Shown: positions 1-64,000 of the stretch, one piece after another
Position numbering within the stretch: position 1 is the first letter of the stretch
Layout: each line of letters begins with the position of its first letter
Assembly (NCBI GenBank): GCA_918797485.1
Contig: CAKKNE010000001.1
Location: forward strand, 3,224,001-3,288,000
Reading direction: 5' to 3'
DNA from: Pelagomonas calceolata
Taxonomy: Eukaryota; Sar; Pelagophyceae; Pelagomonadales; Pelagomonadaceae
Length of the DNA: 64,000 nucleotides
Translations under genes and position numbers: made by a program
Notes under the pieces: model-generated
Database searches by the model: none
Seen by the model: only the letters and a program-made list of their open reading frames with translations
What the model was told of the DNA's origin: nothing

Positions 1-786
1 GTTCGGTCGATGGTGCTGCGGCACTCTTGGTAAAATATGCTTCTCGAGCCACCGCGGCACGATCTTGACCGCGGCCCAGCCCACTATGAGGACCAGTAAA
101 ATCATACTACCCAAAGGTAGCGCGTAGGCCATCGGTTTTGCTCGCCGCATCATGTTGTCGACGCAAGTCAACAACGTGATATTCACCAATTCATTCACCG
201 ACGCCGCGGCGATGATCAACTGGCCGATGGGCTGGTTGATGACCGAACCGGCTTTGAGGACATTAAGGGCAATACCAGTCGACATCGTCGCCGTGCACGC
301 GCCGACGACAAAGGCCGGCGTTAATTTGGCGCCCCAGGCCAATGCTACTAATAGTCCAAGTCCTAAAGGTGCGGCACTCCCGACGAATCCGACAGCTAAA
401 CCTCGCGCGCCCACAATTTCCAACATCTCGACGTCGACCATCAGACCCGCTTCCAACGCATGTAAGCACAGACCCACTTCTCCTATACTCTTAAGAGCGG
501 AGGGGAAAGGCACGAAGTCCACGACGTGGGGCCCTAGGATCACGCCGACCAGGATCTCGCCCACGAGCGACGGCGCGCCTGCCGCGGCCGCGATCTTGCC
601 GCTGATCCACACGAGAATGATGAAGATGACCGTGTAAAAAATCTCCGTGAAGTGAGTGAACTTGTCTTCTTTTTTGTCATGGTCATTTTTGTCGCATGGT
701 GGTACAGCAGTGGCCTCCTCGGCCTTGGCGGCGAGAGCTAAAAGGAGGAGCAGCCCGCTCAGGCAGTGGTAGCGCAGGCGCCCCAT
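1..786 (-). CDS. CPA2/Kef-type cation:proton antiporter, 3' end outside window
   Basis: Read on the minus strand from an ATG at 786; the frame stays open to base 1, so only the first 262 residues are visible. A hydrophobic signal-like N-terminus (LSGLLLLLALAAKA) is followed by a charged linker. Then come at least five membrane spans typical of the Na_H_Exchanger fold, including GEILVGVILGP, a conserved signature of bacterial Kef and plant KEA/CHX antiporters. Such proteins exchange Na+ or K+ for H+ across an internal or plasma membrane. No intron is seen in the visible part. The family call is firm; ion specificity and membrane location are not decidable. The 3' half is missing only because the window ends. 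Confidence 0.8.
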   Translation of the reverse strand, partial: MGRLRYHCLSGLLLLLALAAKAEEATAVPPCDKNDHDKKEDKFTHFTEIFYTVIFIILVWISGKIAAAAGAPSLVGEILVGVILGPHVVDFVPFPSALKSIGEVGLCLHALEAGLMVDVEMLEIVGARGLAVGFVGSAAPLGLGLLVALAWGAKLTPAFVVGACTATMSTGIALNVLKAGSVINQPIGQLIIAAASVNELVNITLLTCVDNMMRRAKPMAYALPLGSMILLVLIVGWAAVKIVPRWLEKHILPRVPQHHRPN

Positions 787-1225
787 GGGTGCGCCGGAGG
801 CTGCGTTTCCACTGCTATGCGGTGTGCGCCGACTACAACAATGCGGCCATCACTTTATGCTTGACATCACAGTGCGAACCGTGCGGGCTTTGTACGCGAG
901 GTCTCGGGGACTCCGTGCGGAGGGTCCCCGACGCATCGACGCGGCCGGCTACGGTTGCTGGGCCTAAGATTTTGAATTCGGGTCCGCGGACCGCGGCGCG
1001 GTGCGGGGGAGTTTGCTCTGCTTTGCTAGAGCTTGGCCGCCTAGCCACCGCGACCGACGCGAAGTCTGCTTGACCGCACGCCCGCCCCGGCCTCATGCGC
1101 TGTCGCCCCGAGTGTTAGCTCGGAGGCGACGATGGCGAGGGGGTAAAAGGCGCCCGCCGCCGATGAATCGGCGACGCGCAACAGCAAAGTCACGGTACCA
1201 CATTCTTAGTAGCTACAAAGGTTCA
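787..1225. other. intergenic, 439 bp, carries the hairpin repeat
   Basis: Between the antiporter start and the HSF stop, both on the minus strand. I see no convincing gene. Roughly 1015-1142 is similar to 18395-18549 (see hairpin features). A weak CTAG-N12-CTAG dyad lies near 1025-1045. Confidence 0.5.
1098..1137 (-). repeat. 3'-flank hairpin repeat, copy 1
   Basis: An inverted repeat: CGCTGTCGCC, CCGAG, loop TGTTAG, CTCGG, then GGCGAC and GGCG. A near-identical hairpin lies at 18503-18542. Similarity extends leftward for about 80 bp (tract GCCTAGCCAC, then GACCG and ACGCCCGCCCC). This copy starts 89 nt beyond the HSF stop codon at 1226, so it is probably in the 3' UTR or termination region. 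A transcript-end structure or a small dispersed element are both possible. Confidence 0.6.
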
Positions 1226-2104
1226 TCACGACGCCCCGAGCGCGAGGAGCGACGCCGCGGCGTCGAAGGCCGCGGGCGGCGCGCACGCGACGCGCACGCG
1301 CTGTTTCGGCGAGGCGGGCGGCTCGTCGCGCCCGCGCTTCTTTACGCCGCCCGGCGCCGGGCGCACGGGGCGCAGCGCGAGGAGGTCGTCCAAGTTTTCC
1401 GAGGCACCGGCCCGTTCGTAGACCGTCTCCGCCTCCTGCTGATCAGTAGACCTCCGCCGGTAGCCGAAGTTGTTGAGCTGGCGCTGGAACGACGCGTACT
1501 TCGAGTGCTTGTAGTACTTCGACAGGTTGCGCTCGAGCGCCGCGGGGTCCGGGATCACGATCTCGCCCCGGCGCCAGCGGATGATCTCGGGCCGCTCCTC
1601 GATCATGCGCTTGAGCTGGGCCACGAAGGGGATCGCGCGCCGCTGCTGCTCGTGCGGCGGCGTCACGGGCGGCGTCACAACAGGCGGCACTACCACAGGC
1701 GGCGGCCGCGCGAAGCGCGGCAGCGCCCGGCCCGGCGGCCGCACGAAGGGCAGCGCCCGGCCCGGCGGGAAGCCGCGTGGCGCCGGCAGCGCCAGCGGCA
1801 CCCACCCTGCCGGCGCGGGCGCGGGCGCGACGCCGCGCGGCGCAGGGAGCGGGACCCAGCCGGCCGGCGCTGGCGCCGCGGCGCCGCGCGGCCGCGGCAG
1901 CGGCACCCACCGCGCCGGCGCCGGCCCGGGGACGACGCCCCGCGCCGGCGCCGCGCCGACGACGGGCATTAGTGGCAGCCAGCCCGCCCCGGGCGGCGGC
2001 CCGAATGGCAGCATCATCACAGGGGCCGCACCGGGTGGCAAGGCGTGCCGCGGCGGCAGCCAGCGGGGTGCCGCGGCGGCGCGCTGCGGCGTGGGAGGGT
2101 TCAT
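1226..2104 (-). CDS. heat shock factor-type transcription factor
   Basis: 292 residues, single exon, from the ATG at 2104; the upstream in-frame sequence lacks coding character. The HSF-type winged-helix DNA-binding domain is at about residues 155-215: PFVAQLKRM, then the recognition-helix signature YYKHSKYASFQRQLNNFGYR. The first 150 residues are a low-complexity Pro/Ala/Arg tract with imperfect repeats (APAGWVPLP, PPGRALP). Having the domain in the C-terminal half behind a long disordered arm differs from animal HSFs, where it is N-terminal. I see no clear hydrophobic heptad trimerisation region, only a short nuclear-signal-like KKRGRDEPPASPKQR. HSF proteins are greatly expanded in stramenopiles and need not act in heat shock. 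Confidence 0.88.
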   Translation of the reverse strand: MNPPTPQRAAAAPRWLPPRHALPPGAAPVMMLPFGPPPGAGWLPLMPVVGAAPARGVVPGPAPARWVPLPRPRGAAAPAPAGWVPLPAPRGVAPAPAPAGWVPLALPAPRGFPPGRALPFVRPPGRALPRFARPPPVVVPPVVTPPVTPPHEQQRRAIPFVAQLKRMIEERPEIIRWRRGEIVIPDPAALERNLSKYYKHSKYASFQRQLNNFGYRRRSTDQQEAETVYERAGASENLDDLLALRPVRPAPGGVKKRGRDEPPASPKQRVRVACAPPAAFDAAASLLALGAS

Positions 2105-2546
2105 GGCGCCGTTTTGCGGCTGCCCGGCCGCAGCGCAGGGCGCTGGCTCCCACCCAACAAATTTTGTCTTTGTGTTCGGCTCGCCGCCGAGTTGAAACGA
2201 ACAGGTAAAGCGGCGGCCGGGGCGATCCGAGAGACGTCCCACCGGTCGCGGGGCAGCCGATCCCGTCGAGGTGTGCGGTGCTTTGTTGTAGCCCCCGCGC
2301 GCGTTGTGGCCTCGTTTGACTGGGTTCCTGGCTGGCTGGCCTGACTCTACCAGTCCCATGGACCAATCCACGGCTCTCCACGCAGGCATCCGCGCGAAGA
2401 GGGCGGACTCATCGACTTTTGCAAGGTCTTGCACTCCCTGCTGGCCGTGGCTTTTGCGGTGTAGCGCAGCGAGTTGGCATCGACGCACCGAAATTCAGCA
2501 TCAATATGTTAGTTGCGGACTAGGACTTTCAAACTAACCATCGATC
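2105..2546. other. divergent promoter region, 442 bp
   Basis: Lies between the divergent HSF and MFS genes. Reading frames extending from the HSF run into it but look like shadow coding. No dyad motif or repeat recognised. Confidence 0.5.
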
Positions 2547-4178
2547 ATGGCTCGCCGCGTGCTCTTGTTGGGCCTTGCAGCGGCTGCACCCAGAGCCGCC
2601 GCCCTGGTCGCCCCGCGGCCGCGCGTCGTCGCGCGGCCGGCGACCAGCTTGCCGCCGCCGCCGCCGCGGCGACCATCACTTGCAGTCACGCAGCGACGAC
2701 GGCCACTCTTAAAAGCGAAGCCGATCGCCGCGGCCGAGAAGTACACGCTGTATGACTCGCGCTGGGCGCACTTGTTTATGCTCTCGTTCCTAGCGTTCGT
2801 GTCGGACTGGGTCTGCTTCGCGACGGCGGCGAACCCCGGGGCGTTTTCCAGTGCTACTGGTAGGGACCCCGCCGAGATAATCGACCTGTTTCTCCTGTGC
2901 AACGTCGCGAGTTGTTTCTTGTTCACTGATATAGCGAAAGCCTTTGGCCTGCAACGGGTCATGGTCGCCGCGTCCGTATTGATGACGGCGGGGTGTTTCT
3001 TGCGGAGCGGCATCGATCCTTCATCTTTACCGTCGTATGATATGATACGATTGGGTACTGCTTTAGTAGGCTTCTCGCAGCCCTTCTTCCAGTGCTCGCC
3101 ACCCTTGCTCAGTGCGACGTGGTTCGGCGCGCGCGAACGAGCAACAGCAACGGCCACTGCTCTGAATGCGAATCAGTTGGGCATCGCCGCGGCCTTTGTG
3201 GTTGGTGGCTTGGTGGTCGGCGACGACGCCTCGAAACTCCCGGCGTATTTTCTCGATATCTCTGCCGCGTCTCTCGTAGCCTGTGCTTTGACATGTGTGT
3301 TCTTCCGGTCGCGGCCACCGACGCCGCCGACCGCGTCGGCACAACGGGCCGTAGAAAAGTCCGAAGCACCGCCAGAAGACGAACCTACATTTTTAGGCCT
3401 GCGCTACCCCCGCCTCCTGATCGACTTACTCCAAGTGGAAGGCTTCAATCCTTCTCTAGGCGCGTTCGTGTGCTCGATAGGCGTGACGAACGTCATCTCG
3501 GCCTTCGCCGCCGAAGCGTTGCAGCGCGCGGAGTGTCCCCCGGCGGAGCTGGCCGTGGTGGGTGCGGCGTTCCAGGTCGCTATTGTTCTAGGAGGTGTTT
3601 TAGTCGGTGGCTACGTCGACGAAACGCGGACGTTTAAGCGGACGACACTAGTCTGTCTCATGGTGGCTACCGCTTGTGTGACATCCTTAGGCCTGGCCGA
3701 GGGTTTTGATCAACACTTTCCGAACTTCGTGGTCGTAGGCGTGTTGCTATTGTTGGGCGGATTCATCGGTCCCGTGCAGCCCATCAACGCGGAGCTAGCG
3801 GTGGAAGTCGCTTACCCAGCGGACGAGAACGCCATCGAGGCGACACAACAGCTGTCCGGGAATTTAGCTTCCGCGTTGTTGGTCCCACTATATCAGTTCC
3901 TGGCCGGCGTCGACGTGACCTTCGTGCCGTCGGACGCGCCGCACGGGCCGCTAGGCCTGTCCAAAGCGGCGGGCGGCTTTGCGCGCGCCGTGACGGCAGC
4001 AGGGCGGCCCGACGTCACGACCATAACTCTGATCGACCCGGAGTTTTTAGATGTGGAGCGCGCCTTCGACATGCGTGGTGATGATATTTTATTATTACTA
4101 CTGCTGGTGGGCACAATCGGCTTCTTCTCGCGCGCGGACTTCGACTTGAGGCGGTCCGCGGTCGACGACGCGTCATAA
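2547..4178 (+). CDS. SLC49/FLVCR-like major facilitator transporter
   Basis: 543 residues, single exon. A targeting-like N-terminus (ARRVLLLGLAAAAPRAAAL followed by an Arg/Pro-rich stretch) resembles a stramenopile bipartite plastid or secretory leader, without the canonical ASAFAP Phe. About 12 hydrophobic spans follow. The segment GFSQPFFQCSPPLLSATWFG then ERATATATALNANQLGIA matches the SLC49 family (FLVCR, DIRC2), where an ANWFG-ERATATS-type motif lies in spans 4-5. Known members move haem, choline or related solutes. A Pro-rich charged loop (about 255-280) separates the two six-span halves. Substrate cannot be inferred. Family call moderately sure; plastid location is a guess. Confidence 0.8.
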   Translation: MARRVLLLGLAAAAPRAAALVAPRPRVVARPATSLPPPPPRRPSLAVTQRRRPLLKAKPIAAAEKYTLYDSRWAHLFMLSFLAFVSDWVCFATAANPGAFSSATGRDPAEIIDLFLLCNVASCFLFTDIAKAFGLQRVMVAASVLMTAGCFLRSGIDPSSLPSYDMIRLGTALVGFSQPFFQCSPPLLSATWFGARERATATATALNANQLGIAAAFVVGGLVVGDDASKLPAYFLDISAASLVACALTCVFFRSRPPTPPTASAQRAVEKSEAPPEDEPTFLGLRYPRLLIDLLQVEGFNPSLGAFVCSIGVTNVISAFAAEALQRAECPPAELAVVGAAFQVAIVLGGVLVGGYVDETRTFKRTTLVCLMVATACVTSLGLAEGFDQHFPNFVVVGVLLLLGGFIGPVQPINAELAVEVAYPADENAIEATQQLSGNLASALLVPLYQFLAGVDVTFVPSDAPHGPLGLSKAAGGFARAVTAAGRPDVTTITLIDPEFLDVERAFDMRGDDILLLLLLVGTIGFFSRADFDLRRSAVDDAS

Positions 4179-4190
4179 GTAACACAATCG

Positions 4191-5456
4191 TTAAGTAGGC
4201 TTCTTCCCGAACCCCATCAGCGCCGACGCCTGGGATGCGGCGGCCGACGCCGTCGAGACGGCGCCCCCGACGGCGGCTTGCGCGGCGGCCTTTCGCTTCG
4301 CGGGGTCGCGCGCGGCGTCGAACGCGGCGCGCGCGCCCTTCTGGGCCATCTCCTGCGCTAACGCTGCGCGGTCGGCCATCGACGGCTCCGGGTCCAACTC
4401 CTCCGAGTACTCCGCGAGTTCGATGGTCCTCGACCTGTGTGGAAGTCAAAATTCGGGCGCCCCACGCCATCGACGCGATGTTGCCTCCATACCTAACTCG
4501 CTGGTTGATTTCCACGCAGGTCGCGACCCGTCGCGGAAGTCGGCCAGGCCCGCCTTGCCGGCGACCGCCGCTTCCGTGTCGACCAAGGAAGACACGGCCG
4601 CGCCGACGGGCAGCATCGACGCTCCTGGGACGCCGCTACACAAATACACGAACAGGGCCTGGGCCGCCGTCTCCACGACCTGTGCGGAAAGCAAGATCTC
4701 ACGACGCCTTCGTGCTGAATCGTCGCGTCGTCCTCCACTGCTCGATGGCGTGGCGATGCCGGTTCCTCACCGCTCGACCGTGCACCCGACGCACTGGTTG
4801 ATTTCCACACAGTCCACGACCGTACTCATGGCCCCCGCGGCGACCGCCTCGGCCTTGGTCCCGGCCATAGCATACAAAACACGAGCTCTTGTTTGAGGTA
4901 GGCTCAAGTCGTGCCCGCGCAACGCACAGACCAACAGCGTCCCCCGCAGCAACTTCCAAAGGGGGGCAATAATAGCAGAACACGCTCCTAAACCAGGCAC
5001 GAAGGCCACCAAGAATTGAACCGTATCTTCAGACATGGTCGTCGCGAAGGCCTGCCCGCAGCACCGGTCGGCGTCGCCCGCGAAGTTCCTCAGTAGTTTA
5101 TTCCGCCTTGCTTTTGTACTGCGGAAGCCCTTTGGCAGGCCGTCGACGGCCAACGCGACGAGCGTCATCAACGATGCGACGAATTGCTCCTTGCCCACGT
5201 TGGCCTTGGTCTTCTCCGGCGGCGGCGTCGGGTTCTTCCGCTCCTGCTGCCCCCGGATGCTCGCCTGCAGCTTCGTCGCGGCCCGTCGCTGTTCTTGCTC
5301 GTACGCGGCGATGGCCTCCTTCGTCGTCGTGCCGTTCGACGCCGATGCGTCGAACGCCTTCTGCGCGTCGTCGGTCCAGGCGTCGCCCGCGTAGGCCTTG
5401 GCCTCGTCGAGCGTGACAGTGTCGGGGAGTGCTCCTGCGGAGGCACCGGCACCCAT
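4191..5456 (-). CDS. IQ-motif protein with two family-A introners
   Basis: Three exons on the minus strand: 4821-5456, 4528-4679, 4191-4434, giving 343 residues in one frame. The protein begins MGAGAS, a possible N-myristoylation signal. At about residue 60 it has an IQ-like calmodulin-binding helix (AATKLQASIRGQQERK). Two hydrophobic helices follow (FLVAFVPGLGACSAIIAPLW; LFVYLCSGVPGASMLPVGAA) and an Ala-rich tail ending GFGKKPT. Joining the exons at the 8-bp duplicated sites removes the introners exactly and restores the frame. I do not recognise the family. Calcium/calmodulin-linked membrane association is inference. Confidence 0.75.
4435..4527 (-). mobile_element. introner, family A (93 nt)
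   Basis: Intron 2 of the IQ-motif gene. Transcript-sense ends are CTGCGTGGAAATCAACC and TTGACTTCCACACAG. The flanking duplication is weak: GTCGCGAC before, GTCGAGGA after (5 of 8). Contains the shared core CGCGTCGATGGCGT. Confidence 0.85.
4680..4820 (-). mobile_element. introner, family A (141 nt), perfect 8-bp TSD
   Basis: Intron 1 of the IQ-motif gene. Perfect direct repeat GTCGTGGA on both sides. The element runs from CTGTGTGGAAATCAACC to GGAAAGC...TTTCCGCACAG. The GT of the first repeat copy is the 5' splice site and the element ends in AG, so splicing removes the element plus one repeat copy. Confidence 0.93.
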
Positions 5457-5729
5457 GGGGCAGCCTCTCTATGCTACGCTTGTCGTGCGACGGCGGCGAG
5501 GCAGGCCTTGAATCTTCTGTGCGTACGCGTTGTGCCGTAGCGCCCTTCGATAGCAAAGAGGCACTAGCCTTTGTACGGTTTGCTCGGCCACAGCGTTCCC
5601 AACTGTACGGCGCACGCCACACGGGGCAGCGCCAGAACGCATTCGTTCGTTTCCAAACGATCCGCAGTCCCAAGCGAAGCGGTCCAGTAGAGCGGGCAGC
5701 CCAGCCTGCAACCGGGCAGCCTCGACACC

Positions 5730-6332
5730 ATGGCCACCGCCGCCCTCGCCGCCGCGAAGCTCAAGAGGAGAAGCAACGCCGACATGAACCGCCTCAGACA
5801 CCCACCACCACCACCCGCAAGTGGCGACGCGACGATACGGCTGAAACTGCTCACGATCGGCGCCGCGCACAGCGGCAAGAGCTGCATCGTCAAGCGCTAC
5901 TGCGAAGGGAGGTTCGTCTCGAAATATGTGCAGACCGTCGGCGTCGATTATGGGGTCAAGCCCGTGGACGTCGACGGCACGATGGTACGAGTGAATTTCT
6001 GGGACCTGTCCGGCCATTCTGCTTTCTTGGAGGTAAGGAACGAGTTCTACAAGGACACGTCCGCTACTTTACTAGTGTATGACGCGTCGGACCGCAATTC
6101 CTTCGAGGAGCTCGAAACGTGGCTCCGGGAAGCTTTTAGATATGGCATGAAGGAATCAATACCTATCTGCGTCTGCGCGAATAAAATAGATAGGCCGCGG
6201 AAGGTCTCCGAGAGCGAAGGCCGGAAGTGGGCGCGGGACCGAGGCTACGACTACTTCGAGACGTCGGCGCAGTCCGGCGCCAATATATCCGAGGTCTTCG
6301 AGTGCGCGTTCCGCAGGGCGCTCCGGCGGTAA
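5730..6332 (+). CDS. RJL (DNAJC27/RBJ-type) small GTPase lacking a J domain
   Basis: 200 residues from a well-placed ATG (ACCATGG). P-loop GAAHSGKS, switch I region TVGVDYGVK, switch II WDLSGH (His where Ras has catalytic Gln, as is usual in RJL), nucleotide motifs CANKID and ETSAQ. The stretch IVKRYCEGRFVSKYVQTVG and VRNEFYKDT match the RJL/DNAJC27 family closely. Animal members carry a C-terminal DnaJ domain; this one ends right after the G domain. RJL proteins are linked to flagellate lineages. The stop codon sits inside a perfect 5' splice-site string (GGTAAGTATG), but the next gene begins 135 bp away on the other strand and no J-domain frame lies downstream. GTPase family very sure; function inferred. 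Confidence 0.9.
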   Translation: MATAALAAAKLKRRSNADMNRLRHPPPPPASGDATIRLKLLTIGAAHSGKSCIVKRYCEGRFVSKYVQTVGVDYGVKPVDVDGTMVRVNFWDLSGHSAFLEVRNEFYKDTSATLLVYDASDRNSFEELETWLREAFRYGMKESIPICVCANKIDRPRKVSESEGRKWARDRGYDYFETSAQSGANISEVFECAFRRALRR

Positions 6333-6466
6333 GTATGTGTGTTTTACTCGTGGCAGCCGAGGGCGACGTCGCTCCGCGCGACGTGCTCGAGCACGCCCGA
6401 CGTGGGAGCGCTTGCCCTCCGTATCCTGCGGTACCCTGTCGCTCGCGGCTGGACACAAGCACTAAC

Positions 6467-7234
6467 TTACACGCCCTCGCCGCAGCCGAGCGCGAAGTCG
6501 CTCCGCGCGACGTGCTCGAGCACGTCCGAGAGGTCGCGCACGACGGGGGCGCCGCCCTCGCGCCAGCGCGCGCCCTCCGCCGATAACTCGTCGCCGTGAT
6601 TCTCACGGCCGAAGCGGTCGAGGAGCACGGCCCGCATGCCCGCGTCGCGCGCGCCGACGAAGTCCTTCGAGAACGAGTTGCCCACGTGGAGCACGTCGCT
6701 GAAGCCGATCGGAGTGCCCGCGCCGTAGAGCACCTCCCTCGCTACGTTGGCTTTTTCGAGCGTTACGTCGAAGATGCGCTGGTCGGGCTTCATCGCTCCG
6801 ACGTCGCGGGCAAAAATCGTGAAATCGAGATGATCTGACAAGTCCAGCATCGGCAGGATCGCGTCGCCATAGCGCTCGTCGGCATTGCTAATGATGCCCG
6901 TGACAATTTTCCTCCGGCGAGCCCAGGTCAAAAATGGGATCACGTCGGCAAAAACGCCGTAGGTCGCGTGCGAGCCGAACAACGCGTAGATGCGCTGGAA
7001 GACGCGCTCCTGCTGGTCCGCGTCCAGTGCTGCGCGGACGACACCGTGACGCCATCGACGCGAATAACGGACGCTGACCGGCACCGGGCAACGAGACGTA
7101 CTTGGGGGCGGAAAAATTAATTTCTTGAGTCGCGGTGGCGGCGCCGAGCGACTGCGCGCAGGGATAGGCTGTGTTAAGTTCAGTAAAGTTAGTACGCCCC
7201 GAAGAAGCACGGGAAAGCGCGGGCGGGCGCGCAC
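6467..7234 (-). CDS. HAD-superfamily hydrolase, 5'-incomplete or decayed
   Basis: C-terminal two thirds of a HAD (HDHD3-like) fold: motif II GIISNAD, motif III Lys in GAMKPDQRIF, motif IV HVGNSFSKDF. The nucleophile motif I (DxDGT) is absent. The frame upstream reads LKKLIF, which resembles the strand that normally precedes DxDGTL, but continues into PPP. There is no in-frame ATG before the middle of the domain. Only about 135 bp separates the first candidate exon from the stop of the upstream gene at 7238, too little for the missing 90-100 residues. In motif IV, Asn replaces the first metal-binding Asp. Either a 5' exon was lost, or this is a pseudogene or a catalytically dead protein. A 72-nt introner-like intron is proposed at 7030-7101. 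Confidence 0.55.
   Translation of the reverse strand: MRARPRFPVLLRGVLTLLNLTQPIPARSRSAPPPRLKKLIFPPPSTSRCPVPVSVRYSRRWRHGVVRAALDADQQERVFQRIYALFGSHATYGVFADVIPFLTWARRRKIVTGIISNADERYGDAILPMLDLSDHLDFTIFARDVGAMKPDQRIFDVTLEKANVAREVLYGAGTPIGFSDVLHVGNSFSKDFVGARDAGMRAVLLDRFGRENHGDELSAEGARWREGGAPVVRDLSDVLEHVARSDFALGCGEGV
7030..7101 (-). mobile_element. candidate introner in the HAD gene (72 nt)
   Basis: In transcript sense it begins GTACGTCTCG and ends GTCCGCGCAG, with the introner core CGCGTCGATGGCGT inside. It is a multiple of three, so the frame alone cannot prove splicing. No clear target duplication. Confidence 0.5.
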
Positions 7235-7237
7235 TCC

Positions 7238-9454
7238 CTAGTCGCCGCCCGACTCCGACTCCGACTCCGTGTCTTCCAAGAGCCCCTTCGCCTCGGCCTC
7301 CTCCAATATATTCCCGAGCGCGTATCTGTGCTTGTTGCACTGCTGGGCCACTAAAAAAGCGACGCGGTGCGCCTTGCCGCTCTCGTGCCAGTACTTGGGA
7401 TACCCCTCCGTGTAAACCGCCAACGGCATCGGCATCACCCTTAGACTCTCCACATTCGCCATGTCGCGGCGATACGTCGTGCCGACCACGAAGAACTTTT
7501 CCAAAATATCGAGCTTGTCTTTGTCCTCGACGAGGTCTAGCTTATACGCCTCTGCGAGGGCCTCTCTCTTGAGGCCGTCGGGCCCCGACGCGAGCTCGTT
7601 GACCTTTTCCACTAGTTCAAACTGGTCCACCTGCCCGAGGGCGACCGTCGCGGCTTCGGCGAGCTCCCACAGCTTCTGCGTCTTCGCGGGCGTCGCCCTC
7701 GTCTTGATGTTGAAGCCGATCTGCAGTGGCAGTAAAAGTCGCTCGTCGGTCGCGACGAGGGAGATATCAATATCGCTGTCATGTAACGTGGTGTCCACCT
7801 TTTCCATCATCGCCTCGAAGATCTCCTTCGACGTCGAACCAGTGTGCTCCTCGTCGTCGTCGTCTCCTTCGTCCGAGAGATCACTTAACAAGCTCTGCAC
7901 GGCACAGGCTTCATCGTAACGCTTGCGCAGCGACGGCGACAACTCCAACGCCTTCTCCAGCGCCAGCTTGTGCCCCTCGTCCGTGCACTCATAGTTATAT
8001 TCAGGAGAACTGGTCACCACGTACCTCGGGACTCCTCTGACCTTCATCAGCGTGACGCCCATCGCCACACAAGACGCACGTTTGAATCTATTGCGCTTCC
8101 AATCCCGATCGTTTTCATCCGCATCAAACGGCAGGCCTTCAAAGGCCTTTCTAACGTCCGCGACCATGGATTTCAATTTCTCGGGCGACACATTGATACC
8201 TGCATCTTCGAGCTCCTTGACCTTGCCCTCCGCGAGCTTCATGAGCAATTCATCTTTAGGTATGTTCAATTGCGACACGAGGCTCACTTGACACTGGTAA
8301 AGGCAATTCGTCACGACCTCCTTGGGCGTGCTGCCGAAGTGGCCGAAGCGTCTATTTCCATACGCAGGGACTGCCGGTCTTCTATAAAAAAACTCCTCCG
8401 CGGCCCACGAGAACGTGTCAAAGTCGACGTCGACCTTAGAACTATCGCTTCTCACGTATGTAAATTCGTCGACGGCGTCCTCGTTCTCCTCGTCCTCGTC
8501 CTCGTCCTCGTCCCCATCGTCCGAGTCCGCGTCCTCCTGCTTAGGGAACTGGTCCAACTCCCTCGCTAACACTAGCTTGTACCGTTCTTCACTAAACAAC
8601 TCCCGGGCGTGTCCTAAGTAGTAGCAGTCCCCGTCCCGCCTGAAGGGGCCCCAATCTTTCTTGGGTGGTGGACGCGTCCCGTTTTGGGTCTTCGCGAGCG
8701 CTTCTTCTACTTTTCTCTTCTCCACATACAAGTCGTTCTCGTTGTCCCGCTTCACGGACACCCTAGTTGCATACTCTCCTAATCTTTCGCCGTCGACGAC
8801 GTTCACGACCTTGCCGTGGCAGCTACCATAATTATTTCCCATGAATCTCGAGACCTTGGCGCGCGCGCGCTCCTGCTTCGCGTCCTCGGGCTCGTCCTTC
8901 ACGATCTCTAATGTAACATCCACGACGACCTTGCAGCGCAGCCCGTCCGTGGCGTTGGGCACCTCTACTGATGTAGAATAGTCGGATCCGGATTTAATGT
9001 ACACCACTTCGTTGAGCCGGACCGGCTCTGTTGTCAATACTCGCCTCTCGTTCTTCCAGCAAACGTCGCACCAGCGCTCATCCGCCGGTTCGTCCCAGTC
9101 CTCTTTCATCTGAGCCTTTACACAAGATTTCTGGCACTGGCTGCAGTTCCTCCTTTCCCGCGGCGGCCGCGGCCTTTTCGCGCGGGCCGCCGCGTCGACA
9201 TCGGCCTTGGACGGCTGCTGCTTTGCTTCAAATTCGACCTGTTTTCCGCGGCGCGACGTCCTCGCGGGTAACTTCTTAATCGTGCAGTTACCACACGTCG
9301 ACGAACCCCTTTCCCAGGCCGTCCAACAATTGGGACAGGCCCGTTCTCCGCGTCCCCCCTTCTTGACCTCGATGGCGTTGTTCTTCATTAAATCGAAGCA
9401 TGACTCGTATTCCTCGCCGTCGGGGGAATTCCCGGCGCCGCCCGCGTCCGCCAT
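7238..9454 (-). CDS. unknown protein with two zinc-ribbon-like Cys clusters
   Basis: 738 residues, single exon, starting at the ATG at 9454 (MADAGG). The longer open frame adds a low-complexity arm I consider non-coding. N-terminal cysteines come in pairs: ACPNCW...CGNC (about 38-56), then CSQCQKSC (about 100) and WCDVCW (about 125), consistent with two zinc ribbons or knuckles. The middle has an acidic run (repeated DED, about 315-335). The C-terminal half is helical with a further acidic patch and ends in alternating ESESESGGD. I do not recognise the family. Cys clusters next to acidic tracts would suit a nuclear or nucleic-acid role, but this is a guess. Confidence 0.7.
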   Translation of the reverse strand: MADAGGAGNSPDGEEYESCFDLMKNNAIEVKKGGRGERACPNCWTAWERGSSTCGNCTIKKLPARTSRRGKQVEFEAKQQPSKADVDAAARAKRPRPPRERRNCSQCQKSCVKAQMKEDWDEPADERWCDVCWKNERRVLTTEPVRLNEVVYIKSGSDYSTSVEVPNATDGLRCKVVVDVTLEIVKDEPEDAKQERARAKVSRFMGNNYGSCHGKVVNVVDGERLGEYATRVSVKRDNENDLYVEKRKVEEALAKTQNGTRPPPKKDWGPFRRDGDCYYLGHARELFSEERYKLVLARELDQFPKQEDADSDDGDEDEDEDEENEDAVDEFTYVRSDSSKVDVDFDTFSWAAEEFFYRRPAVPAYGNRRFGHFGSTPKEVVTNCLYQCQVSLVSQLNIPKDELLMKLAEGKVKELEDAGINVSPEKLKSMVADVRKAFEGLPFDADENDRDWKRNRFKRASCVAMGVTLMKVRGVPRYVVTSSPEYNYECTDEGHKLALEKALELSPSLRKRYDEACAVQSLLSDLSDEGDDDDEEHTGSTSKEIFEAMMEKVDTTLHDSDIDISLVATDERLLLPLQIGFNIKTRATPAKTQKLWELAEAATVALGQVDQFELVEKVNELASGPDGLKREALAEAYKLDLVEDKDKLDILEKFFVVGTTYRRDMANVESLRVMPMPLAVYTEGYPKYWHESGKAHRVAFLVAQQCNKHRYALGNILEEAEAKGLLEDTESESESGGD

Positions 9455-10096
9455 CAGAAGTGCTGAATGTGCTGAGTGCCGCCTGGTGTCGGCGGGCTGC
9501 GGTCTTCCGCGTGCGGCCGCCCTCGCGCTGCGCCGCGGCGGCGGTCTCTGCGACGTGTGCCTCGACGGGCGCGATGTGCGGCGGCTTGCGAGACGCAGGC
9601 CGCTTGATGGGAAGCGCACGCGCTCGTACGGCGCCGGGCTGCCCCAAAAATGGGCCGAGCGCCTTGGCAGGAGGCCGGGCGGCGCTACCAGCGCCACGGC
9701 TATCGTCGTCCACCACTGGAAAGCCATCTAGAGTCGCGATTATCAGCTTGCTGAGAGCTGCTGAGACGCTGTGCGCCTGCCCGCACGACTTTGCTTTCTC
9801 GTCCATTTGGTCCTTTACTCGCTTCCGAGCAAGCCATGACCTGCGGGACAAATCTGCGCGTATCTGAAAAACCCAATATTTGCGCTCAGGCCGAGCTCGA
9901 GGCCAGGCTTTGCGCCAGGCACAGACCGACGGACCGCGAAGGCGGCACAATATCGCAGCTTCTTAACGCGGCGCCCCGCCGCGATCACGCAGCGCCTCCT
10001 TCGGAGCAGCCCCGTTGCTCCGCTGATAAAAACCAGCACACCAAGCTCCAGGCACGAGACCAGGCGACGCCGGCGCCGTCCGTAAGTGCGTCAAAG
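9455..10096. other. divergent promoter region, 642 bp
   Basis: Between the divergent genes starting at 9454 and 10097. Open frames enter from both sides without recognisable domains. A CGTAAGTGCG string 16 bp before the downstream ATG resembles a 5' splice site. Nothing else identified. Confidence 0.4.
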
Positions 10097-11113
10097 ATGG
10101 TAAAAGGATGGGAGCCGACGAATTTCGACCCCAACTACGAAAACTTCGCCAACGCCGGCTGGACCAAGTACGAGCACGACGGCCGCGAGATCACCAACCT
10201 CTACATAAACAACAGCGTGTCCCCGACCAAACTCGCCGTCTTCCGGCGTGTATATGATGCAGACGGCCAGCAATCTAGAGAATGGTGTCATCGCGATTTC
10301 TCGAAGAAGAACCTAAAAGCGTTTGTCCGCACGTTAGCTTCTGCGGGCCGGATCACTTCGGTCGCAAACGACCGAATTCGTCACGTCGTGGACGGCCTCA
10401 TGAAAGAGGAGGGCGGCATCGAACTTGACGAGGGCCGCTGCGCCGAGCTGGAAAAAAGGTACGCCCAAGCAATGAGCAAAGACCTGAGCGATGACATCGC
10501 TGCGCTACGGGCCGCCATGAGGGCCGAGGCGAAGGAAGACTTGGAACACCTCAAAGGGATGTGTGAAAGGTATAGGAAAAAATATTTCCGTGATTCTCTG
10601 GAACCGGGCGACCTGGCCCCGCCGACGGGGGAGCGCGCAATGGCTCTCGCTCTCGTCAACTACCCGGAGGTTTGCAGGGAGATTATGAAGAAATTCTGCG
10701 CATACGGGGCGCGGCGGCTGGAGGGCGGCCTCCTGGACGACGTGCGCAATTATCTGAGAGACTCGCAGATACTACACATGATGGTGAAGAAGGCCTACCC
10801 GAAGCTGTCGGACAAGGACGTCAATAAGCTCTGCCGCAAGGGGACGAAGACGGAACGGGCGCTCATTCACATCGACCACTACATCGCACAATTAGGCGAC
10901 GGCCCCCACCACTTCGTCGCCATGATTGGAGGTCCGAATATGTCGTTCGGCGCTTCGCGGCGCCACATCGCGAAGGATTTGTACGTGACGCAGGAGGTCG
11001 CGGACGCCATCCGCGCGGCCGCGCTGGAGACGATCCGGGGCGTCCGAGCGGTGATTCGCGAGGGTCCCGCGAACGGCGGCGGCGACGAGGGCGAGGAGGA
11101 GGCGATGGCGTAG
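10097..11113 (+). CDS. unknown helical protein
   Basis: 338 residues from the ATG at 10097 (MVKGWEPTNF). The frame is open further upstream, but that part reads as Arg/Ala-rich filler. Mostly charged helix with two Cys in CERYRKKYF and EVCREIMKKFCAYG, and a short Gly/Glu-rich tail. No transmembrane segment, signal peptide or familiar motif. Codon usage looks like neighbouring real genes, with AT-leaning third positions in places. I cannot assign a function. Confidence 0.65.
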   Translation: MVKGWEPTNFDPNYENFANAGWTKYEHDGREITNLYINNSVSPTKLAVFRRVYDADGQQSREWCHRDFSKKNLKAFVRTLASAGRITSVANDRIRHVVDGLMKEEGGIELDEGRCAELEKRYAQAMSKDLSDDIAALRAAMRAEAKEDLEHLKGMCERYRKKYFRDSLEPGDLAPPTGERAMALALVNYPEVCREIMKKFCAYGARRLEGGLLDDVRNYLRDSQILHMMVKKAYPKLSDKDVNKLCRKGTKTERALIHIDHYIAQLGDGPHHFVAMIGGPNMSFGASRRHIAKDLYVTQEVADAIRAAALETIRGVRAVIREGPANGGGDEGEEEAMA

Positions 11114-11382
11114 AGAAGGCGCCGGTGCCTAATTTAGCTAGTTAGCTAGTTGTTACTCGGCGTCCGAGCGCGACTAGACGAAATGAAGGCCGATACAGCT
11201 GAAGAGTCAACTACCCCCCGCGCACGTCTGTTGAGTCCCTACGCCCCCCGCGCACACTTCCGAGCCACGAAAAAAATTCTGGTCGAGTTCGCGAGAGCGC
11301 GACGCGAGAAAAAGGCCTACTACCTCCTAAGACGCCGCTAAGATTCAGGCCCTTACGAACAAAAAGGGAAAAGGAAGGACGC

Positions 11383-13500
11383 CTACGCGGCCTCGGGCGG
11401 CGACTCGCTCACCTGGCGCCGCCGCGCCTGCGGCGACGCGCACGACGAGAGCAGCGCGGACACCTTGTGCGGCAGCTGGACCCGCGGCGCGGGCAACCCC
11501 CAGGCCGCGTGGTACTCCTGGCCGTTCGGCGACACGAACTCGCAGCGGCCCCTTCTCAGGTTGGGGTCGTAGAAGTCGTCTTCCGGTCGCGCAGTCCCTG
11601 GCAATTGCAAGGCCAGATCGTCACTCATCGGCACCGCAACACCGGGATTCTGGGCCATCTGGGCCTTGTAGTGGGCGTGCAGCGGCGACAGGCCGCCGGG
11701 GCCGCCGTAGCCGCCAACGGGCGTTTTTCCGATCGGTCCAGAAGGCGTCAGGCCCGTCCGCCCCGACGAGAACAGCTCCGAGATGCCGTTCTTCGCGGGA
11801 CTAAACCCGTCCATGTCGCTCAGAGGCGTGCCGTTCGGACCTTTTAATGGAGCGTCCATGTTCATGTCCAATGCATCGAAGGAGACGTCGAGCGCGTCGC
11901 CGTCGTCCGTCTTGAGCGCGTCTTCCGCGTCGTCGTCGTCCAATGCTAATAGAGCGTCGCCGTCGAAGTCGAGGGCGCCGCCGCCCTTCATCTGTGTGTT
12001 TATCGTGTGAGTCGCGGCCGTAGGACGCTCTCGATCGTCTCGACGCGGCGCCGCGTCGATGGCGTGGGGGCGCACGCCATCGCCGTGAGTCGAACGAACA
12101 AGGACGCTCGCGACGAGGCCCCACAAGTAAAAAAGGACGCCGCAACACACCCCGAACAGGTCGAGCATCGTCGAGGGCGAGTCCTGGCCCGCCGGCATGG
12201 AATTAGAGCGATCTAAAGCGGCGGACGCGTCGGCCGCGGTCTTCACCCGAGTTCTAGTCTTCGGCTGCGGCGCGCTTGAGGAGCGCGTCGTCCGTGATGG
12301 CGCAGGAACTGCTGATGAAGACGCCACGGCTCGCTTCGAGCTACGCTGCTTGTCGGAGGGTTCTCGTTCATCTCTATCTATCGCCTCCATTTGTGTGCGA
12401 GCCCGCGCGATCGTCGCCGTGTCCTCGTCCTGCGGCGGGCCCTTGCCGAACATGGCCGACTTCTTCCGGCGAAAAGCCGAATTCCAGCGGTTCTTCACGG
12501 CGTTCTCCGCCCTTCCAGGGAGTAATTTGGCGATCTTCGTCCAGGCGTTGCCCCAGCGCTGCTGCGCTTCGGCTAGTATGGTGTCCTCCTCGTGCGTCCA
12601 GCCGCCCTTCTTCAGGTTCGGGTCGAGGTGGTTCGTCCAGCGCTCGCGGCACTGCTTGCCGATCCTTCCCGGGATTCTCTCGGCGATCTGCATCCAGGTC
12701 AGGCCGCCCTCGTTCATGCATGCGATAATGATCTTGTCCTCCTCCTCCGTGAAGGCGCCCTTCACGAGGCCGGCCCTGAGTACTTTCTGCCATCGATGCA
12801 AGCATTGCACATCACTCCGCCCGTGGCCCGCGAGGTGCTGTTCCGCTATTCTCTTCCAATCATGAGTCCCAACAGCTTTCACGGCTAAACAAAGCTTCTC
12901 GTCCTCCTGCTTCGTCCACCGCCGCTTCAACCCCCCTTCCCGCAAGCAATCCACAATCACCTGCGCGGCGCATTTCACTCAAATTCGACAAAGAAACGAC
13001 CCACGACCTCGTGCGATGGACACGAGTCGCATCGAATGAAGGCACCGTACGGGACGCCGAGATCGCACCTTGTCTTCTTTCTCGCAAAAAGCTCCCTTGA
13101 CCAGGCCAGGCCTCAAAACTTTCTGCCACCGGTGCATACACTGCGCGTCACTGAGATCGTGGCCCCGCATGTACACGGTCGCGATGGTCTTCCAGTCGCC
13201 GAGGCCGACGGCTTTCACCGCTGCACACAACTTTTCGTCTTCGTGCTTCGACCATCGTCTCTTGGTACTGAGAGCTGCCGCTTTCGACGTGCCTCGCGTC
13301 TGCGCGGGCTGGGGCGCCTGGTAGTAGACCGGTTGGGGCGCAGTGGCCTTCTTCTTTTTGGTAGGCGGCTTTCTATAGACGTCGGCCATCTCCGCGTCGG
13401 GCGGCGGCGGCGGCTGGAGCAGGGGCACGGCGCCCGGCGGCAATACACTGCCGGGTGGCAGGACTTGCGGGCCCGCCGCCGGGTCGAGGCAGAAGAACAT
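11383..13500 (-). CDS. MYB transcription factor with an internally duplicated R1/half-R2 unit
   Basis: Exons 13069-13500 and 11383-12960 join in frame to 669 residues. Order: Pro-rich arm, a MYB repeat (RRWSKHEDEK...HRWQKVL), a half repeat (KGAFCEKEDKVIVDCL), a second full copy of both (RRWTKQEDEK...RWQKVL, KGAFTEEEDKIIIACM), then the rest of R2 (WMQIAERIPGRIGKQCRERW) and R3 (GGWTHEEDTILAEAQ...NRWNSAF). This is a c-MYB-like R1R2R3 domain with about 75 residues tandemly duplicated. The introner sits in the first copy only. A further candidate intron at 11992-12150 would remove an odd hydrophobic stretch. 3R-MYBs typically act in cell-cycle transcription; with an extra R1, DNA binding is uncertain. 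Confidence 0.85.
11992..12150 (-). other. candidate intron in MYB (159 nt)
   Basis: In transcript sense starts GTGTGTTGCGGCG and ends GATAAACACACAG, with inverted-repeat-like ends. It encodes an out-of-place hydrophobic stretch if retained. The length is a multiple of three, so the frame does not decide. Confidence 0.45.
12961..13068 (-). mobile_element. introner, family B (108 nt) in MYB
   Basis: Transcript sense: GTGCGATCTCGGCG ... CGCCGCGCAG, next exon GTGATTGTGG. Splicing restores the half-R2 motif EDK-VIVDC. Flanked by GTG on both sides. The homologous position in the second internal repeat has no intron. Confidence 0.9.
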
Positions 13501-14183
13501 TCAAGATGATGGGGCGCGCGGGCTGCCGCCGGCACACGTCGGCCAGAACTGTCCTCGAGGGCTGCCCCGCGGGGCGGCGGGCCTTCGTGGCTGGGGCAGG
13601 CCCTCCCTCGGATTGAATGTGATCCTCCCTGGGGCCTCGCGACGGCGGGCGGCGCCCGGGTGGGCTGTGCCAAGACGCTTATGCCACCAGATGCCCACCG
13701 GTCGCGACGGACGAGGCCGACGGTTATGGCACCGGGCGCGAGGCGTCTTTGGCAGGCGTGCGCGGGCGGAGGGCTCGCGCGCGACGCTTGGCGGGCGCGC
13801 GCCTGGTTTTTTTCTCTTTTGGCTAGTGGGGCTCATTGTTGGGCTCTTGCGCATCTCCGCGGGGCGGGAGACCGCCGAGCGTCTTAGGAGCATGTCGCCG
13901 GCGTCGTAGGAGCCCTGCGTGCTGCGTGACTCCCCGAGGCAGGGCGCGTTTCGGGTTTTGCCTGCTATTTTAATTGCAAATAAAAGCGCAACTCACGCTG
14001 GCCGCGATAGATCGCAATCGGCTGCGTTTTTTAAGCATAATTAATTACGTCAGTTGCGCGCGCTGTTTATTCGAGCCATCGCCGCTGCTGCGGCATCCAT
14101 AGCAGTGGGCTGATTTTGGGCTCACCGGTACGCCGTCGACGCCGCGGCGCAAACGCAAAAATGCACGATAGACAACAGCAGAG
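13501..14183. other. divergent promoter region, 683 bp
   Basis: GC-rich up to about 13950, then distinctly AT-rich (13960-14060) with an ATTACGTCAG bZIP-like palindrome near 14045. No gene, dyad motif or repeat recognised. Confidence 0.4.
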
Positions 14184-15023
14184 ATGACAGACGCAAAGGC
14201 GGAACGATGGAAGCCCGAGGGCCACCCCATGTTGGGGGTGCGCGGCAGCGTCGCTTTACTACAGTGCGCGACCACTCTAATCTTGGTCTTCAGCGGCATT
14301 AATTGGAGCCAGACCATCCCCCTGGCGATGATGCAGTTCGTGTCGGCCTGTACTTTATTAGCACAGTGGGACAAGTCGGGACGGGACCACATGTACGTCG
14401 TACGAGGCTGCGCGTCTTTAGTGAGGGCCATCGTGGTCCTAAGAACGAGCGCCTGCGGCCGCGTCTTCCCGCCCTGGGCGGGCTGCGACGCCGAGCCCTG
14501 GCGCGGCCACGAGAATGTGAGATTGCCCTTCCGGTGCATTCACGTGCTCGCTTGCGTGCGGCAGCTGGCGAACGCCTGGTCCCTGCTGAACCAGTACCAT
14601 CTCGTGGGCGACGGCGTCACGCCGGACAACGGGCATCGCCAGCTCTGGATCCGCGCGAGAATACGCCTGGCAGGTGTGCCCATCCAGTTAGCGCGCTTCG
14701 TCCTCAAAATCGTTTTACTCGACGACACGCGGTATGAAAGGGGCGACGTCGAGGTCGCCTGCAATTTTGTACGGGCGGTGTTGCTGATTCCGCTCAGCGC
14801 GTGGTCGCTGAACCACCAGTACTACACGTCCGGGAGCGATCCGCCGCCTCGAAGCGTGCAGCGCGGCTGTGCGTGCCTCGAGCTCGATCATGTGGACTAC
14901 AACCCGTCGGGCCAGGGCGGGTTACATCGAGCGAAGTCCAATGTCGGGTTGGGAGACGTGGAGTTGACCGAGACGCGACCCGCGGCGCCGGCCGACGACG
15001 CCGACGCGGAAACCCCTCGGTGA
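14184..15023 (+). CDS. multi-span membrane protein, unknown
   Basis: 279 residues. Hydrophobic spans at about 22-41 (SVALLQCATTLILVFSGINW), 45-60, 70-87, a central amphipathic Cys-containing segment, about 160-178 and 190-206, suggesting four to six spans. Repeated short features (AQWDKSGRDHMY; LNQYHLVGDG; LNHQYYTSGSD) at similar spacing suggest an internal repeat of a two-span unit. The C-terminus is soluble, acidic and Pro-rich. No family recognised. Convergent with the CS-domain gene. Confidence 0.65.
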   Translation: MTDAKAERWKPEGHPMLGVRGSVALLQCATTLILVFSGINWSQTIPLAMMQFVSACTLLAQWDKSGRDHMYVVRGCASLVRAIVVLRTSACGRVFPPWAGCDAEPWRGHENVRLPFRCIHVLACVRQLANAWSLLNQYHLVGDGVTPDNGHRQLWIRARIRLAGVPIQLARFVLKIVLLDDTRYERGDVEVACNFVRAVLLIPLSAWSLNHQYYTSGSDPPPRSVQRGCACLELDHVDYNPSGQGGLHRAKSNVGLGDVELTETRPAAPADDADAETPR

Positions 15024-15127
15024 CGCGTCGCCTCGCCGGCGCGGCGGGAGACGCCGTCGACGCGAGCAGCAATTCACACTCCGACCGCCGCCGGCGGTGG
15101 AGCCTAATTTTATCACTGTTAAGCACA

Positions 15128-16093
15128 CTAGCCCTCGTCCGGTAGCTCGACCTCGACCGGCGGAGGGTGGTTCGCGACCTTCTCGCGGAATTGAGCATGA
15201 GCGCCGGCCCAGGCCGCCTGGAACTCCTCGGGCGTGCCCGCTCTTCTTTTAGAGCGGCTCTCCAATGAAGTCGTGTCGCGCGGCGTTTCATCAACATCAG
15301 CACTCTCAGCAAACAACGTAGACCACCACGTCACGACGCCAAGGGCAACGGGCCGCTTCTTGAGGGAAACGCAGACACACCTACAATCCGTCGGCAGCGG
15401 TATGACGCTGTCCTCGAGGCACCAGTCGAAGGAGTCCTTGAGAGCATCTTCGTCGTGAGACGGCGCCAAGCGAAAGGAAGGCCGGGGGTCGTCGCTACAC
15501 CAGACGTCGTGCTTCAGCGCTTCGGTCAATTCATTCACGGTCAAAACGCAGGCGTCGCCCTTGTACTGTAATGAGCAGCGGACGTTGTGCGCCCGCGTAC
15601 TCGCACCGACGGGGAACCTCGCAACTATATCTTCCGCAGACTGACTCCAGACCGCGCAGATCCTTCCATTTCTTGTACAGAAGCCGCCGTCTTTGGTGGC
15701 GTCTACCACTGGATTTTTGCTGGCCGGCGGCGGCACGGGCTTCGACAGAGCAGCTTCTGCTTTCCACTGCTCGACGCGCTCGGCCTCGACGTCGTCCTCG
15801 ACGTAGCGGTTCGGCTCGCCCTCGCCGTCGCTCTCGTCGAAGGCGTCCCACTTCGAGTAGTCGATGCCCCCCCGCTTCGGCTTTGCTGGTTCTTGCGGCT
15901 TTGAAGCTGGCGTGACGTCGAACTTGTCGTGCCCCGTGCGCGTCACGGACCAGCCGTCGCTTCCGATGGTCACGCCCGTCGTCGCGGCGTCGAGGCGCGT
16001 GACGACGGGCCGCGGCGGTTGGGAGCGCTGGTCCTCGGCGTCCTCCTCGTCGCCGATGCCCTTCCACTTGTCGTAGTTCGTGAGGGCGGACAT
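15128..16093 (-). CDS. CS-domain (NudC/p23-like) protein
   Basis: 321 residues from the ATG at 16093 (MSALTNYDKWKGIGDEED). The N-terminal third is acidic, with two YxKW motifs (NYDKWKGI; DYSKWDAF). A CS domain follows at about 145-245: VWSQSAEDIVARFPVG, LQYKGDACVLTVNELTEALKHDVW, then CVCVSLKKR...VVTWWSTLF, the usual W-Q, beta-sandwich and L-K-W pattern of NudC-domain cochaperones. Such proteins assist HSP90 clients or dynein-linked complexes. The CS strand order fits well but the sequence is divergent. A dyad motif lies about 150 bp upstream. Confidence 0.75.
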   Translation of the reverse strand: MSALTNYDKWKGIGDEEDAEDQRSQPPRPVVTRLDAATTGVTIGSDGWSVTRTGHDKFDVTPASKPQEPAKPKRGGIDYSKWDAFDESDGEGEPNRYVEDDVEAERVEQWKAEAALSKPVPPPASKNPVVDATKDGGFCTRNGRICAVWSQSAEDIVARFPVGASTRAHNVRCSLQYKGDACVLTVNELTEALKHDVWCSDDPRPSFRLAPSHDEDALKDSFDWCLEDSVIPLPTDCRCVCVSLKKRPVALGVVTWWSTLFAESADVDETPRDTTSLESRSKRRAGTPEEFQAAWAGAHAQFREKVANHPPPVEVELPDEG

Positions 16094-16704
16094 TGCTGTG
16101 ACTGTGTTGCGGGCGGCGCTGCAGCTGGTCTTTGTATTTGCCGCAGTTTCGAAAGGATTGCGACAGGCGACGAATGTGGCAGTGTTGCGTCGCAGTCGCT
16201 GGATCGACGCGTACAGCTGGTACGACGGCCCCGGCTTGCGCACAAGCTAGCTCGTAGACGCACTAGACTAAGGGAGTGTACGCAAAGCCTCAAATGCCAC
16301 GCGTACAGAGCCCTCGCGCACGCCTCGCGGCCGGCAGGACTCCTGCGCGGACCCCAGCCCGGCCACTAGGGATCACGTTTTGGCTCCCAGCGCCGCGAAA
16401 GCCAAGGCGCGGGCGCCGTACCAGCAGCCTCCAAGGCAGCCCGAGGCCGCGCCGCAGTCGAACGGCTCGAGGGCCGGCCGCTGCACGAGTGCCGGCAGCC
16501 CACGCCGCCCCGCGAGGGTAGAACAGCGCTGCCCCACCCGGGGCGAGGCGCCGCCTCCCGCCGCCGCGGACGCGATCCTTCACGGCCTGGGAGCCGCCCC
16601 GCAGCAGTTGTCGACGCGGGCGCAGCCTCAGGGGACCCTTCAAAGCTTGAGCCGCGGGCGTGGCCGCAGGGCACCCGTCACCGCTCGTGCCCTCCGCACA
16701 AACG
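16094..16704. other. divergent promoter region, 611 bp
   Basis: Between the CS-domain and CDKL genes; contains one copy of the dyad motif (16246-16266). The right half is very GC-rich without recognisable genes. Confidence 0.5.
16246..16266 (-). promoter_or_regulatory. dyad motif copy, divergent
   Basis: On the minus strand TCTAGTGCGTCTACGAGCTAGC: CTAG arms 12 nt apart with the TG(T/C)..TAC core. About 153 bp upstream of the CS-domain gene. Confidence 0.5.
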
Positions 16705-18339
16705 ATGAACAAGTACGAGGTCCTCGGCGTCGTCGGCGAGGGCGCCTACGGCATCGTCCTCAAGTGCCGCAACAAGGAGAACGCCGAGACGGTGGCAATA
16801 AAAAAGTTTAAAGAAAGCGAAGATGATGAAGAAAATGTCCGGAAGACGACGTTGCGCGAGGTTAAATTATTAAGGATGCTGCGGCACCCGAACATCGTGT
16901 CGCTGAAGGAAGCCTTTCGGAGAAAAGGTAAACTCTACCTCGTCTTCGAGTTCGTTTCCAAGAACCTGTTGGAAGTGCTAGAAAATGAAGTGGGCGGTGT
17001 GGGTTCCGATGCGACCTGTAGATATATGTTGCAATTAGCGCAAGCCATCGACTGCTGCCACTCCCACTCTGTGATCCATCGAGATATCAAGCCCGAGAAC
17101 TTGCTGGTCGATCCTCGCGGCAAGCAGCTCAAGCTGTGCGACTTTGGCTTCGCGAGGAGTTACGCACCGGGAGCGACGGACTTGAGCGACTACGTCGCCA
17201 CAAGATGGTACAGAGCCCCGGAACTGTTACTCGGAAGCACAGATTATGATGCCACAGTAGACGTCTTCGCGATGGGTTGCATCATGGGCGAATTAGCGGA
17301 CGGCCAGCCCCTGTTTCCCGGCGAATCGGAGATCGACCAACTCTACATCATCCAGCGCATGCTCGGGCCGCTGACGCCGGCCCAGGACGCGTTGTTCTTG
17401 CGGAATCCAAGGTTTGTGGGCCTCAAATTTCCCGACATGTCGCGGCCGGAGACGCTGCAGAAGAAGTACGTCGGCACTTTATCTAAGAGGTCATTGAGCT
17501 TCATGCAGGCCTTATTGCAGATGGAGCCGCACCAGCGCTATTCGTCCAGAGAGTGCCTCGAGCACCCGTATTTCGAGGACATCCGGCACGAGTACATCAA
17601 GCAGCCCACGTCCAGAGCGGGCACGGCGGCGTCTCGCAGTCGAGTGGGCACGGCGCAAAGTAGCGTTGTGAGTGGCGCGCCGTCCGAGGACCTGCCTACG
17701 ATTAAGGCGCGGCCGCGGTCGCCGCAGGGCGAGCCGCCCTCATTACCGCCGGCCCTGCCTTCGCGCCTGCCTCGCGCGACGAAGAAGCTGCCTCCGTCCT
17801 TCCAGAGGACGCAGAAGCCGAAACGGAAGCAGCAACGTCGAAGGCAGCAGCCGCAAGAACCCAGACGGCAGCAGCAGCCGCGGAAACGGAAACCGGCCCT
17901 GAAACCCGTGAACCAGGTGCCTCCGTTAGAAGATGCGCCCTTGCCCGAGGAGGGGTCCTTGTATGGACGGGCTCGAGCGCCGCCGCTGCGCGCCCGGAAG
18001 CCGCGCCGGTCGCGGGCGGAACGAGCGGCTTCGGAGCGGGAGCCGAAGCCCCTGACGCAGCCGCACCACGAGCCGCTCGCCGCGCGGTCGCCGGTTCCCA
18101 ATAGAGCCAAGGTGGCGACGCGCGAGCGCGACTTGCAGCGCGAGCGGGAAAGAAGACGGGAAAGGGAGATCCGCGAGCTGCGCGAGTTCTCCTCCAAATT
18201 ACCGCTGCAATTGCAGCAGAAGCTGCGCGACGCCGACGAGGGAAGTTATGCTCGCACGGGCACGTCGCACGGGGGCCGCAATAGATTGCCCGACTGGGAG
18301 CGGTCCGACCCGTTTCCCGGTTCGCAGAAGCGCTGGTAG
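16705..18339 (+). CDS. CDKL-type cyclin-dependent-like protein kinase
   Basis: 544 residues from MNKYEVLGVVGEGAYG. Kinase domain about 1-290: Gly loop GEGAYGIV, VAIKKF lysine, helix KTTLREVKLLRML, catalytic VIHRDIKPEN, CDFGFAR, ATRWYRAPELL. The N-terminal 50 residues are nearly those of animal CDKL5 (NKYEVLGVVGEGAYG). The activation segment reads DLSDYVATRW: CDKLs usually have a TxY dual-phosphorylation site, here Ser-Asp-Tyr. The 250-residue C-terminal tail is basic, Pro/Arg-rich and ends in a helical RERERRREREIRELREF stretch. CDKLs regulate ciliary or flagellar length in algae and animals, fitting the RJL GTPase in this window. Kinase family sure; role inferred. Confidence 0.92.
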   Translation: MNKYEVLGVVGEGAYGIVLKCRNKENAETVAIKKFKESEDDEENVRKTTLREVKLLRMLRHPNIVSLKEAFRRKGKLYLVFEFVSKNLLEVLENEVGGVGSDATCRYMLQLAQAIDCCHSHSVIHRDIKPENLLVDPRGKQLKLCDFGFARSYAPGATDLSDYVATRWYRAPELLLGSTDYDATVDVFAMGCIMGELADGQPLFPGESEIDQLYIIQRMLGPLTPAQDALFLRNPRFVGLKFPDMSRPETLQKKYVGTLSKRSLSFMQALLQMEPHQRYSSRECLEHPYFEDIRHEYIKQPTSRAGTAASRSRVGTAQSSVVSGAPSEDLPTIKARPRSPQGEPPSLPPALPSRLPRATKKLPPSFQRTQKPKRKQQRRRQQPQEPRRQQQPRKRKPALKPVNQVPPLEDAPLPEEGSLYGRARAPPLRARKPRRSRAERAASEREPKPLTQPHHEPLAARSPVPNRAKVATRERDLQRERERRREREIRELREFSSKLPLQLQQKLRDADEGSYARTGTSHGGRNRLPDWERSDPFPGSQKRW

Positions 18340-18502
18340 TAAGGTTGTTTACGCGTCTTGCTCCGATCTATTCTCCCCCCGGGGCGCCGCCGGCCGGCAA
18401 GTTTGCTTTTGCTTAGCTAGGCCTAGCCACGACCCGCCGCGGCGTTCAAAGTGGCGGCTGCGCGGGGTCCGCGTGACCGGAACGCCCGCCCCCGCCCCCG
18501 TA

Positions 18503-18542
18503 CGCCGTCGCCCCGAGTGTTAGCTCGGAGGCGACGACGGCG
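18503..18542 (-). repeat. 3'-flank hairpin repeat, copy 2
   Basis: CGCCGTCGCC-CCGAG-TGTTAG-CTCGG-A-GGCGAC-GACGGCG, nearly identical to 1098-1137, with flanking similarity back to about 18395. Starts 86 nt beyond the U2AF1 stop (18628), the same offset and orientation as copy 1 beyond HSF. Confidence 0.6.
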
Positions 18543-18627
18543 AGGGGGGAGCAGGCCGAACGGTACTGTCACGGAAGTTGTCACGGTAGTAACGTTGTTA
18601 CGCGTCCGCGCGGCGGGAGTCGAGGGG

Positions 18628-19936
18628 CTACTTCTCCGCCTTCTCCTTGTCGCGCGAGCGCGAGCGCGAGCGGTCCTTCTCCTTGCCCTTGTCGCGCGAG
18701 CGGCTGCGCGAGCGGCTGCGCGAGCGCGAGCCCTTGCCGTCGTCGCTCGACGACACGCTCTCGCCGCGCTCCTGGCGCTCGCGCTTCTCGCGCGCCTTGC
18801 GCCACTTCTTCTTGTAGCGCTTCTCGAGGTCCTTGCGGAGCGAGCGCGACGGCGTCCGGATGTGCATGAAGTTGCAGTAGCCGCCGCGCGTGCACACGGC
18901 CTCGTCGTACTGGCGGCAGCGCGCCTCGCGGAAGTCCGTCACGGGCGAGAACTCGCAGACGAGCGGCCGGCCCGCGTAGAAGCGGCCGAAGAGCGCCTTG
19001 AGCGCCGCGTCCGAGTGCTCCTCGTCGGCGAACTTGCAGTAGACGTTGCCGACCATGTGGTCGCCGAGGTTCTCGCAAACGTTGAGCTCCTCGATCTCGC
19101 CGTAGCCGGCGAGCTCGTCGTAGACCTCCTCGTAGAACTCGTCGAACTCCTCCTGCACCTTCTTCGGGTCGAGCTGCGACGGGTCGCCGCCGGCCGCCGC
19201 GATCTGCGACCTGAGTGCAAATCAAAATTTTACGGCGCGTTCGTCCTGAATCGTCGCGTCGTCCTCCACGCCATCGACGCGACGCCTGCTCGATGGCGTG
19301 GCGATGCCGGTTCCTCACCGCTCGACGGAGCCAGCGCGGCCGCGTCATCGCCGAGAAATGTGCACCCGACGCACTGGTTGATTTCCACACAGTCCGCGAC
19401 GCCGGGTTCTGGTACATGTGCTGCACGATCATCGTCTGCGAGAAGGGCGGCTTGTGGTGCTGGCGCGAGCACCGGTCGCCGTGGCGGCACGCGCCGATCT
19501 TGAAGTAGAAGGGGCAGTTCACCTTGTCCTCCTCCGTGCCGTGGATGCGGGCGAGATGCGTCGCGCCGCCGCGCGCGCCGCCCAGCTCGCGGTCGCGCCA
19601 GTTGCGGCCCGCGTCCCGCGACGAGTCGTAGCGGCTGCCGCCGTAGCCGCCGCCGCCGCCGCCGCCTCCGTACCCACCTCCTCGCGGCGGACCGCCTCCG
19701 CCGTAGCCACCTCCACCGCCGCCTCCGTAGCGGCCGCCGCCACCCCCTCCGTAGCGGTCCCCGCCCCCGCCTCCGCCTCTATAAGCGTCGTTCGAGCCGT
19801 AGCCTCCTTGGCCGCCGCGGTAACCGCCGCCTCCGCCTCCGTAGCGATCACCGCCTCCGCCGCCGTAGCGATCCCCGCCGCCGCCCCGTCGGTCGTCGTA
19901 CCGGCCGCCGCCGCCTCCGCCGCCGTAGTGCGACAT
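18628..19936 (-). CDS. U2AF1: U2AF small subunit (U2AF35) with Gly-rich N-terminus
   Basis: Exons 19401-19936 and 18628-19210, 372 residues. Core matches U2AF35: CCCH zinc finger 1 ([18 protein letters not shown]), then after the intron the UHM/RRM ([19 protein letters not shown]...NVYCKF), zinc finger 2 ([19 protein letters not shown]) and an RS tail with 18 or so Arg-Ser pairs. U2AF35 binds the 3' splice-site AG during spliceosome assembly. Unusual: about 125 residues of GGGG(Y/R)-rich sequence precede the first finger, a region lacking in animal U2AF1. The gene is itself interrupted by a 190-nt introner whose only contributed splice site is an AG. Confidence 0.93.
19211..19400 (-). mobile_element. 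introner, family A (190 nt) inside U2AF1
   Basis: Target duplication GTCGCGGA / GTCGCAGA (7 of 8). Element CTGTGTGGAAATCAACC ... TTTTGATTTGCACTCAG, in the orientation with AACCAGTGCGTCGGGTGC at its 5' end. Splicing joins QNPA to SQIAAAGG in frame. Confidence 0.92.
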
Positions 19937-20464
19937 CGCAGCGAAGTGCTGCTGGTTCTGAGAACTGCTCGCGCCGCTTACGGCTGCCTTTTACTCGCCC
20001 CCGCGGACCTTTGTCCGGCAGCGAGGATTCGGCCTCGAGACTCGCTGCTAAGCTAGTCGCGTCCTTCTGCTAAGGCAGTCACCCGAGTGGCTGTCCTTGG
20101 CACAAGTGACGACTATAAAGTCCGCTTCCACCTCGCTTGGGGCGCCTGTGGAGCTCCAAGCGATCAAAAGCTGCGGCAGTAGAACCCGGCTGATTGCTAG
20201 TGTCTTACAGGACGCTAGCTCAGGCCGCCTGCCAAAACTCCCACAACCTCCATAGGTCTGGATAATACAACGGCGCAGGTCCTCTACTGACGCCCGCTGT
20301 TCAGCAGCCGCGTTTGCACCATCGCTGCGGCCGCCACCCGCGAGACACAGGACAGCCCTTGAGCACAGGACCTGCGCGCCGCCGTCCGGAAGTCTCCGAG
20401 GCACGACAGAGGACAGGAGAGGCGTGACAACGGCACACAGAGGCGAGCCACCGGCCAGAACAGG
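19937..20464. other. divergent promoter region, 528 bp
   Basis: Between U2AF1 and the Sel1 gene. Holds a perfect-arm copy of the dyad motif (20196-20219). No gene seen. Confidence 0.55.
20196..20219 (+). promoter_or_regulatory. dyad motif copy, consensus form
   Basis: GCTAGTGTCTTACAGG followed by ACGCTAGC: GCTAG arms inverted around a TGTCTTAC core. About 245 bp upstream of the Sel1 gene and 260 bp upstream of U2AF1. Confidence 0.65.
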
Positions 20465-21412
20465 ATGCCCATCGACTACACGCACTTCGATGAGATCGGC
20501 GACGACGCGCCCGTCCCACAAAAACGAGTGAGGAAGAAACCCCACGCGGGGCCCGAGGTCGTCCGGGAGGACTTTGAAGATGACATCTCCGCCTACTTGG
20601 ATGGGGGCCTGCCCATGCCGCCGCCGCCGCCGCTCACGGATGAAGAAAAACGCGAGCTCTTAAGGAAGTCAAAACTGAAATTCCAGGCGGCGAAGGACGA
20701 GTTCGGGGCCGAGGCGACGGCGTGGCACCGCGAGCAACTGAAGCTCGCCGCGCGGGACCGGTGCGTCTACGGCCCGGGCGCGCCGGGGGCGCCCTGCGAC
20801 GGCGGCCGCGCGCGCGTGCGTGGCGGCGAGGACCTCTCGACCTGGGACGCCGCCGCGAGGGCCGCGCAGACGAAGAAACCGGCTCCAGGACCCGAGTCGC
20901 TTGATATGAAAGCGTTGCGAGAACAAGCGGCGACGGGCGACGCGGAAGCCCAGTATCGCCTCGGTGCTCGTTTATATGAAGATAAAAAAGGCGCGGAGGC
21001 GGAGCGCTTTCTGAAGCTGGCCGCCGCGCAGCACCACGCCCAAGCCTGCGTCGCCCTCGGCGAGGCCTACGCGGCGCCCGTCGACGATCAGATTAGATTG
21101 GACTTGCAGGAGGCCCTCAAGTACTTCCGCAAGGCCGCGCGGGCGGGCCACGCCGCCGCGCGGCGGCGCGCCGCGTTCCTGGACGACGTGTTCCGCGAGG
21201 CCGAGGCCGAGGGCCCGGAGGCGCCGATCTTTGATGACGACGACGCCGCGGCGAAGAATGATGCGGCGGCGGCGGCGCGGGCGGCGCACGACGCGCGAAT
21301 GGCCCTCGAGGGCCCGGCGGCGCCGGGGATCGACCGCGGCGCGATCCGCGAGGCGACGGAGGCGCTCCGGGCGCTCGGGATGTCGTCGGCGGAGCTCCGC
21401 GAGCGGAGTTAG
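20465..21412 (+). CDS. Sel1-repeat protein
   Basis: 315 residues, single exon. An acidic/basic N-terminus with a Pro run (about 48-56) and a charged helix precede at least two Sel1-type repeats at about 148-230: GDAEAQYRLGARLYEDKKGAEAERF... and HHAQACVALGEAYAAP...EALKYFRKAARAGHAAA. Sel1 repeats form alpha-solenoid scaffolds. The C-terminus is Ala-rich with an acidic DDDD patch. No enzymatic domain or signal peptide. Adaptor function is a family-level inference. Confidence 0.8.
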   Translation: MPIDYTHFDEIGDDAPVPQKRVRKKPHAGPEVVREDFEDDISAYLDGGLPMPPPPPLTDEEKRELLRKSKLKFQAAKDEFGAEATAWHREQLKLAARDRCVYGPGAPGAPCDGGRARVRGGEDLSTWDAAARAAQTKKPAPGPESLDMKALREQAATGDAEAQYRLGARLYEDKKGAEAERFLKLAAAQHHAQACVALGEAYAAPVDDQIRLDLQEALKYFRKAARAGHAAARRRAAFLDDVFREAEAEGPEAPIFDDDDAAAKNDAAAAARAAHDARMALEGPAAPGIDRGAIREATEALRALGMSSAELRERS

Positions 21413-22363
21413 TGTTGGTGTTGGTTGTTGGTGTTGTGTTTCGAATCAAAACTGGCCACGCAAGCGAGGCAGTGAAGCGGCCCGAGCCAAGCGGATAAAG
21501 GAGGACCGTGGAAGTGAAGTTCGGCCGCGAGGCGGTTGGCGACGACGTCCTCAAGCGAAGCGAGTGTTTGGAGGCGAGCGGCCTTCTTCGAACTTCGAGG
21601 GAAAAGCTCTACTTATTTTTGAGAGGGCCGACGAGGCCGTCCGGTGTGCGATCGACGAGGCCTCCGGCGCCAAGTTCAAGGACGTGAAGCAAGTCCGGGC
21701 GGCCGTGCCGGCGCGGGCCGCGCGCGAGCGGGAAGCGGCGCCGGGGCTCTCCTCTCGGCGGGGCGCGACGGGGCCGATCGCGAGGCGGAGCGCGCGCGGC
21801 TGCTGCGCGACGACGCGGCGGCGAAGACCGCGTCGGGCGTTTGTCGGGAGGGGGCGCGCCATCGGGGCGAGGGAGGCCTCGGTGCTGGGGCGGCTTGTGC
21901 TAAGTGTATCTGCTAAGTGACGTGTAGACAAATGTGTAGAGACTTTCGGTGTGAGGCGTGATTTAAAAGATGCACGGGAAATGAGTTTCAAAGTGTGAAA
22001 GTGTAAACAAGTAAGAATGGTAGCCACGAGTAAAATCGACCAAAGGACGAAAGACGAAGACGAGCCCTATACGCGCCACCCGCGGAAGTTTCGGCTTTAA
22101 GGCGCAGTCACAGTCAAGGTCGACCCCTTGAGGTCCTATTGAGGCCGCGCTCCGCCCCTCGTTCGCGTCCGTGCGAAAAACAACAGCACAAAGTTGCTGG
22201 ATACAAAACTCACCTCCGTGCGCCCGTAAACGCCCCTATCAGCGCCTCCGGCGCGCACGCAGTCCACGAGCAATAAAATCGCTGACCGCTAGCCGCGCTC
22301 GGCGCGCGAGCGGGAGGGTCGCGCGGTCGGCGAAACCCTTCCGCGCCGCAGGCCTAAGACATC
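21413..22363. other. intergenic with possible gene remnants, 951 bp
   Basis: About 21595-21720 reads as coding-like helix in one frame (LLIFERADEAVRCAIDEA, then KFKDVKQVRAAVPARAA). About 21750-21830 continues coding-like in another (GADREAERARLLRDDAAAK). This would fit a frameshifted remnant, but there is no domain to confirm it. The rest shows no gene. Confidence 0.3.
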
Positions 22364-22522
22364 ATGAAGAAGACGATCATCGCCCTCGCGCTGGCCGCCG
22401 GCACGGCCGCGCTACCCCAAGTCAAGTCGCGCCTCCGCGGCACCGCGACGGACGAGGAGGCCCACCGCGTCGGCGGCCGCGCCCCGAACTTCGGCATGGA
22501 TTCAGCGTTGGCAAGCAGTTAA
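22364..22522 (+). CDS. small secreted peptide
   Basis: 52 residues. A strong signal peptide, MKKTIIALALAAGTAALP, is followed by a short charged peptide ending in DSALASS. The leader resembles that of the next gene (MKLLIALALAAAPSALA), 160 bp downstream. Could instead be the first exon of a longer gene, or a decayed paralog. Too short for homology. Confidence 0.45.
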   Translation: MKKTIIALALAAGTAALPQVKSRLRGTATDEEAHRVGGRAPNFGMDSALASS

Positions 22523-22680
22523 ACGCCCCGCGGCGATGCGGCGCGGCGCCGTCGACCCCCCGAGAGGGCGGCCCAAGACAGGCGAACGTCAGAGAGCAAA
22601 ATTGGGGCGTCTCGTCGAAGCCGCGTTTCCTGAGCGTTTTCGCGCTCGCCGACGCAGGCAGAGACCTAAAAAACCACAAC

Positions 22681-23446
22681 ATGAAGCTCCTCATCGCCCT
22701 CGCGCTCGCCGCCGCGCCGTCCGCCCTCGCGATGGCGCCCTACGTCCCGTCCGAATTGAACGGGTGCGACGAACCCTGCGCGGATGTCGTTACTATCGAC
22801 TCGCCGTCCTTCCCCACGATTGAATCCGGTACTTGTTACGTATTTGACGGCATGTTCCCCTCCGGAGGGATAGGAGTCCCCGACGGGGTCAACTGTGTGA
22901 AGATCACGGTCCCGAGCGACTCCGGCCTAGTCTTCATTTCCGCACACATCCCGCGTCCTACTTGCCCCGCGCCCCGCGAAACGCTGAGACGCGGCGCGCG
23001 CAGGTCTTCGGCGACAACGCGGAGATCGTCAACGCCGGCAAGGTAATTTCCATCTTCGCGCGCCTCCCGCGTCTATTGCTTTTTGCTCTGCGAGGCCTTC
23101 AACCACGCAGGTCCAACCCACAGTTGACGGAACGAAGATCACGAACACCGGCACCATGAGCGACGGCAACCCCGTCCAGATCGCAGCGCGCCCCCTGCGT
23201 CCCTCCGCCTCCGAAGGGCCTCGACGACGCCTCCCTCGCGCGCAGGTCTTCTCGCCTAGTGGAGCCGAGATCACGGTGAGTGAGCCGGGCAAAGCGCAGA
23301 TCTTCGTGCGCGACCCGCGTCCGTTGAGCCCGCCGCGCGAAAGCGAAGAATTCGAAACGCAGGCCAATGGTGGAACCGACATCATCTTCAAGTGCTACGG
23401 TGCGGACGCGACGGCGACGCCCTCGACGCCCGCGCTCTGCCCCTAG
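22681..23446 (+). CDS. small secreted Cys-containing protein with four short introns
   Basis: Five exons: 22681-22929, 23004-23042, 23111-23173, 23246-23275, 23363-23446; all phase 0, 154 residues. A signal peptide (MKLLIALALAAAPSALA) is followed by a mature part with Cys at CDEPC, TCYV, NCVK, KCYG and LCP. Internal exons encode 13, 21 and 10 residues (e.g. VFGDNAEIVNAGK). The short exon products with repeated V-x-G/T patterns suggest a beta-rich repeat. The introns (74, 68, 72, 87 nt) resemble one another (C/T-rich, CCGCGTCC near the start, CGCAG end). The 5' sites of introns 1 and 3 (GTCTTC, GTCCAG) are non-consensus but fit the frame. No family recognised. Confidence 0.6.
22930..23362 (+). 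mobile_element. introner-like family C, four copies in one gene
   Basis: Introns 22930-23003, 23043-23110, 23174-23245 and 23276-23362. Each has a (C/G)CGCGTCC-like or CTGCGTCC block 25-45 nt from its start and ends CGCAG (CGCGCAG in two). Intron 1 has a 6-bp direct repeat GTCTTC at both junctions. Coordinates span the array including the short exons between. Confidence 0.45.
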
Positions 23447-23585
23447 TCGTGAAGGGCCCTGCAGACCAGGAAACACCTCGAAGCGCCCCCCCGTCGGGCT
23501 ACGCAATGACATCCCTAGGGCCCCATATGGCTCCCGCTCGCGAGGCGCGTAAGGTGTACATACTAGTAGATATACAACACGACAG

Positions 23586-26500
23586 TTAGGACGACCGGCC
23601 CGTCGACCGGCGCGACCCGTCCTCGAGCCTGCGGAAGGTCGAGGGCGCGGACGTCGACGGCGTCAACCCATACGTCGTCGTCGACGGCGTCGCGATGGGC
23701 GTCGGCGGCGGCGACGCTAATGAAGACGACAACGCGGTCGACGCCTCGTCGCGCACCGAATCCAGGACGCTCTTCAGGTAGTCCGGGTCCGTCAAATCGG
23801 GCAGCTCCTCGACCTCCTCCTTCTTGTCGTACACAATAAGATTCTTGTTCCGATATTCGTGGCCCATCACTTTAGCCATCCGTTCCTTCTCCTCCTCGGC
23901 TTTGCTCGTCTCGTACTCCTGCAAAGCTGAGACGAGGACGTGCTCGTCCATGTGCTTGTCGCATTTCAATTCCTTGAAGCGATTGACGATGGATCTTTCC
24001 TTCGCCTGCCGGTCCGCAGCTAACGCTAGTTGGTCCCTGTTCAATTTCATGGCGTGCCTCACGGTACTATTCGAGCGGCTCTCCTCGATCTGTGCATCGA
24101 GCTGCTTTTCCGTCCGGACGACGTCCTGCAGTAACTTGGAAGCAACATCGCCGTAGCGCGGTTCCTCGCTAGGCGGCAGATGGTACCGATACTTGCAGCC
24201 CGTCGCCCCACCGACACTTTTGCCCTCGAAGACGGAATCGCAGCACGACCACCGCTTCCGCCGGTGGCCCATGCAACTCGCAGTGATCCTTTTGACGTCT
24301 TTATGGGCGGGACACGTTACGGGACACGCGACCCGATACGTCCCGGGATGGTAGCCGCAGGCGAAGGCCGAGTTGTGCGCCTCGGTGTAGGTCTGGCCGC
24401 AGGTCCGACAAATGATGGATCGTTCTCGCAACCGCTCATTGTAGGTCTTTCGGAACTTCAGACGTTTTTCTACTTCGTTTTCTGGAGGCGCTTGCCAGGA
24501 TTGAGCTTTCTGCGCGACGAGGTCAGGGACCTTGCGAGGAGAACAAGGAACACATTCCACGGGTACACCACCGGTCTCATGTGATAAACCACCTGCAACA
24601 CGATCCGCGTCGCGATCCTTCGCGATGCGCCGATTCCCGTCCATGATCTCCGCGAAGCGCGGCCCGTAGAGCGCCTCGTCCGCGGCCTCCTTCTCAAGCC
24701 GTTTCTGCTCGTCCTCGGCCTGCGCGCGGGGAGACGCGTGGGCGACGCCGTCGCGTGGCGCGTCGCGGCGGCGGTGGCGCGGCGATGGCGTCGCGGCGAC
24801 GGCGTGGGGGTCGACGGCACGCCATCGCGCAGGCGTCGCGGCGACGGCGTGCAGGTCACGCCATCGAGCAGACGTCGGCGACGCGGCGCGCCTCGCGGCG
24901 ATGGCGTGCCGGTCGGAGTGCCGAACCGCGACAGGCGTCGAAGGACGCAACGGGACGCCGCGGCGCGGACCTGCTCTTTGAGATATTCACGCATGTTCGC
25001 CTTCTTCCTCCGAGTGTCCGGCGAATCATTTTCATCATCAGCATGAGGATCTTCTTCTCCTGGAGATTCAGGCTCTGGCTCGATCTCGAGCACAGGCTTC
25101 GTGTCCACACGTTTATCATATCCAGTTAATGAAGGCACGTCGTCGTCTCGCACTACTCTGCCAGGCAGTCGCATCCCCAATATTTTGGGATGGAGCCGCC
25201 TCAAATCAACACCGTGCTTAATCACGGCGTACTTGAGCTCGAACGCTTCTTTATGGCCCCGGTGCCAGGACCAGTAGCGCACCCAGCCTTTAAACACTTC
25301 GGCTAAGACCTTACGTTGACTCCGGCCGAAGATCTTTTTGCCTAGTTCACTTCTAAACAGTCTCATGTAGTCCTTTCTAACACGTTTCCGCCACGTCTTC
25401 TGGAGGTCTCGCTCCCGCACCGCCGTGGCGGCTTCATTCCGCCGCGTCATTTCAAATAAAAGCATCTGCCGCCGCTCCGTGGCCACGATCTCAGATCTAT
25501 TGATAATTATCATGGCGAGCGTCCGGAAGTAGTGTTCATGTAGTTGTTGGTGCAATAGGGGCGTGAAGAATCGTTGATACACACCAGCAATGGATCGCGT
25601 GTCCATGCAGAGCGTGTCTCTGTCGACCCTGACCTTCGTTTTCCGTTTCCTCTTCTCTTCTTCCGTGCAAATCTCGAGCCATTTCGTGGCGTTATCCCTC
25701 AATAAAGTCTTCTCCGTGCACTCCTTGCGGAAGTAGATGGCCTTGGACCTGCGCGGAGCGTCGCGGTCGATCGTTCGTGAGCATTCGACTCACGAGGAGC
25801 GTAAACCCTCTCGGCGGCCGCGGCGACGGCGTCGCGGTGCGGGGACGTCGCGCCGACGCCATCGACGCGCCACGTCGACTTGATGGGCGACAGGCCGCGA
25901 ACCGGCCCCGGCGCGGTCCGAACGGCCTCAAAATCGTCTGATGGACACGAGTCGCGTCGATGGCGTGAAGGCGCCTCCACACGACGGGACGCCGAGATAC
26001 GTACCGCGCGCGCAGCTCGTCCATGCCCTTGCCCTGGCAGTAGAGCGCGACTTTTCTCAGGTTCGCCCGCGCGCGAAACGCCTGCTTCTCGATGACGCGC
26101 GCCTCCTCCTCGAGCTCCATCCACTCGAGCTCGGCCTTCGCATGCGCTATCAACGCATCCTTCCGGAAGGCCTCGAGGACCGCCGCCTGCTCGGCCTCGT
26201 GGCGCTGCCGTCTTTTCCTCAGTTCCCTCTGAGCTTTCTCTCGTCTCCTACGATGGCGGTACTTCCTCCTCTCAAGGCGCTCCTTCTTGACTCGATCTCT
26301 CATTTCTTCAGGAGCCTCGTCGAGAGGCGGTGCTAGGGTCTCGGGAATGAGGTCCTCCTGACTATCATCACTCAACACCGAAGACGCGTAGCCCTCGTCA
26401 TCTGACAGGTCCTCAATGACGGTAGAGTCCGCAGCTTCGTTCTCGAGCGCGTAGAGCTCCATCTCCTGTGTGGCACGGACATTGTCGCGACACCGCCGTA

Positions 26501-29500
26501 GACTCTCATGAGGCCGCGTCGACGCCATCGCCCCCACCAGATCAAGTTCAAGGTCAATGAAGACGCTGCGTCACGGACCTTCTTCAGCGCGGCTAACTGC
26601 TCGGCTTTCTTCTCCTCCGTGCGTATCGACATGGCGAGGTCGTCCTCGGCGAGCATCTCCTTGCACTCTCTTTCCCTGACAAGTTTCTGGGCCTGCTCCT
26701 TCTTCAGTTGATCTCTACGTTCCTGCTTCGACGACTTTTTAGTAGAAGCGCCGCCGACGTCGTACTTCGATCCAGATTGGCTCTTCGCCTCGAGCATGAA
26801 CAGCCGCATGGCCTGCTCCGCCTCCTTCATGTCCCGCCGCTCCCGCAGGTTGTTCGCGAACTCGTACTCGTAGAACGCTCTCGCACGCAATTCCTCCTCT
26901 TCCAGTACAGCGATGAGCCGGTTCTGCCGTCGCACCTCCCTCTCGTGGGCCTCCTTCGCCTCCTCGTCCTTCACCAACGATAAACGTCTGCGACGCTCCT
27001 CCTCCATGCGCACCTGGTCCTGTTTATTGGTGGCGCCCCACCTGCGCGGAGCATCGCGGTCTCGCGGTCCGCATCTCCCTCGCAGGTCGCGTCGATGGCG
27101 TCCCGGTGGTGGAGATCTCAGGGGCGAGCCATGGATCTCACCAACACGCCATCGCCGCGACACCTCGACGCGGTCCGAATGGCCTCAAATTCGACCTCGT
27201 CTGATGGACACGAGTCGTCTCAGTGAAGTGAAGGCACCGTAGGACGCCGAGAGCGCACATCTCGAGTTGCTTCTTCAACTCCTTCTTCTTCGTCGTCCAC
27301 CACCGCGACAGGATCGTGTAGACGCCGTGCTGCATGTGCTGCGGCTGGAGGAAGACGATGCCCGTCTCGTCCTCCGTGCGAGATTTCGCTTCTAAACCCG
27401 ATTTCAGGCCGTCCTCGCTGATGTCCGCCAGGAACTCGCGCAGGAACTCGAAGTACAGGAACTCCAGCGCATTTTCAGAGGTCAGCGCCGCGTTCTTCGC
27501 GTCGACGGCGCTCCGAGCATCCGCTTCTGACACGCGCGCCGCCTCGAGGACGAACTCTCTCCTCAATTTGCGCATGCGACTCGCGAAGTACTTCGCCTTT
27601 TGATAGGCTGTTAAAGGTACGGGTTTCGTCCCTTCGCCGCTCCACGTCCGGGCGGCGATCTCCATGCGCTGCGCTTCCCGTTCCGTGGCTTTCAGCGATC
27701 GTTTGGCGATGCCTAGTTTGCCTCTGGCTGTTCCCAGGATGGTCAACGCCCACGTGACCGCGGCCTTCACCTTCCGATCGACTTCTAGTAACTCTTTCTC
27801 CCTAGCACCGTCGAATTTCAACTTCTTCTTGTATAGATATTCATCTCTAGCCATGAGCTCCGTTTCTCTTCTTCTAATTGTTAACTCGGCAGAATAGAAG
27901 GCTCGGACATACAACTCGTCCTCGCGCATCGCTACTAAGTTACTTTGTGCAATAGCTCGCTCCGTCAGCATGATCCCCTCGAGGGGCATGTAGGCTCGCG
28001 CGCGCGGCTTGCCGAACTTGAGCTCGACGACGCAAATGCTATCTTCCGGTCTAAATAATAAAATGGGGCAATGACCGTACGGCGTGGGAACAATAACGCC
28101 TCGCGAGCGATAGTGCATCGACGCGACGATCTCAGCTCTTTCTCTCAGCACGATAGCTTTCGCATCAGCTTGTTCGCGTTTAACAGAAGCTCGTTCCGAC
28201 AGCGATTGGAGCTGGCGCTCCTGTCTGACCCTTTGTCTCAGGAGATCTCTCGTAGCCGTACCCAATTCCGCGGCGAGCTTCTCGCAGTCCTCGGCCGAGT
28301 CTTTTAAACCGCATAAAGCTAGATCCTTCTCCTTCTTGTCGATCTTCGCTGCTCTAAGGACCTCAAGGGCGTTCCCAAACTGCTGGTCGCTGACACCTGC
28401 GCGGAGCATCCCACGTCATCGTGCGATGGCCACGAGACGCCGCGTCGCACGCTTGACCTGCATGACCTTCGACGCCCCGACCAAATCTTTCTCGACCTGC
28501 TTCAGGTGCACTTCGCAGGTGAAGATCTCCCGATGCAAATATCCTAAAACATCATTGAACTGGCGCTTCTCCTGGTCGAGCTTCATGCGTTGCCTGCGCG
28601 GGGCGTCGCGGTCGCTCACGAGCTCGTCTGATGGACACGAGTCGTATTGAGGAAGTGAAGGCGCCGCAACACTTCAAAACGCGGAGATCGCGCCCTTTGA
28701 GATCCTCCAGTCTCTGCCGGTACGCGTTGACCCTGCCAACTAATAACAACATGTCGTGGAACGCCGCCCGGTGGCGCATGACGTACAACCGCTCGTCGTC
28801 CGGCCTAGCCGCACTGCGGAACGACGCCGCCTCGGCCTCGCAGCGCTTTTTACTTCGTGGCGAGAGGTCGTACTTGACGCTCTTGAGTTGATCCTCGGCC
28901 TCCTTGTCGAAGTCTCGCATGGATCGCGCTTCGGGACTGCCCGCGGCCGGTCGCTTCTCGGGCGAGGGCAGGGCCACGTGCTCGTTCTCCTCATCTGAGA
29001 GATATTCACCTCGCTCAATCGCACTCGCTCGCTCGTCGATTTCGCGGTCGGACCACTGCACGCCCTGGCGCTGGGCCCCGTGCGATTTGAGTAACCCGGC
29101 ATGCCTCCTATCTAAGTCGTACCTGCGCGGAGCATTTCCGTCAAAGCGGTCCGATGTGGCGTCGCGTCGACGGCGCCCTGACGACCACGTAGACTCTCGT
29201 GGGATCACAACGACGGCGTCTCGTGAAGACGCCATCGACGCGACCGCGGTCTCTCTGACGCGGTCCGAACTGCCTCAAACTCGAAAAAGAAACCACCCAC
29301 AACATGATACGAGTCCCAGCAACAAAGTGAAGGCACCTGAACACCTCAAGACGCCGAGATGCGTACACGGCCTTCATCTCGTCGAAGTCGTAAAAATGGA
29401 TGTCCGACTGGCGCACCAGATACTCCTCCTTCTCCAGTCTCATCCTCTCCTCCTCGATCTCAGCTAACTCCGAAGCCATATCGAGCGTCTCCGCGCGATA

Positions 29501-32500
29501 CGCGGCGGGGTTCAGGCGGTGCCGCGCGACCCTCCGACATAAAGCGGGATCGTCGCCGCCCCCCAAGCCTTGTAACTGCTCCGGCTCCTCGTGCGTCCGC
29601 GTCATCTCCTTGCCGCAGTCCAAACACCGCACGCCCTTCCCATATTTATCGCCCCAGGCCTTGGCCCGCAGATGCTGGCAGAAGCCCTCGCGTGAGGGCC
29701 CCTCGAAGAGCCGAATCGCCCGGTCAAAGTTCGGGATCAGGCCGATCTTCTCCCGCATGTGGGCGCGCCTAGCAGCTCGGAGTTTCGCCTTCTCCTTCTC
29801 CTCTTTCCGCTGTCGCGCGCGCTCCTCCGCTCTCGCACGACGCGCGGCATCATCATCGGCCTTGCGCATGGCCGCGACGTCCCGCAGCCGCTGCTCGCCC
29901 GCTTGGCGCCACTGCCGTTCTTCGGCACCGACGAGCGCCGCCACCTGTGCGGAACGACTGCGTGAGCATCGTATTCACTGGAAACGGTCCGAAACGGCTC
30001 AAATTTGGACCAGAGACCACCCATCGCCTTCTCTGATGGACACGAGTCGCGTCGACGGCGTAAAACCTTCGTAGAATCACGGGACGCCGCGTCCGACGTA
30101 GTCGTCCATCCAGCGCTGCTCGGCCTCGGCGTGCGCGCTCCGTTGCAACATCATGATCCGCGCTTTTTTTTGGATGTCGGCCCTACTCAAAGGTATGAGC
30201 GGCGGCGGTTTCAGTAACTCGCGCATCTCGGCGTCGGTCATCTTCTTGTTGAGGCCCGCCTGCGTGGGATCGTGTCAAGTTCAAGTTCAAGTTCAAGTTC
30301 AACAAACCTTCTTCTCGAGTCTCTTGAGTTTCTTTCTCTCTTTCTCCTCCTTCTTCGCCAGATCGAGGGCGGCCTGCGACTCCGCGTTCGTCATCGAGTC
30401 GATCTGCCTCTTGAGGAGCTTTCTTTCTTTAAATTTGTAGAAGGGCCTGCGCGGAGCGTCTCCCGTCGAACGCGGTCCGAACGGCCTCGTCTGATGGACA
30501 CAAGTTGATGGCGTGACTCCACACGACGGGACGCCGCGAGCGGACGTCTTCTTGAGGCGCTCCTTCATGGGCGTGAGCGCGTCGTTGTCGTCGTCGGACC
30601 GCGTCGAGCGCTTCGACGACGGCCGCGAGCCGGGCCTCGAGCCCGGCGTACCAGGTCGGGACCCGTCTTGTGAGCCTGGAGTGCCCGGCTTGCCCGGAGT
30701 ACCGGCTTCGTGGTCGCTCTCGGCCTCGCTGTCGACCTGTGTGGCCAGCAACCAGTGAGTCTCGGCGAGCGGTGAGGATCCGGCACCACCACGCCATCGA
30801 GCAGGCGTCGCGTCGACGGCGTGGACACGGCTGCCGACCTCGGGCGGCGGCCCCGGCTTCTTGATGAAGAACGAGATGGGCGTTAAACCGGCGCGCATCT
30901 CCTCGACGACGTTCTTGGCCCGCATCTTCGTCAATGTTTTGACGGCGCGCGTCGTCATGAGGCCCGCGGCCTCGGCGTAGGCCTCTCTCCGTTTTCTCTT
31001 GACCTGCGCGGAGCCTCAAACTCGAGAAAGAAACCACCCACGTCATCGTGAGATGGTCACGGGTCGTATCAGTGAAGTGAAGGCGCCTCAACACCTCAAA
31101 ACGCGGAGGTCGCACGGCGTCCCTTTTCGCTGCCTCGAACTTCGCCGTGTCCTCGCGCTCCTTGGCTTCGCGCTTCAAGCGGCGGTTGTCGACTTCGACG
31201 AGCGCGAGATACGCTCTCGCGTCCGCCTGTGTGGAGCGACTCGGTCCGAACGGCCCCAGAATCGGAAAAGAGACCACCCACACCATCGTGAGGTGGCCAC
31301 GAGTCGCATCGACGGCGTGAAGACACGGTATCGCACAATAGCAGCCTCCGCCTCGTTGTGCTCCCAGATCTTTCTAGTTTCGGGATCGGGCGCGACGCGC
31401 TGCGAAATGTAGTAGCGACACTCGTCGAGATCGAGCCAGTACGGCGGCCCGGCCATGCGCTCCATGTCGTCCACCGGTTGCACTTCGTAGCGGATGCGGC
31501 ACGTGACGCCTGCGCGCGAACGGCCTCGAAATCCAAAAAAAGACCACCCCCGGCCTCGTGAGATGGCCACGAGTCCCGGCAACGAAGTGAAGGCCCCGCA
31601 ACACCGCAGCATACCGCCTTCCAACCACTGCACGTCGACGCGGTTCACGCGCATGTGCTTCCACGTATTGTTGTCTTCGTCGAAGACCTCCAACGAGCAC
31701 CCGGCGCACTTCTTCGCGGCCTCGACCTTCGGTTTCAGGGCTTCTCTTTTACGTCTGAGATATTTTTTGAGCGACTGTCGGACTCGACGAGCATGAGCTT
31801 CTTGCTTCTTTTGCTGAGCGAGTTCTTCCTGCGTGGGAGGTTTCAGGGGCGTTTGAGAAGCCACACGAGAACGTCGGCGTCGTCTTGTACCGGTCTCCTC
31901 GGCGAAGCCCTTCTCGACCTGCGTGGCCATCGACCGGTGAGTCAGGCTATCTTCGCGTCGACGGCGTCTGAGAGCGTCGTCGAGCCTCGTCGAGCCTCGT
32001 CGAGCCTCGTCGAGCCTCCACGCCATCGACGCGACGCGTTCCTCGCTTCTTGCCGAGTGAGAGCGGTCGCGTTTGCTATCTCGGCACCGCGGCCCTGGTT
32101 TCGGCTCAAACTTGGACACGACGTCCCTCTGCTACACGCGACCGCGTGGGGCGAGCAGCACCCCACTCCGACCGCGAGAGACCCGAGATTGAAGTACAAC
32201 TTGAAGTTTTCGACACTGGTCTCGACGTCGTCCTGGGCCGCCTGGTCGGCCACTTGCATCAACTCGTCCCTCAACAACCTTCTGAAAGTACCAATATGAT
32301 GCCGCTGCGGCGTCGCGTGCAGACTATCGCTATCCCAGTAGCCCGGCGGCGCTTGCTGCGCGGAAACGACTCGGTCTCGACACGCGCTCAAAGTCGACAA
32401 AGAAACCACCCACGGCCATCGCTCCCGGAGACGACGCACGGTGTGAAGGCACCACTTCAAAACGCGGCGAGCGCACGCCGAACTTCGCGGCCTTCGCCGC

Positions 32501-35500
32501 GAGTAATGCCGCAGCATCGGGATCGGAAGGCACGGGCGGGACACTATCGGCCTTAATGAGTTCCGCGAGCCAGTCCGCGTACTTCATGGATCCCGAATTC
32601 ATCTCCAGCCGTAACTGCTTCACGTAGGACGAGATGACGCGATTCGAACCTGCGCGGAGCATCGCGTCGCTCGACTCGGTCCGAACGGCCTCTTCAGCAA
32701 AAAAGAAACCACCCACGACCTCGTCTGATGGACACGAGTCGCCTCGATGGCGTGAAGGCGCCTCCACACGACGGGACGCCGAGATCGCACCGTCGGTGAC
32801 CTCCAGGTCAGGAATATCCCTAGGTGCATACGCCCCTTGCTCCACGACGAAGTGTGACTCAACAGCCTCTGTAGACGACATGAATTCAAACCGCCACGCT
32901 AGCGTGTCGGTCCTCATCCCGTGCGTGAACTCGTAGCGCGCACCTGCGTGTCCGAAACGCGCTCAAACTCGAAAAAGAAACCACCCCCGGCCATCGCTCC
33001 CGGAGACGAGTCGCATGGAAGGGAAGGCACCTTCATAAAACGCCGCGATCAGCACAGCCCGCGTACTCGTCCACAATATTTTTGGCCACCGCTACTTCTT
33101 GTAAATTGCGCAAATTCGGCCCGAGCTTCACGGTGCACCGGTCGGTCGGGTCTCCTAAGTCTGAAGCCATCGGATTTCTTTTGGTAATCGTAAATTCGAT
33201 CGTGTAGGCGTCGTGGCGAGGTAACGCCATCTCGCCTTCCAAGTATCCAGTTCGAGCCGTATGATGCGCGAAGCCCTGCATTCTTGGATTCCACCTTTGT
33301 TCCTTGGTCTCGTCCTCCATGAGTAAGCGCTCCTCGGCGGTCATCGCCGTCGAGGGTCTCGATTCTACCTGTTCATCTGGATCTTGCCTGCGCGCGAATC
33401 GAGTGATAGACACCATCGACGCGTCGCCGCGACGGCGTGGGGGCGAACATCCACGAGAACTGATACGCCATCGACGCGACACACGATTTGAGTCATGCAC
33501 CGGATCTCGCATGTCGCTCGAGACCCACTGTATTACATTAAGAGTCTTGGTCCGCCGCGCCCACCAGTCGAGCGACCCCTCGTGCCGTAGATTTATTTTT
33601 CTCAGTTTTGACCCTTTGGCCCAGAACAGCCGGATCGCCTGGACTAAATCGTGGCGCACGTCCTCGAATCTAGATTTCTTGACGCGCGTCGCGATGTTCG
33701 CTAATTTGACGAGCATCTCGTCGAGGTGTACCGTCTCGTTCTGGCGGTGGCGCTCGGCCGCCCAGAGGCCTCTTTCGAGTCTCGTGGCCTCTTCTCTTGT
33801 AGCTAAGATGGACTTGGACTGGTCGCGATAGACCTCCAGTTGCGAATGGCGCGTGATGGCCCGCAACGCCTCGGCCGGATTTGCTTGCAACGGATTGAGG
33901 CCGAGCGTCGGTACTTTCGATAATGAACGTCCTAGGATCATGGGCGGCGGGCCGAGGCCCGCGTCCGTCGACGACGCTTCCAGAGGTCGTCTCATTGTTA
34001 AACACTTCTCACTCAGAGCGGCCGCTCGCGCTCTAGCCGTCGAGGCGCCTTCTCTATGCGCCTTGGCTCTCGTCCTCAACACAGCCGACTCGTGGAGCAA
34101 TTTCGATTCTCTCCTGTGAAGGAACTTCATGCGCTCCGCGCGTCTTGCGCGACTATCTTTTTCTGCCTCGTTCGCGTCGCGGCGCGGCGGCCCGGCGATC
34201 CTCCTCCGCAACACCTCGTCCTCGGCCGCTAACTGTTTGCGTTCCGCACACAATCTACTTCTCTGAGCATCTAGATCGCGAGCCGAAGTCTCGAGAGCGT
34301 CGCAGTCCGCTTGCCGCGCGGACGCTTCGGCCGCCGCTTGGCCCCGTAGACCTTCGAGGTCCCCTAAAGCCTCCCACTGCTCCTCGATGACTGGGGTGGG
34401 TGTCCCATGGAACACTCGGACGCGTCCGTGGTCCGCCGCTGACTTACCATCCGTAATCGCACCAGGGATGATTTCACCCTCGGCGGTCGTGGCGCTGTCG
34501 GGAATCACGACGCCACCTCCACCGAACACTCCTAATGTCTTGCCAGATGGGAATGTAGTAGCAGGCGTCAAATCAGGACCTTTCACTTGTTCTATCGCTC
34601 TAGAAACCCGTACGGATTCCTCTTGTTCGGCTTGCCGCGCGGCTAATTCCGCATCTCTCTCGAGGAACTTCCGGTCCGCCTCCTTGCGTCTGAGTTTGGC
34701 TTCTAAGCGAGCATCTTTCGATACTTGAGTATAATGAGACGCGCGGAACTTGCGGCGCTGGAACATGGTCTCGCGGTAATGCAGAGCGGCCGCGGTGTTG
34801 GCCCCGGCCGCGGCCGCCTCGCGTTCCTCGATGAGGGACTGCGTCTTCTCCCGGTACGCTTTTAAATCTTTCTCGCGCTGGCGCGTCGCCGCGACTCTAG
34901 CTAGAGCCATCTTGAGGTCTTCTGACGGCTTCAGATGATCTAACAACCTCCCTCGACTCCGCTCGATGCCGGCCTTCCGGTACCGCAAAGCTTCCCGATC
35001 GCGCTCGATCTGTAGTCTTTGGCGCGTGATGGCCAGCGACCGCAGCTCGTGCTCCTCGATGCGTTTCAAATGTAAAACGCGCCGCCGCTCCCTCCGAGAA
35101 AACCCCGGCTCGGCCACCCTCCCAACAACTCTCCCAACAGTGCCCAGCTCCTTCTTCAGCAGCTTCCCGGCGTGCTGGAGGTTCCCTTTCACGTCCTTCC
35201 ACGACGTCGACGTCCGCCGCATGCGGTTCAGCCTGCGCGATTCAATATCGGAAAAGAGACCACCCACCGTCTTCTCTGATGGAGACGAGTCGTATGGACG
35301 TGAAGGCACCTTCATAAAACGCGGAGATCCACAAATCAATTTTCTCCTCGTAGTCCGTGTTCCCGGAAATGAAGTTCTTGTTGAAGTCCCGCTTCTCCTC
35401 CTCGCGCAATTTTTTGTTGAACTTCATGACCGTGAAGTCCTTGATGTCCTCGCCGGCCATGATCCAGGCGGCCTTGATGTCCGCGAGGGGGTCGTCGTCC

Positions 35501-35881
35501 TGCGTTGATTGATAGCGTCACGACACCGCCGCGGCTCTCGCGCGCGAGCGTGGACTCTCGTGTGATCATGACGACGGCGTCGAGGCGGCGCGGCATCGCG
35601 TCGACGCCGTCACGGCGACCACGTCATGCGCGGAGCATCGTATTCACTGGAAACGGTCCGAACGGCCCCAAATTCGAAAAAGAAACCAGCCACGACCTCC
35701 TCTCCCGGAGACGACGCATGCCGATGAAGGGAAGGCACCGCAACACCTCAAAACGCGGAGATCGCGCCTGCGCGATCTCCTCGTCCGTCTCCAAGTAGCC
35801 GCCGGCCTTGTCGTCCAGGGCCAAGCCTAACTGGAAGTCGGCCATGTTCGCGCCGAAGAGGCCCATGGCGCCCCTGCCCAT
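23586..35881 (-). CDS. giant coiled-coil protein, 22 exons, about 3,080 residues
   Basis: Exons 5' to 3': 35768-35881, 35333-35499, 33481-35232, 33056-33387, 32791-32943, 32477-32649, 32173-32355, 31615-31918, 31337-31509, 31116-31226, 30839-31003, 30546-30736, 30308-30446, 30098-30259, 29367-29944, 28694-29122, 28451-28593, 27259-28396, 26579-27041, 26005-26465, 24971-25748, 23586-24719. They sum to 9,243 nt in one frame. Long charged helices and coiled coils (e.g. LERDAELAARQAEQEE) dominate. A Cys pair (CLDCGKEMTRTHEE) lies near the middle, and a Cys/His cluster near the C-terminus (CRTCGQTYTEA, CGYHPGTY, RWSCCDS, GCKYRYHLPP) may bind zinc. Twenty of 21 introns are introner-like. The 5' end of intron 7 is least certain. 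No named family recognised; a structural or cytoskeletal role is a guess. Confidence 0.75.
24720..24970 (-). mobile_element. introner, family B-like (251 nt)
   Basis: Giant gene, last intron. Sense ends GTCCGCGCCGCGGCGTCCC and CCCCGCGCGCAG. Several internal repeats of the GCGACGGCGTG / GCCATCG core. Joins YLKEQ to AEDEQK. Confidence 0.8.
25749..26004 (-). mobile_element. introner, family B (256 nt)
   Basis: Sense ends GTACGTATCTCGGCGTCCC and GACGCTCCGCGCAG. Joins RAR to SKAIYF in frame. Carries an expanded interior with a second core copy. Confidence 0.88.
26466..26578 (-). mobile_element. introner, family D (113 nt)
   Basis: Sense start GTCCGTGACGCAGCGTCT, end TGTCCGTGCCACACAG; the start is shared with the CPSF73 intron at 61666-61808. 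GTCCGTG occurs near both ends. Joins LKK to EMELYA. Confidence 0.75.
27042..27258 (-). mobile_element. introner, family B (217 nt)
   Basis: Sense ends GTGCGCTCTCGGCGTCC and GATGCTCCGCGCAG, followed by exon GTGGGGC; GTG at both junctions. Restores QLEM-WGATNK. Confidence 0.88.
28397..28450 (-). mobile_element. introner, minimal family B (54 nt)
   Basis: Sense GTGCGACGCGGCGTC ... GATGCTCCGCGCAG, next exon GTGTCAGC; GTG at both junctions. The interior is largely deleted, yet splicing it restores VKR-VSDQQ. One of the shortest introns here. Confidence 0.82.
28594..28693 (-). mobile_element. introner, family B with GC-AG borders (100 nt)
   Basis: Sense GCGCGATCTCCGCGTTTTG ... GACGCCCCGCGCAG. The only frame-restoring donor is GC: AAAGG|GCGCGATC joins to GCAACGC (LKG-QRMKL). 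No GT donor lies at a workable position. Confidence 0.8.
29123..29366 (-). mobile_element. introner, family B, long (244 nt)
   Basis: Sense GTACGCATCTCGGCG ... GATGCTCCGCGCAG, next exon GTACGAC (GTACG repeated at both junctions). Contains an extra internal block, GACTCTCGTG, shared with the intron at 35500-35767. Confidence 0.88.
29945..30097 (-). mobile_element. introner, family B variant (153 nt)
   Basis: Sense GTCGGACGCGGCGTCCC ... GTTCCGCACAG. Phase 0; joins MDDY to VAALVG. Family-B interior with a family-A-like CACAG end. Confidence 0.82.
30260..30307 (-). repeat. 48-nt microsatellite intron, (TTGAAC)n
   Basis: Sense GTTTGTTGAACTTGAAC...CCCACGCAG. Over half of the intron is a six-base repeat (plus strand TTCAAG, about 30275-30302). 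Splicing joins LEKK to AGLNKK. Not related to the introner families. Confidence 0.75.
30447..30545 (-). mobile_element. introner, family B (99 nt)
   Basis: Sense GTCCGCTCGCGGCGTCCC ... GACGCTCCGCGCAG. Joins LKKT to PFYKFK in frame (phase 2). Confidence 0.85.
30737..30838 (-). mobile_element. introner, family A (102 nt)
   Basis: Target duplication GTCGGCAG / GTCGACAG (7 of 8). Ends CCGTGTCCACGCC and TTGCTGGCCACACAG. Phase 0; joins PPPE to VDSEAE. Confidence 0.88.
31004..31115 (-). mobile_element. introner, family B (112 nt)
   Basis: Sense GTGCGACCTCCGCGTTTTG ... GAGGCTCCGCGCAG, next exon GTCAAG. Joins KRDA to VKRKRR. Confidence 0.87.
31227..31336 (-). mobile_element. introner, family B (110 nt)
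   Basis: Sense GTGCGATACCGTGTCTTC ... GTCGCTCCACACAG. Family-B interior with a CACAG end. Joins EAAI to ADARAY. Confidence 0.87.
31510..31614 (-). mobile_element. introner, family B (105 nt)
   Basis: Sense GTATGCTGCGGTGTTGCGG ... CGTTCGCGCGCAG. Joins LEG to GVTCRI (phase 1). The initial CGATCTC block is lost. Confidence 0.84.
31919..32172 (-). mobile_element. introner, family A-like with 10-bp tandem repeat
   Basis: The 3' end is clear (GGTCGATGGCCACGCAG, then GTCGAGAAG). The 5' end is uncertain; GTCGGAGT at 32172 keeps the frame and half-matches the 3' flank. Contains four tandem copies of CGAGCCTCGT (plus strand 31981-32018). Confidence 0.55.
32356..32476 (-). mobile_element. introner, family B (121 nt)
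   Basis: Sense GTGCGCTCGCCGCGTTTTG ... GTTTCCGCGCAG. Joins AKFG to QAPPGY. Confidence 0.87.
32650..32790 (-). mobile_element. introner, family B (141 nt)
   Basis: A full-length type copy: GTGCGATCTCGGCGTCCC ... GATGCTCCGCGCAG, next exon GTTCGAA. Interior includes GGTGGTTTCTTTTTTGCTG and GGCCGTTCGGACCG. Joins VTDG to SNRVIS. Confidence 0.9.
32944..33055 (-). mobile_element. introner, family B (112 nt)
   Basis: Sense GTGCTGATCGCGGCG ... TTTCGGACACGCAG, next exon GTGCGCG: GTGC at both junctions. Joins YAGC to ARYEF. Confidence 0.87.
33388..33480 (-). mobile_element. introner-like intron (93 nt)
   Basis: Sense GTCGCGTCGATGGCG ... GATTCGCGCGCAG; only this donor gives the phase needed (SNRV-QDPDEQ). 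Consists mostly of core sequence. Confidence 0.72.
35233..35332 (-). mobile_element. introner, family B (100 nt)
   Basis: Sense GTGGATCTCCGCGTTTTATG ... TTGAATCGCGCAG. Joins EKIDL to LNRMRR (phase 2). Confidence 0.88.
35500..35767 (-). mobile_element. introner, family B with GC-AG borders (268 nt)
   Basis: First intron of the giant gene. Donor CAG|GCGCGATCTCCGCG, acceptor CAATCAACGCAG. A GC donor is required by position; exon 1 ends EEIAQ, exon 2 starts DDDPLAD. A family-B unit is followed by an extra 130-bp block. Confidence 0.8.
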
Positions 35882-36324
35882 GGTTTATGACGGCGGGGGC
35901 CCGGTCCGGGCTGCCTACGGCTCAAGCCTAGCTCTGGGCGGCTGCCGGGCGGACGGCGGTGGGGTGCTGCCCGGCGTGCGGTAGCCGCCACGCGTCGACG
36001 TCGGGAGCCCGCGACCAGCACGTCGGGGTCCGGTGAGCCGGCGGGCGTAGCCTGCCCCGAGCAAAGCTGAGCGCTGGGTTTGCTTTTGGTTGCTAGTGTC
36101 TTACCGCCGCTAGCTGTGTACGCACCGCACCGCTGCAAGGCGCCATCGAGGCGCCGGGCGCCCCCTCCCAGCATTCATCCAGACCACGATGAGGTGAGCG
36201 ACCTAGTAAAACAGGCAAAAGGCGCGCCACCGGCGGCCGCGCGGGGACGCCCCCTAGCGACGTAACAAGAGACACGACGTGTATGCCAGGACGCCCGCCG
36301 CCGCAATGATACAAGCATATAGAC
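35882..36324. other. intergenic, 443 bp, promoter of the giant gene
   Basis: Between the giant gene start and the LRR gene stop, both minus strand. Contains a dyad motif copy (36092-36114). No gene seen. Confidence 0.5.
36092..36114 (+). promoter_or_regulatory. dyad motif copy
   Basis: GCTAGTGTCTTACCGCCG then CTAGC, 13-nt spacer between CTAG cores. 211 bp upstream of the giant gene. Confidence 0.65.
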
Positions 36325-37392
36325 TTAGACCACGACCTCCACCGCCGCGAACTGCCACACCCTGGGCAGCTTCTCCAACCGCTCCCGCGGCCCCGCGGTA
36401 TACCGCGCGTTGACCCACTCGAGCAGCCTAGCTGGTTGGGGCCCCAAGGCGTCGTCGTGCACCTTCAACGACAGGAACCGTGAAAGACCGTCGACGGTCA
36501 CCGCCGTCCCCAGACAGTCCAAGCATCGGATCGGACCGACTTGACACAAAGCATCTAAGCAAGCGTCGTCGAAGAATTCCGTCCACTGCACGCGCACGTC
36601 CGACAGATGTTGGAGAGACGCACACGCGGCCACGAAGCCAGACGAGGAAAAGTGGCCGTAGCTGCCCCCAAAAACTCTTAGTGACGGTACTTTTTTTGCG
36701 AGTACTGTGAGAAACGCGTCATCACACCCGAGCCCGCCCACGGCGATCCCGGATAGACATCTTTGATCGTCCGTCGACTTGCGCTTCGCGGTGGATGAGA
36801 CATAAGTTGACGCTCCTTTTATGCTCATGTTGAAATTGCCGCCCACGTCGACGTCCTCCAGCACGCGCGCTGCTTGTAACGAGGTAAATGCGCTATCCGT
36901 GAGCTTGCGGCAGTCTCTCAGATTCAACCTTCTTAGGGTTGCTGCGCACGCGTCCACTATGATAGCTAGCGCAGCATCGTCCAACTGGAGGCACGATCCT
37001 AAATCTAAACAAGATAAAGTTTCGGACGTCTTTGCTTGCGCCTGCGCCAACATCAGAAACGGCGCCCTTGCGCGACACGCCGCGAGCGACAACGTGTCCA
37101 CGCGTAGAGACTCGAAGAACTTCGGCGGCAGCACGCCATCCACTAAAGCGCCGCGCGCAGCCAATGTAGCTAGCAATTGGGGCCGCGCCTCCGGCCGCGG
37201 CCTTCTTCTCGCGTCGCTCGTAGATTGCTCGACGGCGGCCCAGCGGTCCCTATGTACGGTCTGCGCCTCGCACCGCAGGAACGCGTCTTTACTTGATCGC
37301 AGTAAAGCGGGGTGCGTCTCCTCACCATGTCGCAGGCACCGCGCCGGGTCCTCCGTTATCCGATTCAGGCAGAGGTCGGTCAGGGAGAACAT
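36325..37392 (-). CDS. leucine-rich-repeat (LRR-CC/AMN1-like) protein
   Basis: 355 residues from the ATG at 37392 (MFSLTDLCL). Cys-type LRRs from about residue 110: TLSCLDLGSCLQLDDAALA, TLRRLNLRDCRKLTDSAFTS, LEDVDVGGNFNMSI, then a more diverged series (LSGIAVGGLGCDDAFLTVL, LSDVRVQWTEFFDDACLDA, IRCLDCLGTAVTVDGLSRF). This is the F-box/LRR (Skp2/AMN1) repeat form. An N-terminal helix could be a degenerate F-box, but I would not claim it. A ubiquitin-ligase adaptor role is a family-level possibility only. Confidence 0.8.
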   Translation of the reverse strand: MFSLTDLCLNRITEDPARCLRHGEETHPALLRSSKDAFLRCEAQTVHRDRWAAVEQSTSDARRRPRPEARPQLLATLAARGALVDGVLPPKFFESLRVDTLSLAACRARAPFLMLAQAQAKTSETLSCLDLGSCLQLDDAALAIIVDACAATLRRLNLRDCRKLTDSAFTSLQAARVLEDVDVGGNFNMSIKGASTYVSSTAKRKSTDDQRCLSGIAVGGLGCDDAFLTVLAKKVPSLRVFGGSYGHFSSSGFVAACASLQHLSDVRVQWTEFFDDACLDALCQVGPIRCLDCLGTAVTVDGLSRFLSLKVHDDALGPQPARLLEWVNARYTAGPRERLEKLPRVWQFAAVEVVV

Positions 37393-37774
37393 GCTGTGGC
37401 ACGCGCCCCCACCCACCTCTGGGAGAGTGCTCTGCCAACCTATGCGGGATCACCCGAATGGCTGATGGGATGGGTGCGAGCGCTGCAGCCCGCGCAAAAT
37501 GGAGGTCTAAACCGATCGTCGGTTGGCAGTGGCTGCTCGGGCGTCGCGGCGCATGCGGCAGCAGTCTCTAGTGTGTTACAGTCCGCTAGGTCGGAAGCTG
37601 CGGCTTTGCGGCGCGTCGTGCGAAGGGTACGAGCCAGCACGCGTGGGACAGCGCTTTGCCCTCGCGGACGACGAGTGCAAGCGTTCGAGCGAGCAGTAAC
37701 GCGTGACACCCAAAAACAAAGCCACCACCTCGGAGAGCAAAAGTGCTGCACGCGCAACCGCACGCCTGCGAGAA
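37393..37774. other. divergent promoter region, 382 bp
   Basis: Between the LRR gene and the PTGES2-like gene; contains a dyad motif copy (37567-37590). Confidence 0.5.
37567..37590 (+). promoter_or_regulatory. dyad motif copy
   Basis: TCTAGTGTGTTACAGTCC then GCTAGG: 14-nt spacer, TGT-TTACA core kept. About 185 bp before the PTGES2-like start. Confidence 0.6.
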
Positions 37775-38554
37775 ATGATGGCGACCGCTGCTCGACGCCT
37801 ATTAGTCCGCCGCGGCCCGACGCGCCGGCTCGGCACGGCGCCGCCGCCGCCGCCCGCCGGCGCGGCGCTCCGCCTCTTCGGCTACTCCATTTGTCCGTTC
37901 TGCCATTTTGTAAGAAGCGCCGCGCGCTACACGAAGACGACGATAGCCCTCACGGAGGTCAATCCGCTGACCAAGGCCGAAATCAAGTTCAGCGAGACGC
38001 ATCGGAAGGTGCCGATCGCGGTTTTTGACGACGGGTCGATTGTCGTCGAGTCCGCGGCGATTGTGGACGAACTCCTCCGGCGGTCGCCGCCCTCGGAAGA
38101 TTTCGCTTCAGAATCCGCGCGCACGTGGGCGGCCTGGGCAACTCATGAATTGGCGCCGATGGTCTACCCGAACCTCACGAAGACGTACGGCGAGTGCCGC
38201 CGAGCTTTATCTTACGCCGACGGGGCCTTTGGGCCAATGGATGCGCTCCTGATCAAGCACGTGGGCGCGCTGGGCATGAGCCTGGCGCACGGCAAGATCA
38301 AGAGGAAGTACGGCATCGAGGACGAGCGGGCGGCGCTCTTCGAGAAACTGGCGACGTGGGAGGCGCGTATTGGAGATCGGCCGTTCCGGGGCGGCGACGC
38401 GCCGGACCTGGCGGACGTCGCCGTGCACGGCGTCCTGGGGGCCGTGGCCGGTCTGCCGGCGCGCGACGACGTCGTGGAGGCGCACCCGAAGATCGGGGCC
38501 TGGCTGGAGCGCGTCGAGGCGGCGCTCGGCGGGGAGAGGGTCGTGGTGAGGTAA
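37775..38554 (+). CDS. PTGES2-like glutathione S-transferase-fold protein
   Basis: 259 residues from MMATAARRLLVRRG; the basic Ala/Arg leader fits a mitochondrial presequence. Glutaredoxin/thioredoxin-like N-domain with FGYSICPFCHFVRSAARY (CxxC redox site), cis-Pro region HRKVPIAVFDDGSIVVES, then an all-helical GST C-domain (WAAWATHELAPMVYPNL; FRGGDAPDLADVAVHGVLGAV). This is the domain order of prostaglandin E synthase 2 (membrane-associated PGES-2). In algae the true substrate is unclear. The stop codon lies in GGTAAGG, a donor-like string. Confidence 0.85.
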   Translation: MMATAARRLLVRRGPTRRLGTAPPPPPAGAALRLFGYSICPFCHFVRSAARYTKTTIALTEVNPLTKAEIKFSETHRKVPIAVFDDGSIVVESAAIVDELLRRSPPSEDFASESARTWAAWATHELAPMVYPNLTKTYGECRRALSYADGAFGPMDALLIKHVGALGMSLAHGKIKRKYGIEDERAALFEKLATWEARIGDRPFRGGDAPDLADVAVHGVLGAVAGLPARDDVVEAHPKIGAWLERVEAALGGERVVVR

Positions 38555-38562
38555 GGACAAGT

Positions 38563-39708
38563 TTATAAACACGGCGGCACCGCCACCTGAATTACGGCGC
38601 CCGGGGCGCTGCCGGGCGGGACGGTCACTTGGACCGTGCGGCCGTCCGGCAGCGGGCAACTGAGCACGGAACCCGGTCCAGTACCGGGCGGGATGGTGAC
38701 CGCTATGGTCTGCTGTTGCGGTACGACCGTCGCCGCGTACGTCACCGGCGCCACGTTCGGGTGGGCCCTTCGAGACGCTCTTCCCCGGTGGTTCGCTTGC
38801 AATAAACGAGCGGCATCGTACTGCTGCGCCGCCGGCGCGACCTTGGCGCCGCCCGCGTCGTCCTGCGGTCCGTATTTGTGCGCGACCAGGCCCACCGCCG
38901 CCGCGACGAGGAGAAACGCCGCGGCGCCGTGGACGCCGGCCGCGGCGCCGACCAGCCGTTCGTCGCACCCGCCCTTCGAGAACTTCCCGATCGGCCCGAA
39001 GTGCGACGCCCAGAGCGCGAAGCCGATGGTCACGAGCAAACAACCCAGAAGCCAAGCGCAGAGGGACCAGCCGAAGCGCGACCCTGCGGTCCCGGACGGG
39101 TCCAAGCGCTTGCGCAGAATCTTTGTAGAAGCCCAGCCGAGCACTGCGGAGCAAAACACGGCGACGAGGCAGAGCCAGAACGCCGCGGGCGACCGCATGC
39201 CGCCGACGTCGTCGTGGGGCCGGCACGTGTAGACGTGCTGGGCCGGGCTCTCGTAGTCGTCGCCGCCGCCGCCGCCGTACAACCGGCGACCGCCGTCGTC
39301 GTCCCACGGGACCTCGGCGTCGTCCAGCAGGACCTCGTCGGCGAGTCGTCGGTCGCCGCCATACCCCGACCCCACGAGCCGCGTCCTACCACACCCATCC
39401 TTCCCGAGGTCCTTGCACTTCATGTAACAAGTATCGGCGCCGCAGGCCTCGGCCCAGTCGTCCCTCTCCTCCTTGATCAGCGCCTCGTCGCCGTACTGCT
39501 GCACGGCGTCGCACTCGGCGTCCGCGTCGCAGAGGGCGAAGGCCTCGGCCCGCGACGCCGTCGGCCTGCCCTTGAAGAGGTGATCGGAGTTCCGCGACTT
39601 GTGCGCGCACGACGTCCGCCGCACCTTCTGGAACACGCAGCGCGCGTAGGTGTTTGTGTAGTTCGTGGCGTTCATTGCTGCCGCGTGGGCTGCGAGCCAT
39701 CCCGCCAT
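38563..39708 (-). CDS. membrane protein with Cys-rich ectodomain and VPPG repeat tail
   Basis: 381 residues, single exon. The N-terminal 130 residues are rich in Cys and Asn (NATNYTNTY possible glycosylation; CDADAECDAVQQ; CGADTCYMKC), like a lumenal/extracellular part. Four hydrophobic spans follow at about 170-190, 205-225, 250-270 (WLCLVAVFCSAVLGW; LCAWLLGCLLVTIGFALW; GAAAFLLVAAAVGLVAH). An IQ-like AARLLQANHRGRASRR and two beta-rich repeats (TIPPGTGPGSVLSC, TVPPGSAPGAVIQV) end the protein. The P-P-G repeat resembles a small domain seen in other algal proteins (from memory, unverified). Function unknown. Convergent with the PTGES2-like gene, 8 bp apart. Confidence 0.72.
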   Translation of the reverse strand: MAGWLAAHAAAMNATNYTNTYARCVFQKVRRTSCAHKSRNSDHLFKGRPTASRAEAFALCDADAECDAVQQYGDEALIKEERDDWAEACGADTCYMKCKDLGKDGCGRTRLVGSGYGGDRRLADEVLLDDAEVPWDDDGGRRLYGGGGGDDYESPAQHVYTCRPHDDVGGMRSPAAFWLCLVAVFCSAVLGWASTKILRKRLDPSGTAGSRFGWSLCAWLLGCLLVTIGFALWASHFGPIGKFSKGGCDERLVGAAAGVHGAAAFLLVAAAVGLVAHKYGPQDDAGGAKVAPAAQQYDAARLLQANHRGRASRRAHPNVAPVTYAATVVPQQQTIAVTIPPGTGPGSVLSCPLPDGRTVQVTVPPGSAPGAVIQVAVPPCL

Positions 39709-39926
39709 GGCTGCTCCTCTCGTGGTCGCGGCTGCGGGCTGCTGTGGGCTGGCTGCTGGTGTAATTGCGGGCTGCGGTGGGGTTGTCGGGCTGCTGCTGG
39801 TGCAACTTGCGCAAGCTTCGCAAGCGAACGCACCTCACTGGGAGATAACCGCTACTCTACTGGGAGAGTGCGCGCTGCGTGCGATCAACCTCATCTTGCA
39901 ATCTAGCTCTAGGTTCAGACGGCGAG

Positions 39927-42900
39927 ATGGCTACGCGAGATGCCAACCGCGAAACGACGAGCGACCCTCTTCGCCGACCGATCCCTCCCCGCGAACAACA
40001 CACGGTTATTAGCAGGCAGCCCACTAAAAAACAAAAACACATCTCCGGCAGCGCCAGCGCTATCCAAATACGAGCGGAGGCGGCGAGGCGTGCCGCCAAA
40101 GGGCAGCCGGCCATGGGGCAGCCCGCAAAAGTGGACGTCGAGGCGCCGGTGCCGGAGCTGAAGTCGCCGACGCTGCGCACGAGGGACACAGTGGGGCTGC
40201 GGGACGCGCTGCTGGCCCGGAAGGCGAAAAAGCTCCAGGCGACGCGGCTGGGGTTCCTGTTCTTGTATATGACGCTACTCTTCGGGGTCTGGATTCTCGC
40301 GTTGCGGCACAACCGCATCTCGCTCTATGAGCTCGAGTTCAATCCCCACAAACCGTTGGGGGTCGTGTTGAAAGGCTGCGATCTCGTGGTCAAGCGCGGG
40401 CCTGACGCGCGGGTGCGCCTCAAGACGCACCTCTCGAGCGCGGCGTCAAGCACAGTGCATAAATCAAATTGTCGGCGCGTCTCGCACTCGACGCACGGGT
40501 TGATTTCCACACAGGTCGGCGAGCATCCAGATGCGCAGCGGCAAGCTCGAACGGATTACGGCGACGAACTCGTTACCAGGCGGCTGCGACGCGTCGCCCG
40601 GTCTAAGGTGCGCGCCGATCTGCAAGCTCACGGTTGAAGTACCCCATGCGAAGGAGATCGTAAGGTTAGATATTAATCAAGATGCGGCCGACGAGGCGGA
40701 CCACGTGAAGGTGGTCCTCAAAGATGTTAAAATCAAAGATTGTAGGGTGAACGGGCCGCGCGTCGAGCTCGTCGTCAAGGACACAATACATGAGTCGATA
40801 CTGAAGGCGCAATTGGAGTCCGGCACGATCCGGGCGTCGCATGTGCGAGGCGGCGCGTTGTTCCTCAAAAGCGCCCGAGGCAACATCTACGTCGACGATG
40901 AATCCACGGATAGCTGGGATTTGAATTGGCGCGCCGGTTCTAACCAAGCCTGCTTCGAGACCTTCGGGAGCGGTGCGCGCGACGCCCTGTCCATCGACTA
41001 TTCTGGCAGAACGGTGGACGGAGTCTTGACCTGTGTGGAAATCAAATTGTCGCGGCGCGTCTCCGCCACTGCTGAATCATGGCCTTACGCCATCGACGCG
41101 ACGCCACCTCGACGGCGTGGCGGTGTGGGTCTTACACGACTCGATTCAGTCATCAGGGACGCGTCGTCGCCGAGAAATGACTTAGGCACCCGACACACGG
41201 GTTGATTTCCACACAGGTCTGGACCCCGAAGCAGGTCTTCTCGAACTCCACAACAGGCTCATGGTGGACGGACTGCAACCCCCAATCATTGTGGTGGAAG
41301 ACGCAGGTCTTCGCGACCTACGACGGCGACGCGGACGGGAGAATCACGAAGGACGAGTTCCGGGAAGGCTACGAGAAATTGGGAAGGTGCTGCGGCGGCG
41401 GCTGCCCCCAGTGGTCCTGGTGCGGCGTCTTGGAGGACGAGGTGTTTCCTTCCGTAGATAACACTGGAACACTGTTGATGGGCAGCAACGTGGTCACGTC
41501 CGGATCATTCCTCGACAAACTGGAGGGGATGGGCGACACTACATTAATTCCGGGGTGTCACAGAGTAGCCACTGTTGAAGATAGTACTACTAGACGAAGT
41601 GTTACGCTATGGAGCGACGCGGGCGAAGTTCGCTTCACGAAAGGTGTTGATAGGACTACTGACGACCACGGCGTCTTTCGGGATACGGGCCAACCAGACG
41701 GTTTAAGACTGGCGAAGTACGATAGTGATGCCTTAATTAGTGAAATACGAGACGTCTATGGCGCCAATGACGCGGAGGGCGACGTGCTGGTCGTTATTGA
41801 TGTGGTCTCCTCACCAGGTGTCCCGGAGCAGCGCTGGATTTATGCTACTAGAAAGATTTTCCTCGAGATCGACCCCCCGACGCTCCACTTATTATCTTTA
41901 GGACTACTCGTACCGGACATGAAGAGGTATCGAGTGCACTTTACGAACGGTGCAATCTCGGCGTTTTGAGGTGTAGAGGCGCCTTCACGCCGTCGACGCG
42001 CGTCGTCTCCATCAGATGAGGTCGTGGGAGGTTTCTTTTTCGAGTTTGAGGCCGTTCGGACCGCGTCGAGCGACCGCGATGCTCCACGCAGGCGTCTGTG
42101 GCGATCATAACGCGACAGATGTAAAAACAGCAACGCTGGAGATCTACTCTCAATTATATCAGGCTCTAGTTCCCAGGTTCCAGCAGAGCGGGCTGCGGGG
42201 CATGCTCGTGCGGCTCGAGAGACAAAAAAGAAGAACGCTGCCTGCCTTAGGGAAGATGTGGGCCTACCCCAGTCGCGTGGGCACACTAACGGGAGCCAAC
42301 ACACCGACGGACCCCTACGAGACGCCCTACAACGAGGTGCGGCAGGGGACGCCGCGCACGGCCTTAGTTTTTAGTGCTGCGCTTGGCGTCTTCGTCGCTA
42401 TTTTCAGTACATTGGCCCTGATCAAGGTCGCGACGATACTCGTGGATAATCATGAAAGAAAACAACAGGTAAGACACCAGATGGAGGCGGCCAAGCAATT
42501 AGCTGCTTTGGGTGCGTCGGAACAAGAGATCAAAGCCGCCCTGAGGCCGCCCCCGAAACCGCCTCGCAAGACGGGCTGGAAGCGGTTCTTGCAAGTCCCC
42601 AAAAATCCCTTGGCCAAGCCGCTGCGCCTGTTCACTATTTTTGTGGCCAAGCCCCTGAAGCGGCACTACGTTAATAGTGTGAAAGCGTTTGTGCAGGCCG
42701 AGTGTTTATTGCGACCTGTTCGAGGTGGCGTGGTGGTCGAAGACAAGCCTGCTGATGCGAGCGCACCGGCCCCGGCACCGGGAGAGCAGCTGCGGTCCAT
42801 GCCTGTGTGGAAATCATGACCTTACGCCATCGACGCGACGCCACCGCGATGGACGCTGGTTGATTGCCACACAGGTCCATCCACGCGTCGCTCGACGGCG

Positions 42901-45107
42901 TGAACAACCACAACGTCATGCTGTTTGATTTGAACTCCTGCGCGCTCGAGAACTTCGAATGTCACTACAACAAGTACTGCGCTCAGCAAGATCTGAAACC
43001 GTTCCTGAAAGAGGAGTTGCAGGCCGAGCTCGCCTCGAGATTTGATTGCAAGTTTAAGCGGGTGAGGAGCAGTGCATAAATCATGACCTCCACGCCATCG
43101 ACGCGACGCCGGCTCGACGGCGTGATCGGGTGCACCCGACGCACGGGTCGATGCACGCACAGGTCAGGATGCCCCAAATTTCGGGACTGAAGTGGAGGGA
43201 CCAGACGCTGCGCGACCTCGACGCGTTCCGGGAGCGGAAGCTGAGGATGACTGCAAGTTTGGATGAATTTGGAGATATTGGCGGCGCCGCATCTCTCAAC
43301 ATCGACGGGGCGCTGGTCGCGCGGTTCCTGCGGGAGGAGTGCGAGATCACGGGCCACAACCAGATCGACCAGATCCAAACTTTTGACCGGAGAAGAAGGG
43401 ACGAGGCCGGCCACAAGGGCATTGCCGCCGGACTCTATTCGAGGTTCTACGACTGGATCTGCGTGCAGAACCCGGCGGCGCAGCTGGTGAGCGAGGACGA
43501 CGTGCGCACGGCCTGCCGAAAGATTGTCAGAGGCGACCCCGAAAAGCTGCTCGAGCAGGTCGGGCCCGGTTTAGTGTTCTCGGTGGAAGGCGTCGTCTTC
43601 GCGCAGGGCCTCACGCTGAAAGATGCTGGTAGAGATAAAGCTGTCGGCGCCATTTCCCGAGACGAGTACAAGCGGGAGGCGTTGCTCGTGTTGGGCCACG
43701 TTTGTTTCTTGATGTCCCTGCCTTGTTTGGTGCTTGCGACGTTATTAAAGACGCAGTTCATGTACGCGGAAGCGTTATCTGTCAGACGAGCTTTATCCAA
43801 GTACGACCTCACGTGGCCCATGAAGGAGGATAGGGAGATCAACGCGACGTGCATGTATCTTGGGAGTTTCTGTCTGGCTTATATGGCCCTCGCTTTATTA
43901 CGACTCATCGCGAACTACGCCTTTACTACAAAAGGTAGTAAAGGGGTTATCAAATATATGACGTTGGTCAGCATGTGGCTCTTCGGGTTTGCTTCCACCC
44001 TCATGGTCGTCTTCTTCATCGCGTACTGCGCTATCTTAGCGTGCTGGATTTTGGTCGCGGCCGTGAGGAACGGTGTGGGAATCAACCAGTGCGTCGGGTG
44101 CTCAAACTCGAAAAAGAAACCACCCACGACCTCGCCCGATGGACACGAGTCGCGTCGATGGCGTAGGGCGCCCGAAATTTGATGTCCACGCAGGTCATGA
44201 AGCCCTCGGAGTACCTCAAATACGCGGCGGCCGCCGCGCTCATCATCTTCGTGATCACGACGTCCTGGAAGCAGATGGCCGCCACGGCGCGTGCGATGGA
44301 GGAGACGATCACGAGGGTCATGGACCGCACGCTCAACGAAAGCGTGAAGAAAGCGTCGCGTCCCGTGTCGTCGACGCGGCGTTGTCCCCGTAAGTTGACA
44401 CACAGGCACGAGAAACTCACGCGCGAGAAGATGAACAAGGAGGCCGTGGTCGAAGGCGCGGCGGTCGGCACTGTCGCGGTCGGCGCTGCTGGTTTACGGC
44501 AGCGCAAAGGTGAAACTACAGAAGATGTGGAGGCCGGGGATGATCCAGATGCGCCCTTCGAGATCGAGCGCATCTTCGATCTCGTGGATGAGGACGAGTC
44601 CAATACCCTCGACCGAGAGGAGCTCCGGGAATTATTTTACCTGATGGAGATCTCGATAAGCGAGGAGCAGCTCGAGACGATTTTTGCGTTCGCCGACGCC
44701 GACGGTTCTGGGAGTATAGACATGGGCGAGTTCCGGAGCGCCTGGGCGCGGATCCAGGAGGAGATGGTCGCGGCGGTCATGGAGCAGGTCGGCCTGTCGA
44801 CGACGCAGATCATACTTTTTGTGGCGTGCGTGACGATCGCGGTCTGTGCTCTGTTTGCGTTCATCTTCCTCGCCATCGGCGCATGGCACGACGTACGGGG
44901 GCGGCGTCCTTGGGGTGCCTTCGCTGTCCACCTCCACGCCGTCGACGCGTCCCCGCGCAGGCCGACGGCGCCTTCATCGCGGTGGTGCAGTCCACGTTTA
45001 TTGCCGGTTCTGGGTTCGTCACGCAGATGGCGGCGGCACGCAAATCATCAGATGACGACACGGAGAAGGCCGAGGAGATGGCGGAGGAGTCATTGAAAGA
45101 CGACTGA
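39927..45107 (+). CDS. large EF-hand membrane protein, 8 exons, 1,464 residues
   Basis: Exons 39927-40444, 40515-41022, 41217-41949, 42092-42794, 42875-43061, 43163-44062, 44194-44892, 44961-45107; total 4,395 nt, one frame. One span near residue 115 (FLFLYMTLLFGVWILAL) is followed by a beta-rich region and an EF-hand (YDGDADGRITKDEF). A span (LGVFVAIFSTLALIKVATIL) and a basic Pro-rich linker come next. The C-terminal third has at least four spans, a pair of EF-hands (DEDESNTLDREE; DADGSGSIDMGEF) and a last span. Calcium-regulated channel or receptor-like function is conceivable, but no known family is evident. Seven introns, six of them introners; five are family A with visible target duplications. 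Confidence 0.78.
40445..40514 (+). mobile_element. introner, family A, reverse orientation (70 nt)
   Basis: Flanks GTCAAGCA / GTCGGCGA (4 of 8). Starts CAGTGCATAAATCAAATTG, ends GGGTTGATTTCCACACAG, i.e. flipped relative to the U2AF1 copy. Joins AAS to ASIQMR. Confidence 0.82.
41023..41216 (+). mobile_element. introner, family A, reverse orientation (194 nt)
   Basis: Duplication GTCTTGAC / GTCTGGAC (7 of 8). CTGTGTGGAAATCAAATTG ... GGGTTGATTTCCACACAG. Joins TVDG to VWTPKQ. Confidence 0.92.
41950..42091 (+). mobile_element. introner, family B (142 nt), plus-strand gene
   Basis: GTGCAATCTCGGCGTTTTG ... GATGCTCCACGCAG; joins FTNG to VCGDHN. Same orientation relative to transcription as the minus-strand copies. 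Confidence 0.9.
42795..42874 (+). mobile_element. introner, family A (80 nt)
   Basis: Duplication GTCCATGC / GTCCATCC (7 of 8). CTGTGTGGAAATCATGACC ... GGTTGATTGCCACACAG. Joins EQLR to SIHASL. Confidence 0.92.
43062..43162 (+). mobile_element. introner, family A (101 nt)
   Basis: Duplication GTGAGGAG / GTCAGGAT (6 of 8); the first copy is a consensus-like GTGAGG donor. CAGTGCATAAATCATGACC ... GATGCACGCACAG. Joins FKR to VRMPQI. Confidence 0.88.
44063..44193 (+). mobile_element. chimeric introner: family A ends, family B interior (131 nt)
   Basis: Duplication GTGAGGAA / GTCATGAA (6 of 8). Family-A left end (GTGTGGGAATCAACCAGTGC) and right end (AATTTGATGTCCACGCAG) enclose a family-B segment in reverse (CTCAAACTCGAAAAAGAAAC ... 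GATGGACACGAGTC). Joins LVAA to VMKPSE. Confidence 0.88.
44893..44960 (+). mobile_element. short introner-like intron (68 nt)
   Basis: GTACGGGGGCGGCGTCC ... GACGCGTCCCCGCGCAG with a partial core (ACGCCGTCGACGCG). Joins AWHD to ADGAFI. Confidence 0.75.
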
Positions 45108-45113
45108 GTAAAT

Positions 45114-46286
45114 TTATTTCAAGGTAGGCTGGAACGCGTCCGCGTAGATCTCGTCGACGACGCACTCCGCCCCCAGGAACTCCTCCGCTAACAAAATCTT
45201 CTGCCAGGAGTCGTCCGCTAATAATTCATCGAGGGGCGCCATGCGCTCGAGGGGCTGCACGAAGGCCCGCGGCATGCAGCCGGCCCTCGCGCAGGCCGCG
45301 GCCTGCGCGTCGCGCGCGTCTACACTTACATCTTCGACGGCCCGGATCATCGCCTCCAAAGCCGCGGCGCGCCGAGGCGACGGCGCGCAACTTACGACCT
45401 GGGCCAACGCGGCCCGTCTCAATTGCGCGAGCCACCACTCGGCCCCGTACGTCAGGCGTAATTCCTCGCCTTTTTTGATATCGCGCGTACACACGGCAAA
45501 AATGCGGGGCGCGAAGAGGCCCGAACTTCCAATAGTAGCCTGCACCAACGCGCAATTTGTGCTACTTTCAATGTTGGACACGTATTCTTGCGTGGCTCTT
45601 CTCAGAGCAGCCCCATCAACCGCTACCGGAGGATAGGGCCAGGCCGGATCCTTGAGCACGAAGCCGTCCACATCACTAGGTCTCAACGACCCCTCCGACG
45701 GCGTTAGGTGCGACGGCGCCCTTATGGTGGAGTGGTCATTTATCAGCTGTGCCACACCCTCATCCACAGTAGCTCGTTCGACTTTCCCCAGTAGCACGTA
45801 CTCGCCTTCCCCGGCTCGCGTGACACACGCATCTAAATCTTCATCGACATTACAGGTCGTTTTCAGGGAGCCGGCCACAACAGAACCTCCCTTGGCTCTC
45901 CCAACAGCGTCCGCGACGCGCGCCCCCGTCAAGCCGATCTCGTACCGCTGACAGTACTTCCGCCAGTTCTCGCCGTAGTAGGACTGATATAGAGCGAGGT
46001 CGCCGGATCTCGTGTCCGGGCATTCCGCGAGGAGCCCGACGTATTCCGTCGCCGTGGAGCCTTCTTTTAAATCCTGGGCGGCGAAGACGCCCGTGCCGGC
46101 GCCCGGGCTCTCTTGCAACGTGACGCGCGGGTCCGCTCGTTCATAGGCCTCGACGTCGACGCTCCAGGATTCATATATCTGATCGGTGACGGGCGGCGGC
46201 CGCCTCAGCAAGCGGCGCAGGGGGTTGAGGGGCGCGGCTCGCTCGATGACGAGCGCGGCGCACGAGAGACGGAGCCAGCGCAGCAT
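45114..46286 (-). CDS. SET-domain protein (putative lysine methyltransferase)
   Basis: 390 residues, single exon, ATG at 46286. The N-terminus is hydrophobic then basic (LSCAALVIERAAPLNPLRRLLRR), possibly an organelle leader. SET motifs: SPGAGTGVFAAQDLKEG...TEYVGL (N-SET, AdoMet site), QLINDHST (the NHS-type motif, spelled NDHS), APRIFAVCTRDIKKGEELRLTYGAEWW (C-SET with catalytic Tyr). The insert between the two halves is about 130 residues. No post-SET Cys cluster. SET proteins with organelle leaders can modify non-histone targets; substrate unknown. A dyad motif lies 266 bp upstream. Confidence 0.85.
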   Translation of the reverse strand: MLRWLRLSCAALVIERAAPLNPLRRLLRRPPPVTDQIYESWSVDVEAYERADPRVTLQESPGAGTGVFAAQDLKEGSTATEYVGLLAECPDTRSGDLALYQSYYGENWRKYCQRYEIGLTGARVADAVGRAKGGSVVAGSLKTTCNVDEDLDACVTRAGEGEYVLLGKVERATVDEGVAQLINDHSTIRAPSHLTPSEGSLRPSDVDGFVLKDPAWPYPPVAVDGAALRRATQEYVSNIESSTNCALVQATIGSSGLFAPRIFAVCTRDIKKGEELRLTYGAEWWLAQLRRAALAQVVSCAPSPRRAAALEAMIRAVEDVSVDARDAQAAACARAGCMPRAFVQPLERMAPLDELLADDSWQKILLAEEFLGAECVVDEIYADAFQPTLK

Positions 46287-46740
46287 CGTGGTAACGTGGT
46301 ATCAAAAGAGCAGCGAAGGGGTGGTGGGAATGGTCCCGGGCTCAGGTCGCGCCGCGGTTGGCGCTCGACAAAAGCTGCTGTGAGAGCACAGGAGCAAGAT
46401 CCAGAGAGCACACTGCGGGAACCAGCTGGGCCGCCTTGTGCGGCCGTATGCGGTGCACTGAAGCCTCGAGGATGCCCTTCAGCACCGTTGTTGGGTTTTG
46501 GTCCAGCGTCTGAGCTCAAATGAGTCAAATCAGAGCCGCGGATCCGGTCGAGCTAGCGTTATGTAAGACACTAGCAAACAAGGTTCTGGAGGTTTGCCGA
46601 GTCGGTTCTGCTTAAAAAAGCAAGTGTGCTGTTATGAAAGACGCGGTGGCTCGCGCCCGCCGCCGATGTAGCGGACTAGCACCGGAGCAGAACCCACGTG
46701 ATAAAACGCCGCCGACGAAAAAGAAAAACACAAAACACAC
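46287..46740. other. intergenic, 454 bp
   Basis: Between the SET gene start and the kinase stop, both on the minus strand. Contains a dyad motif copy (46552-46575). No gene seen. Confidence 0.5.
46552..46575 (-). promoter_or_regulatory. dyad motif copy, consensus form
   Basis: Plus strand GCTAGCGTTATGTAAGACAC then TAGC; on minus GCTAGTGTCTTAC-ATAA-CGCTAGC. Inverted GCTAG arms, 14-nt spacer. Confidence 0.65.
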
Positions 46741-48351
46741 TTACTCCCGCGCGCTCACATCACTATCGGTGCTAGGACTCGTCGGCGAAGCGGGCAAGGC
46801 CCGCACGGGCGACTTCGACTCGGGCGTGTAGTAGGAGTAGGTCCCGTCCGAACCGGGCGACGCCTGGGACACGGCGCTCAGGTCGGCCCAGCTCACAGCA
46901 GTCCCACTACGATGAGAGGACGACGCATACGAAGTATCATCGTCATCCGTCAAAATGCGGATCTGCGTCCGCAGGTGCGGGGGCCGGCACTTTTGGATCG
47001 TCACCTCGTCGATGCGGACGTACGACTGGATCCGCGCGCGGTACTCGCTGCAAGGCAACCTAGCACAACCCGAATCTAGACCGTCGCCGCAGTGCCTTTC
47101 CAATAACGAAAAGAGGCCGTCCTTGCTATCTTCGAACGCCGGGAGTCGTTCCGTGAAAGCAGCAAACAAGGGATGCCGCAGCGCGTCGTGCGCGCCCAAG
47201 CGAGGGTCCAGTCCTGAAACACAAGCCAAGGCCAGGTCGCTGACGTCGCCTCTTCTTGTCTCCTCGCGCAGCTCCAGCCGTCTCGCGTCCTTTTTGAGGA
47301 CACTGGCGTCCACATCAGATTCTTTTTTCGTTTCCGTCTTTTGTAGTGATTGTCTGAGTGAAAAGGCGTCATCAATGAGTTCCAAGATGGACGGGGCTCG
47401 GTCTAGCAACGCCGCCCTTGATGCCGCATGGGCGACGACGCGGTCGGCATCTGTCGAACAATGGAGCTCTCGTAAGTCTTGGGGAGAGGGCGCCCCGAGC
47501 ACCCAGCACTGCCTCGTAAGTACATCCAACGTGTTCTTGCCCGCAAAGAGCGGTATGGACGTCTCCATCTCGACCAAGATACAACCACACGCCCACACGT
47601 CGCCCGCCCTTCCGCCTCGTCGCGGTGACCCCAGCAGCTGTTCCGGCGGCTGGTAGCACCGCGCGCCGATGTCGTCTGTGGTTGAACGCAGACCATCTAA
47701 AGCGGCCGACGTCGAATCATCTGACCCTAAAAACTTCGCGGACGCAAAGTCGATGAGTTGCGCGTGACACTTCTCATCTAGCACGATGTTTGAGGGTCGC
47801 ACGTCTCGATGGGCTATTTTCGCATCGTGGACAAAAGCCAGGGCCGCGAAGAGTTGTCTTGCGACGCACGTCCGGTGTTCCGGGGACAGTCTGTCGGCTA
47901 AAATGGCATGCCTTAAATCAGTCCCAAAATAATCGAGAGCTATGGCCGCATGCAGGCCACTCTCGCCCACATACACTCGTCGCAGTCTCCCGACGCACGG
48001 ATGGCCCTGCAAGGCGTGGAGATAGGCCACCTCCCGATAGCACCTTTGTGAAGACGTTCTATCCCTAAAACAGCCTCGTAGCAATTTCAGCGCGACGAAG
48101 CGTCTTCTGGCGCGCTCGTAGGCTTTATATACAATACATCTAGAAGTCCCACCGACCCTCGCGCAGATCTCGTAGCGCCGCAGTAACGCGGGCTCGACGA
48201 GCGGGTCGTCCTCTTTTGGTGCTCTTTCCGTGGTGGAAACTGTTTCTTCATCATAGGCCTGCTCGGCGATGGCCTCCAGTTGTTCTTCCGTGTGGAACCA
48301 GGGGCAGCTCCTCTCTGAATCGCGGCGGCTGCGGTACTGTGCTAGGGCCAT
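46741..48351 (-). CDS. CMGC-type (MAPK/CDK-like) protein kinase with DFA motif
   Basis: 536 residues from the ATG at 48351 (MALAQYRSRRD); upstream open frame looks non-coding. Kinase domain about 60-390: Gly loop VGGTSRCIVY (degenerate, GGTSRC), VALKLL lysine, catalytic HRDVRPSN, then LIDFASA in place of DFG, YQPPEQLL in place of APE, and WACGCILVEM. The HRD Asp and the Asp of DF(G) are kept, so activity is possible although the Gly is replaced by Ala. No TxY activation site is evident. The C-terminal 130 residues are Ser/Pro/Asp-rich. A MAPK/CDK-related origin is likely from WACGCI and LFAGKNTLDVL. Substrate unknown. Confidence 0.85.
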   Translation of the reverse strand: MALAQYRSRRDSERSCPWFHTEEQLEAIAEQAYDEETVSTTERAPKEDDPLVEPALLRRYEICARVGGTSRCIVYKAYERARRRFVALKLLRGCFRDRTSSQRCYREVAYLHALQGHPCVGRLRRVYVGESGLHAAIALDYFGTDLRHAILADRLSPEHRTCVARQLFAALAFVHDAKIAHRDVRPSNIVLDEKCHAQLIDFASAKFLGSDDSTSAALDGLRSTTDDIGARCYQPPEQLLGSPRRGGRAGDVWACGCILVEMETSIPLFAGKNTLDVLTRQCWVLGAPSPQDLRELHCSTDADRVVAHAASRAALLDRAPSILELIDDAFSLRQSLQKTETKKESDVDASVLKKDARRLELREETRRGDVSDLALACVSGLDPRLGAHDALRHPLFAAFTERLPAFEDSKDGLFSLLERHCGDGLDSGCARLPCSEYRARIQSYVRIDEVTIQKCRPPHLRTQIRILTDDDDTSYASSSHRSGTAVSWADLSAVSQASPGSDGTYSYYTPESKSPVRALPASPTSPSTDSDVSARE

Positions 48352-48664
48352 AGTGGTCTCTTTGGCTGCTCCTCGGTGTTGGGCTGCTAGCCTTGCAGGC
48401 GGTTCGTCGTCGGCGTTCGACGCAACACCTTCGCTCGCACTGCGGCCGGCGTCCCGGGCGCTTGCTGGCCAGCCCAGGCGCTGCCGGTGCCCTCTTGCGG
48501 CGCCTGGGCCTGGCCTCGCCAGCCGTCGGCGCCGCCTCGGAGGCCTCTCCAGACCGTTCCATCGCCGACTGTGCCCAAAATTCGGGTTTAGGGGCCGTCG
48601 AGTATTACGACGAGTAATCGTTGGCGGTGTGCAAACGGAGCGTACGCCGCACAGCCGAAGCCCG
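48352..48664. other. divergent promoter region, 313 bp
   Basis: Between the kinase and the coiled-coil gene. No motif copy recognised. Confidence 0.4.
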
Positions 48665-49375
48665 ATGGCCGTCCAGTGCCTCCGCGGCCGCGACGACGTC
48701 GCCGCCGCCGCGGGCAGCCCATTTTTTGACGACGGCGGCGGCTTCCATGGGGCCTCGACCGCAAGCAGTGCCGGCTTTGACACGGTCCGTGCCCTGCAGC
48801 ACCTTCAGTCACGGCTCGCGCGGCTCGACCGGGAGCGCCACGAGGCCGACGCGTGCGCGGCGGCGCTCCGGGAAGACATCGCCGCGCGCGAGCTCGACCT
48901 CGCGCGCCTCGCGGCGGAGGCGGACGCCGCCGACGCCACGGACGACGGCACGGTCGACGACGAGGACGACGAGGACGACGAGGCCACTCTGGTCGAGGCG
49001 GCAACGGCCGCCGAGGCCGAGCTGCGCCGCGCCGAGGACCGGCGGGCGGCCGCGATCGACCGGCTGGCAGCGGCCGCCGCGGCGGCGCGCGCCCGGCGGC
49101 CTCGGACGAATCCCGGCGCCCGGCGGCCTCGGGCGAGTCCTGCGCCGCGTACCGCGGCGGCGCCCGCGCGGCGAAGGAGCGCGCCGCGCCCGCTCGTCGC
49201 GATCGACGAGCGCCCGCCGTGGAATTCGTGCGGGCGGCGGGGCATCTCCGCGGCCGAGGAGCGCTGGACGCCGGAGCCGCGGCCCCCGCCGGAGCCGGCC
49301 CGTTCCAGGCGCTCCACGGGGACCTCGAGGCGTGGTCGGACGGCGACATCGTCGACGAGGCGAAGGGGTAAGTAG
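48665..49375 (+). CDS. coiled-coil protein with apparent frameshift
   Basis: From the ATG at 48665 (MAVQCLRGRDD). Residues 40-140 form a strong coiled coil broken by an acidic run (LQSRLARLDRERHEADACA; DDEDDEDDEATLVEAA). After about 49090 the coding character moves to another frame, which ends naturally as FQALHGDLEAWSDGDIVDEAKG at 49371. The change coincides with a tandem duplication of a 26-27-bp unit (GGCGCCCGGCGGCCTCGG...) at about 49083-49134. So either a repeat-slippage indel, a sequencing error or a tiny intron explains it. The stop is embedded in GGGTAAGTAG, donor-like. No family recognised. Confidence 0.5.
   Translation: MAVQCLRGRDDVAAAAGSPFFDDGGGFHGASTASSAGFDTVRALQHLQSRLARLDRERHEADACAAALREDIAARELDLARLAAEADAADATDDGTVDDEDDEDDEATLVEAATAAEAELRRAEDRRAAAIDRLAAAAAAARARRPRTNPGARRPRASPAPRTAAAPARRRSAPRPLVAIDERPPWNSCGRRGISAAEERWTPEPRPPPEPARSRRSTGTSRRGRTATSSTRRRGK
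49083..49134 (+). repeat. 26-27-bp tandem duplication in coding sequence
   Basis: Two consecutive copies of a unit reading GCCCGGCGGCCTCGGACGAA / GCCCGGCGGCCTCGGGCGAG, where the reading frame of the coiled-coil gene appears to change. Confidence 0.65.
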
Positions 49376-50234
49376 TTGGTGAATAGCCGCCGCGTGCGTT
49401 ATCTTTCGCGGTGCTAAAGCTAGTGGGCGGCGCCCCTGCCCACCGCCGGTCCGATGCGGCCGGCGACGGGCCGGGCTCGGAAGCCCGCGAGGCGCCCCAT
49501 CCCCACTAGTAAGTCGAAAGACGTAGCTCTTTATGTACAAGTCGGCCTCGACGACGTACCAGAGTCGGGGAATGTTCTCACCGATGTGAGTTCCATGGCG
49601 GTTGGATTCACGCGAGAGCGAGAGCGGGGCGGGGAGGGGGGGGACCAAGACTCGACGCGGAGCATCGTTGCCGTGACGGGCGGGCCCGGCTTGCTCCTTT
49701 TGGCCTGCGGGCCGTCATCTGCCATATCACTGCGGCTGTTTTAGAGATACGGTGCGCTCCGGGGACTCGCGCGCGCGGCGGGTTGCGGGTGCCTAAGTGA
49801 GGCCAGGCCGCCTGGGCGAGTTTCTCGTTTCCCGTCGCACGCCTTGCGGTCTCCAGGTCGAAAACCCTTACAAGGCAAACGTTCTGTGAGCTTGGCGCTC
49901 CCGGATATCCGCGGGCGGCGGTGCAGGACGCCTGACAAAACTGCACCAAGCAGGCCAGCCCACCACATCGTCGTCCCGCTGAGCTATGCCTCCTTGGCGC
50001 CCTTTGTATTCCTCTGCGAGCGTGGACAAACCTAGGGAGCGATTTGAGCAACGATCGCTAGCGGCTGTAAGGCACTAGGAAGCCCAGCCCAGCTGTCTTG
50101 GTCGAGCACGCCGCAGCGATCGCTTTGTACGAGACGCAGGGTTAATTCTACATACCTTGGACGCTGCAGGTCGCAACGCCGTTGCCGCGCTCGCACGCCG
50201 TTGCTCTCCCAAGCCGCCGCACTGCACCGCCATA
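49376..50234. other. intergenic, 859 bp
   Basis: Between the coiled-coil gene and the small basic protein gene. Contains a purine run near 49615-49645 and a dyad motif copy (50057-50079). An open frame at 49500-49744 could be a 3' exon of the coiled-coil gene if its donor-like stop is spliced; unsupported. Confidence 0.4.
50057..50079 (-). promoter_or_regulatory. dyad motif copy
   Basis: Minus strand CCTAGTGCCTTACAGCCG then CTAGC: 13-nt spacer. 156 bp before the gene at 50235. Confidence 0.6.
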
Positions 50235-50489
50235 ATGCCCAAAAAAGCAGCACCATCTAACGACGCGCCCGCGAGCGATCAAAAGAAAAAGACGAAAACG
50301 GGCCCGACGCCGGCCGAGAAGCTCGCGGACGAGCTCGACGACCTCATGATCGCCTACCTGAAAGCTTGTAGAGAAACGCCGGACAAGGCGCCGGGCCTCG
50401 AGAAGAAAATGAAAGCGAAGACGGCTCAATTAGCTGCTTTGCAGGATCAAGGGATAGACGCGCACCCGAGCTGGGCCGATGTGGAATAA
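50235..50489 (+). CDS. small charged helical protein
   Basis: 84 residues, MPKKAAPSND start, Lys-rich N-terminus then a single long helix (EKLADELDDLMIAYLKACR; EKKMKAKTAQLAALQDQGI). Its TAA stop overlaps the ATG of the next gene by one base (TAATG), an arrangement unusual for a nuclear gene pair. Either the two are dicistronic, or the downstream gene starts elsewhere, or they fuse by splicing. No family recognised. Confidence 0.6.
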   Translation: MPKKAAPSNDAPASDQKKKTKTGPTPAEKLADELDDLMIAYLKACRETPDKAPGLEKKMKAKTAQLAALQDQGIDAHPSWADVE

Positions 50490-51527
50490 TGCGCCGGCTG
50501 CTCCCGAACCTCGCCGCGAAGATTGATGGAAGGGCCTGCGAGGGCCTTCGCACCAGAGGTTATGCTATTGTGGACGGTTTTTTGGGCGAGACGTGGTGTC
50601 GCCCTGTGTGGAAATCAACCAGTGAGTTAGGTTGTCTCGCCATCGAGCAGAACGTTATGGGGACAATGTCGCGTCGATGGCGTGGAACCTCGACGCTGTC
50701 GAGCAGGCGCAGCTACTGAGGCAGCATCGCGTCGATGGCGTGGGGCGCGCGAAATTTGATGTCCACACAGGTGTCACCTGCTGCGCGACGACATCATCAC
50801 GCTGGCCGAGCGGCGGTTATTGGGGAGAAACGCGACGCATCTCGTGCGGCGAGGCACGACGTCCTTACTGGTCAAGAATAACATCTTCGAGACGGAAATA
50901 GGCGCGCACGAGGAAGCTAGAGTTAATGCGCCGCACCTCGCCACATTATATAACGACAGAACGCTGCGAGAACGACTGAGAGCGTGCGTCGGCGGCCCGT
51001 TACGCTCGCAATCCTTGAAGGTCCAACTGAACCATGGAAGTGGGGGCTGCTTCCCCCTCCACTTCGACGGCGACCCGTCGTTAGATGATCGGGTCATTAC
51101 AGCAGTATTATATCTGAACCCGGACTGGTCCGACGCGGACGGAGGCCACCTCCAACTCGTGCCCTTTCCGGAAACACCGGTGGACGTCGCGCCGCTTTTC
51201 GACCGACTGGTGCTCTTCGCGTCGCACGACACGCTACACCGGGCCCTGCCCGCACAAAACGTGCGCTTCTGCGTGACGCTCTGGTTCTACCGGACACAGC
51301 CCGGCGGCGGCGCCGCGGTTGCTGATGAGACAAAGGCCGAGCGGAGGTTGATGGCGCGCTACGCGTATCGGGAGGCGTGGGGGCGGTCCATCCGCGAGAG
51401 CCATGCGCCGGGCGAGGCGCTCGACGCCGCGTTGTCGGACCACGCCTCCGACACGCTTAAAATCGCCGAGGCTTTGAAGGCGCGCGGCGTCGATTTGGCG
51501 GAGTTGGACGCTATGATTATTAAGTAA
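50489..51527 (+). CDS. 2-oxoglutarate/Fe(II) oxygenase, prolyl-4-hydroxylase-like
   Basis: Exons 50489-50595 and 50771-51527, 287 residues. The double-stranded beta-helix core: LKVQLNHGSGGCFPLHFDGDPS (HxD, first two iron ligands), ITAVLYLNPDW, DGGHLQLVPFP, then FASHDTLHRALPAQNVRFCVTLWFY with the distal His and an Arg for 2-oxoglutarate. The N-terminal GYAIVDGFLG is the usual P4H lead-in. Splicing out the introner restores ETWC-HLLRDD. Substrate may be a prolyl residue, but related enzymes vary. The C-terminal ARGVDLAELDAMIIK has a relic copy at 52961-53008. Confidence 0.85.
50596..50770 (+). mobile_element. introner, family A (175 nt) in the oxygenase gene
   Basis: Duplication GTGTCGCC / GTGTCACC (7 of 8). 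CTGTGTGGAAATCAACC ... AAATTTGATGTCCACACAG. The interior has two copies of TCGCGTCGATGGCGTGG, so a partial internal duplication. Confidence 0.92.
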
Positions 51528-51600
51528 CTTTAAACAACTCGGCCTGTGGTTTTCGTGCCCCCAGCGCCAACGAGAGACGAGCCGCTGGACCGAGGAGCGA

Positions 51601-52833
51601 TCATGATACTTGAGTTCCCAGGGGAAAGTGCCTCTCGTTGGCGTTGGCGCCGCGGAGCGTGGCTCGCGACTGTCGCAGGGCCCCCTCAACCCCCGCTACG
51701 AGCGGGTGCGCGCCGCCGAACACGCGCCGCCCGATCCGTTCAATTTCCTCGAATGTCGTCACGGCCTCGCGGAGATCGTCGAGCGTGGCGGCGTCGTCTT
51801 TGTAGAGCGCCTTACCATAAATCCACCGCATTCTGAGCATGAGATCATGACTCTCTCCGAGAACGCGTCGCGCCACGGGCATCATTTTGCGCAACAGGAC
51901 CTTAGTTTCTTTGAAGCGTTCTAGTTGTCTCAGCGTCGAAGCGTAGTTGTTGGCTGCTAGGAGGGTTTTCCTACTTTCCTCGCCCTCGAGCTTCAACCAA
52001 CCAGAATAGACGTCTCGCCGCATACTTATTGCCTCGTCAAGTCGTCCCAGCGCTCTGTACGACGACGCAAGGTTGCCCTGCATGATAAGTATATTTCCTT
52101 CTGAATCGCCAAGGCGCCGCAGCATAGACATCTCGGCCTCTCTCACGGACAACGCGTCCTCGTGTTGCTTTGCCGCGGATAAACCGTTCCCAAGTAGGTT
52201 CATCGCCAACACCCGAACCCTGTCCGCCTCCGGCAGCCCTACGTACGTTTTCCAGCACGCCCACCCGAGCGCGTGTTGTACGACGCCGTGATACTTTTGC
52301 TCGCACAGGCCGCACGTGTCCCACCGGTTAAAGCGCTCATTCGCCTGGTCGAACAAATTATTCTCCAAAGCCTCCGCGACCAAGATCTTCGCCTGCTTCG
52401 CCAGGCACGACAAGTGCGCGAATCCCGCCCCCCCTCGGCAGGCGCACCCGCGCACGAGGCCCTCTTCCGAACCGTCGTCAAAGCAGATCCAGCACGTCTG
52501 CCCCTTCGTGTCCTCGGCGCACGCATTGACCGCCACCGCCGAGGCCTCTTCGTATTTTTGGTCGGCTTGGTCGGGCAAATACAAAAACCAAGGTGGCGGT
52601 TCCGCCGTCGCGGTGAGCAGTGGTCGCGGTTCCGCTACCAGCTCGGCAGTGGTCGGCGCGAGCAACGAGGCGAGCTGGTAGCGGCGAGCGACGTCGCGCG
52701 GCTCGCGCGCGGCCACCGGCGAGCGGCTTCGGCTGCGCGAGAAGCTCCGAGCAGCCGAGCCTAAACCTTGAGCTGAGCGGCTCCGGGAGCGCCTAATTCG
52801 CTCGCCCTCCCCGGCGGGCTGCCTCTGGTCCAT
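51601..52833 (-). CDS. RINGv zinc-finger protein with TPR repeats
   Basis: 410 residues from the ATG at 52833 (MDQRQPAGEGER). An RS-rich N-terminus (SRSRSRSP) is followed by a RING-CH (MARCH-type) finger at about 110-165: CWICFDDGSEEG...GCACRGGAGFAHLSCL...CGLCEQKYHG. A C-terminal array of kinesin-light-chain-like TPRs follows (NLLGNGLSAAKQHEDALSV; NLASSYRALGRLDEAISMR; NNYASTLRQLERFKETKVL). RINGv-TPR fusions are a recurrent type in stramenopile algae. Probable E3 ubiquitin ligase with a protein-binding solenoid. No membrane spans, unlike animal MARCH proteins. Confidence 0.88.
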   Translation of the reverse strand: MDQRQPAGEGERIRRSRSRSAQGLGSAARSFSRSRSRSPVAAREPRDVARRYQLASLLAPTTAELVAEPRPLLTATAEPPPWFLYLPDQADQKYEEASAVAVNACAEDTKGQTCWICFDDGSEEGLVRGCACRGGAGFAHLSCLAKQAKILVAEALENNLFDQANERFNRWDTCGLCEQKYHGVVQHALGWACWKTYVGLPEADRVRVLAMNLLGNGLSAAKQHEDALSVREAEMSMLRRLGDSEGNILIMQGNLASSYRALGRLDEAISMRRDVYSGWLKLEGEESRKTLLAANNYASTLRQLERFKETKVLLRKMMPVARRVLGESHDLMLRMRWIYGKALYKDDAATLDDLREAVTTFEEIERIGRRVFGGAHPLVAGVEGALRQSRATLRGANANERHFPLGTQVS

Positions 52834-52960
52834 GTTAGCGACGGACGCGTGGCTTCTGCGCGTAATCCGGCTGCTTTGTGAGCCCCAGCGCGACTGCCGG
52901 GCGGCAGGAAGGCACAGGAGCGGCAGCCCGTGAGAATGCGACCCGCAGAAGGCATCGCAG

Positions 52961-53008
52961 AAGGCTGTGGGCATTGACCTGTCGGAACTCGATGCTATGC
53001 CTAAGTAA
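52961..53008 (+). pseudogene. relic of a 2OG-oxygenase C-terminus
   Basis: Reads KAVGIDLSELDAMPK then stop, matching the oxygenase gene's C-terminus (KARGVDLAELDAMIIK stop). The similarity continues into the 3' flank (TAAGTAACTTTAAAC then ACTC). It overlaps the stop codon of ATP23 on the other strand. Evidence of a second, now lost, oxygenase copy. Confidence 0.6.
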
Positions 53009-53690
53009 CTTTAAACGACTCGCTCGGCCTCAAGCCGGCAAAGTCCGGGTGCCGCTCGAAGGGCGCCGTGTCGGCGTAGCAGCGGTCGAAGACGGCGTCG
53101 ACCGTCGCCTCGGGCTCGGCGCGCCCCGCCAGCGCCAGCGACAGCGCCGCGCGCCGCCGCACGCACTTGCCGTGATGTGCCATCAAGCCGAAGACGCCTC
53201 TATTAATTTCCTGCGAGAGGTCGCACTCGCCGGACAGCGACGACGCGCGAATCTCGGCACAAGCGTGGTGCGCGCCGCTCTTCCAGTCGACCTTCGCGCG
53301 GCACTGGTCGTACGCGTGCACGAGCTCGTGCACGAGCGTCCTTTCAAAAACCGCCTTGTCCGGCGCGTGCTCGGCGACGACGACGACGCCCGGCGCGTAG
53401 CGCTTCTGCGACCCGTCGTTGACGGCGAAGCCGCCGACCATCTTGTCGCCGAGCGGGCCGCTCCGTTCTACAGAGGCGCACCTGACAAACCCAAAGGGCG
53501 AGCCGACGTCGCAGCCGAGCTTCGCGATCTCATCAAATAAAAAGCGCACGCGCACGTTGCGCGACAGCGCCGCGTCTCGTAAACGGCAGCAGCGCCTCTC
53601 CGCGGCCGTCTCCGGTTCCGGCGCCGGTGCCGGTGCTGGCGCCGCGTCGTCCGTCGTCGTCGTCGAGCGGCGGCGCATGAGGCGACCCAT
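53001..53690 (-). CDS. ATP23: ATP23-type mitochondrial metalloprotease (M76)
   Basis: 229 residues, single exon. HELVHAYD (HExxH zinc site) preceded by KAVFERTLV, then the family signature HHACAEIRASSLSGEC. Cys-rich C-terminus (YADTAPFERHPDF). Atp23 works in the mitochondrial intermembrane space, processing Atp6 and aiding ATP synthase assembly. The Pro/Ala N-terminus (about 40 residues) is low-complexity. The last residues (SESFKVT) and stop are encoded by the antisense of the oxygenase relic, so the C-terminus may be recently extended. Family assignment very sure. Confidence 0.92.
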   Translation of the reverse strand: MGRLMRRRSTTTTDDAAPAPAPAPEPETAAERRCCRLRDAALSRNVRVRFLFDEIAKLGCDVGSPFGFVRCASVERSGPLGDKMVGGFAVNDGSQKRYAPGVVVVAEHAPDKAVFERTLVHELVHAYDQCRAKVDWKSGAHHACAEIRASSLSGECDLSQEINRGVFGLMAHHGKCVRRRAALSLALAGRAEPEATVDAVFDRCYADTAPFERHPDFAGLRPSESFKVT

Positions 53691-54363
53691 TATTTATGGC
53701 GCTGCGATGGCGTCGTCGCTACAAGTTGCGTCTCCAAGGTAGCACACTGAGGTGCTGCTCGATGGGTGCAGCTCTAGACGTGGCGCCAGAGGGCTGGGCT
53801 GCTGTGCTCGCAGCAAATGTGTCACAACAGCTTACAACTGCTCCAATCTGCACCCAGTGTGCGGTAAAACAAGAATTTACGCAAGTTAATCGCGCAGCGG
53901 CTAGCGGCCTGTAAGACACTAGCAAACAGGGACGCGTCTTGACGCGCGGCTAGCCCACTCAAGCGGCCCGTGGGAGCTCTGCCCGCCCGCCCGGGGCCGT
54001 CGGGGGCTCCATAGGGGCGACCGGCTGCCCCTCTGGGCTGCCCATCTGGGCTGCCCCGCATGCCAACTCAAGCCTCCCCGCGGACCCACCACGCCTCCCC
54101 GACCGCCAAGCCCCATCAGACGGCCCCTCGAAATAAAAAAAATTGCGAATTGCGGTCTAAAAAAACTCGAGCGTGCCCCGAAGACGCTGCACCCTGGATT
54201 TGGCGCGTGTGGCTCCTAGCCCCCCGGCCCCCAAAAAACTGTGCGCCGCGGTTGCCCCGGGGTGCTGCCTAGCTGCTCAAGCGGTTTTCCGGGCTGCGCG
54301 TCGCGCTCCGCGCTAGATTTCACAGCCTCAACTCAAAAAAACGTATACCCCCAATATCGAATA
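53691..54363. other. divergent promoter region, 673 bp
   Basis: Between ATP23 and the first ankyrin gene. Has a consensus dyad motif (53900-53923) and a long GC-rich stretch rich in GGCTGCCC. No gene seen. Confidence 0.5.
53900..53923 (-). promoter_or_regulatory. dyad motif copy, consensus form
   Basis: Minus strand GCTAGTGTCTTACAGG then CCGCTAGC; same as the 20196 copy except one base. 210 bp upstream of ATP23, 440 bp upstream of the ankyrin gene. Confidence 0.65.
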
Positions 54364-55212
54364 ATGGACCCGCGTCTCCGCGCCCCGGCCCTCAAGGGCG
54401 ACGTCGAGGCCCTCACCACCGCATTGAACGCGGGGGCAGACCCAAACAAGCGCGACGAGGACGGCTACGCGCCTTTACTGTACGCCGCTTCAAACGGGCA
54501 TGCGCGCTGTATTGATGTACTAAGGCGCCACGGCGCCGACGTCAACGCCGCGGCGCGCTGCGGTCGAACACCCTTAAACACGGCGGCGGCGGGCGGCCAC
54601 ACCGAGGCCATCAAAATTTTGATCAAGGCGGGTGCTCTCGTGGATTGGCGCGAGAGCTGGAACGGCTCGTCCTTCGCGACGGCGTTGCACTGGGCTGCTA
54701 GACTAGGCACGGCGTCTGCTGTACAAGCTTTGTTAAAAGCCGGCGCCGACGTCGACGCGGACAATGCTACAAGGCGAGTGGTAAGAGCAGTGACGCTCGC
54801 GAATGTAGCCGGTGAATCGTCTTCTTCCGACGACGACGACGAGGAAGAGGTCCAAGACGACGACTCGGCCGTCGAGAGCGTCGGGAGCTCCATCCGCTTG
54901 GAGGTCGTCCGCGGCAGTTTTACGCCGCTCGACGAGGCCGTCCGGCGCTTCGGCAGCAAACCGAATCGGGTGATCCCGACGCTCGTAGCAGCGGGGTGCA
55001 CGATCAAGCTCGAGCACGCCGAGACCGTGCCCTACCTGCGCCAGGTGCTCGAATGCGGTGGATTCGCGCAGTACGAGCGCGCGCATCGACGAAGATTAGC
55101 GTGGATTTTAGGAAGGGGCACGCGCGTGCCCGCCGAATTACTGCCGACGATCATCGACTTCTGGGCCCACGTCGGCTGGTACGCCGTGCCCCACCTGCGG
55201 CCCGGGTCCTAA
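54364..55212 (+). CDS. ankyrin-repeat protein 1
   Basis: 282 residues from MDPRLRAPALKGDVEA. About four ankyrin repeats at 5-145 (DEDGYAPLLYAASNGHARCI; CGRTPLNTAAAGGHTEAI; ATALHWAARLGTASAVQAL). An acidic insert (SSSSDDDDEEEVQDDD) and a C-terminal region (ECGGFAQYERAHRRRLAWI; PAELLPTIIDFWAHVGWY) follow. The C-terminal motif recurs in the neighbouring ankyrin gene. Convergent, tail-to-tail. Protein-protein interaction is the only safe functional statement. Confidence 0.85.
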   Translation: MDPRLRAPALKGDVEALTTALNAGADPNKRDEDGYAPLLYAASNGHARCIDVLRRHGADVNAAARCGRTPLNTAAAGGHTEAIKILIKAGALVDWRESWNGSSFATALHWAARLGTASAVQALLKAGADVDADNATRRVVRAVTLANVAGESSSSDDDDEEEVQDDDSAVESVGSSIRLEVVRGSFTPLDEAVRRFGSKPNRVIPTLVAAGCTIKLEHAETVPYLRQVLECGGFAQYERAHRRRLAWILGRGTRVPAELLPTIIDFWAHVGWYAVPHLRPGS

Positions 55213-55476
55213 GGCCCGCGGCCCTGTCATCTGTGACTGAGACATATCTGTCGCACATATCTGTCATCGTTCCGTGTAACAACATATGCATATGCTTTCT
55301 TCTTTTGGCACGGGTGTCGCGGCGGCGGCGTGGGTGCGCTTGCTCCAGCCCGTGGGGAGCCGTAAAACCGCGTCGTCCGGACATATAAGGTTATTAGCTT
55401 GGGGGCGTGGTCGGAAGGGGGACGCGCGTACGCGGCCGCTGCGTTTGCACGCTCGGCCGGCGCGCAGGGGGTTTAG

Positions 55477-56319
55477 TCAGTAGGAGCCAGCGTGGGCGTA
55501 GAACGCCGCGACGGTCGGTAGCAAAGCCTCGGGCACGGGCAGGAACTTCAGAAACTTCACGAACTTGGTCAGATGGGCCGCCTCGTACTTCGCGAACGAC
55601 TCGTGGCTCCCAACTCGTTCCAAGTACAAAAACGTGTCGGGCTTCGTCCGGCGCAGGTAATGCACCAAATCCCAGGAGAAGTGTGTTGGGGAAGTGCCGG
55701 GGTGGCGCAATCTTGGAATGGGGTAGCCCGCCTTGAGGACCGCGGGCCAGGCCCTCCTATGACACTCGGTCAGGAACCCCGCGGGGTTCCTGGACTTAAC
55801 ATCGGCGCCGGCCCTCAAAAAGCGCCGGACGAGCTCCAGGTTCCCGGCTTCCGCGGCGTAGTGCACCGGGGCCCAGCCGGCGTCGTTGCGCTGGCACACG
55901 TCCGGGCCGGCGTCCAACAATTCGTCGATAATACGTAATTGGTCACAAATCCCAGCGTCCTTCGACGCCGCGTAATGTAACGGAGCGAAGCCGTCCCAGG
56001 TCGCTCTGTCTGGACGTGCACCGGCCCGGAGTAAGGCGATGACGCACGCCAGGCGCTCGTCGCCTTCCAGCGACGAGCACGTCGAGGCCTCGGACGCGCC
56101 GCAGTTGGCCGACGCGCCGCCGCAGGCCAAACAGAGGGGCGTCAGACCGTGCTCTGCCTCGCGCGTCGACGGGTCGGCGCCCGCCGCGAGCGCCCACTCG
56201 ACGCCGTCGAGGTCGCAGCGGTCGGCGGCGGCGTGGAGCGCGCTGGCGCTCGCTTGCAAGGGCACGACGCAGCTCACTTCAAAGGTGCCGTCCACGGAGC
56301 CCTCCAGGTCGCGGCGCAT
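55477..56319 (-). CDS. ankyrin-repeat protein 2, tail-to-tail paralog
   Basis: 280 residues, ATG at 56319. Ankyrin repeats at about 25-175 (LHAAADRCDLDGVEWAL; HGLTPLCLACGGAS; WDGFAPLHYAASKDAGICD; AGWAPVHYAAEAGNLELVR). The C-terminal region (HESFAKYEAAHLTKFVKFL; PEALLPTVAAFYAHAGSY) aligns with that of ankyrin 1 (PAELLPTIIDFWAHVGWY). A 264-bp gap separates the two stop codons. A family-specific C-terminal domain distinguishes this pair from generic ankyrin proteins. Confidence 0.85.
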   Translation of the reverse strand: MRRDLEGSVDGTFEVSCVVPLQASASALHAAADRCDLDGVEWALAAGADPSTREAEHGLTPLCLACGGASANCGASEASTCSSLEGDERLACVIALLRAGARPDRATWDGFAPLHYAASKDAGICDQLRIIDELLDAGPDVCQRNDAGWAPVHYAAEAGNLELVRRFLRAGADVKSRNPAGFLTECHRRAWPAVLKAGYPIPRLRHPGTSPTHFSWDLVHYLRRTKPDTFLYLERVGSHESFAKYEAAHLTKFVKFLKFLPVPEALLPTVAAFYAHAGSY

Positions 56320-57002
56320 GCTTTAGCGCTGACGCCGAAGCCAGGTGTATGGCGCGGCGAGCGCTCTCGCGGCGCGCGACTGTGATCGTCGGCGCTGCGC
56401 TGACGCGTTTTGCGTTGCAAATGCTCCGGCAAACTCGCGTTCACGCAAGCTTGCCGTCTCGACGGACGGCGTTGGAATTTCCTTCCGAGGAAGCACGTGT
56501 CTTTGACGTCAACCCTGCAAAAACGCTCTCGCGGCGTACAGAGCTCCGTTGTTGATGCCGTAAGCTGCAGAGAGTGTCTTTGGGTTTGATTCTCGCCGTT
56601 GATGCAAAAACTTTAATCTCTAGGGCACGGGAAGATTGCGATTTTGCCCTCCAATGTGCTTTAGGCTGCTTTGCTGCTTTCCCGGTGCCAATCTGAGACT
56701 GCAATGAAACACGCCCAAACGCCATCGTAGACATCCAAGGAGCAAAAGAGCAGCACGAACATTGGTGGGAACTGGTTTGAGCTGACATCGCCGGAAGGAC
56801 CCGCGAGATTCGCGACTCAACGCCTCCCGAACCGCGCCCTGAGGGTCTCAAAGCCTGGAATGAGCAACTTAGATGAGTAAGGTCCGCTCTGAATGATTTT
56901 TGAGATGCCTTGCGATGCCCGGCAGTGGCACCGCCGCGAGGCCGCCCGGCAGAGCTCTCGCCCGGCGATCACTCGTCGCTAGAACTATCGCACACAACAC
57001 CC
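56320..57002. other. intergenic, 683 bp
   Basis: Between the ankyrin 2 start and the helicase stop. Less GC-rich than average, no open frame of interest, no motif copy. A GGTTTGATTCTCGCC string near 56585 resembles a tRNA T-arm but no cloverleaf forms. Confidence 0.4.
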
Positions 57003-60000
57003 TTACGGCCCCGACCGCTCCCGCTTCGCCGCCCGCAGCGCCAGGGCCTTCTCGCGGTTCTTCGCGATGCGCAGCTGCAGCGCGCGCTGCTTGTTCGCCT
57101 CGGCGCGCGCGCGCTGCGCGTCGCTGAGGGCGTCCGGGGGCGGCGCGGGGACCTCGCGGAGCGGTTCTCGCGGCGCGGCGACGGGCGGTGGCCCGCGCGG
57201 CCCGGCGGGAGACGGCACGGGCGGCCCGCGCGGCACCGGCACGGGCGGCGCACCTCCAGCCGGCACCGGCGGCCCGCGCGGCCGCGGCGGCGGCACGGGC
57301 GGCGCGCCACCGCCAACAGCCGGGACGAGCGGCGGCGGCGGCGGCCGCGCCGGTGCCGCGGGCGCCTCGAGCCACGCGGGCCGCGGCGGCCCTTCTTCCT
57401 CGGGCGGCGACGGGAGCGTGTCCGAGCCCGAGGGCAGCCGGAACTGGGGCGGCGCCGGAGGCGGCGCGACGACGGGCGGCGCGCCACCGGCCGGCACCGG
57501 TGGTCCGCGCGGCCGCGGCGGAGCAACGACGGGCGGCGCGTCGGCGTTGGACTCCTGCGTCCAGTCCCAGGCCGGCGTCGGCGGCGCCGGCGGCGCCTCT
57601 CCGTTCGCCTCCAGGAACCGCTCCATGCGCGCTGCAGCGCCGTCGCCTTCCGGCGCGGGCGCAGGCGGCGGCGCCCGCGGCGATCCAGCAGGAGACGGGT
57701 CGTCGAAGCCCCAGACGTCCTGGTTCGCCTTGGCTTTCGAAGCGCCGCACGCCCCGCAAGTTTCGCCCGTCTGGCCCGCGGCGAAGCACTCGAGGCACAT
57801 CCAGGGCACCTCCTTCTTTCCTTGGGAAGCGGCGTCGAGGCCCCAGACCTGTGTGGAAATCAACCAGTGAGTTAGGTTATTGCGTGGACCTTCGTGAGCC
57901 TCCACGCCATCGAGCCGACGCGGCTAGTCGATGGCGTGGGACGCCCGAAATTTTATTCCACACAGGCCGAGACGTCATTTCCCGCGAAGGCCGCGTGGCG
58001 CGGCATCTTTTTCTGGAAGGCCACGGACGCCAGAGCGCCGTTCTGCGCACTTAACTTCTCGAGATCGTACAGGTCGTCGCAGCGTCGTAAAGCGACAAAG
58101 TCGGCAACAGCCCTGAGTAACGCCGACCGCGACGACGATGCTGGAGGAGCCACTATCTGTCCAGTCCGCGGCGGCGGCCGACCGGCGTGGCCGCTCCGTA
58201 ACGCGCGGCGCCAGCCGTCGGCGAGTCGCGCCTTGTACTGCACCGGGCCCGTCCAGTTTCGTTGTTTAACGACTTGGAGCTGCTTCTCGTTCAACCGCCA
58301 GCTCCTATCTTGTTTCGCCGCAGCGCGAGCTGGATCCACGAGTTTCCTTTTCACTTGCCCGCCGACCTGGGACGAGCGCCACGCGTCTATACTCAACCTT
58401 TTATCGACCCGTCGAGGCCAGGACGGCTGCACCCGTCGAGGTACGAGTCGCTTCGACAGGTCCGTCCGCAACCGCAGTCCTCGTCTGTCTCGTAACGCGT
58501 GAACCACAGCAGCTGAACGTTTCCCAGAACTCTCGAACTTCTTCTCCTCGCCGGGCACCATGAGCAGTACCACTCTACCAGTCCTCTTGCGAGCCGTACG
58601 ACCCATCCTCTGGACCATGCGAATAGGACTTCCAACTTGATCGTAGAAGACACAAACGTCGACGGCGCCGATATCCAGACCTTCCTCCGCAATACAAGTG
58701 GCCACGAGCACATTCGAATCGTTCCGCAGGAACGCCTCGACGGCGTTCTTCTGCGACGACTGCTTCATGCCGTCGCCGCCGCCCTGGCCGACGAAGCGCT
58801 GGACTCTCAACAAATCGCCGGAAGCTCTCGACAACGCGTCGCCGATCTCGTCCACACTTTGCCGCGTGCCCGTGAACACCATGGCTCTAGAAGATTTGTG
58901 GGCCTCCCGCGCGCGCTGGAAGTGGTCCACGAGGAGCTCTCGCAACTTCGTCGTCTTCGGGTGCTCTCCGGACGATCGTAGGGCCTTCAGAGCGTCTAGG
59001 AACTGTGGACTCCCAGCCAGCCGTTGCAACGCCCGATCACCGGGCGGGACACTCTCACTTCGTGACAATTTAGCAGCGACGTCCCGAGCTACCGAACGCA
59101 CGGATTCCAACTTCTCCAAGGCTCCCGTAGTGCCGTAGTGCCGTAGAGCGTCCGCCGCCGACGCGAGCTTGTGCGCGACATGTTTGTCCGCATACGACAC
59201 CCTATTGTTATCGCGACCGGCCTGCAACACCGTATAGGCTCGCAGCGTCGACAAGTCCGTGCTATGTAAAGCGCCCGCATTCTGTAATCTTTTGAGAAAG
59301 GGCTCGGCGACCTTCTGGAGCGCCTCGAGGCCTTTTTTGACAACAGGCCCCTCTTCACAAATGATCTTCTCGATGAGGCGGTGGTGCGTATATTTGGCCA
59401 CGTCGGGGTCGTCCTCGGTCCGCACCTCCACGTGCGCGATCCTGCGCGGGGCGTCGCGGTCGCTCGACTCTGTCCGCCCACGACCTCCTCTCCTGGAGAC
59501 GACGCGCGTCGATGGCGTGAAGGCACCGCAGCACCGCGGGACGCCGAGATCGTACCGCAAGTTGTCGACGACGTCCTGGACCCCGGCCACGTCACTGCCC
59601 GGTGTGGCGGACAATGCCAAGACGCGAAAATGGGCGTGTCTAAAACCCACATGCTTCACCACGGAACAGTAGGCGTACTTCTTGAGCGCGCGATGCGCCT
59701 CGTCCACCACTAACAGTACTACGCGACTAGCATCAAACACGCCTTTCGCCAGGTCGTTCGCCACGGTCTGCGGCGTGCAGTAGAAGACGCGCCGTTTCCT
59801 CCATAACTCTCGTCTACGTTCGACCGGGACGTTGCCGTCGAGCTGAGCCGTGTCTTCCTCGGGGAGACCGACCACGTCGTGGCACGCCTCGACTTGCTGC
59901 GCCACCAAAGGTTTCGTCGGGGCCATGAAAATAATTTGACCGTCGGGGAACCACCGATGATAATTGTACATGAGCACCGCCGCTATTAATGTCTTTCCCA

Positions 60001-60274
60001 ATCCGGTAGGTAAACATACTAACGTGTTCTTCAGTAACGCCTGCTTGACGATCTGTTCCTGGTACTGGCGCACCGGATAGTTGTTCGGGTAGGTCCAGGT
60101 CTCGCAGGCGCCCTCGTCGATGCGCGCCGTCCACCGCGGACAGAGCTCGGAGTCGCCCTCGCAGCAGTTACCATGTGGGCGCGTGGCCCAGGAGTGGTCG
60201 AGCGGCTCGCGCTTCTTCTTCTTCTTTTCCGGTTCTTGCTTGGTTCTTGGGGCGAAGAAGTTGAAATCGGCCAT
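57003..60274 (-). CDS. FANCM/Mph1-family helicase with RanBP2 zinc finger
   Basis: Exons 59556-60274, 57974-59441, 57003-57848; 1,010 residues. SF2 motifs: LPTGLGKTLIAA (Walker A), FMAPTKPLVAQQ, VVDEAHRAL, ALSATPG, then after the first introner VEVRTEDDPDVAKYTHHR, a FANCM/Hef signature. Helicase C: GTRQSVDEIGDAL, VLVATCIAEEGLDIG, FYDQVGSPIRMVQRMGRTAR. After the second introner come a RanBP2-type zinc finger (PWMCLECFAAGQTGETCGACG) and a long Pro-rich tail ending in a basic helix. FANCM/Mph1 remodels stalled forks and D-loops. A RanBP2 finger (RNA or ubiquitin binding) at the C-terminus is not known to me for this family. No ERCC4 nuclease domain. Confidence 0.9.
57849..57973 (-). mobile_element. 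introner, family A, reverse orientation (125 nt)
   Basis: Duplication GTCTCGGC / GTCTGGGG (6 of 8). CTGTGTGGAATAAAATTTCG ... TCACTGGTTGATTTCCACACAG reversed relative to the oxygenase copy. Reading through it stops at once (CVE stop), so splicing is required to reach the zinc finger. Confidence 0.9.
59442..59555 (-). mobile_element. introner, family B (114 nt) in the helicase
   Basis: GTACGATCTCGGCGTCCC ... GACGCCCCGCGCAG. Joins VVDNL-R to IAHVEVRTED, the order expected for FANCM. No clear target duplication beyond GG. Confidence 0.92.
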
Positions 60275-60722
60275 CGCGGCGCCCGCGCTCGGTCACGGCG
60301 CCGGCGTCCGGTGACCCGGCTTTGGCCCGTACGTGTGCTGTCGGTTGCGCGCGCGGCCGCTCCGCGATATCACGCGCTGCGCGGCCAACTTATGCGGCCG
60401 CGCGGGCGTTTGGGGTCTGCCGCAGTTGATTGCCCGCAGCGCCTCCGCGGCGTCCTATGGGCGCGCCAAGCGCAGCCGGCCGTCGCAGCACTGCTGCGCG
60501 AAGCCACCAGCACAGTCCTGGCGAGCAGTTCGCCTGGTAGCGCCGCGCAAAGACCGCGCCGCGTCGGTCCTCGGTTTGTTCTCGCTAGTAGGTCTACAAG
60601 CTAGCCAAAACGCCCGCGCGCTAGTCCTAGCACCGTAACATCGACTAAACGCCCGCGCGCACTAGTGCTAGCACGGGATGCCAAAACGGTACGCCGCCGA
60701 CGCGAAAACCCAGCACTCCATG
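60275..60722. other. intergenic, 448 bp, with palindrome cluster
   Basis: Between the helicase start and CPSF73 stop. Contains a dyad-like palindrome (60584-60605) and two more CTAG dyads in an imperfect 45-bp repeat (60605-60680) sharing AAACGCCCGCGCGC. No gene seen. Confidence 0.5.
60584..60605 (+). promoter_or_regulatory. dyad motif copy, divergent
   Basis: GCTAGTAGGTCTACAAGC then TAGC: 12-nt spacer, near-perfect inverted repeat. 310 bp upstream of the helicase. Confidence 0.5.
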
Positions 60723-63172
60723 TTACCCCCCACTCGAAGTCGGGATCGGCACGCACACTGACAAAGTCCGCTCGAGCAGCTTCCGCAGCCGCCTTCGCAG
60801 CGCGTCGTCGTCCGACGCGACGTCGGCGCGCAGCTCGCTCCCTTCGCGCACTAATCCACAGGTCGCGCTCTGCTCGTCGAGGACGACCTTCATCAGACAA
60901 ATGTACTCTTGTTCGTCGCCGTCCGCCGGTTCGCAATCCGTCACGTTCTCCTCACCGAAGGAATCAGATAACGCGTCCCGGACCAATGCGGCAGCAGCGG
61001 CGCCGCCGTCGCGCTGGGTCGCCGGCGGCGCGCAGCAGGGCCCCGCATTCCTCAAAGCTGGTACGGAAGTCGCCGCGTGTAACGCGAGACAAGCAGTGGC
61101 GTCGGCGACCGCATCACCCAAGGGTGCCGCATTCCAATTTAATGTTAACTCCTTCTCCCCTGCTTCTAGTCCATAAACAGACGCACGCACGGCGCCACAA
61201 ATGACCCATCCTTTCTCGAAGGCGCCGTCGCACTCGTCATCTGTCGCAGTGCCCTCTTGCACGTCCGCGAAGGTCTGCCTCAGCAGAAAGTCCAAGCCAT
61301 CTACTCCACAACTTAATCGTAGTCGTACCGTCTGCGCTAAGGCCGTGACCGCGAGAGGCGAACTGTCCCTTAATTCATCATCAGCGTAGAGCGTCGTTCT
61401 CAAATCCCTCCTTACGAGTACGCCAGCCTGCACTCTCCTACGTTTCGGCTTGTCTACGTCACTCATCTGATCGTCGTCCCACGTCGCGCCCACGCAGGCC
61501 GCCCGTCGGTCGCGTTGGAACTTCATCTTCACCAATTGGCCGTTCTCCGGCGAAGACACGGTCGGTCTTCTGTCCGACGGCCACTTGTTTGTTTCTTGCA
61601 CTAGTTTACCCTTCAGGCGGTCCATCTCGTTCTTCTCGCCATGCACTAAGACGATGTTGTCGGGCCTGCGTCGACCGACGGCGTCGCGAGACACGTCGAC
61701 TCTCTGACGGCCACGTCGACGGCGTCGCGGCGGCGTGATATCGTGGAGACGCCATCTTCCCAAAGTTGAAGTTCAGAAACCTTCAGAAACAGACACTGCG
61801 TCACGGACCGCGTCGCCTCCACGAACGAAAAGTTCTGGAAGAAGTCGACGTGGGCACTGAAACTGACAGAGACCACCGTACACCGTCGCGCTTGGACCCG
61901 CCCGTCCATCGTTCTCACCTCGTCCGGTTCACTCAAGATTTGCTTCGCCAGCGTGCCTTCGACGGAGTACCCCGCAATGACCACACCGTTCCGTTCCGAC
62001 GAGGCCCACTTGTCAAACAATCTACGAGAAACACCACTCTGGAGCATACCAGGAGCCGCCATGACGACGCAGGGCCCCGTGTCGTCGAGATCATCTACCG
62101 AATTCAAATTTTGCACATGTGCAAACCTAAAGGGGTTCGCGACGTCCATCTGGTCCCTCACCTGCGTGTGTACGCGTGGACTCGCGCGAAGACGCCATCG
62201 CCGCGAGTTTCGACACTGGTCGCGGACGTGCTGGTTCATCATGTTTATATACGTCTGGTAGACCCTCAAAGCGCGCGTCGCCATCTTGGAAGCGTAGAAG
62301 ACGGGAATCCGGTGGAGATCCTCCCGCTCCTTCCAGTACTCGTCCAGGATCAACAGTAACTCTTGCGCCCGCCCGAGGGCAAAGGCCGGGATCAAACATC
62401 TACCGCCCCGTTGCACGATGCGCTCGATCGTCGACGTGAACAAAGCTTCTCGGACATCTCTGGATTCATGTTTTTGAGTTCCGTAAGTGCTCTCCATAAT
62501 TAACACGTGCGGTTCCAGAGAAGGTACCTCCGCAGGTACTAAATGACGATCCTCCTCCATACTGTAGTCTCCGGTATATAGCAAGCGCACGCCCCCGATC
62601 TCGATGTAGAACATCGCCGCGCCAAGAACATGTCCAGCGTTATAGCTCCAGAACCTAATGCCGTTGTGTTCGACGACCTGGTGGAAGTCGACCAACTCGA
62701 CCTTGTCGCAACAATTAGCTAGGTCCGCTTCGTCGTACAAGCCGTCCCTGCCACCGCTCCCTTCGCCGCCTTGCTTCCTGCCGTCGCCCGACGGTAGTAA
62801 ACGAATGTAATCGGACAGTAGTAGTCTCATGACGGCTCTTGTGGCGTGGGTCATGAAGATCCTGCCTTTAAAACCCGTTTTCTCCGTCAAGTACGGGACG
62901 CCGGCCGCGTGGTCGATGTGGAAATGAGAAACGAGGAGTAGGTCTACGGTTGATAAGTCTACGGTGTCTAAGAATGGGAGGGCATCTAAGCCGGATCTAC
63001 CGGGATGAATGCCGCAATCTAATAAAACGGACCTCCCTCGAAATTCCAGTAGATGGCAGGAACGACCGACTTCTTTGCCGCCGCCCAAAGGTGTTATTTG
63101 TAAGGTGTCCTCCATGGGCTGCGGGGCTTGTGTGGCGCCCGCGACGACCTGGACGGGCGGGGGCTCGGCCAT
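60723..63172 (-). CDS. CPSF3: CPSF73 pre-mRNA 3'-end endonuclease
   Basis: Exons 62228-63172, 61809-62161, 60723-61665; 746 residues. Metallo-beta-lactamase core: SHFHIDHAAGVPYL (HxHxDH), GHVLGAAMFYIEI, LLYTGDYSMEEDRHL, ESTYG; beta-CASP: GRCLIPAFALGRAQELLLIL, GPCVVMAAPGMLQSGVSR, NGVVIAGYSVEGTLAKQIL, SFSAHVDF. After intron 2 comes PDNIVLVHGEKNEMDRLK with the C-motif His. The C-terminal 200 residues match CPSF100/73 C-terminal domain length. It cleaves pre-mRNA at the poly(A) site. Frame joins give IAHVN-type contiguity with human CPSF73 around MMNQHVRDQMDVANPF. Very sure. Confidence 0.95.
61666..61808 (-). mobile_element. introner, family D (143 nt) in CPSF73
   Basis: Sense start GTCCGTGACGCAGTGTCT, end CCGTCGGTCGACGCAG. 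Shares its first 18 bases (one mismatch) with the giant-gene intron 26466-26578. Joins VEATR to PDNIVLVHG. Confidence 0.82.
62162..62227 (-). mobile_element. short introner, family A-like (66 nt) in CPSF73
   Basis: Flanks GTCCGCGACCAG / GTGAGGGACCAG (8 of 12). Sense ... GTGTCGAAACTCGCGGCG ... TACACACGCAG. Length is a multiple of three, but CPSF73 homology (NQHVRDQ-MDVANPF) requires removal. Confidence 0.85.
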
Positions 63173-63365
63173 GATGACTGCTGCTGTTTAGAGCCGGCTC
63201 GAGGCGCTCGCGAGGTGTGGGGCTTGCAGGGGCTGTTTCGGAGCGCGGCGTGGCAGCGCAGCGGCGCCAGGCGCTTGTGTATTATAAAGTGGTGCTGCGG
63301 CGACCGCGTCTGGCTGCTTAAGGCCAACAGCGAGTGCTTTTAGCCTGCTTTTGCTCTCTGCTCCC

Positions 63366-63387
63366 CCTAGTGTCGATGTACGCTAGC
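63366..63387 (+). promoter_or_regulatory. dyad motif copy
   Basis: CCTAGTGTCGATGTACG then CTAGC; 12-nt spacer. 64 bp before the MYND gene, 194 bp before CPSF73 (divergent pair). Confidence 0.55.
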
Positions 63388-63450
63388 CCAGCCAATCTCG
63401 ACGCTGCTCGTCTGAAGGGCTAGAATTTGTGTCTTGGTGTGATCTGGGCC

Positions 63451-64000
63451 ATGTCGGACCGACCCTGTGGCCCACCGATTCCGAAACGCCAGCCGGAGAC
63501 GGCTGCGGCGACGTGCGGCCCGCACATCCGGCGCCCTGGCTCTGCGCAGCCGCGCGCATCCGTGCCGGCGCGGGAAACCGGGCCACCGATCCCCGCGCGC
63601 GCGAGCGCTGCCGACGCCGGGCCCTGTGGACCACCGATTCCCGCGCGCGCGAGCGCTGCCGAGCAAGTGTCGGTCGTCCCGCAGCGCGCCGCGTCCGCAA
63701 CGACGCTAACGCGCGCGAGGGCCGCCAAGGCCGACGCCGCCGCCGCGCTCAAAAAAATGCCGAAGCGGTCCGCCCTCTTCAGCAAGACGCTGATGCAAGC
63801 TCAGAAGACGAGGGACGGCCGGACGTGCTCCTGGTGTAAATTGGTCGGCAAGCGCAATTTAGACAATGTGACGCTGGCCCCCTGCGGGCCCTGCCTGCGG
63901 CGGCGCGGCGTTTCTGTCCTTTATTGTTCTAGAAAATGCCAGCGCGAGGCGTGGCAGACGCACAAACCAATTTGTGCCGCGACGCCCTGGTCCCTCGCGC
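63451..64000 (+). CDS. MYND zinc-finger protein, 3' end outside window
   Basis: Open from the ATG at 63451 to the window end (183 codons). A Pro/Ala-rich N-terminus with two copies of GPPIPARASAA leads into a MYND finger: CSWCKLVGKR, CGPC, YCSRKCQREAWQTHKPIC. MYND fingers bind PxLxP peptides in transcription and chromatin proteins. Whether a SET, ankyrin or other domain follows is not visible. Also the partner of a divergent promoter with CPSF73. Confidence 0.82.
   Translation, partial: MSDRPCGPPIPKRQPETAAATCGPHIRRPGSAQPRASVPARETGPPIPARASAADAGPCGPPIPARASAAEQVSVVPQRAASATTLTRARAAKADAAAALKKMPKRSALFSKTLMQAQKTRDGRTCSWCKLVGKRNLDNVTLAPCGPCLRRRGVSVLYCSRKCQREAWQTHKPICAATPWSLA

What the first reader, a model, noticed from the sequence alone, without database searches (positions are those of the whole stretch)
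16246..63387. Recurrent dyad motif GCTAG-TGTCTTAC-N3/4-CGCTAGC in nine 5' intergenic regions
Seen: copies at 16246, 20196, 36092, 37567, 46552, 50057, 53900, 60584 and 63366. The best five are near-identical over 23-24 bp; others keep the CTAG arms 12-14 nt apart and part of the TGTCTTAC core. All lie 60-440 bp upstream of start codons, none in genes or in convergent gaps, and in either orientation. Downstream genes are functionally mixed (CPSF73, ATP23, U2AF1/Sel1, SET, giant gene). Inference: a general promoter element or factor site not described to my knowledge.
Basis: partly seen in the sequence, partly recalled or inferred. Interest (0 to 1): 0.8.

Follow-up and report, generated by a model that had tools for sequence, protein, structure and literature searches.

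The report
Recurrent 28-bp promoter site in Pelagomonas
A small ocean alga carries more than two thousand nearly identical 28-letter DNA sites between its genes, mostly in front of gene starts and kept in a related alga, which points to an undescribed DNA-binding factor that opens or organises its promoters.

Summary
The window lies in a 32.4 Mb genome, most likely Pelagomonas calceolata. The strict motif GCTAGTGTCTTAC-N2-6-GCTAGC occurs there 1,322 times, reversed control 0; a 24-mer form with up to 3 mismatches occurs 2,257 times, control 0. Of 78 sampled strict copies none lies in predicted coding DNA: 48 divergent gaps, 28 tandem, 1 convergent, 1 at an edge. The unit is about GCTTGCTAGTGTCTTACAKGMCGCTAGCT; no repeat runs out from it and no target-site duplication was seen. 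Contigs of a related pelagophyte, filed under bacterial MAGs, have a counterpart in the same gap for 7 of 7 sites: 5 at the same place (in 4 of these at least one flank no longer aligns), 1 inverted, 1 decayed in the relative. Two weak window copies (16246, 60584) belong to a rarer class with the same CTAG arms. Best explanation: a site for an unidentified factor of the general-regulatory-factor kind (like yeast Abf1/Reb1) that marks promoters, often bidirectional ones. Binding and function are inferred, not shown.

The parts
20192..20220 (+). type I site, exact, in a divergent gap (19962-20367)
36088..36115 (+). type I site, exact, upstream of a minus-strand gene (tandem gap 35881-36328)
37563..37591 (+). 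type I site with 2 mismatches in the left half, divergent gap 37393-37828
46551..46579 (-). type I site, exact, upstream of the SET-domain gene (tandem gap 46258-46779)
50056..50083 (-). type I site with 2 mismatches in the left half, tandem gap 49365-50262
53899..53927 (-). type I site, exact, divergent gap 53664-54387
16247..16266 (-). type II site (CTAGTGCGTCTACGAGCTAG), divergent gap 16095-16674
60585..60604 (+). type II site (CTAGTAGGTCTACAAGCTAG), tandem gap 60287-60739
63367..63386 (+). degenerate CTAG pair (CTAGTGTCGATGTACGCTAG), divergent gap 63180-63559; class uncertain

Best explanation
The motif is a double-stranded DNA binding site of about 28 bp (GCTT-GCTAGTGTCTTACA-K-G-M-C-GCTAGC-T). 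It has two unequal arms, GCTAGTG and CGCTAGC, around an asymmetric TCTTACA core, with 3-6 bp (mostly 5) between TTAC and the right GCTAGC. An unidentified sequence-specific factor of pelagophytes, probably a dimer or a many-fingered protein, binds it in either orientation in promoter gaps, most often near the middle between divergent genes, and keeps the promoter open (the role of general regulatory factors such as yeast Abf1 and Reb1), so that transcription can start on one or both sides. Shown by sequence: abundance, anatomy, position, free orientation, counterparts in a relative, neighbouring A/T tracts. Inferred: that a protein binds, that chromatin is opened, that expression depends on it.
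For: 1,322 strict copies, control 0. 2,257 copies of the 24-mer with <=3 mismatches, control 0. The 12-mer CTAGTGTCTTAC occurs 2,364 times, control 1; about 1.6 expected from base composition. Sample of 78: 0 coding, 48 divergent, 28 tandem, 1 convergent, 1 edge; excess in divergent gaps over their length P 8e-7. Sites are central in divergent gaps (relative position 0.50, sd 0.14); distance to predicted coding starts is median 223 bp, middle half 175-275, n 125. No orientation bias in tandem gaps, 16:12. Column information fades at about -4 and +2 of the site. GC falls to 0.52 and A/T tracts of 5+ are commonest in the 50 bp on either side. For 7 of 7 sites in relatives' contigs a counterpart lies in the same gap here; three CTAG pairs without the core in L004, all inside the predicted coding segment 4372-7801, have none. 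Mixed target genes. No Rfam match in the window.
Against: No binding, chromatin, transcription-start or expression data were available. Gene models come from a home-made HMM without RNA evidence. The copies are unusually uniform for a factor site (1,322 exact over 19 bases out of an estimated 2,900). In tandem gaps the site is no nearer to the downstream start (median 254 bp) than to the upstream end (184 bp), so those cases do not by themselves show a promoter role. One of 77 classified sites lies in a convergent gap (L038). Of the seven compared pairs, five were found because the relative carries the strict motif; L010:7636 is decayed in the relative; the copy here of L010:2199 has an extra base in the core and is not found by the ungapped PWM; L011 lies in a stretch 89% identical throughout, and downstream of L010:4291 about 300 bp also align at 84%, so these say less. 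Sites are dense, so a shared gap without a shared place (2 of 7) is weak evidence.
Confidence: 0.68

Rival explanations
1. An insulator or nuclear-architecture site (CTCF-like in role) that separates the two promoters of a divergent pair rather than activating them.
For: Central position in divergent gaps; long two-part site with variable spacer; no theme among target genes.
Against: 28 of 77 classified sites lie in tandem gaps, where no divergent pair needs separating. Divergent gaps hold two 5' ends, so part of the excess is expected of any promoter site.
Confidence: 0.13
2. A replication-origin or recombination-hotspot determinant that falls in promoters because these are open.
For: About one strict site per 25 kb, or one per 11 kb by the extrapolated total; spacing along the first 1.7 Mb of C1 close to random; intergenic.
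Against: No replication or recombination data. Sequence-specific eukaryotic origins are known mainly from budding yeasts (recalled). Centring between start codons fits promoter function better.
Confidence: 0.08
3. Remnants or ends of a miniature transposon or other repeat.
For: Copies are very uniform. A few sampled gaps share other repeats (L046/L070 and the M2/M3 words).
Against: Little column information beyond about 4 bp of the site in 78 copies. All-against-all comparison of flanks (250 bp each side) gave 13 hits among 7 of 78 loci, at varying distances from the site, due to separate repeats. No target-site duplication. Sites persist at the same place in a relative while at least one flank has diverged in four pairs.
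Confidence: 0.04
4. An RNA-level element in 5' UTRs (hairpin GCUAGUG...CGCUAGC).
For: The arms could pair (by inspection).
Against: No orientation bias relative to the gene (16:12); the arms differ consistently (T against C at the sixth base); no Rfam match in the window.
Confidence: 0.03

Closest known systems
Yeast general regulatory factor sites (Abf1, Reb1, Cbf1, Rap1)
   Same: Many promoter sites linked to nucleosome-free regions of genes of mixed function (passages of PMC2897762 on Abf1, Reb1 and Cbf1 seen); Abf1 has a two-part site, and these sites act in either orientation (recalled).
   Different: Those sites are shorter and more degenerate (recalled); no nucleosome data here; factor unknown.
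BANP (TCTCGCGAGA) and ZNF143 promoter sites of animals
   Same: Palindromic or long motifs found mainly in promoters (recalled; for BANP, starts of abstracts seen in a listing).
   Different: Unrelated letters; no such protein was looked for here.
CTCF and REST sites
   Same: Long, two-part sites with variable spacing (recalled).
   Different: Those occur widely outside promoters (recalled); letters unrelated.
Phytophthora core-promoter and factor motifs
   Same: Stramenopile promoter motifs (listings; passages of PMC11267843).
   Different: In PMC11267843 the letters CTAG occur twice, both in TTCTAGAA of one HSF; no CTAG-N12-14-CTAG site.

Membership tests
General regulatory factor (GRF) site | Many copies, in promoter gaps, genes of mixed function | tested here: met
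   76 of 77 classified sampled sites lie in gaps with a predicted gene start
General regulatory factor (GRF) site | Occurs in either orientation relative to the gene | tested here: met
   16 same, 12 opposite in tandem gaps; one site inverted between species. Function in either orientation not tested
General regulatory factor (GRF) site | Nucleosome depletion at the site that depends on the factor | not testable with these tools
   No chromatin data; A/T tracts next to the site are only suggestive
General regulatory factor (GRF) site | Bound by an identified GRF protein | not tested
   Binding protein unknown; none was searched for
Transposon end / MITE | Shared sequence running outward from the motif | tested here: not met
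Transposon end / MITE | Target-site duplication | tested here: not met
   Best case 7 of 78 at length 2 against 3.9 expected
5' UTR RNA element | Fixed orientation relative to the gene | tested here: not met
   16:12, P 0.57

The most novel reading that the evidence does not exclude
Pelagophytes use a modular promoter code: fixed CTAG arms 16-18 bp apart enclose interchangeable cores (type I TGTCTTACANNNCG; type II YRNGTCTAYRAN; a palindromic type III TGTGTCGATACG), read by an unknown lineage-specific factor family with shared arm recognition and different core readers, which sets up a large share (perhaps a quarter) of all promoters.
Probability: 0.3. Interest if true: 0.78.

Novelty: new member of a known kind. 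Interest (0 to 1): 0.62.

Why it matters
P. calceolata is called one of the most abundant eukaryotes of the oceans (abstract of PMC9481584), and the paper searches made here gave no description of promoter structure in pelagophytes (listings). A near-exact 28-bp site at an estimated 2,900 places (about 4,600 gene 5' ends; extrapolated) gives a direct handle: the 28-mer can serve as bait to isolate the factor, and the site is a candidate bidirectional promoter part. It would add an independent case of a lineage with its own general promoter factor.

Tried and rejected
Transposon end: disfavoured by flank, TSD and synteny tests. RNA hairpin: no orientation bias, consistent arm difference, no Rfam match. 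Viral source: the pattern gave 3 IMG/VR contigs of GC 0.46-0.47 with one shared context and a shorter spacer; judged unrelated by eye, not pursued. Prokaryotic matches: 13 loci; L004, L005, L007, L010 and L011 proved to carry pelagophyte DNA, L005 and L011 only in part; the other eight (L006, L008, L009, L012-L016) were only read around the match (L012's genome also searched by pattern) and are probably chance. The script ended with an error after it had printed all 16 loci. The idea that the 156-bp repeat at L010:299-455 is an introner was dropped, because copies lie after stop codons. A regulon reading was dropped after Pfam (40 of 95 eligible proteins scanned, out of 125 neighbours). PWM caveat: it was trained mostly on strict sites, so the three weak window sites fall below its cut-off. 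Two type III words were looked for in the window and the fetched loci (L017-L102 without L021) and not found, so type III rests on the capped listing.

Sampling: 80 strict sites were drawn (55 of 77 on C1 up to 1.70 Mb; 25 of 37 plus-strand sites listed for C2 up to 3.96 Mb); 78 were fetched, the last two of the C2 draw were left out for space. The strict pattern was the selection rule, so the logo is biased towards it. The list holds 60 plus and 40 minus places, so runs of one strand at its end are an artefact.

Full report
What was checked. The nine sites were read directly. Four are exact copies of GCTAGTGTCTTAC-N-GCTAGC (20196, 36092, 46552, 53900), two have two mismatches in the left half (37567, 50057), and three are weak. 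CTAG is not enriched in the window (125 against 124.8 expected from trinucleotides), but CTAG pairs spaced 16-18 bp number 11; other spacings up to 60 hold 0-2, except 6 (four pairs) and 36 (three). The expectation for the three spacings together is 0.73. The left half alone is not significant in the window, so the two-armed form is the signal.

Where it comes from. The window is C1:3224001-3288000 of a genome of 32,445,274 bases in 8 contigs. This fits the published Pelagomonas calceolata assembly (6 nuclear contigs of 32.4 Mb in total plus two organelle contigs; outline, abstract and passages of PMC9481584 seen). The species name is therefore an inference. That paper's main text does not hold the words 'motif' or 'intergenic'. 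A search with five pieces of the motif found 13 papers, of which 10 are listed; their titles concern other organisms, one of them bidirectional promoters of medaka (not opened). Searches on pelagophyte or algal promoters listed no description of such a site (capped listings).

Abundance. The strict motif occurs 652 + 670 times, reversed control 0. The 24-mer GCTAGTGTCTTACANNNCGCTAGC with up to 3 mismatches occurs 1,157 + 1,100 times, control 0. The 12-mer CTAGTGTCTTAC occurs 1,186 + 1,178 times, control 0 + 1, about 1.6 expected. Strict sites on the first 1.7 Mb of C1 are spread much as a random process (77 sites, CV of gaps 0.93). From the spacing distribution the total is perhaps 2,900 sites facing 4,600 gene 5' ends (extrapolation), out of 16,667 predicted genes (PMC9481584).

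Position. A seven-state HMM gene model was trained on the window and the fetched loci. Pfam hits on 19 of 40 proteins read in its frames support it; 6 of 10 window ORFs next to the sites also have a Pfam family. Of 78 sampled strict sites, 0 are coding, 48 divergent, 28 tandem, 1 convergent (L038) and 1 at an edge, upstream of a plus-strand gene (L079). Against gap lengths in the window this is an excess in divergent gaps (26.8 of 77 expected, P 8e-7) and a lack in convergent gaps (6.7 expected, P 0.007). A divergent gap holds two 5' ends, so part of the excess is expected of any promoter site. In divergent gaps the site sits near the middle (mean 0.50, sd 0.14); the distance to the predicted coding start is 223 bp at the median (n = 125). 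Neither side of the asymmetric site prefers the nearer gene (P 0.97), and in tandem gaps orientation is 16 same to 12 opposite. In tandem gaps the site is roughly central too, so those cases alone would not separate 5' from 3' roles. In the window, 5 of 11 divergent gaps, 4 of 40 tandem gaps (which include likely introns) and 0 of 10 convergent gaps hold one of the nine sites.

Anatomy. Aligned on the site, 78 copies prefer GCTT before the left arm (T 85% at -1, T 67% at -2, C 53% at -3, G 53% at -4) and T after the right arm (53%); beyond that no column within 30 bp exceeds about 0.1 bit. The spacer between TTAC and GCTAGC is 5 bp in 61, 4 in 11, 3 in 4 and 6 in 2. The arms differ consistently: T at the sixth base on the left, C at the matching base on the right, so the dyad is imperfect and the site has a direction. 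GC drops to 0.52 and A/T tracts are commonest next to the site. A sub-form with GGATGC before CTAG occurs 53 times.

Conservation. Three contigs of one MAG filed as 'Spirochaeta sp. MED672' (L004, L007/L021, L010) match this genome in collinear blocks of 82-94% identity, one block of L007 at 70%, so they come from a related pelagophyte. The last 339 bases of a contig filed as a proteobacterium (L011) match at 89%. Seven sites in them (L010 at 2199, 4291, 5353 and 7636; L004 at 7907; L021 at 9065; L011 at 3762) have a counterpart in the same gap of this genome, 7 of 7. Five are at the same aligned place and in the same direction (2199, 4291, 7907, 9065, 3762). In four of these at least one flank no longer aligns; downstream of 4291 about 300 bp align at 84%, and L011 lies in a stretch 89% identical throughout, so these two say less. 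The copy here of 2199 has one extra base in the core and escapes the ungapped PWM. One (5353) is inverted within the same gap. One (7636) is a decayed form in the relative against a strong one here. Five of the seven were found because they carry the strict motif in the relative, so the test is their presence here. Three CTAG pairs without the core in L004, inside a predicted coding segment, have no counterpart here, a small control; a fourth, L021:3925, was not aligned. L005 carries a stretch 90-96% identical to C1 with the same site, probably another strain; the rest of the 8 kb held of L005 does not match collinearly.

Related classes. Window sites 16246 and 60584 fit CTAGNNNGTCTANNANCTAG, found 16 times in the genome with control 0; 15 of the 16 fit the narrower CTAGYRNGTCTAYRANCTAG, so the free positions are constrained. 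With two mismatches the narrower form gives 215 against 10 control; palindromic places count on both strands. Among the 100 places listed, 18 are exactly a third, palindrome-like word, CTAGTGTGTCGATACGCTAG (my count on the list; no control of its own was run). At one place (L010:462 and G000's counterpart) the relative has a type III-like pair and this genome a type II-like one (read by eye). So arms seem fixed and cores vary; whether one factor or several read them is open.

How it most likely works. The evidence points to a DNA site bound by an unidentified factor that keeps promoters open and serves genes on either side: it would work like a general regulatory factor site. That it is bound, that chromatin is open, and that expression depends on it were not tested. 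Against a plain factor site speaks the great uniformity of the copies; against a mobile origin speak the lack of shared flanks and of target-site duplications and the synteny.

Verdict. A real, abundant, conserved promoter-gap site, not described in what could be searched; a new member of a known kind, with unusual length and uniformity.

Noticed in passing
window 60621 (minus strand); L017:9586, L025:2134, L051:1247, L093:2423, L094:1231, L095:1192 and 1221, L101:1349: A recurrent word around GTTACGGTGCTAGGACTAG lies about 100-240 bp after stop codons on the sense strand of the gene before it in 8 of 9 places (L101 is the exception). In L010 it is part of a repeat of about 156 bp with 39 matches among the 47 rows. 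It may be a 3'-end signal or a repeat that settles after genes.
   Followed up: partly
L025:2187, L046:1604, L070:1410, L088:1257, L094:1273: A second recurrent block, GGCTAGTTACGTCGC followed in most by C-rich stretches, also 97-246 bp from a predicted coding end on the sense strand in 5 of 5 places.
   Followed up: partly
L004, L007, L010 (NZGT01, 'Spirochaeta sp. MED672'); end of L011; part of L005: Prokaryotic MAG records contain pelagophyte DNA, three contigs from a species at mostly 82-94% nucleotide identity to this genome: contamination, but useful for comparison.
   Followed up: yes
G000, for example C1:638778 (type II) and C1:2297720 (type III): Two further CTAG-armed motif classes: type II with a GTCTAYRA core (16 against 0 control) and type III, a palindrome-like word with TCGA at its centre (18 exact among 100 listed places).
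   Followed up: partly
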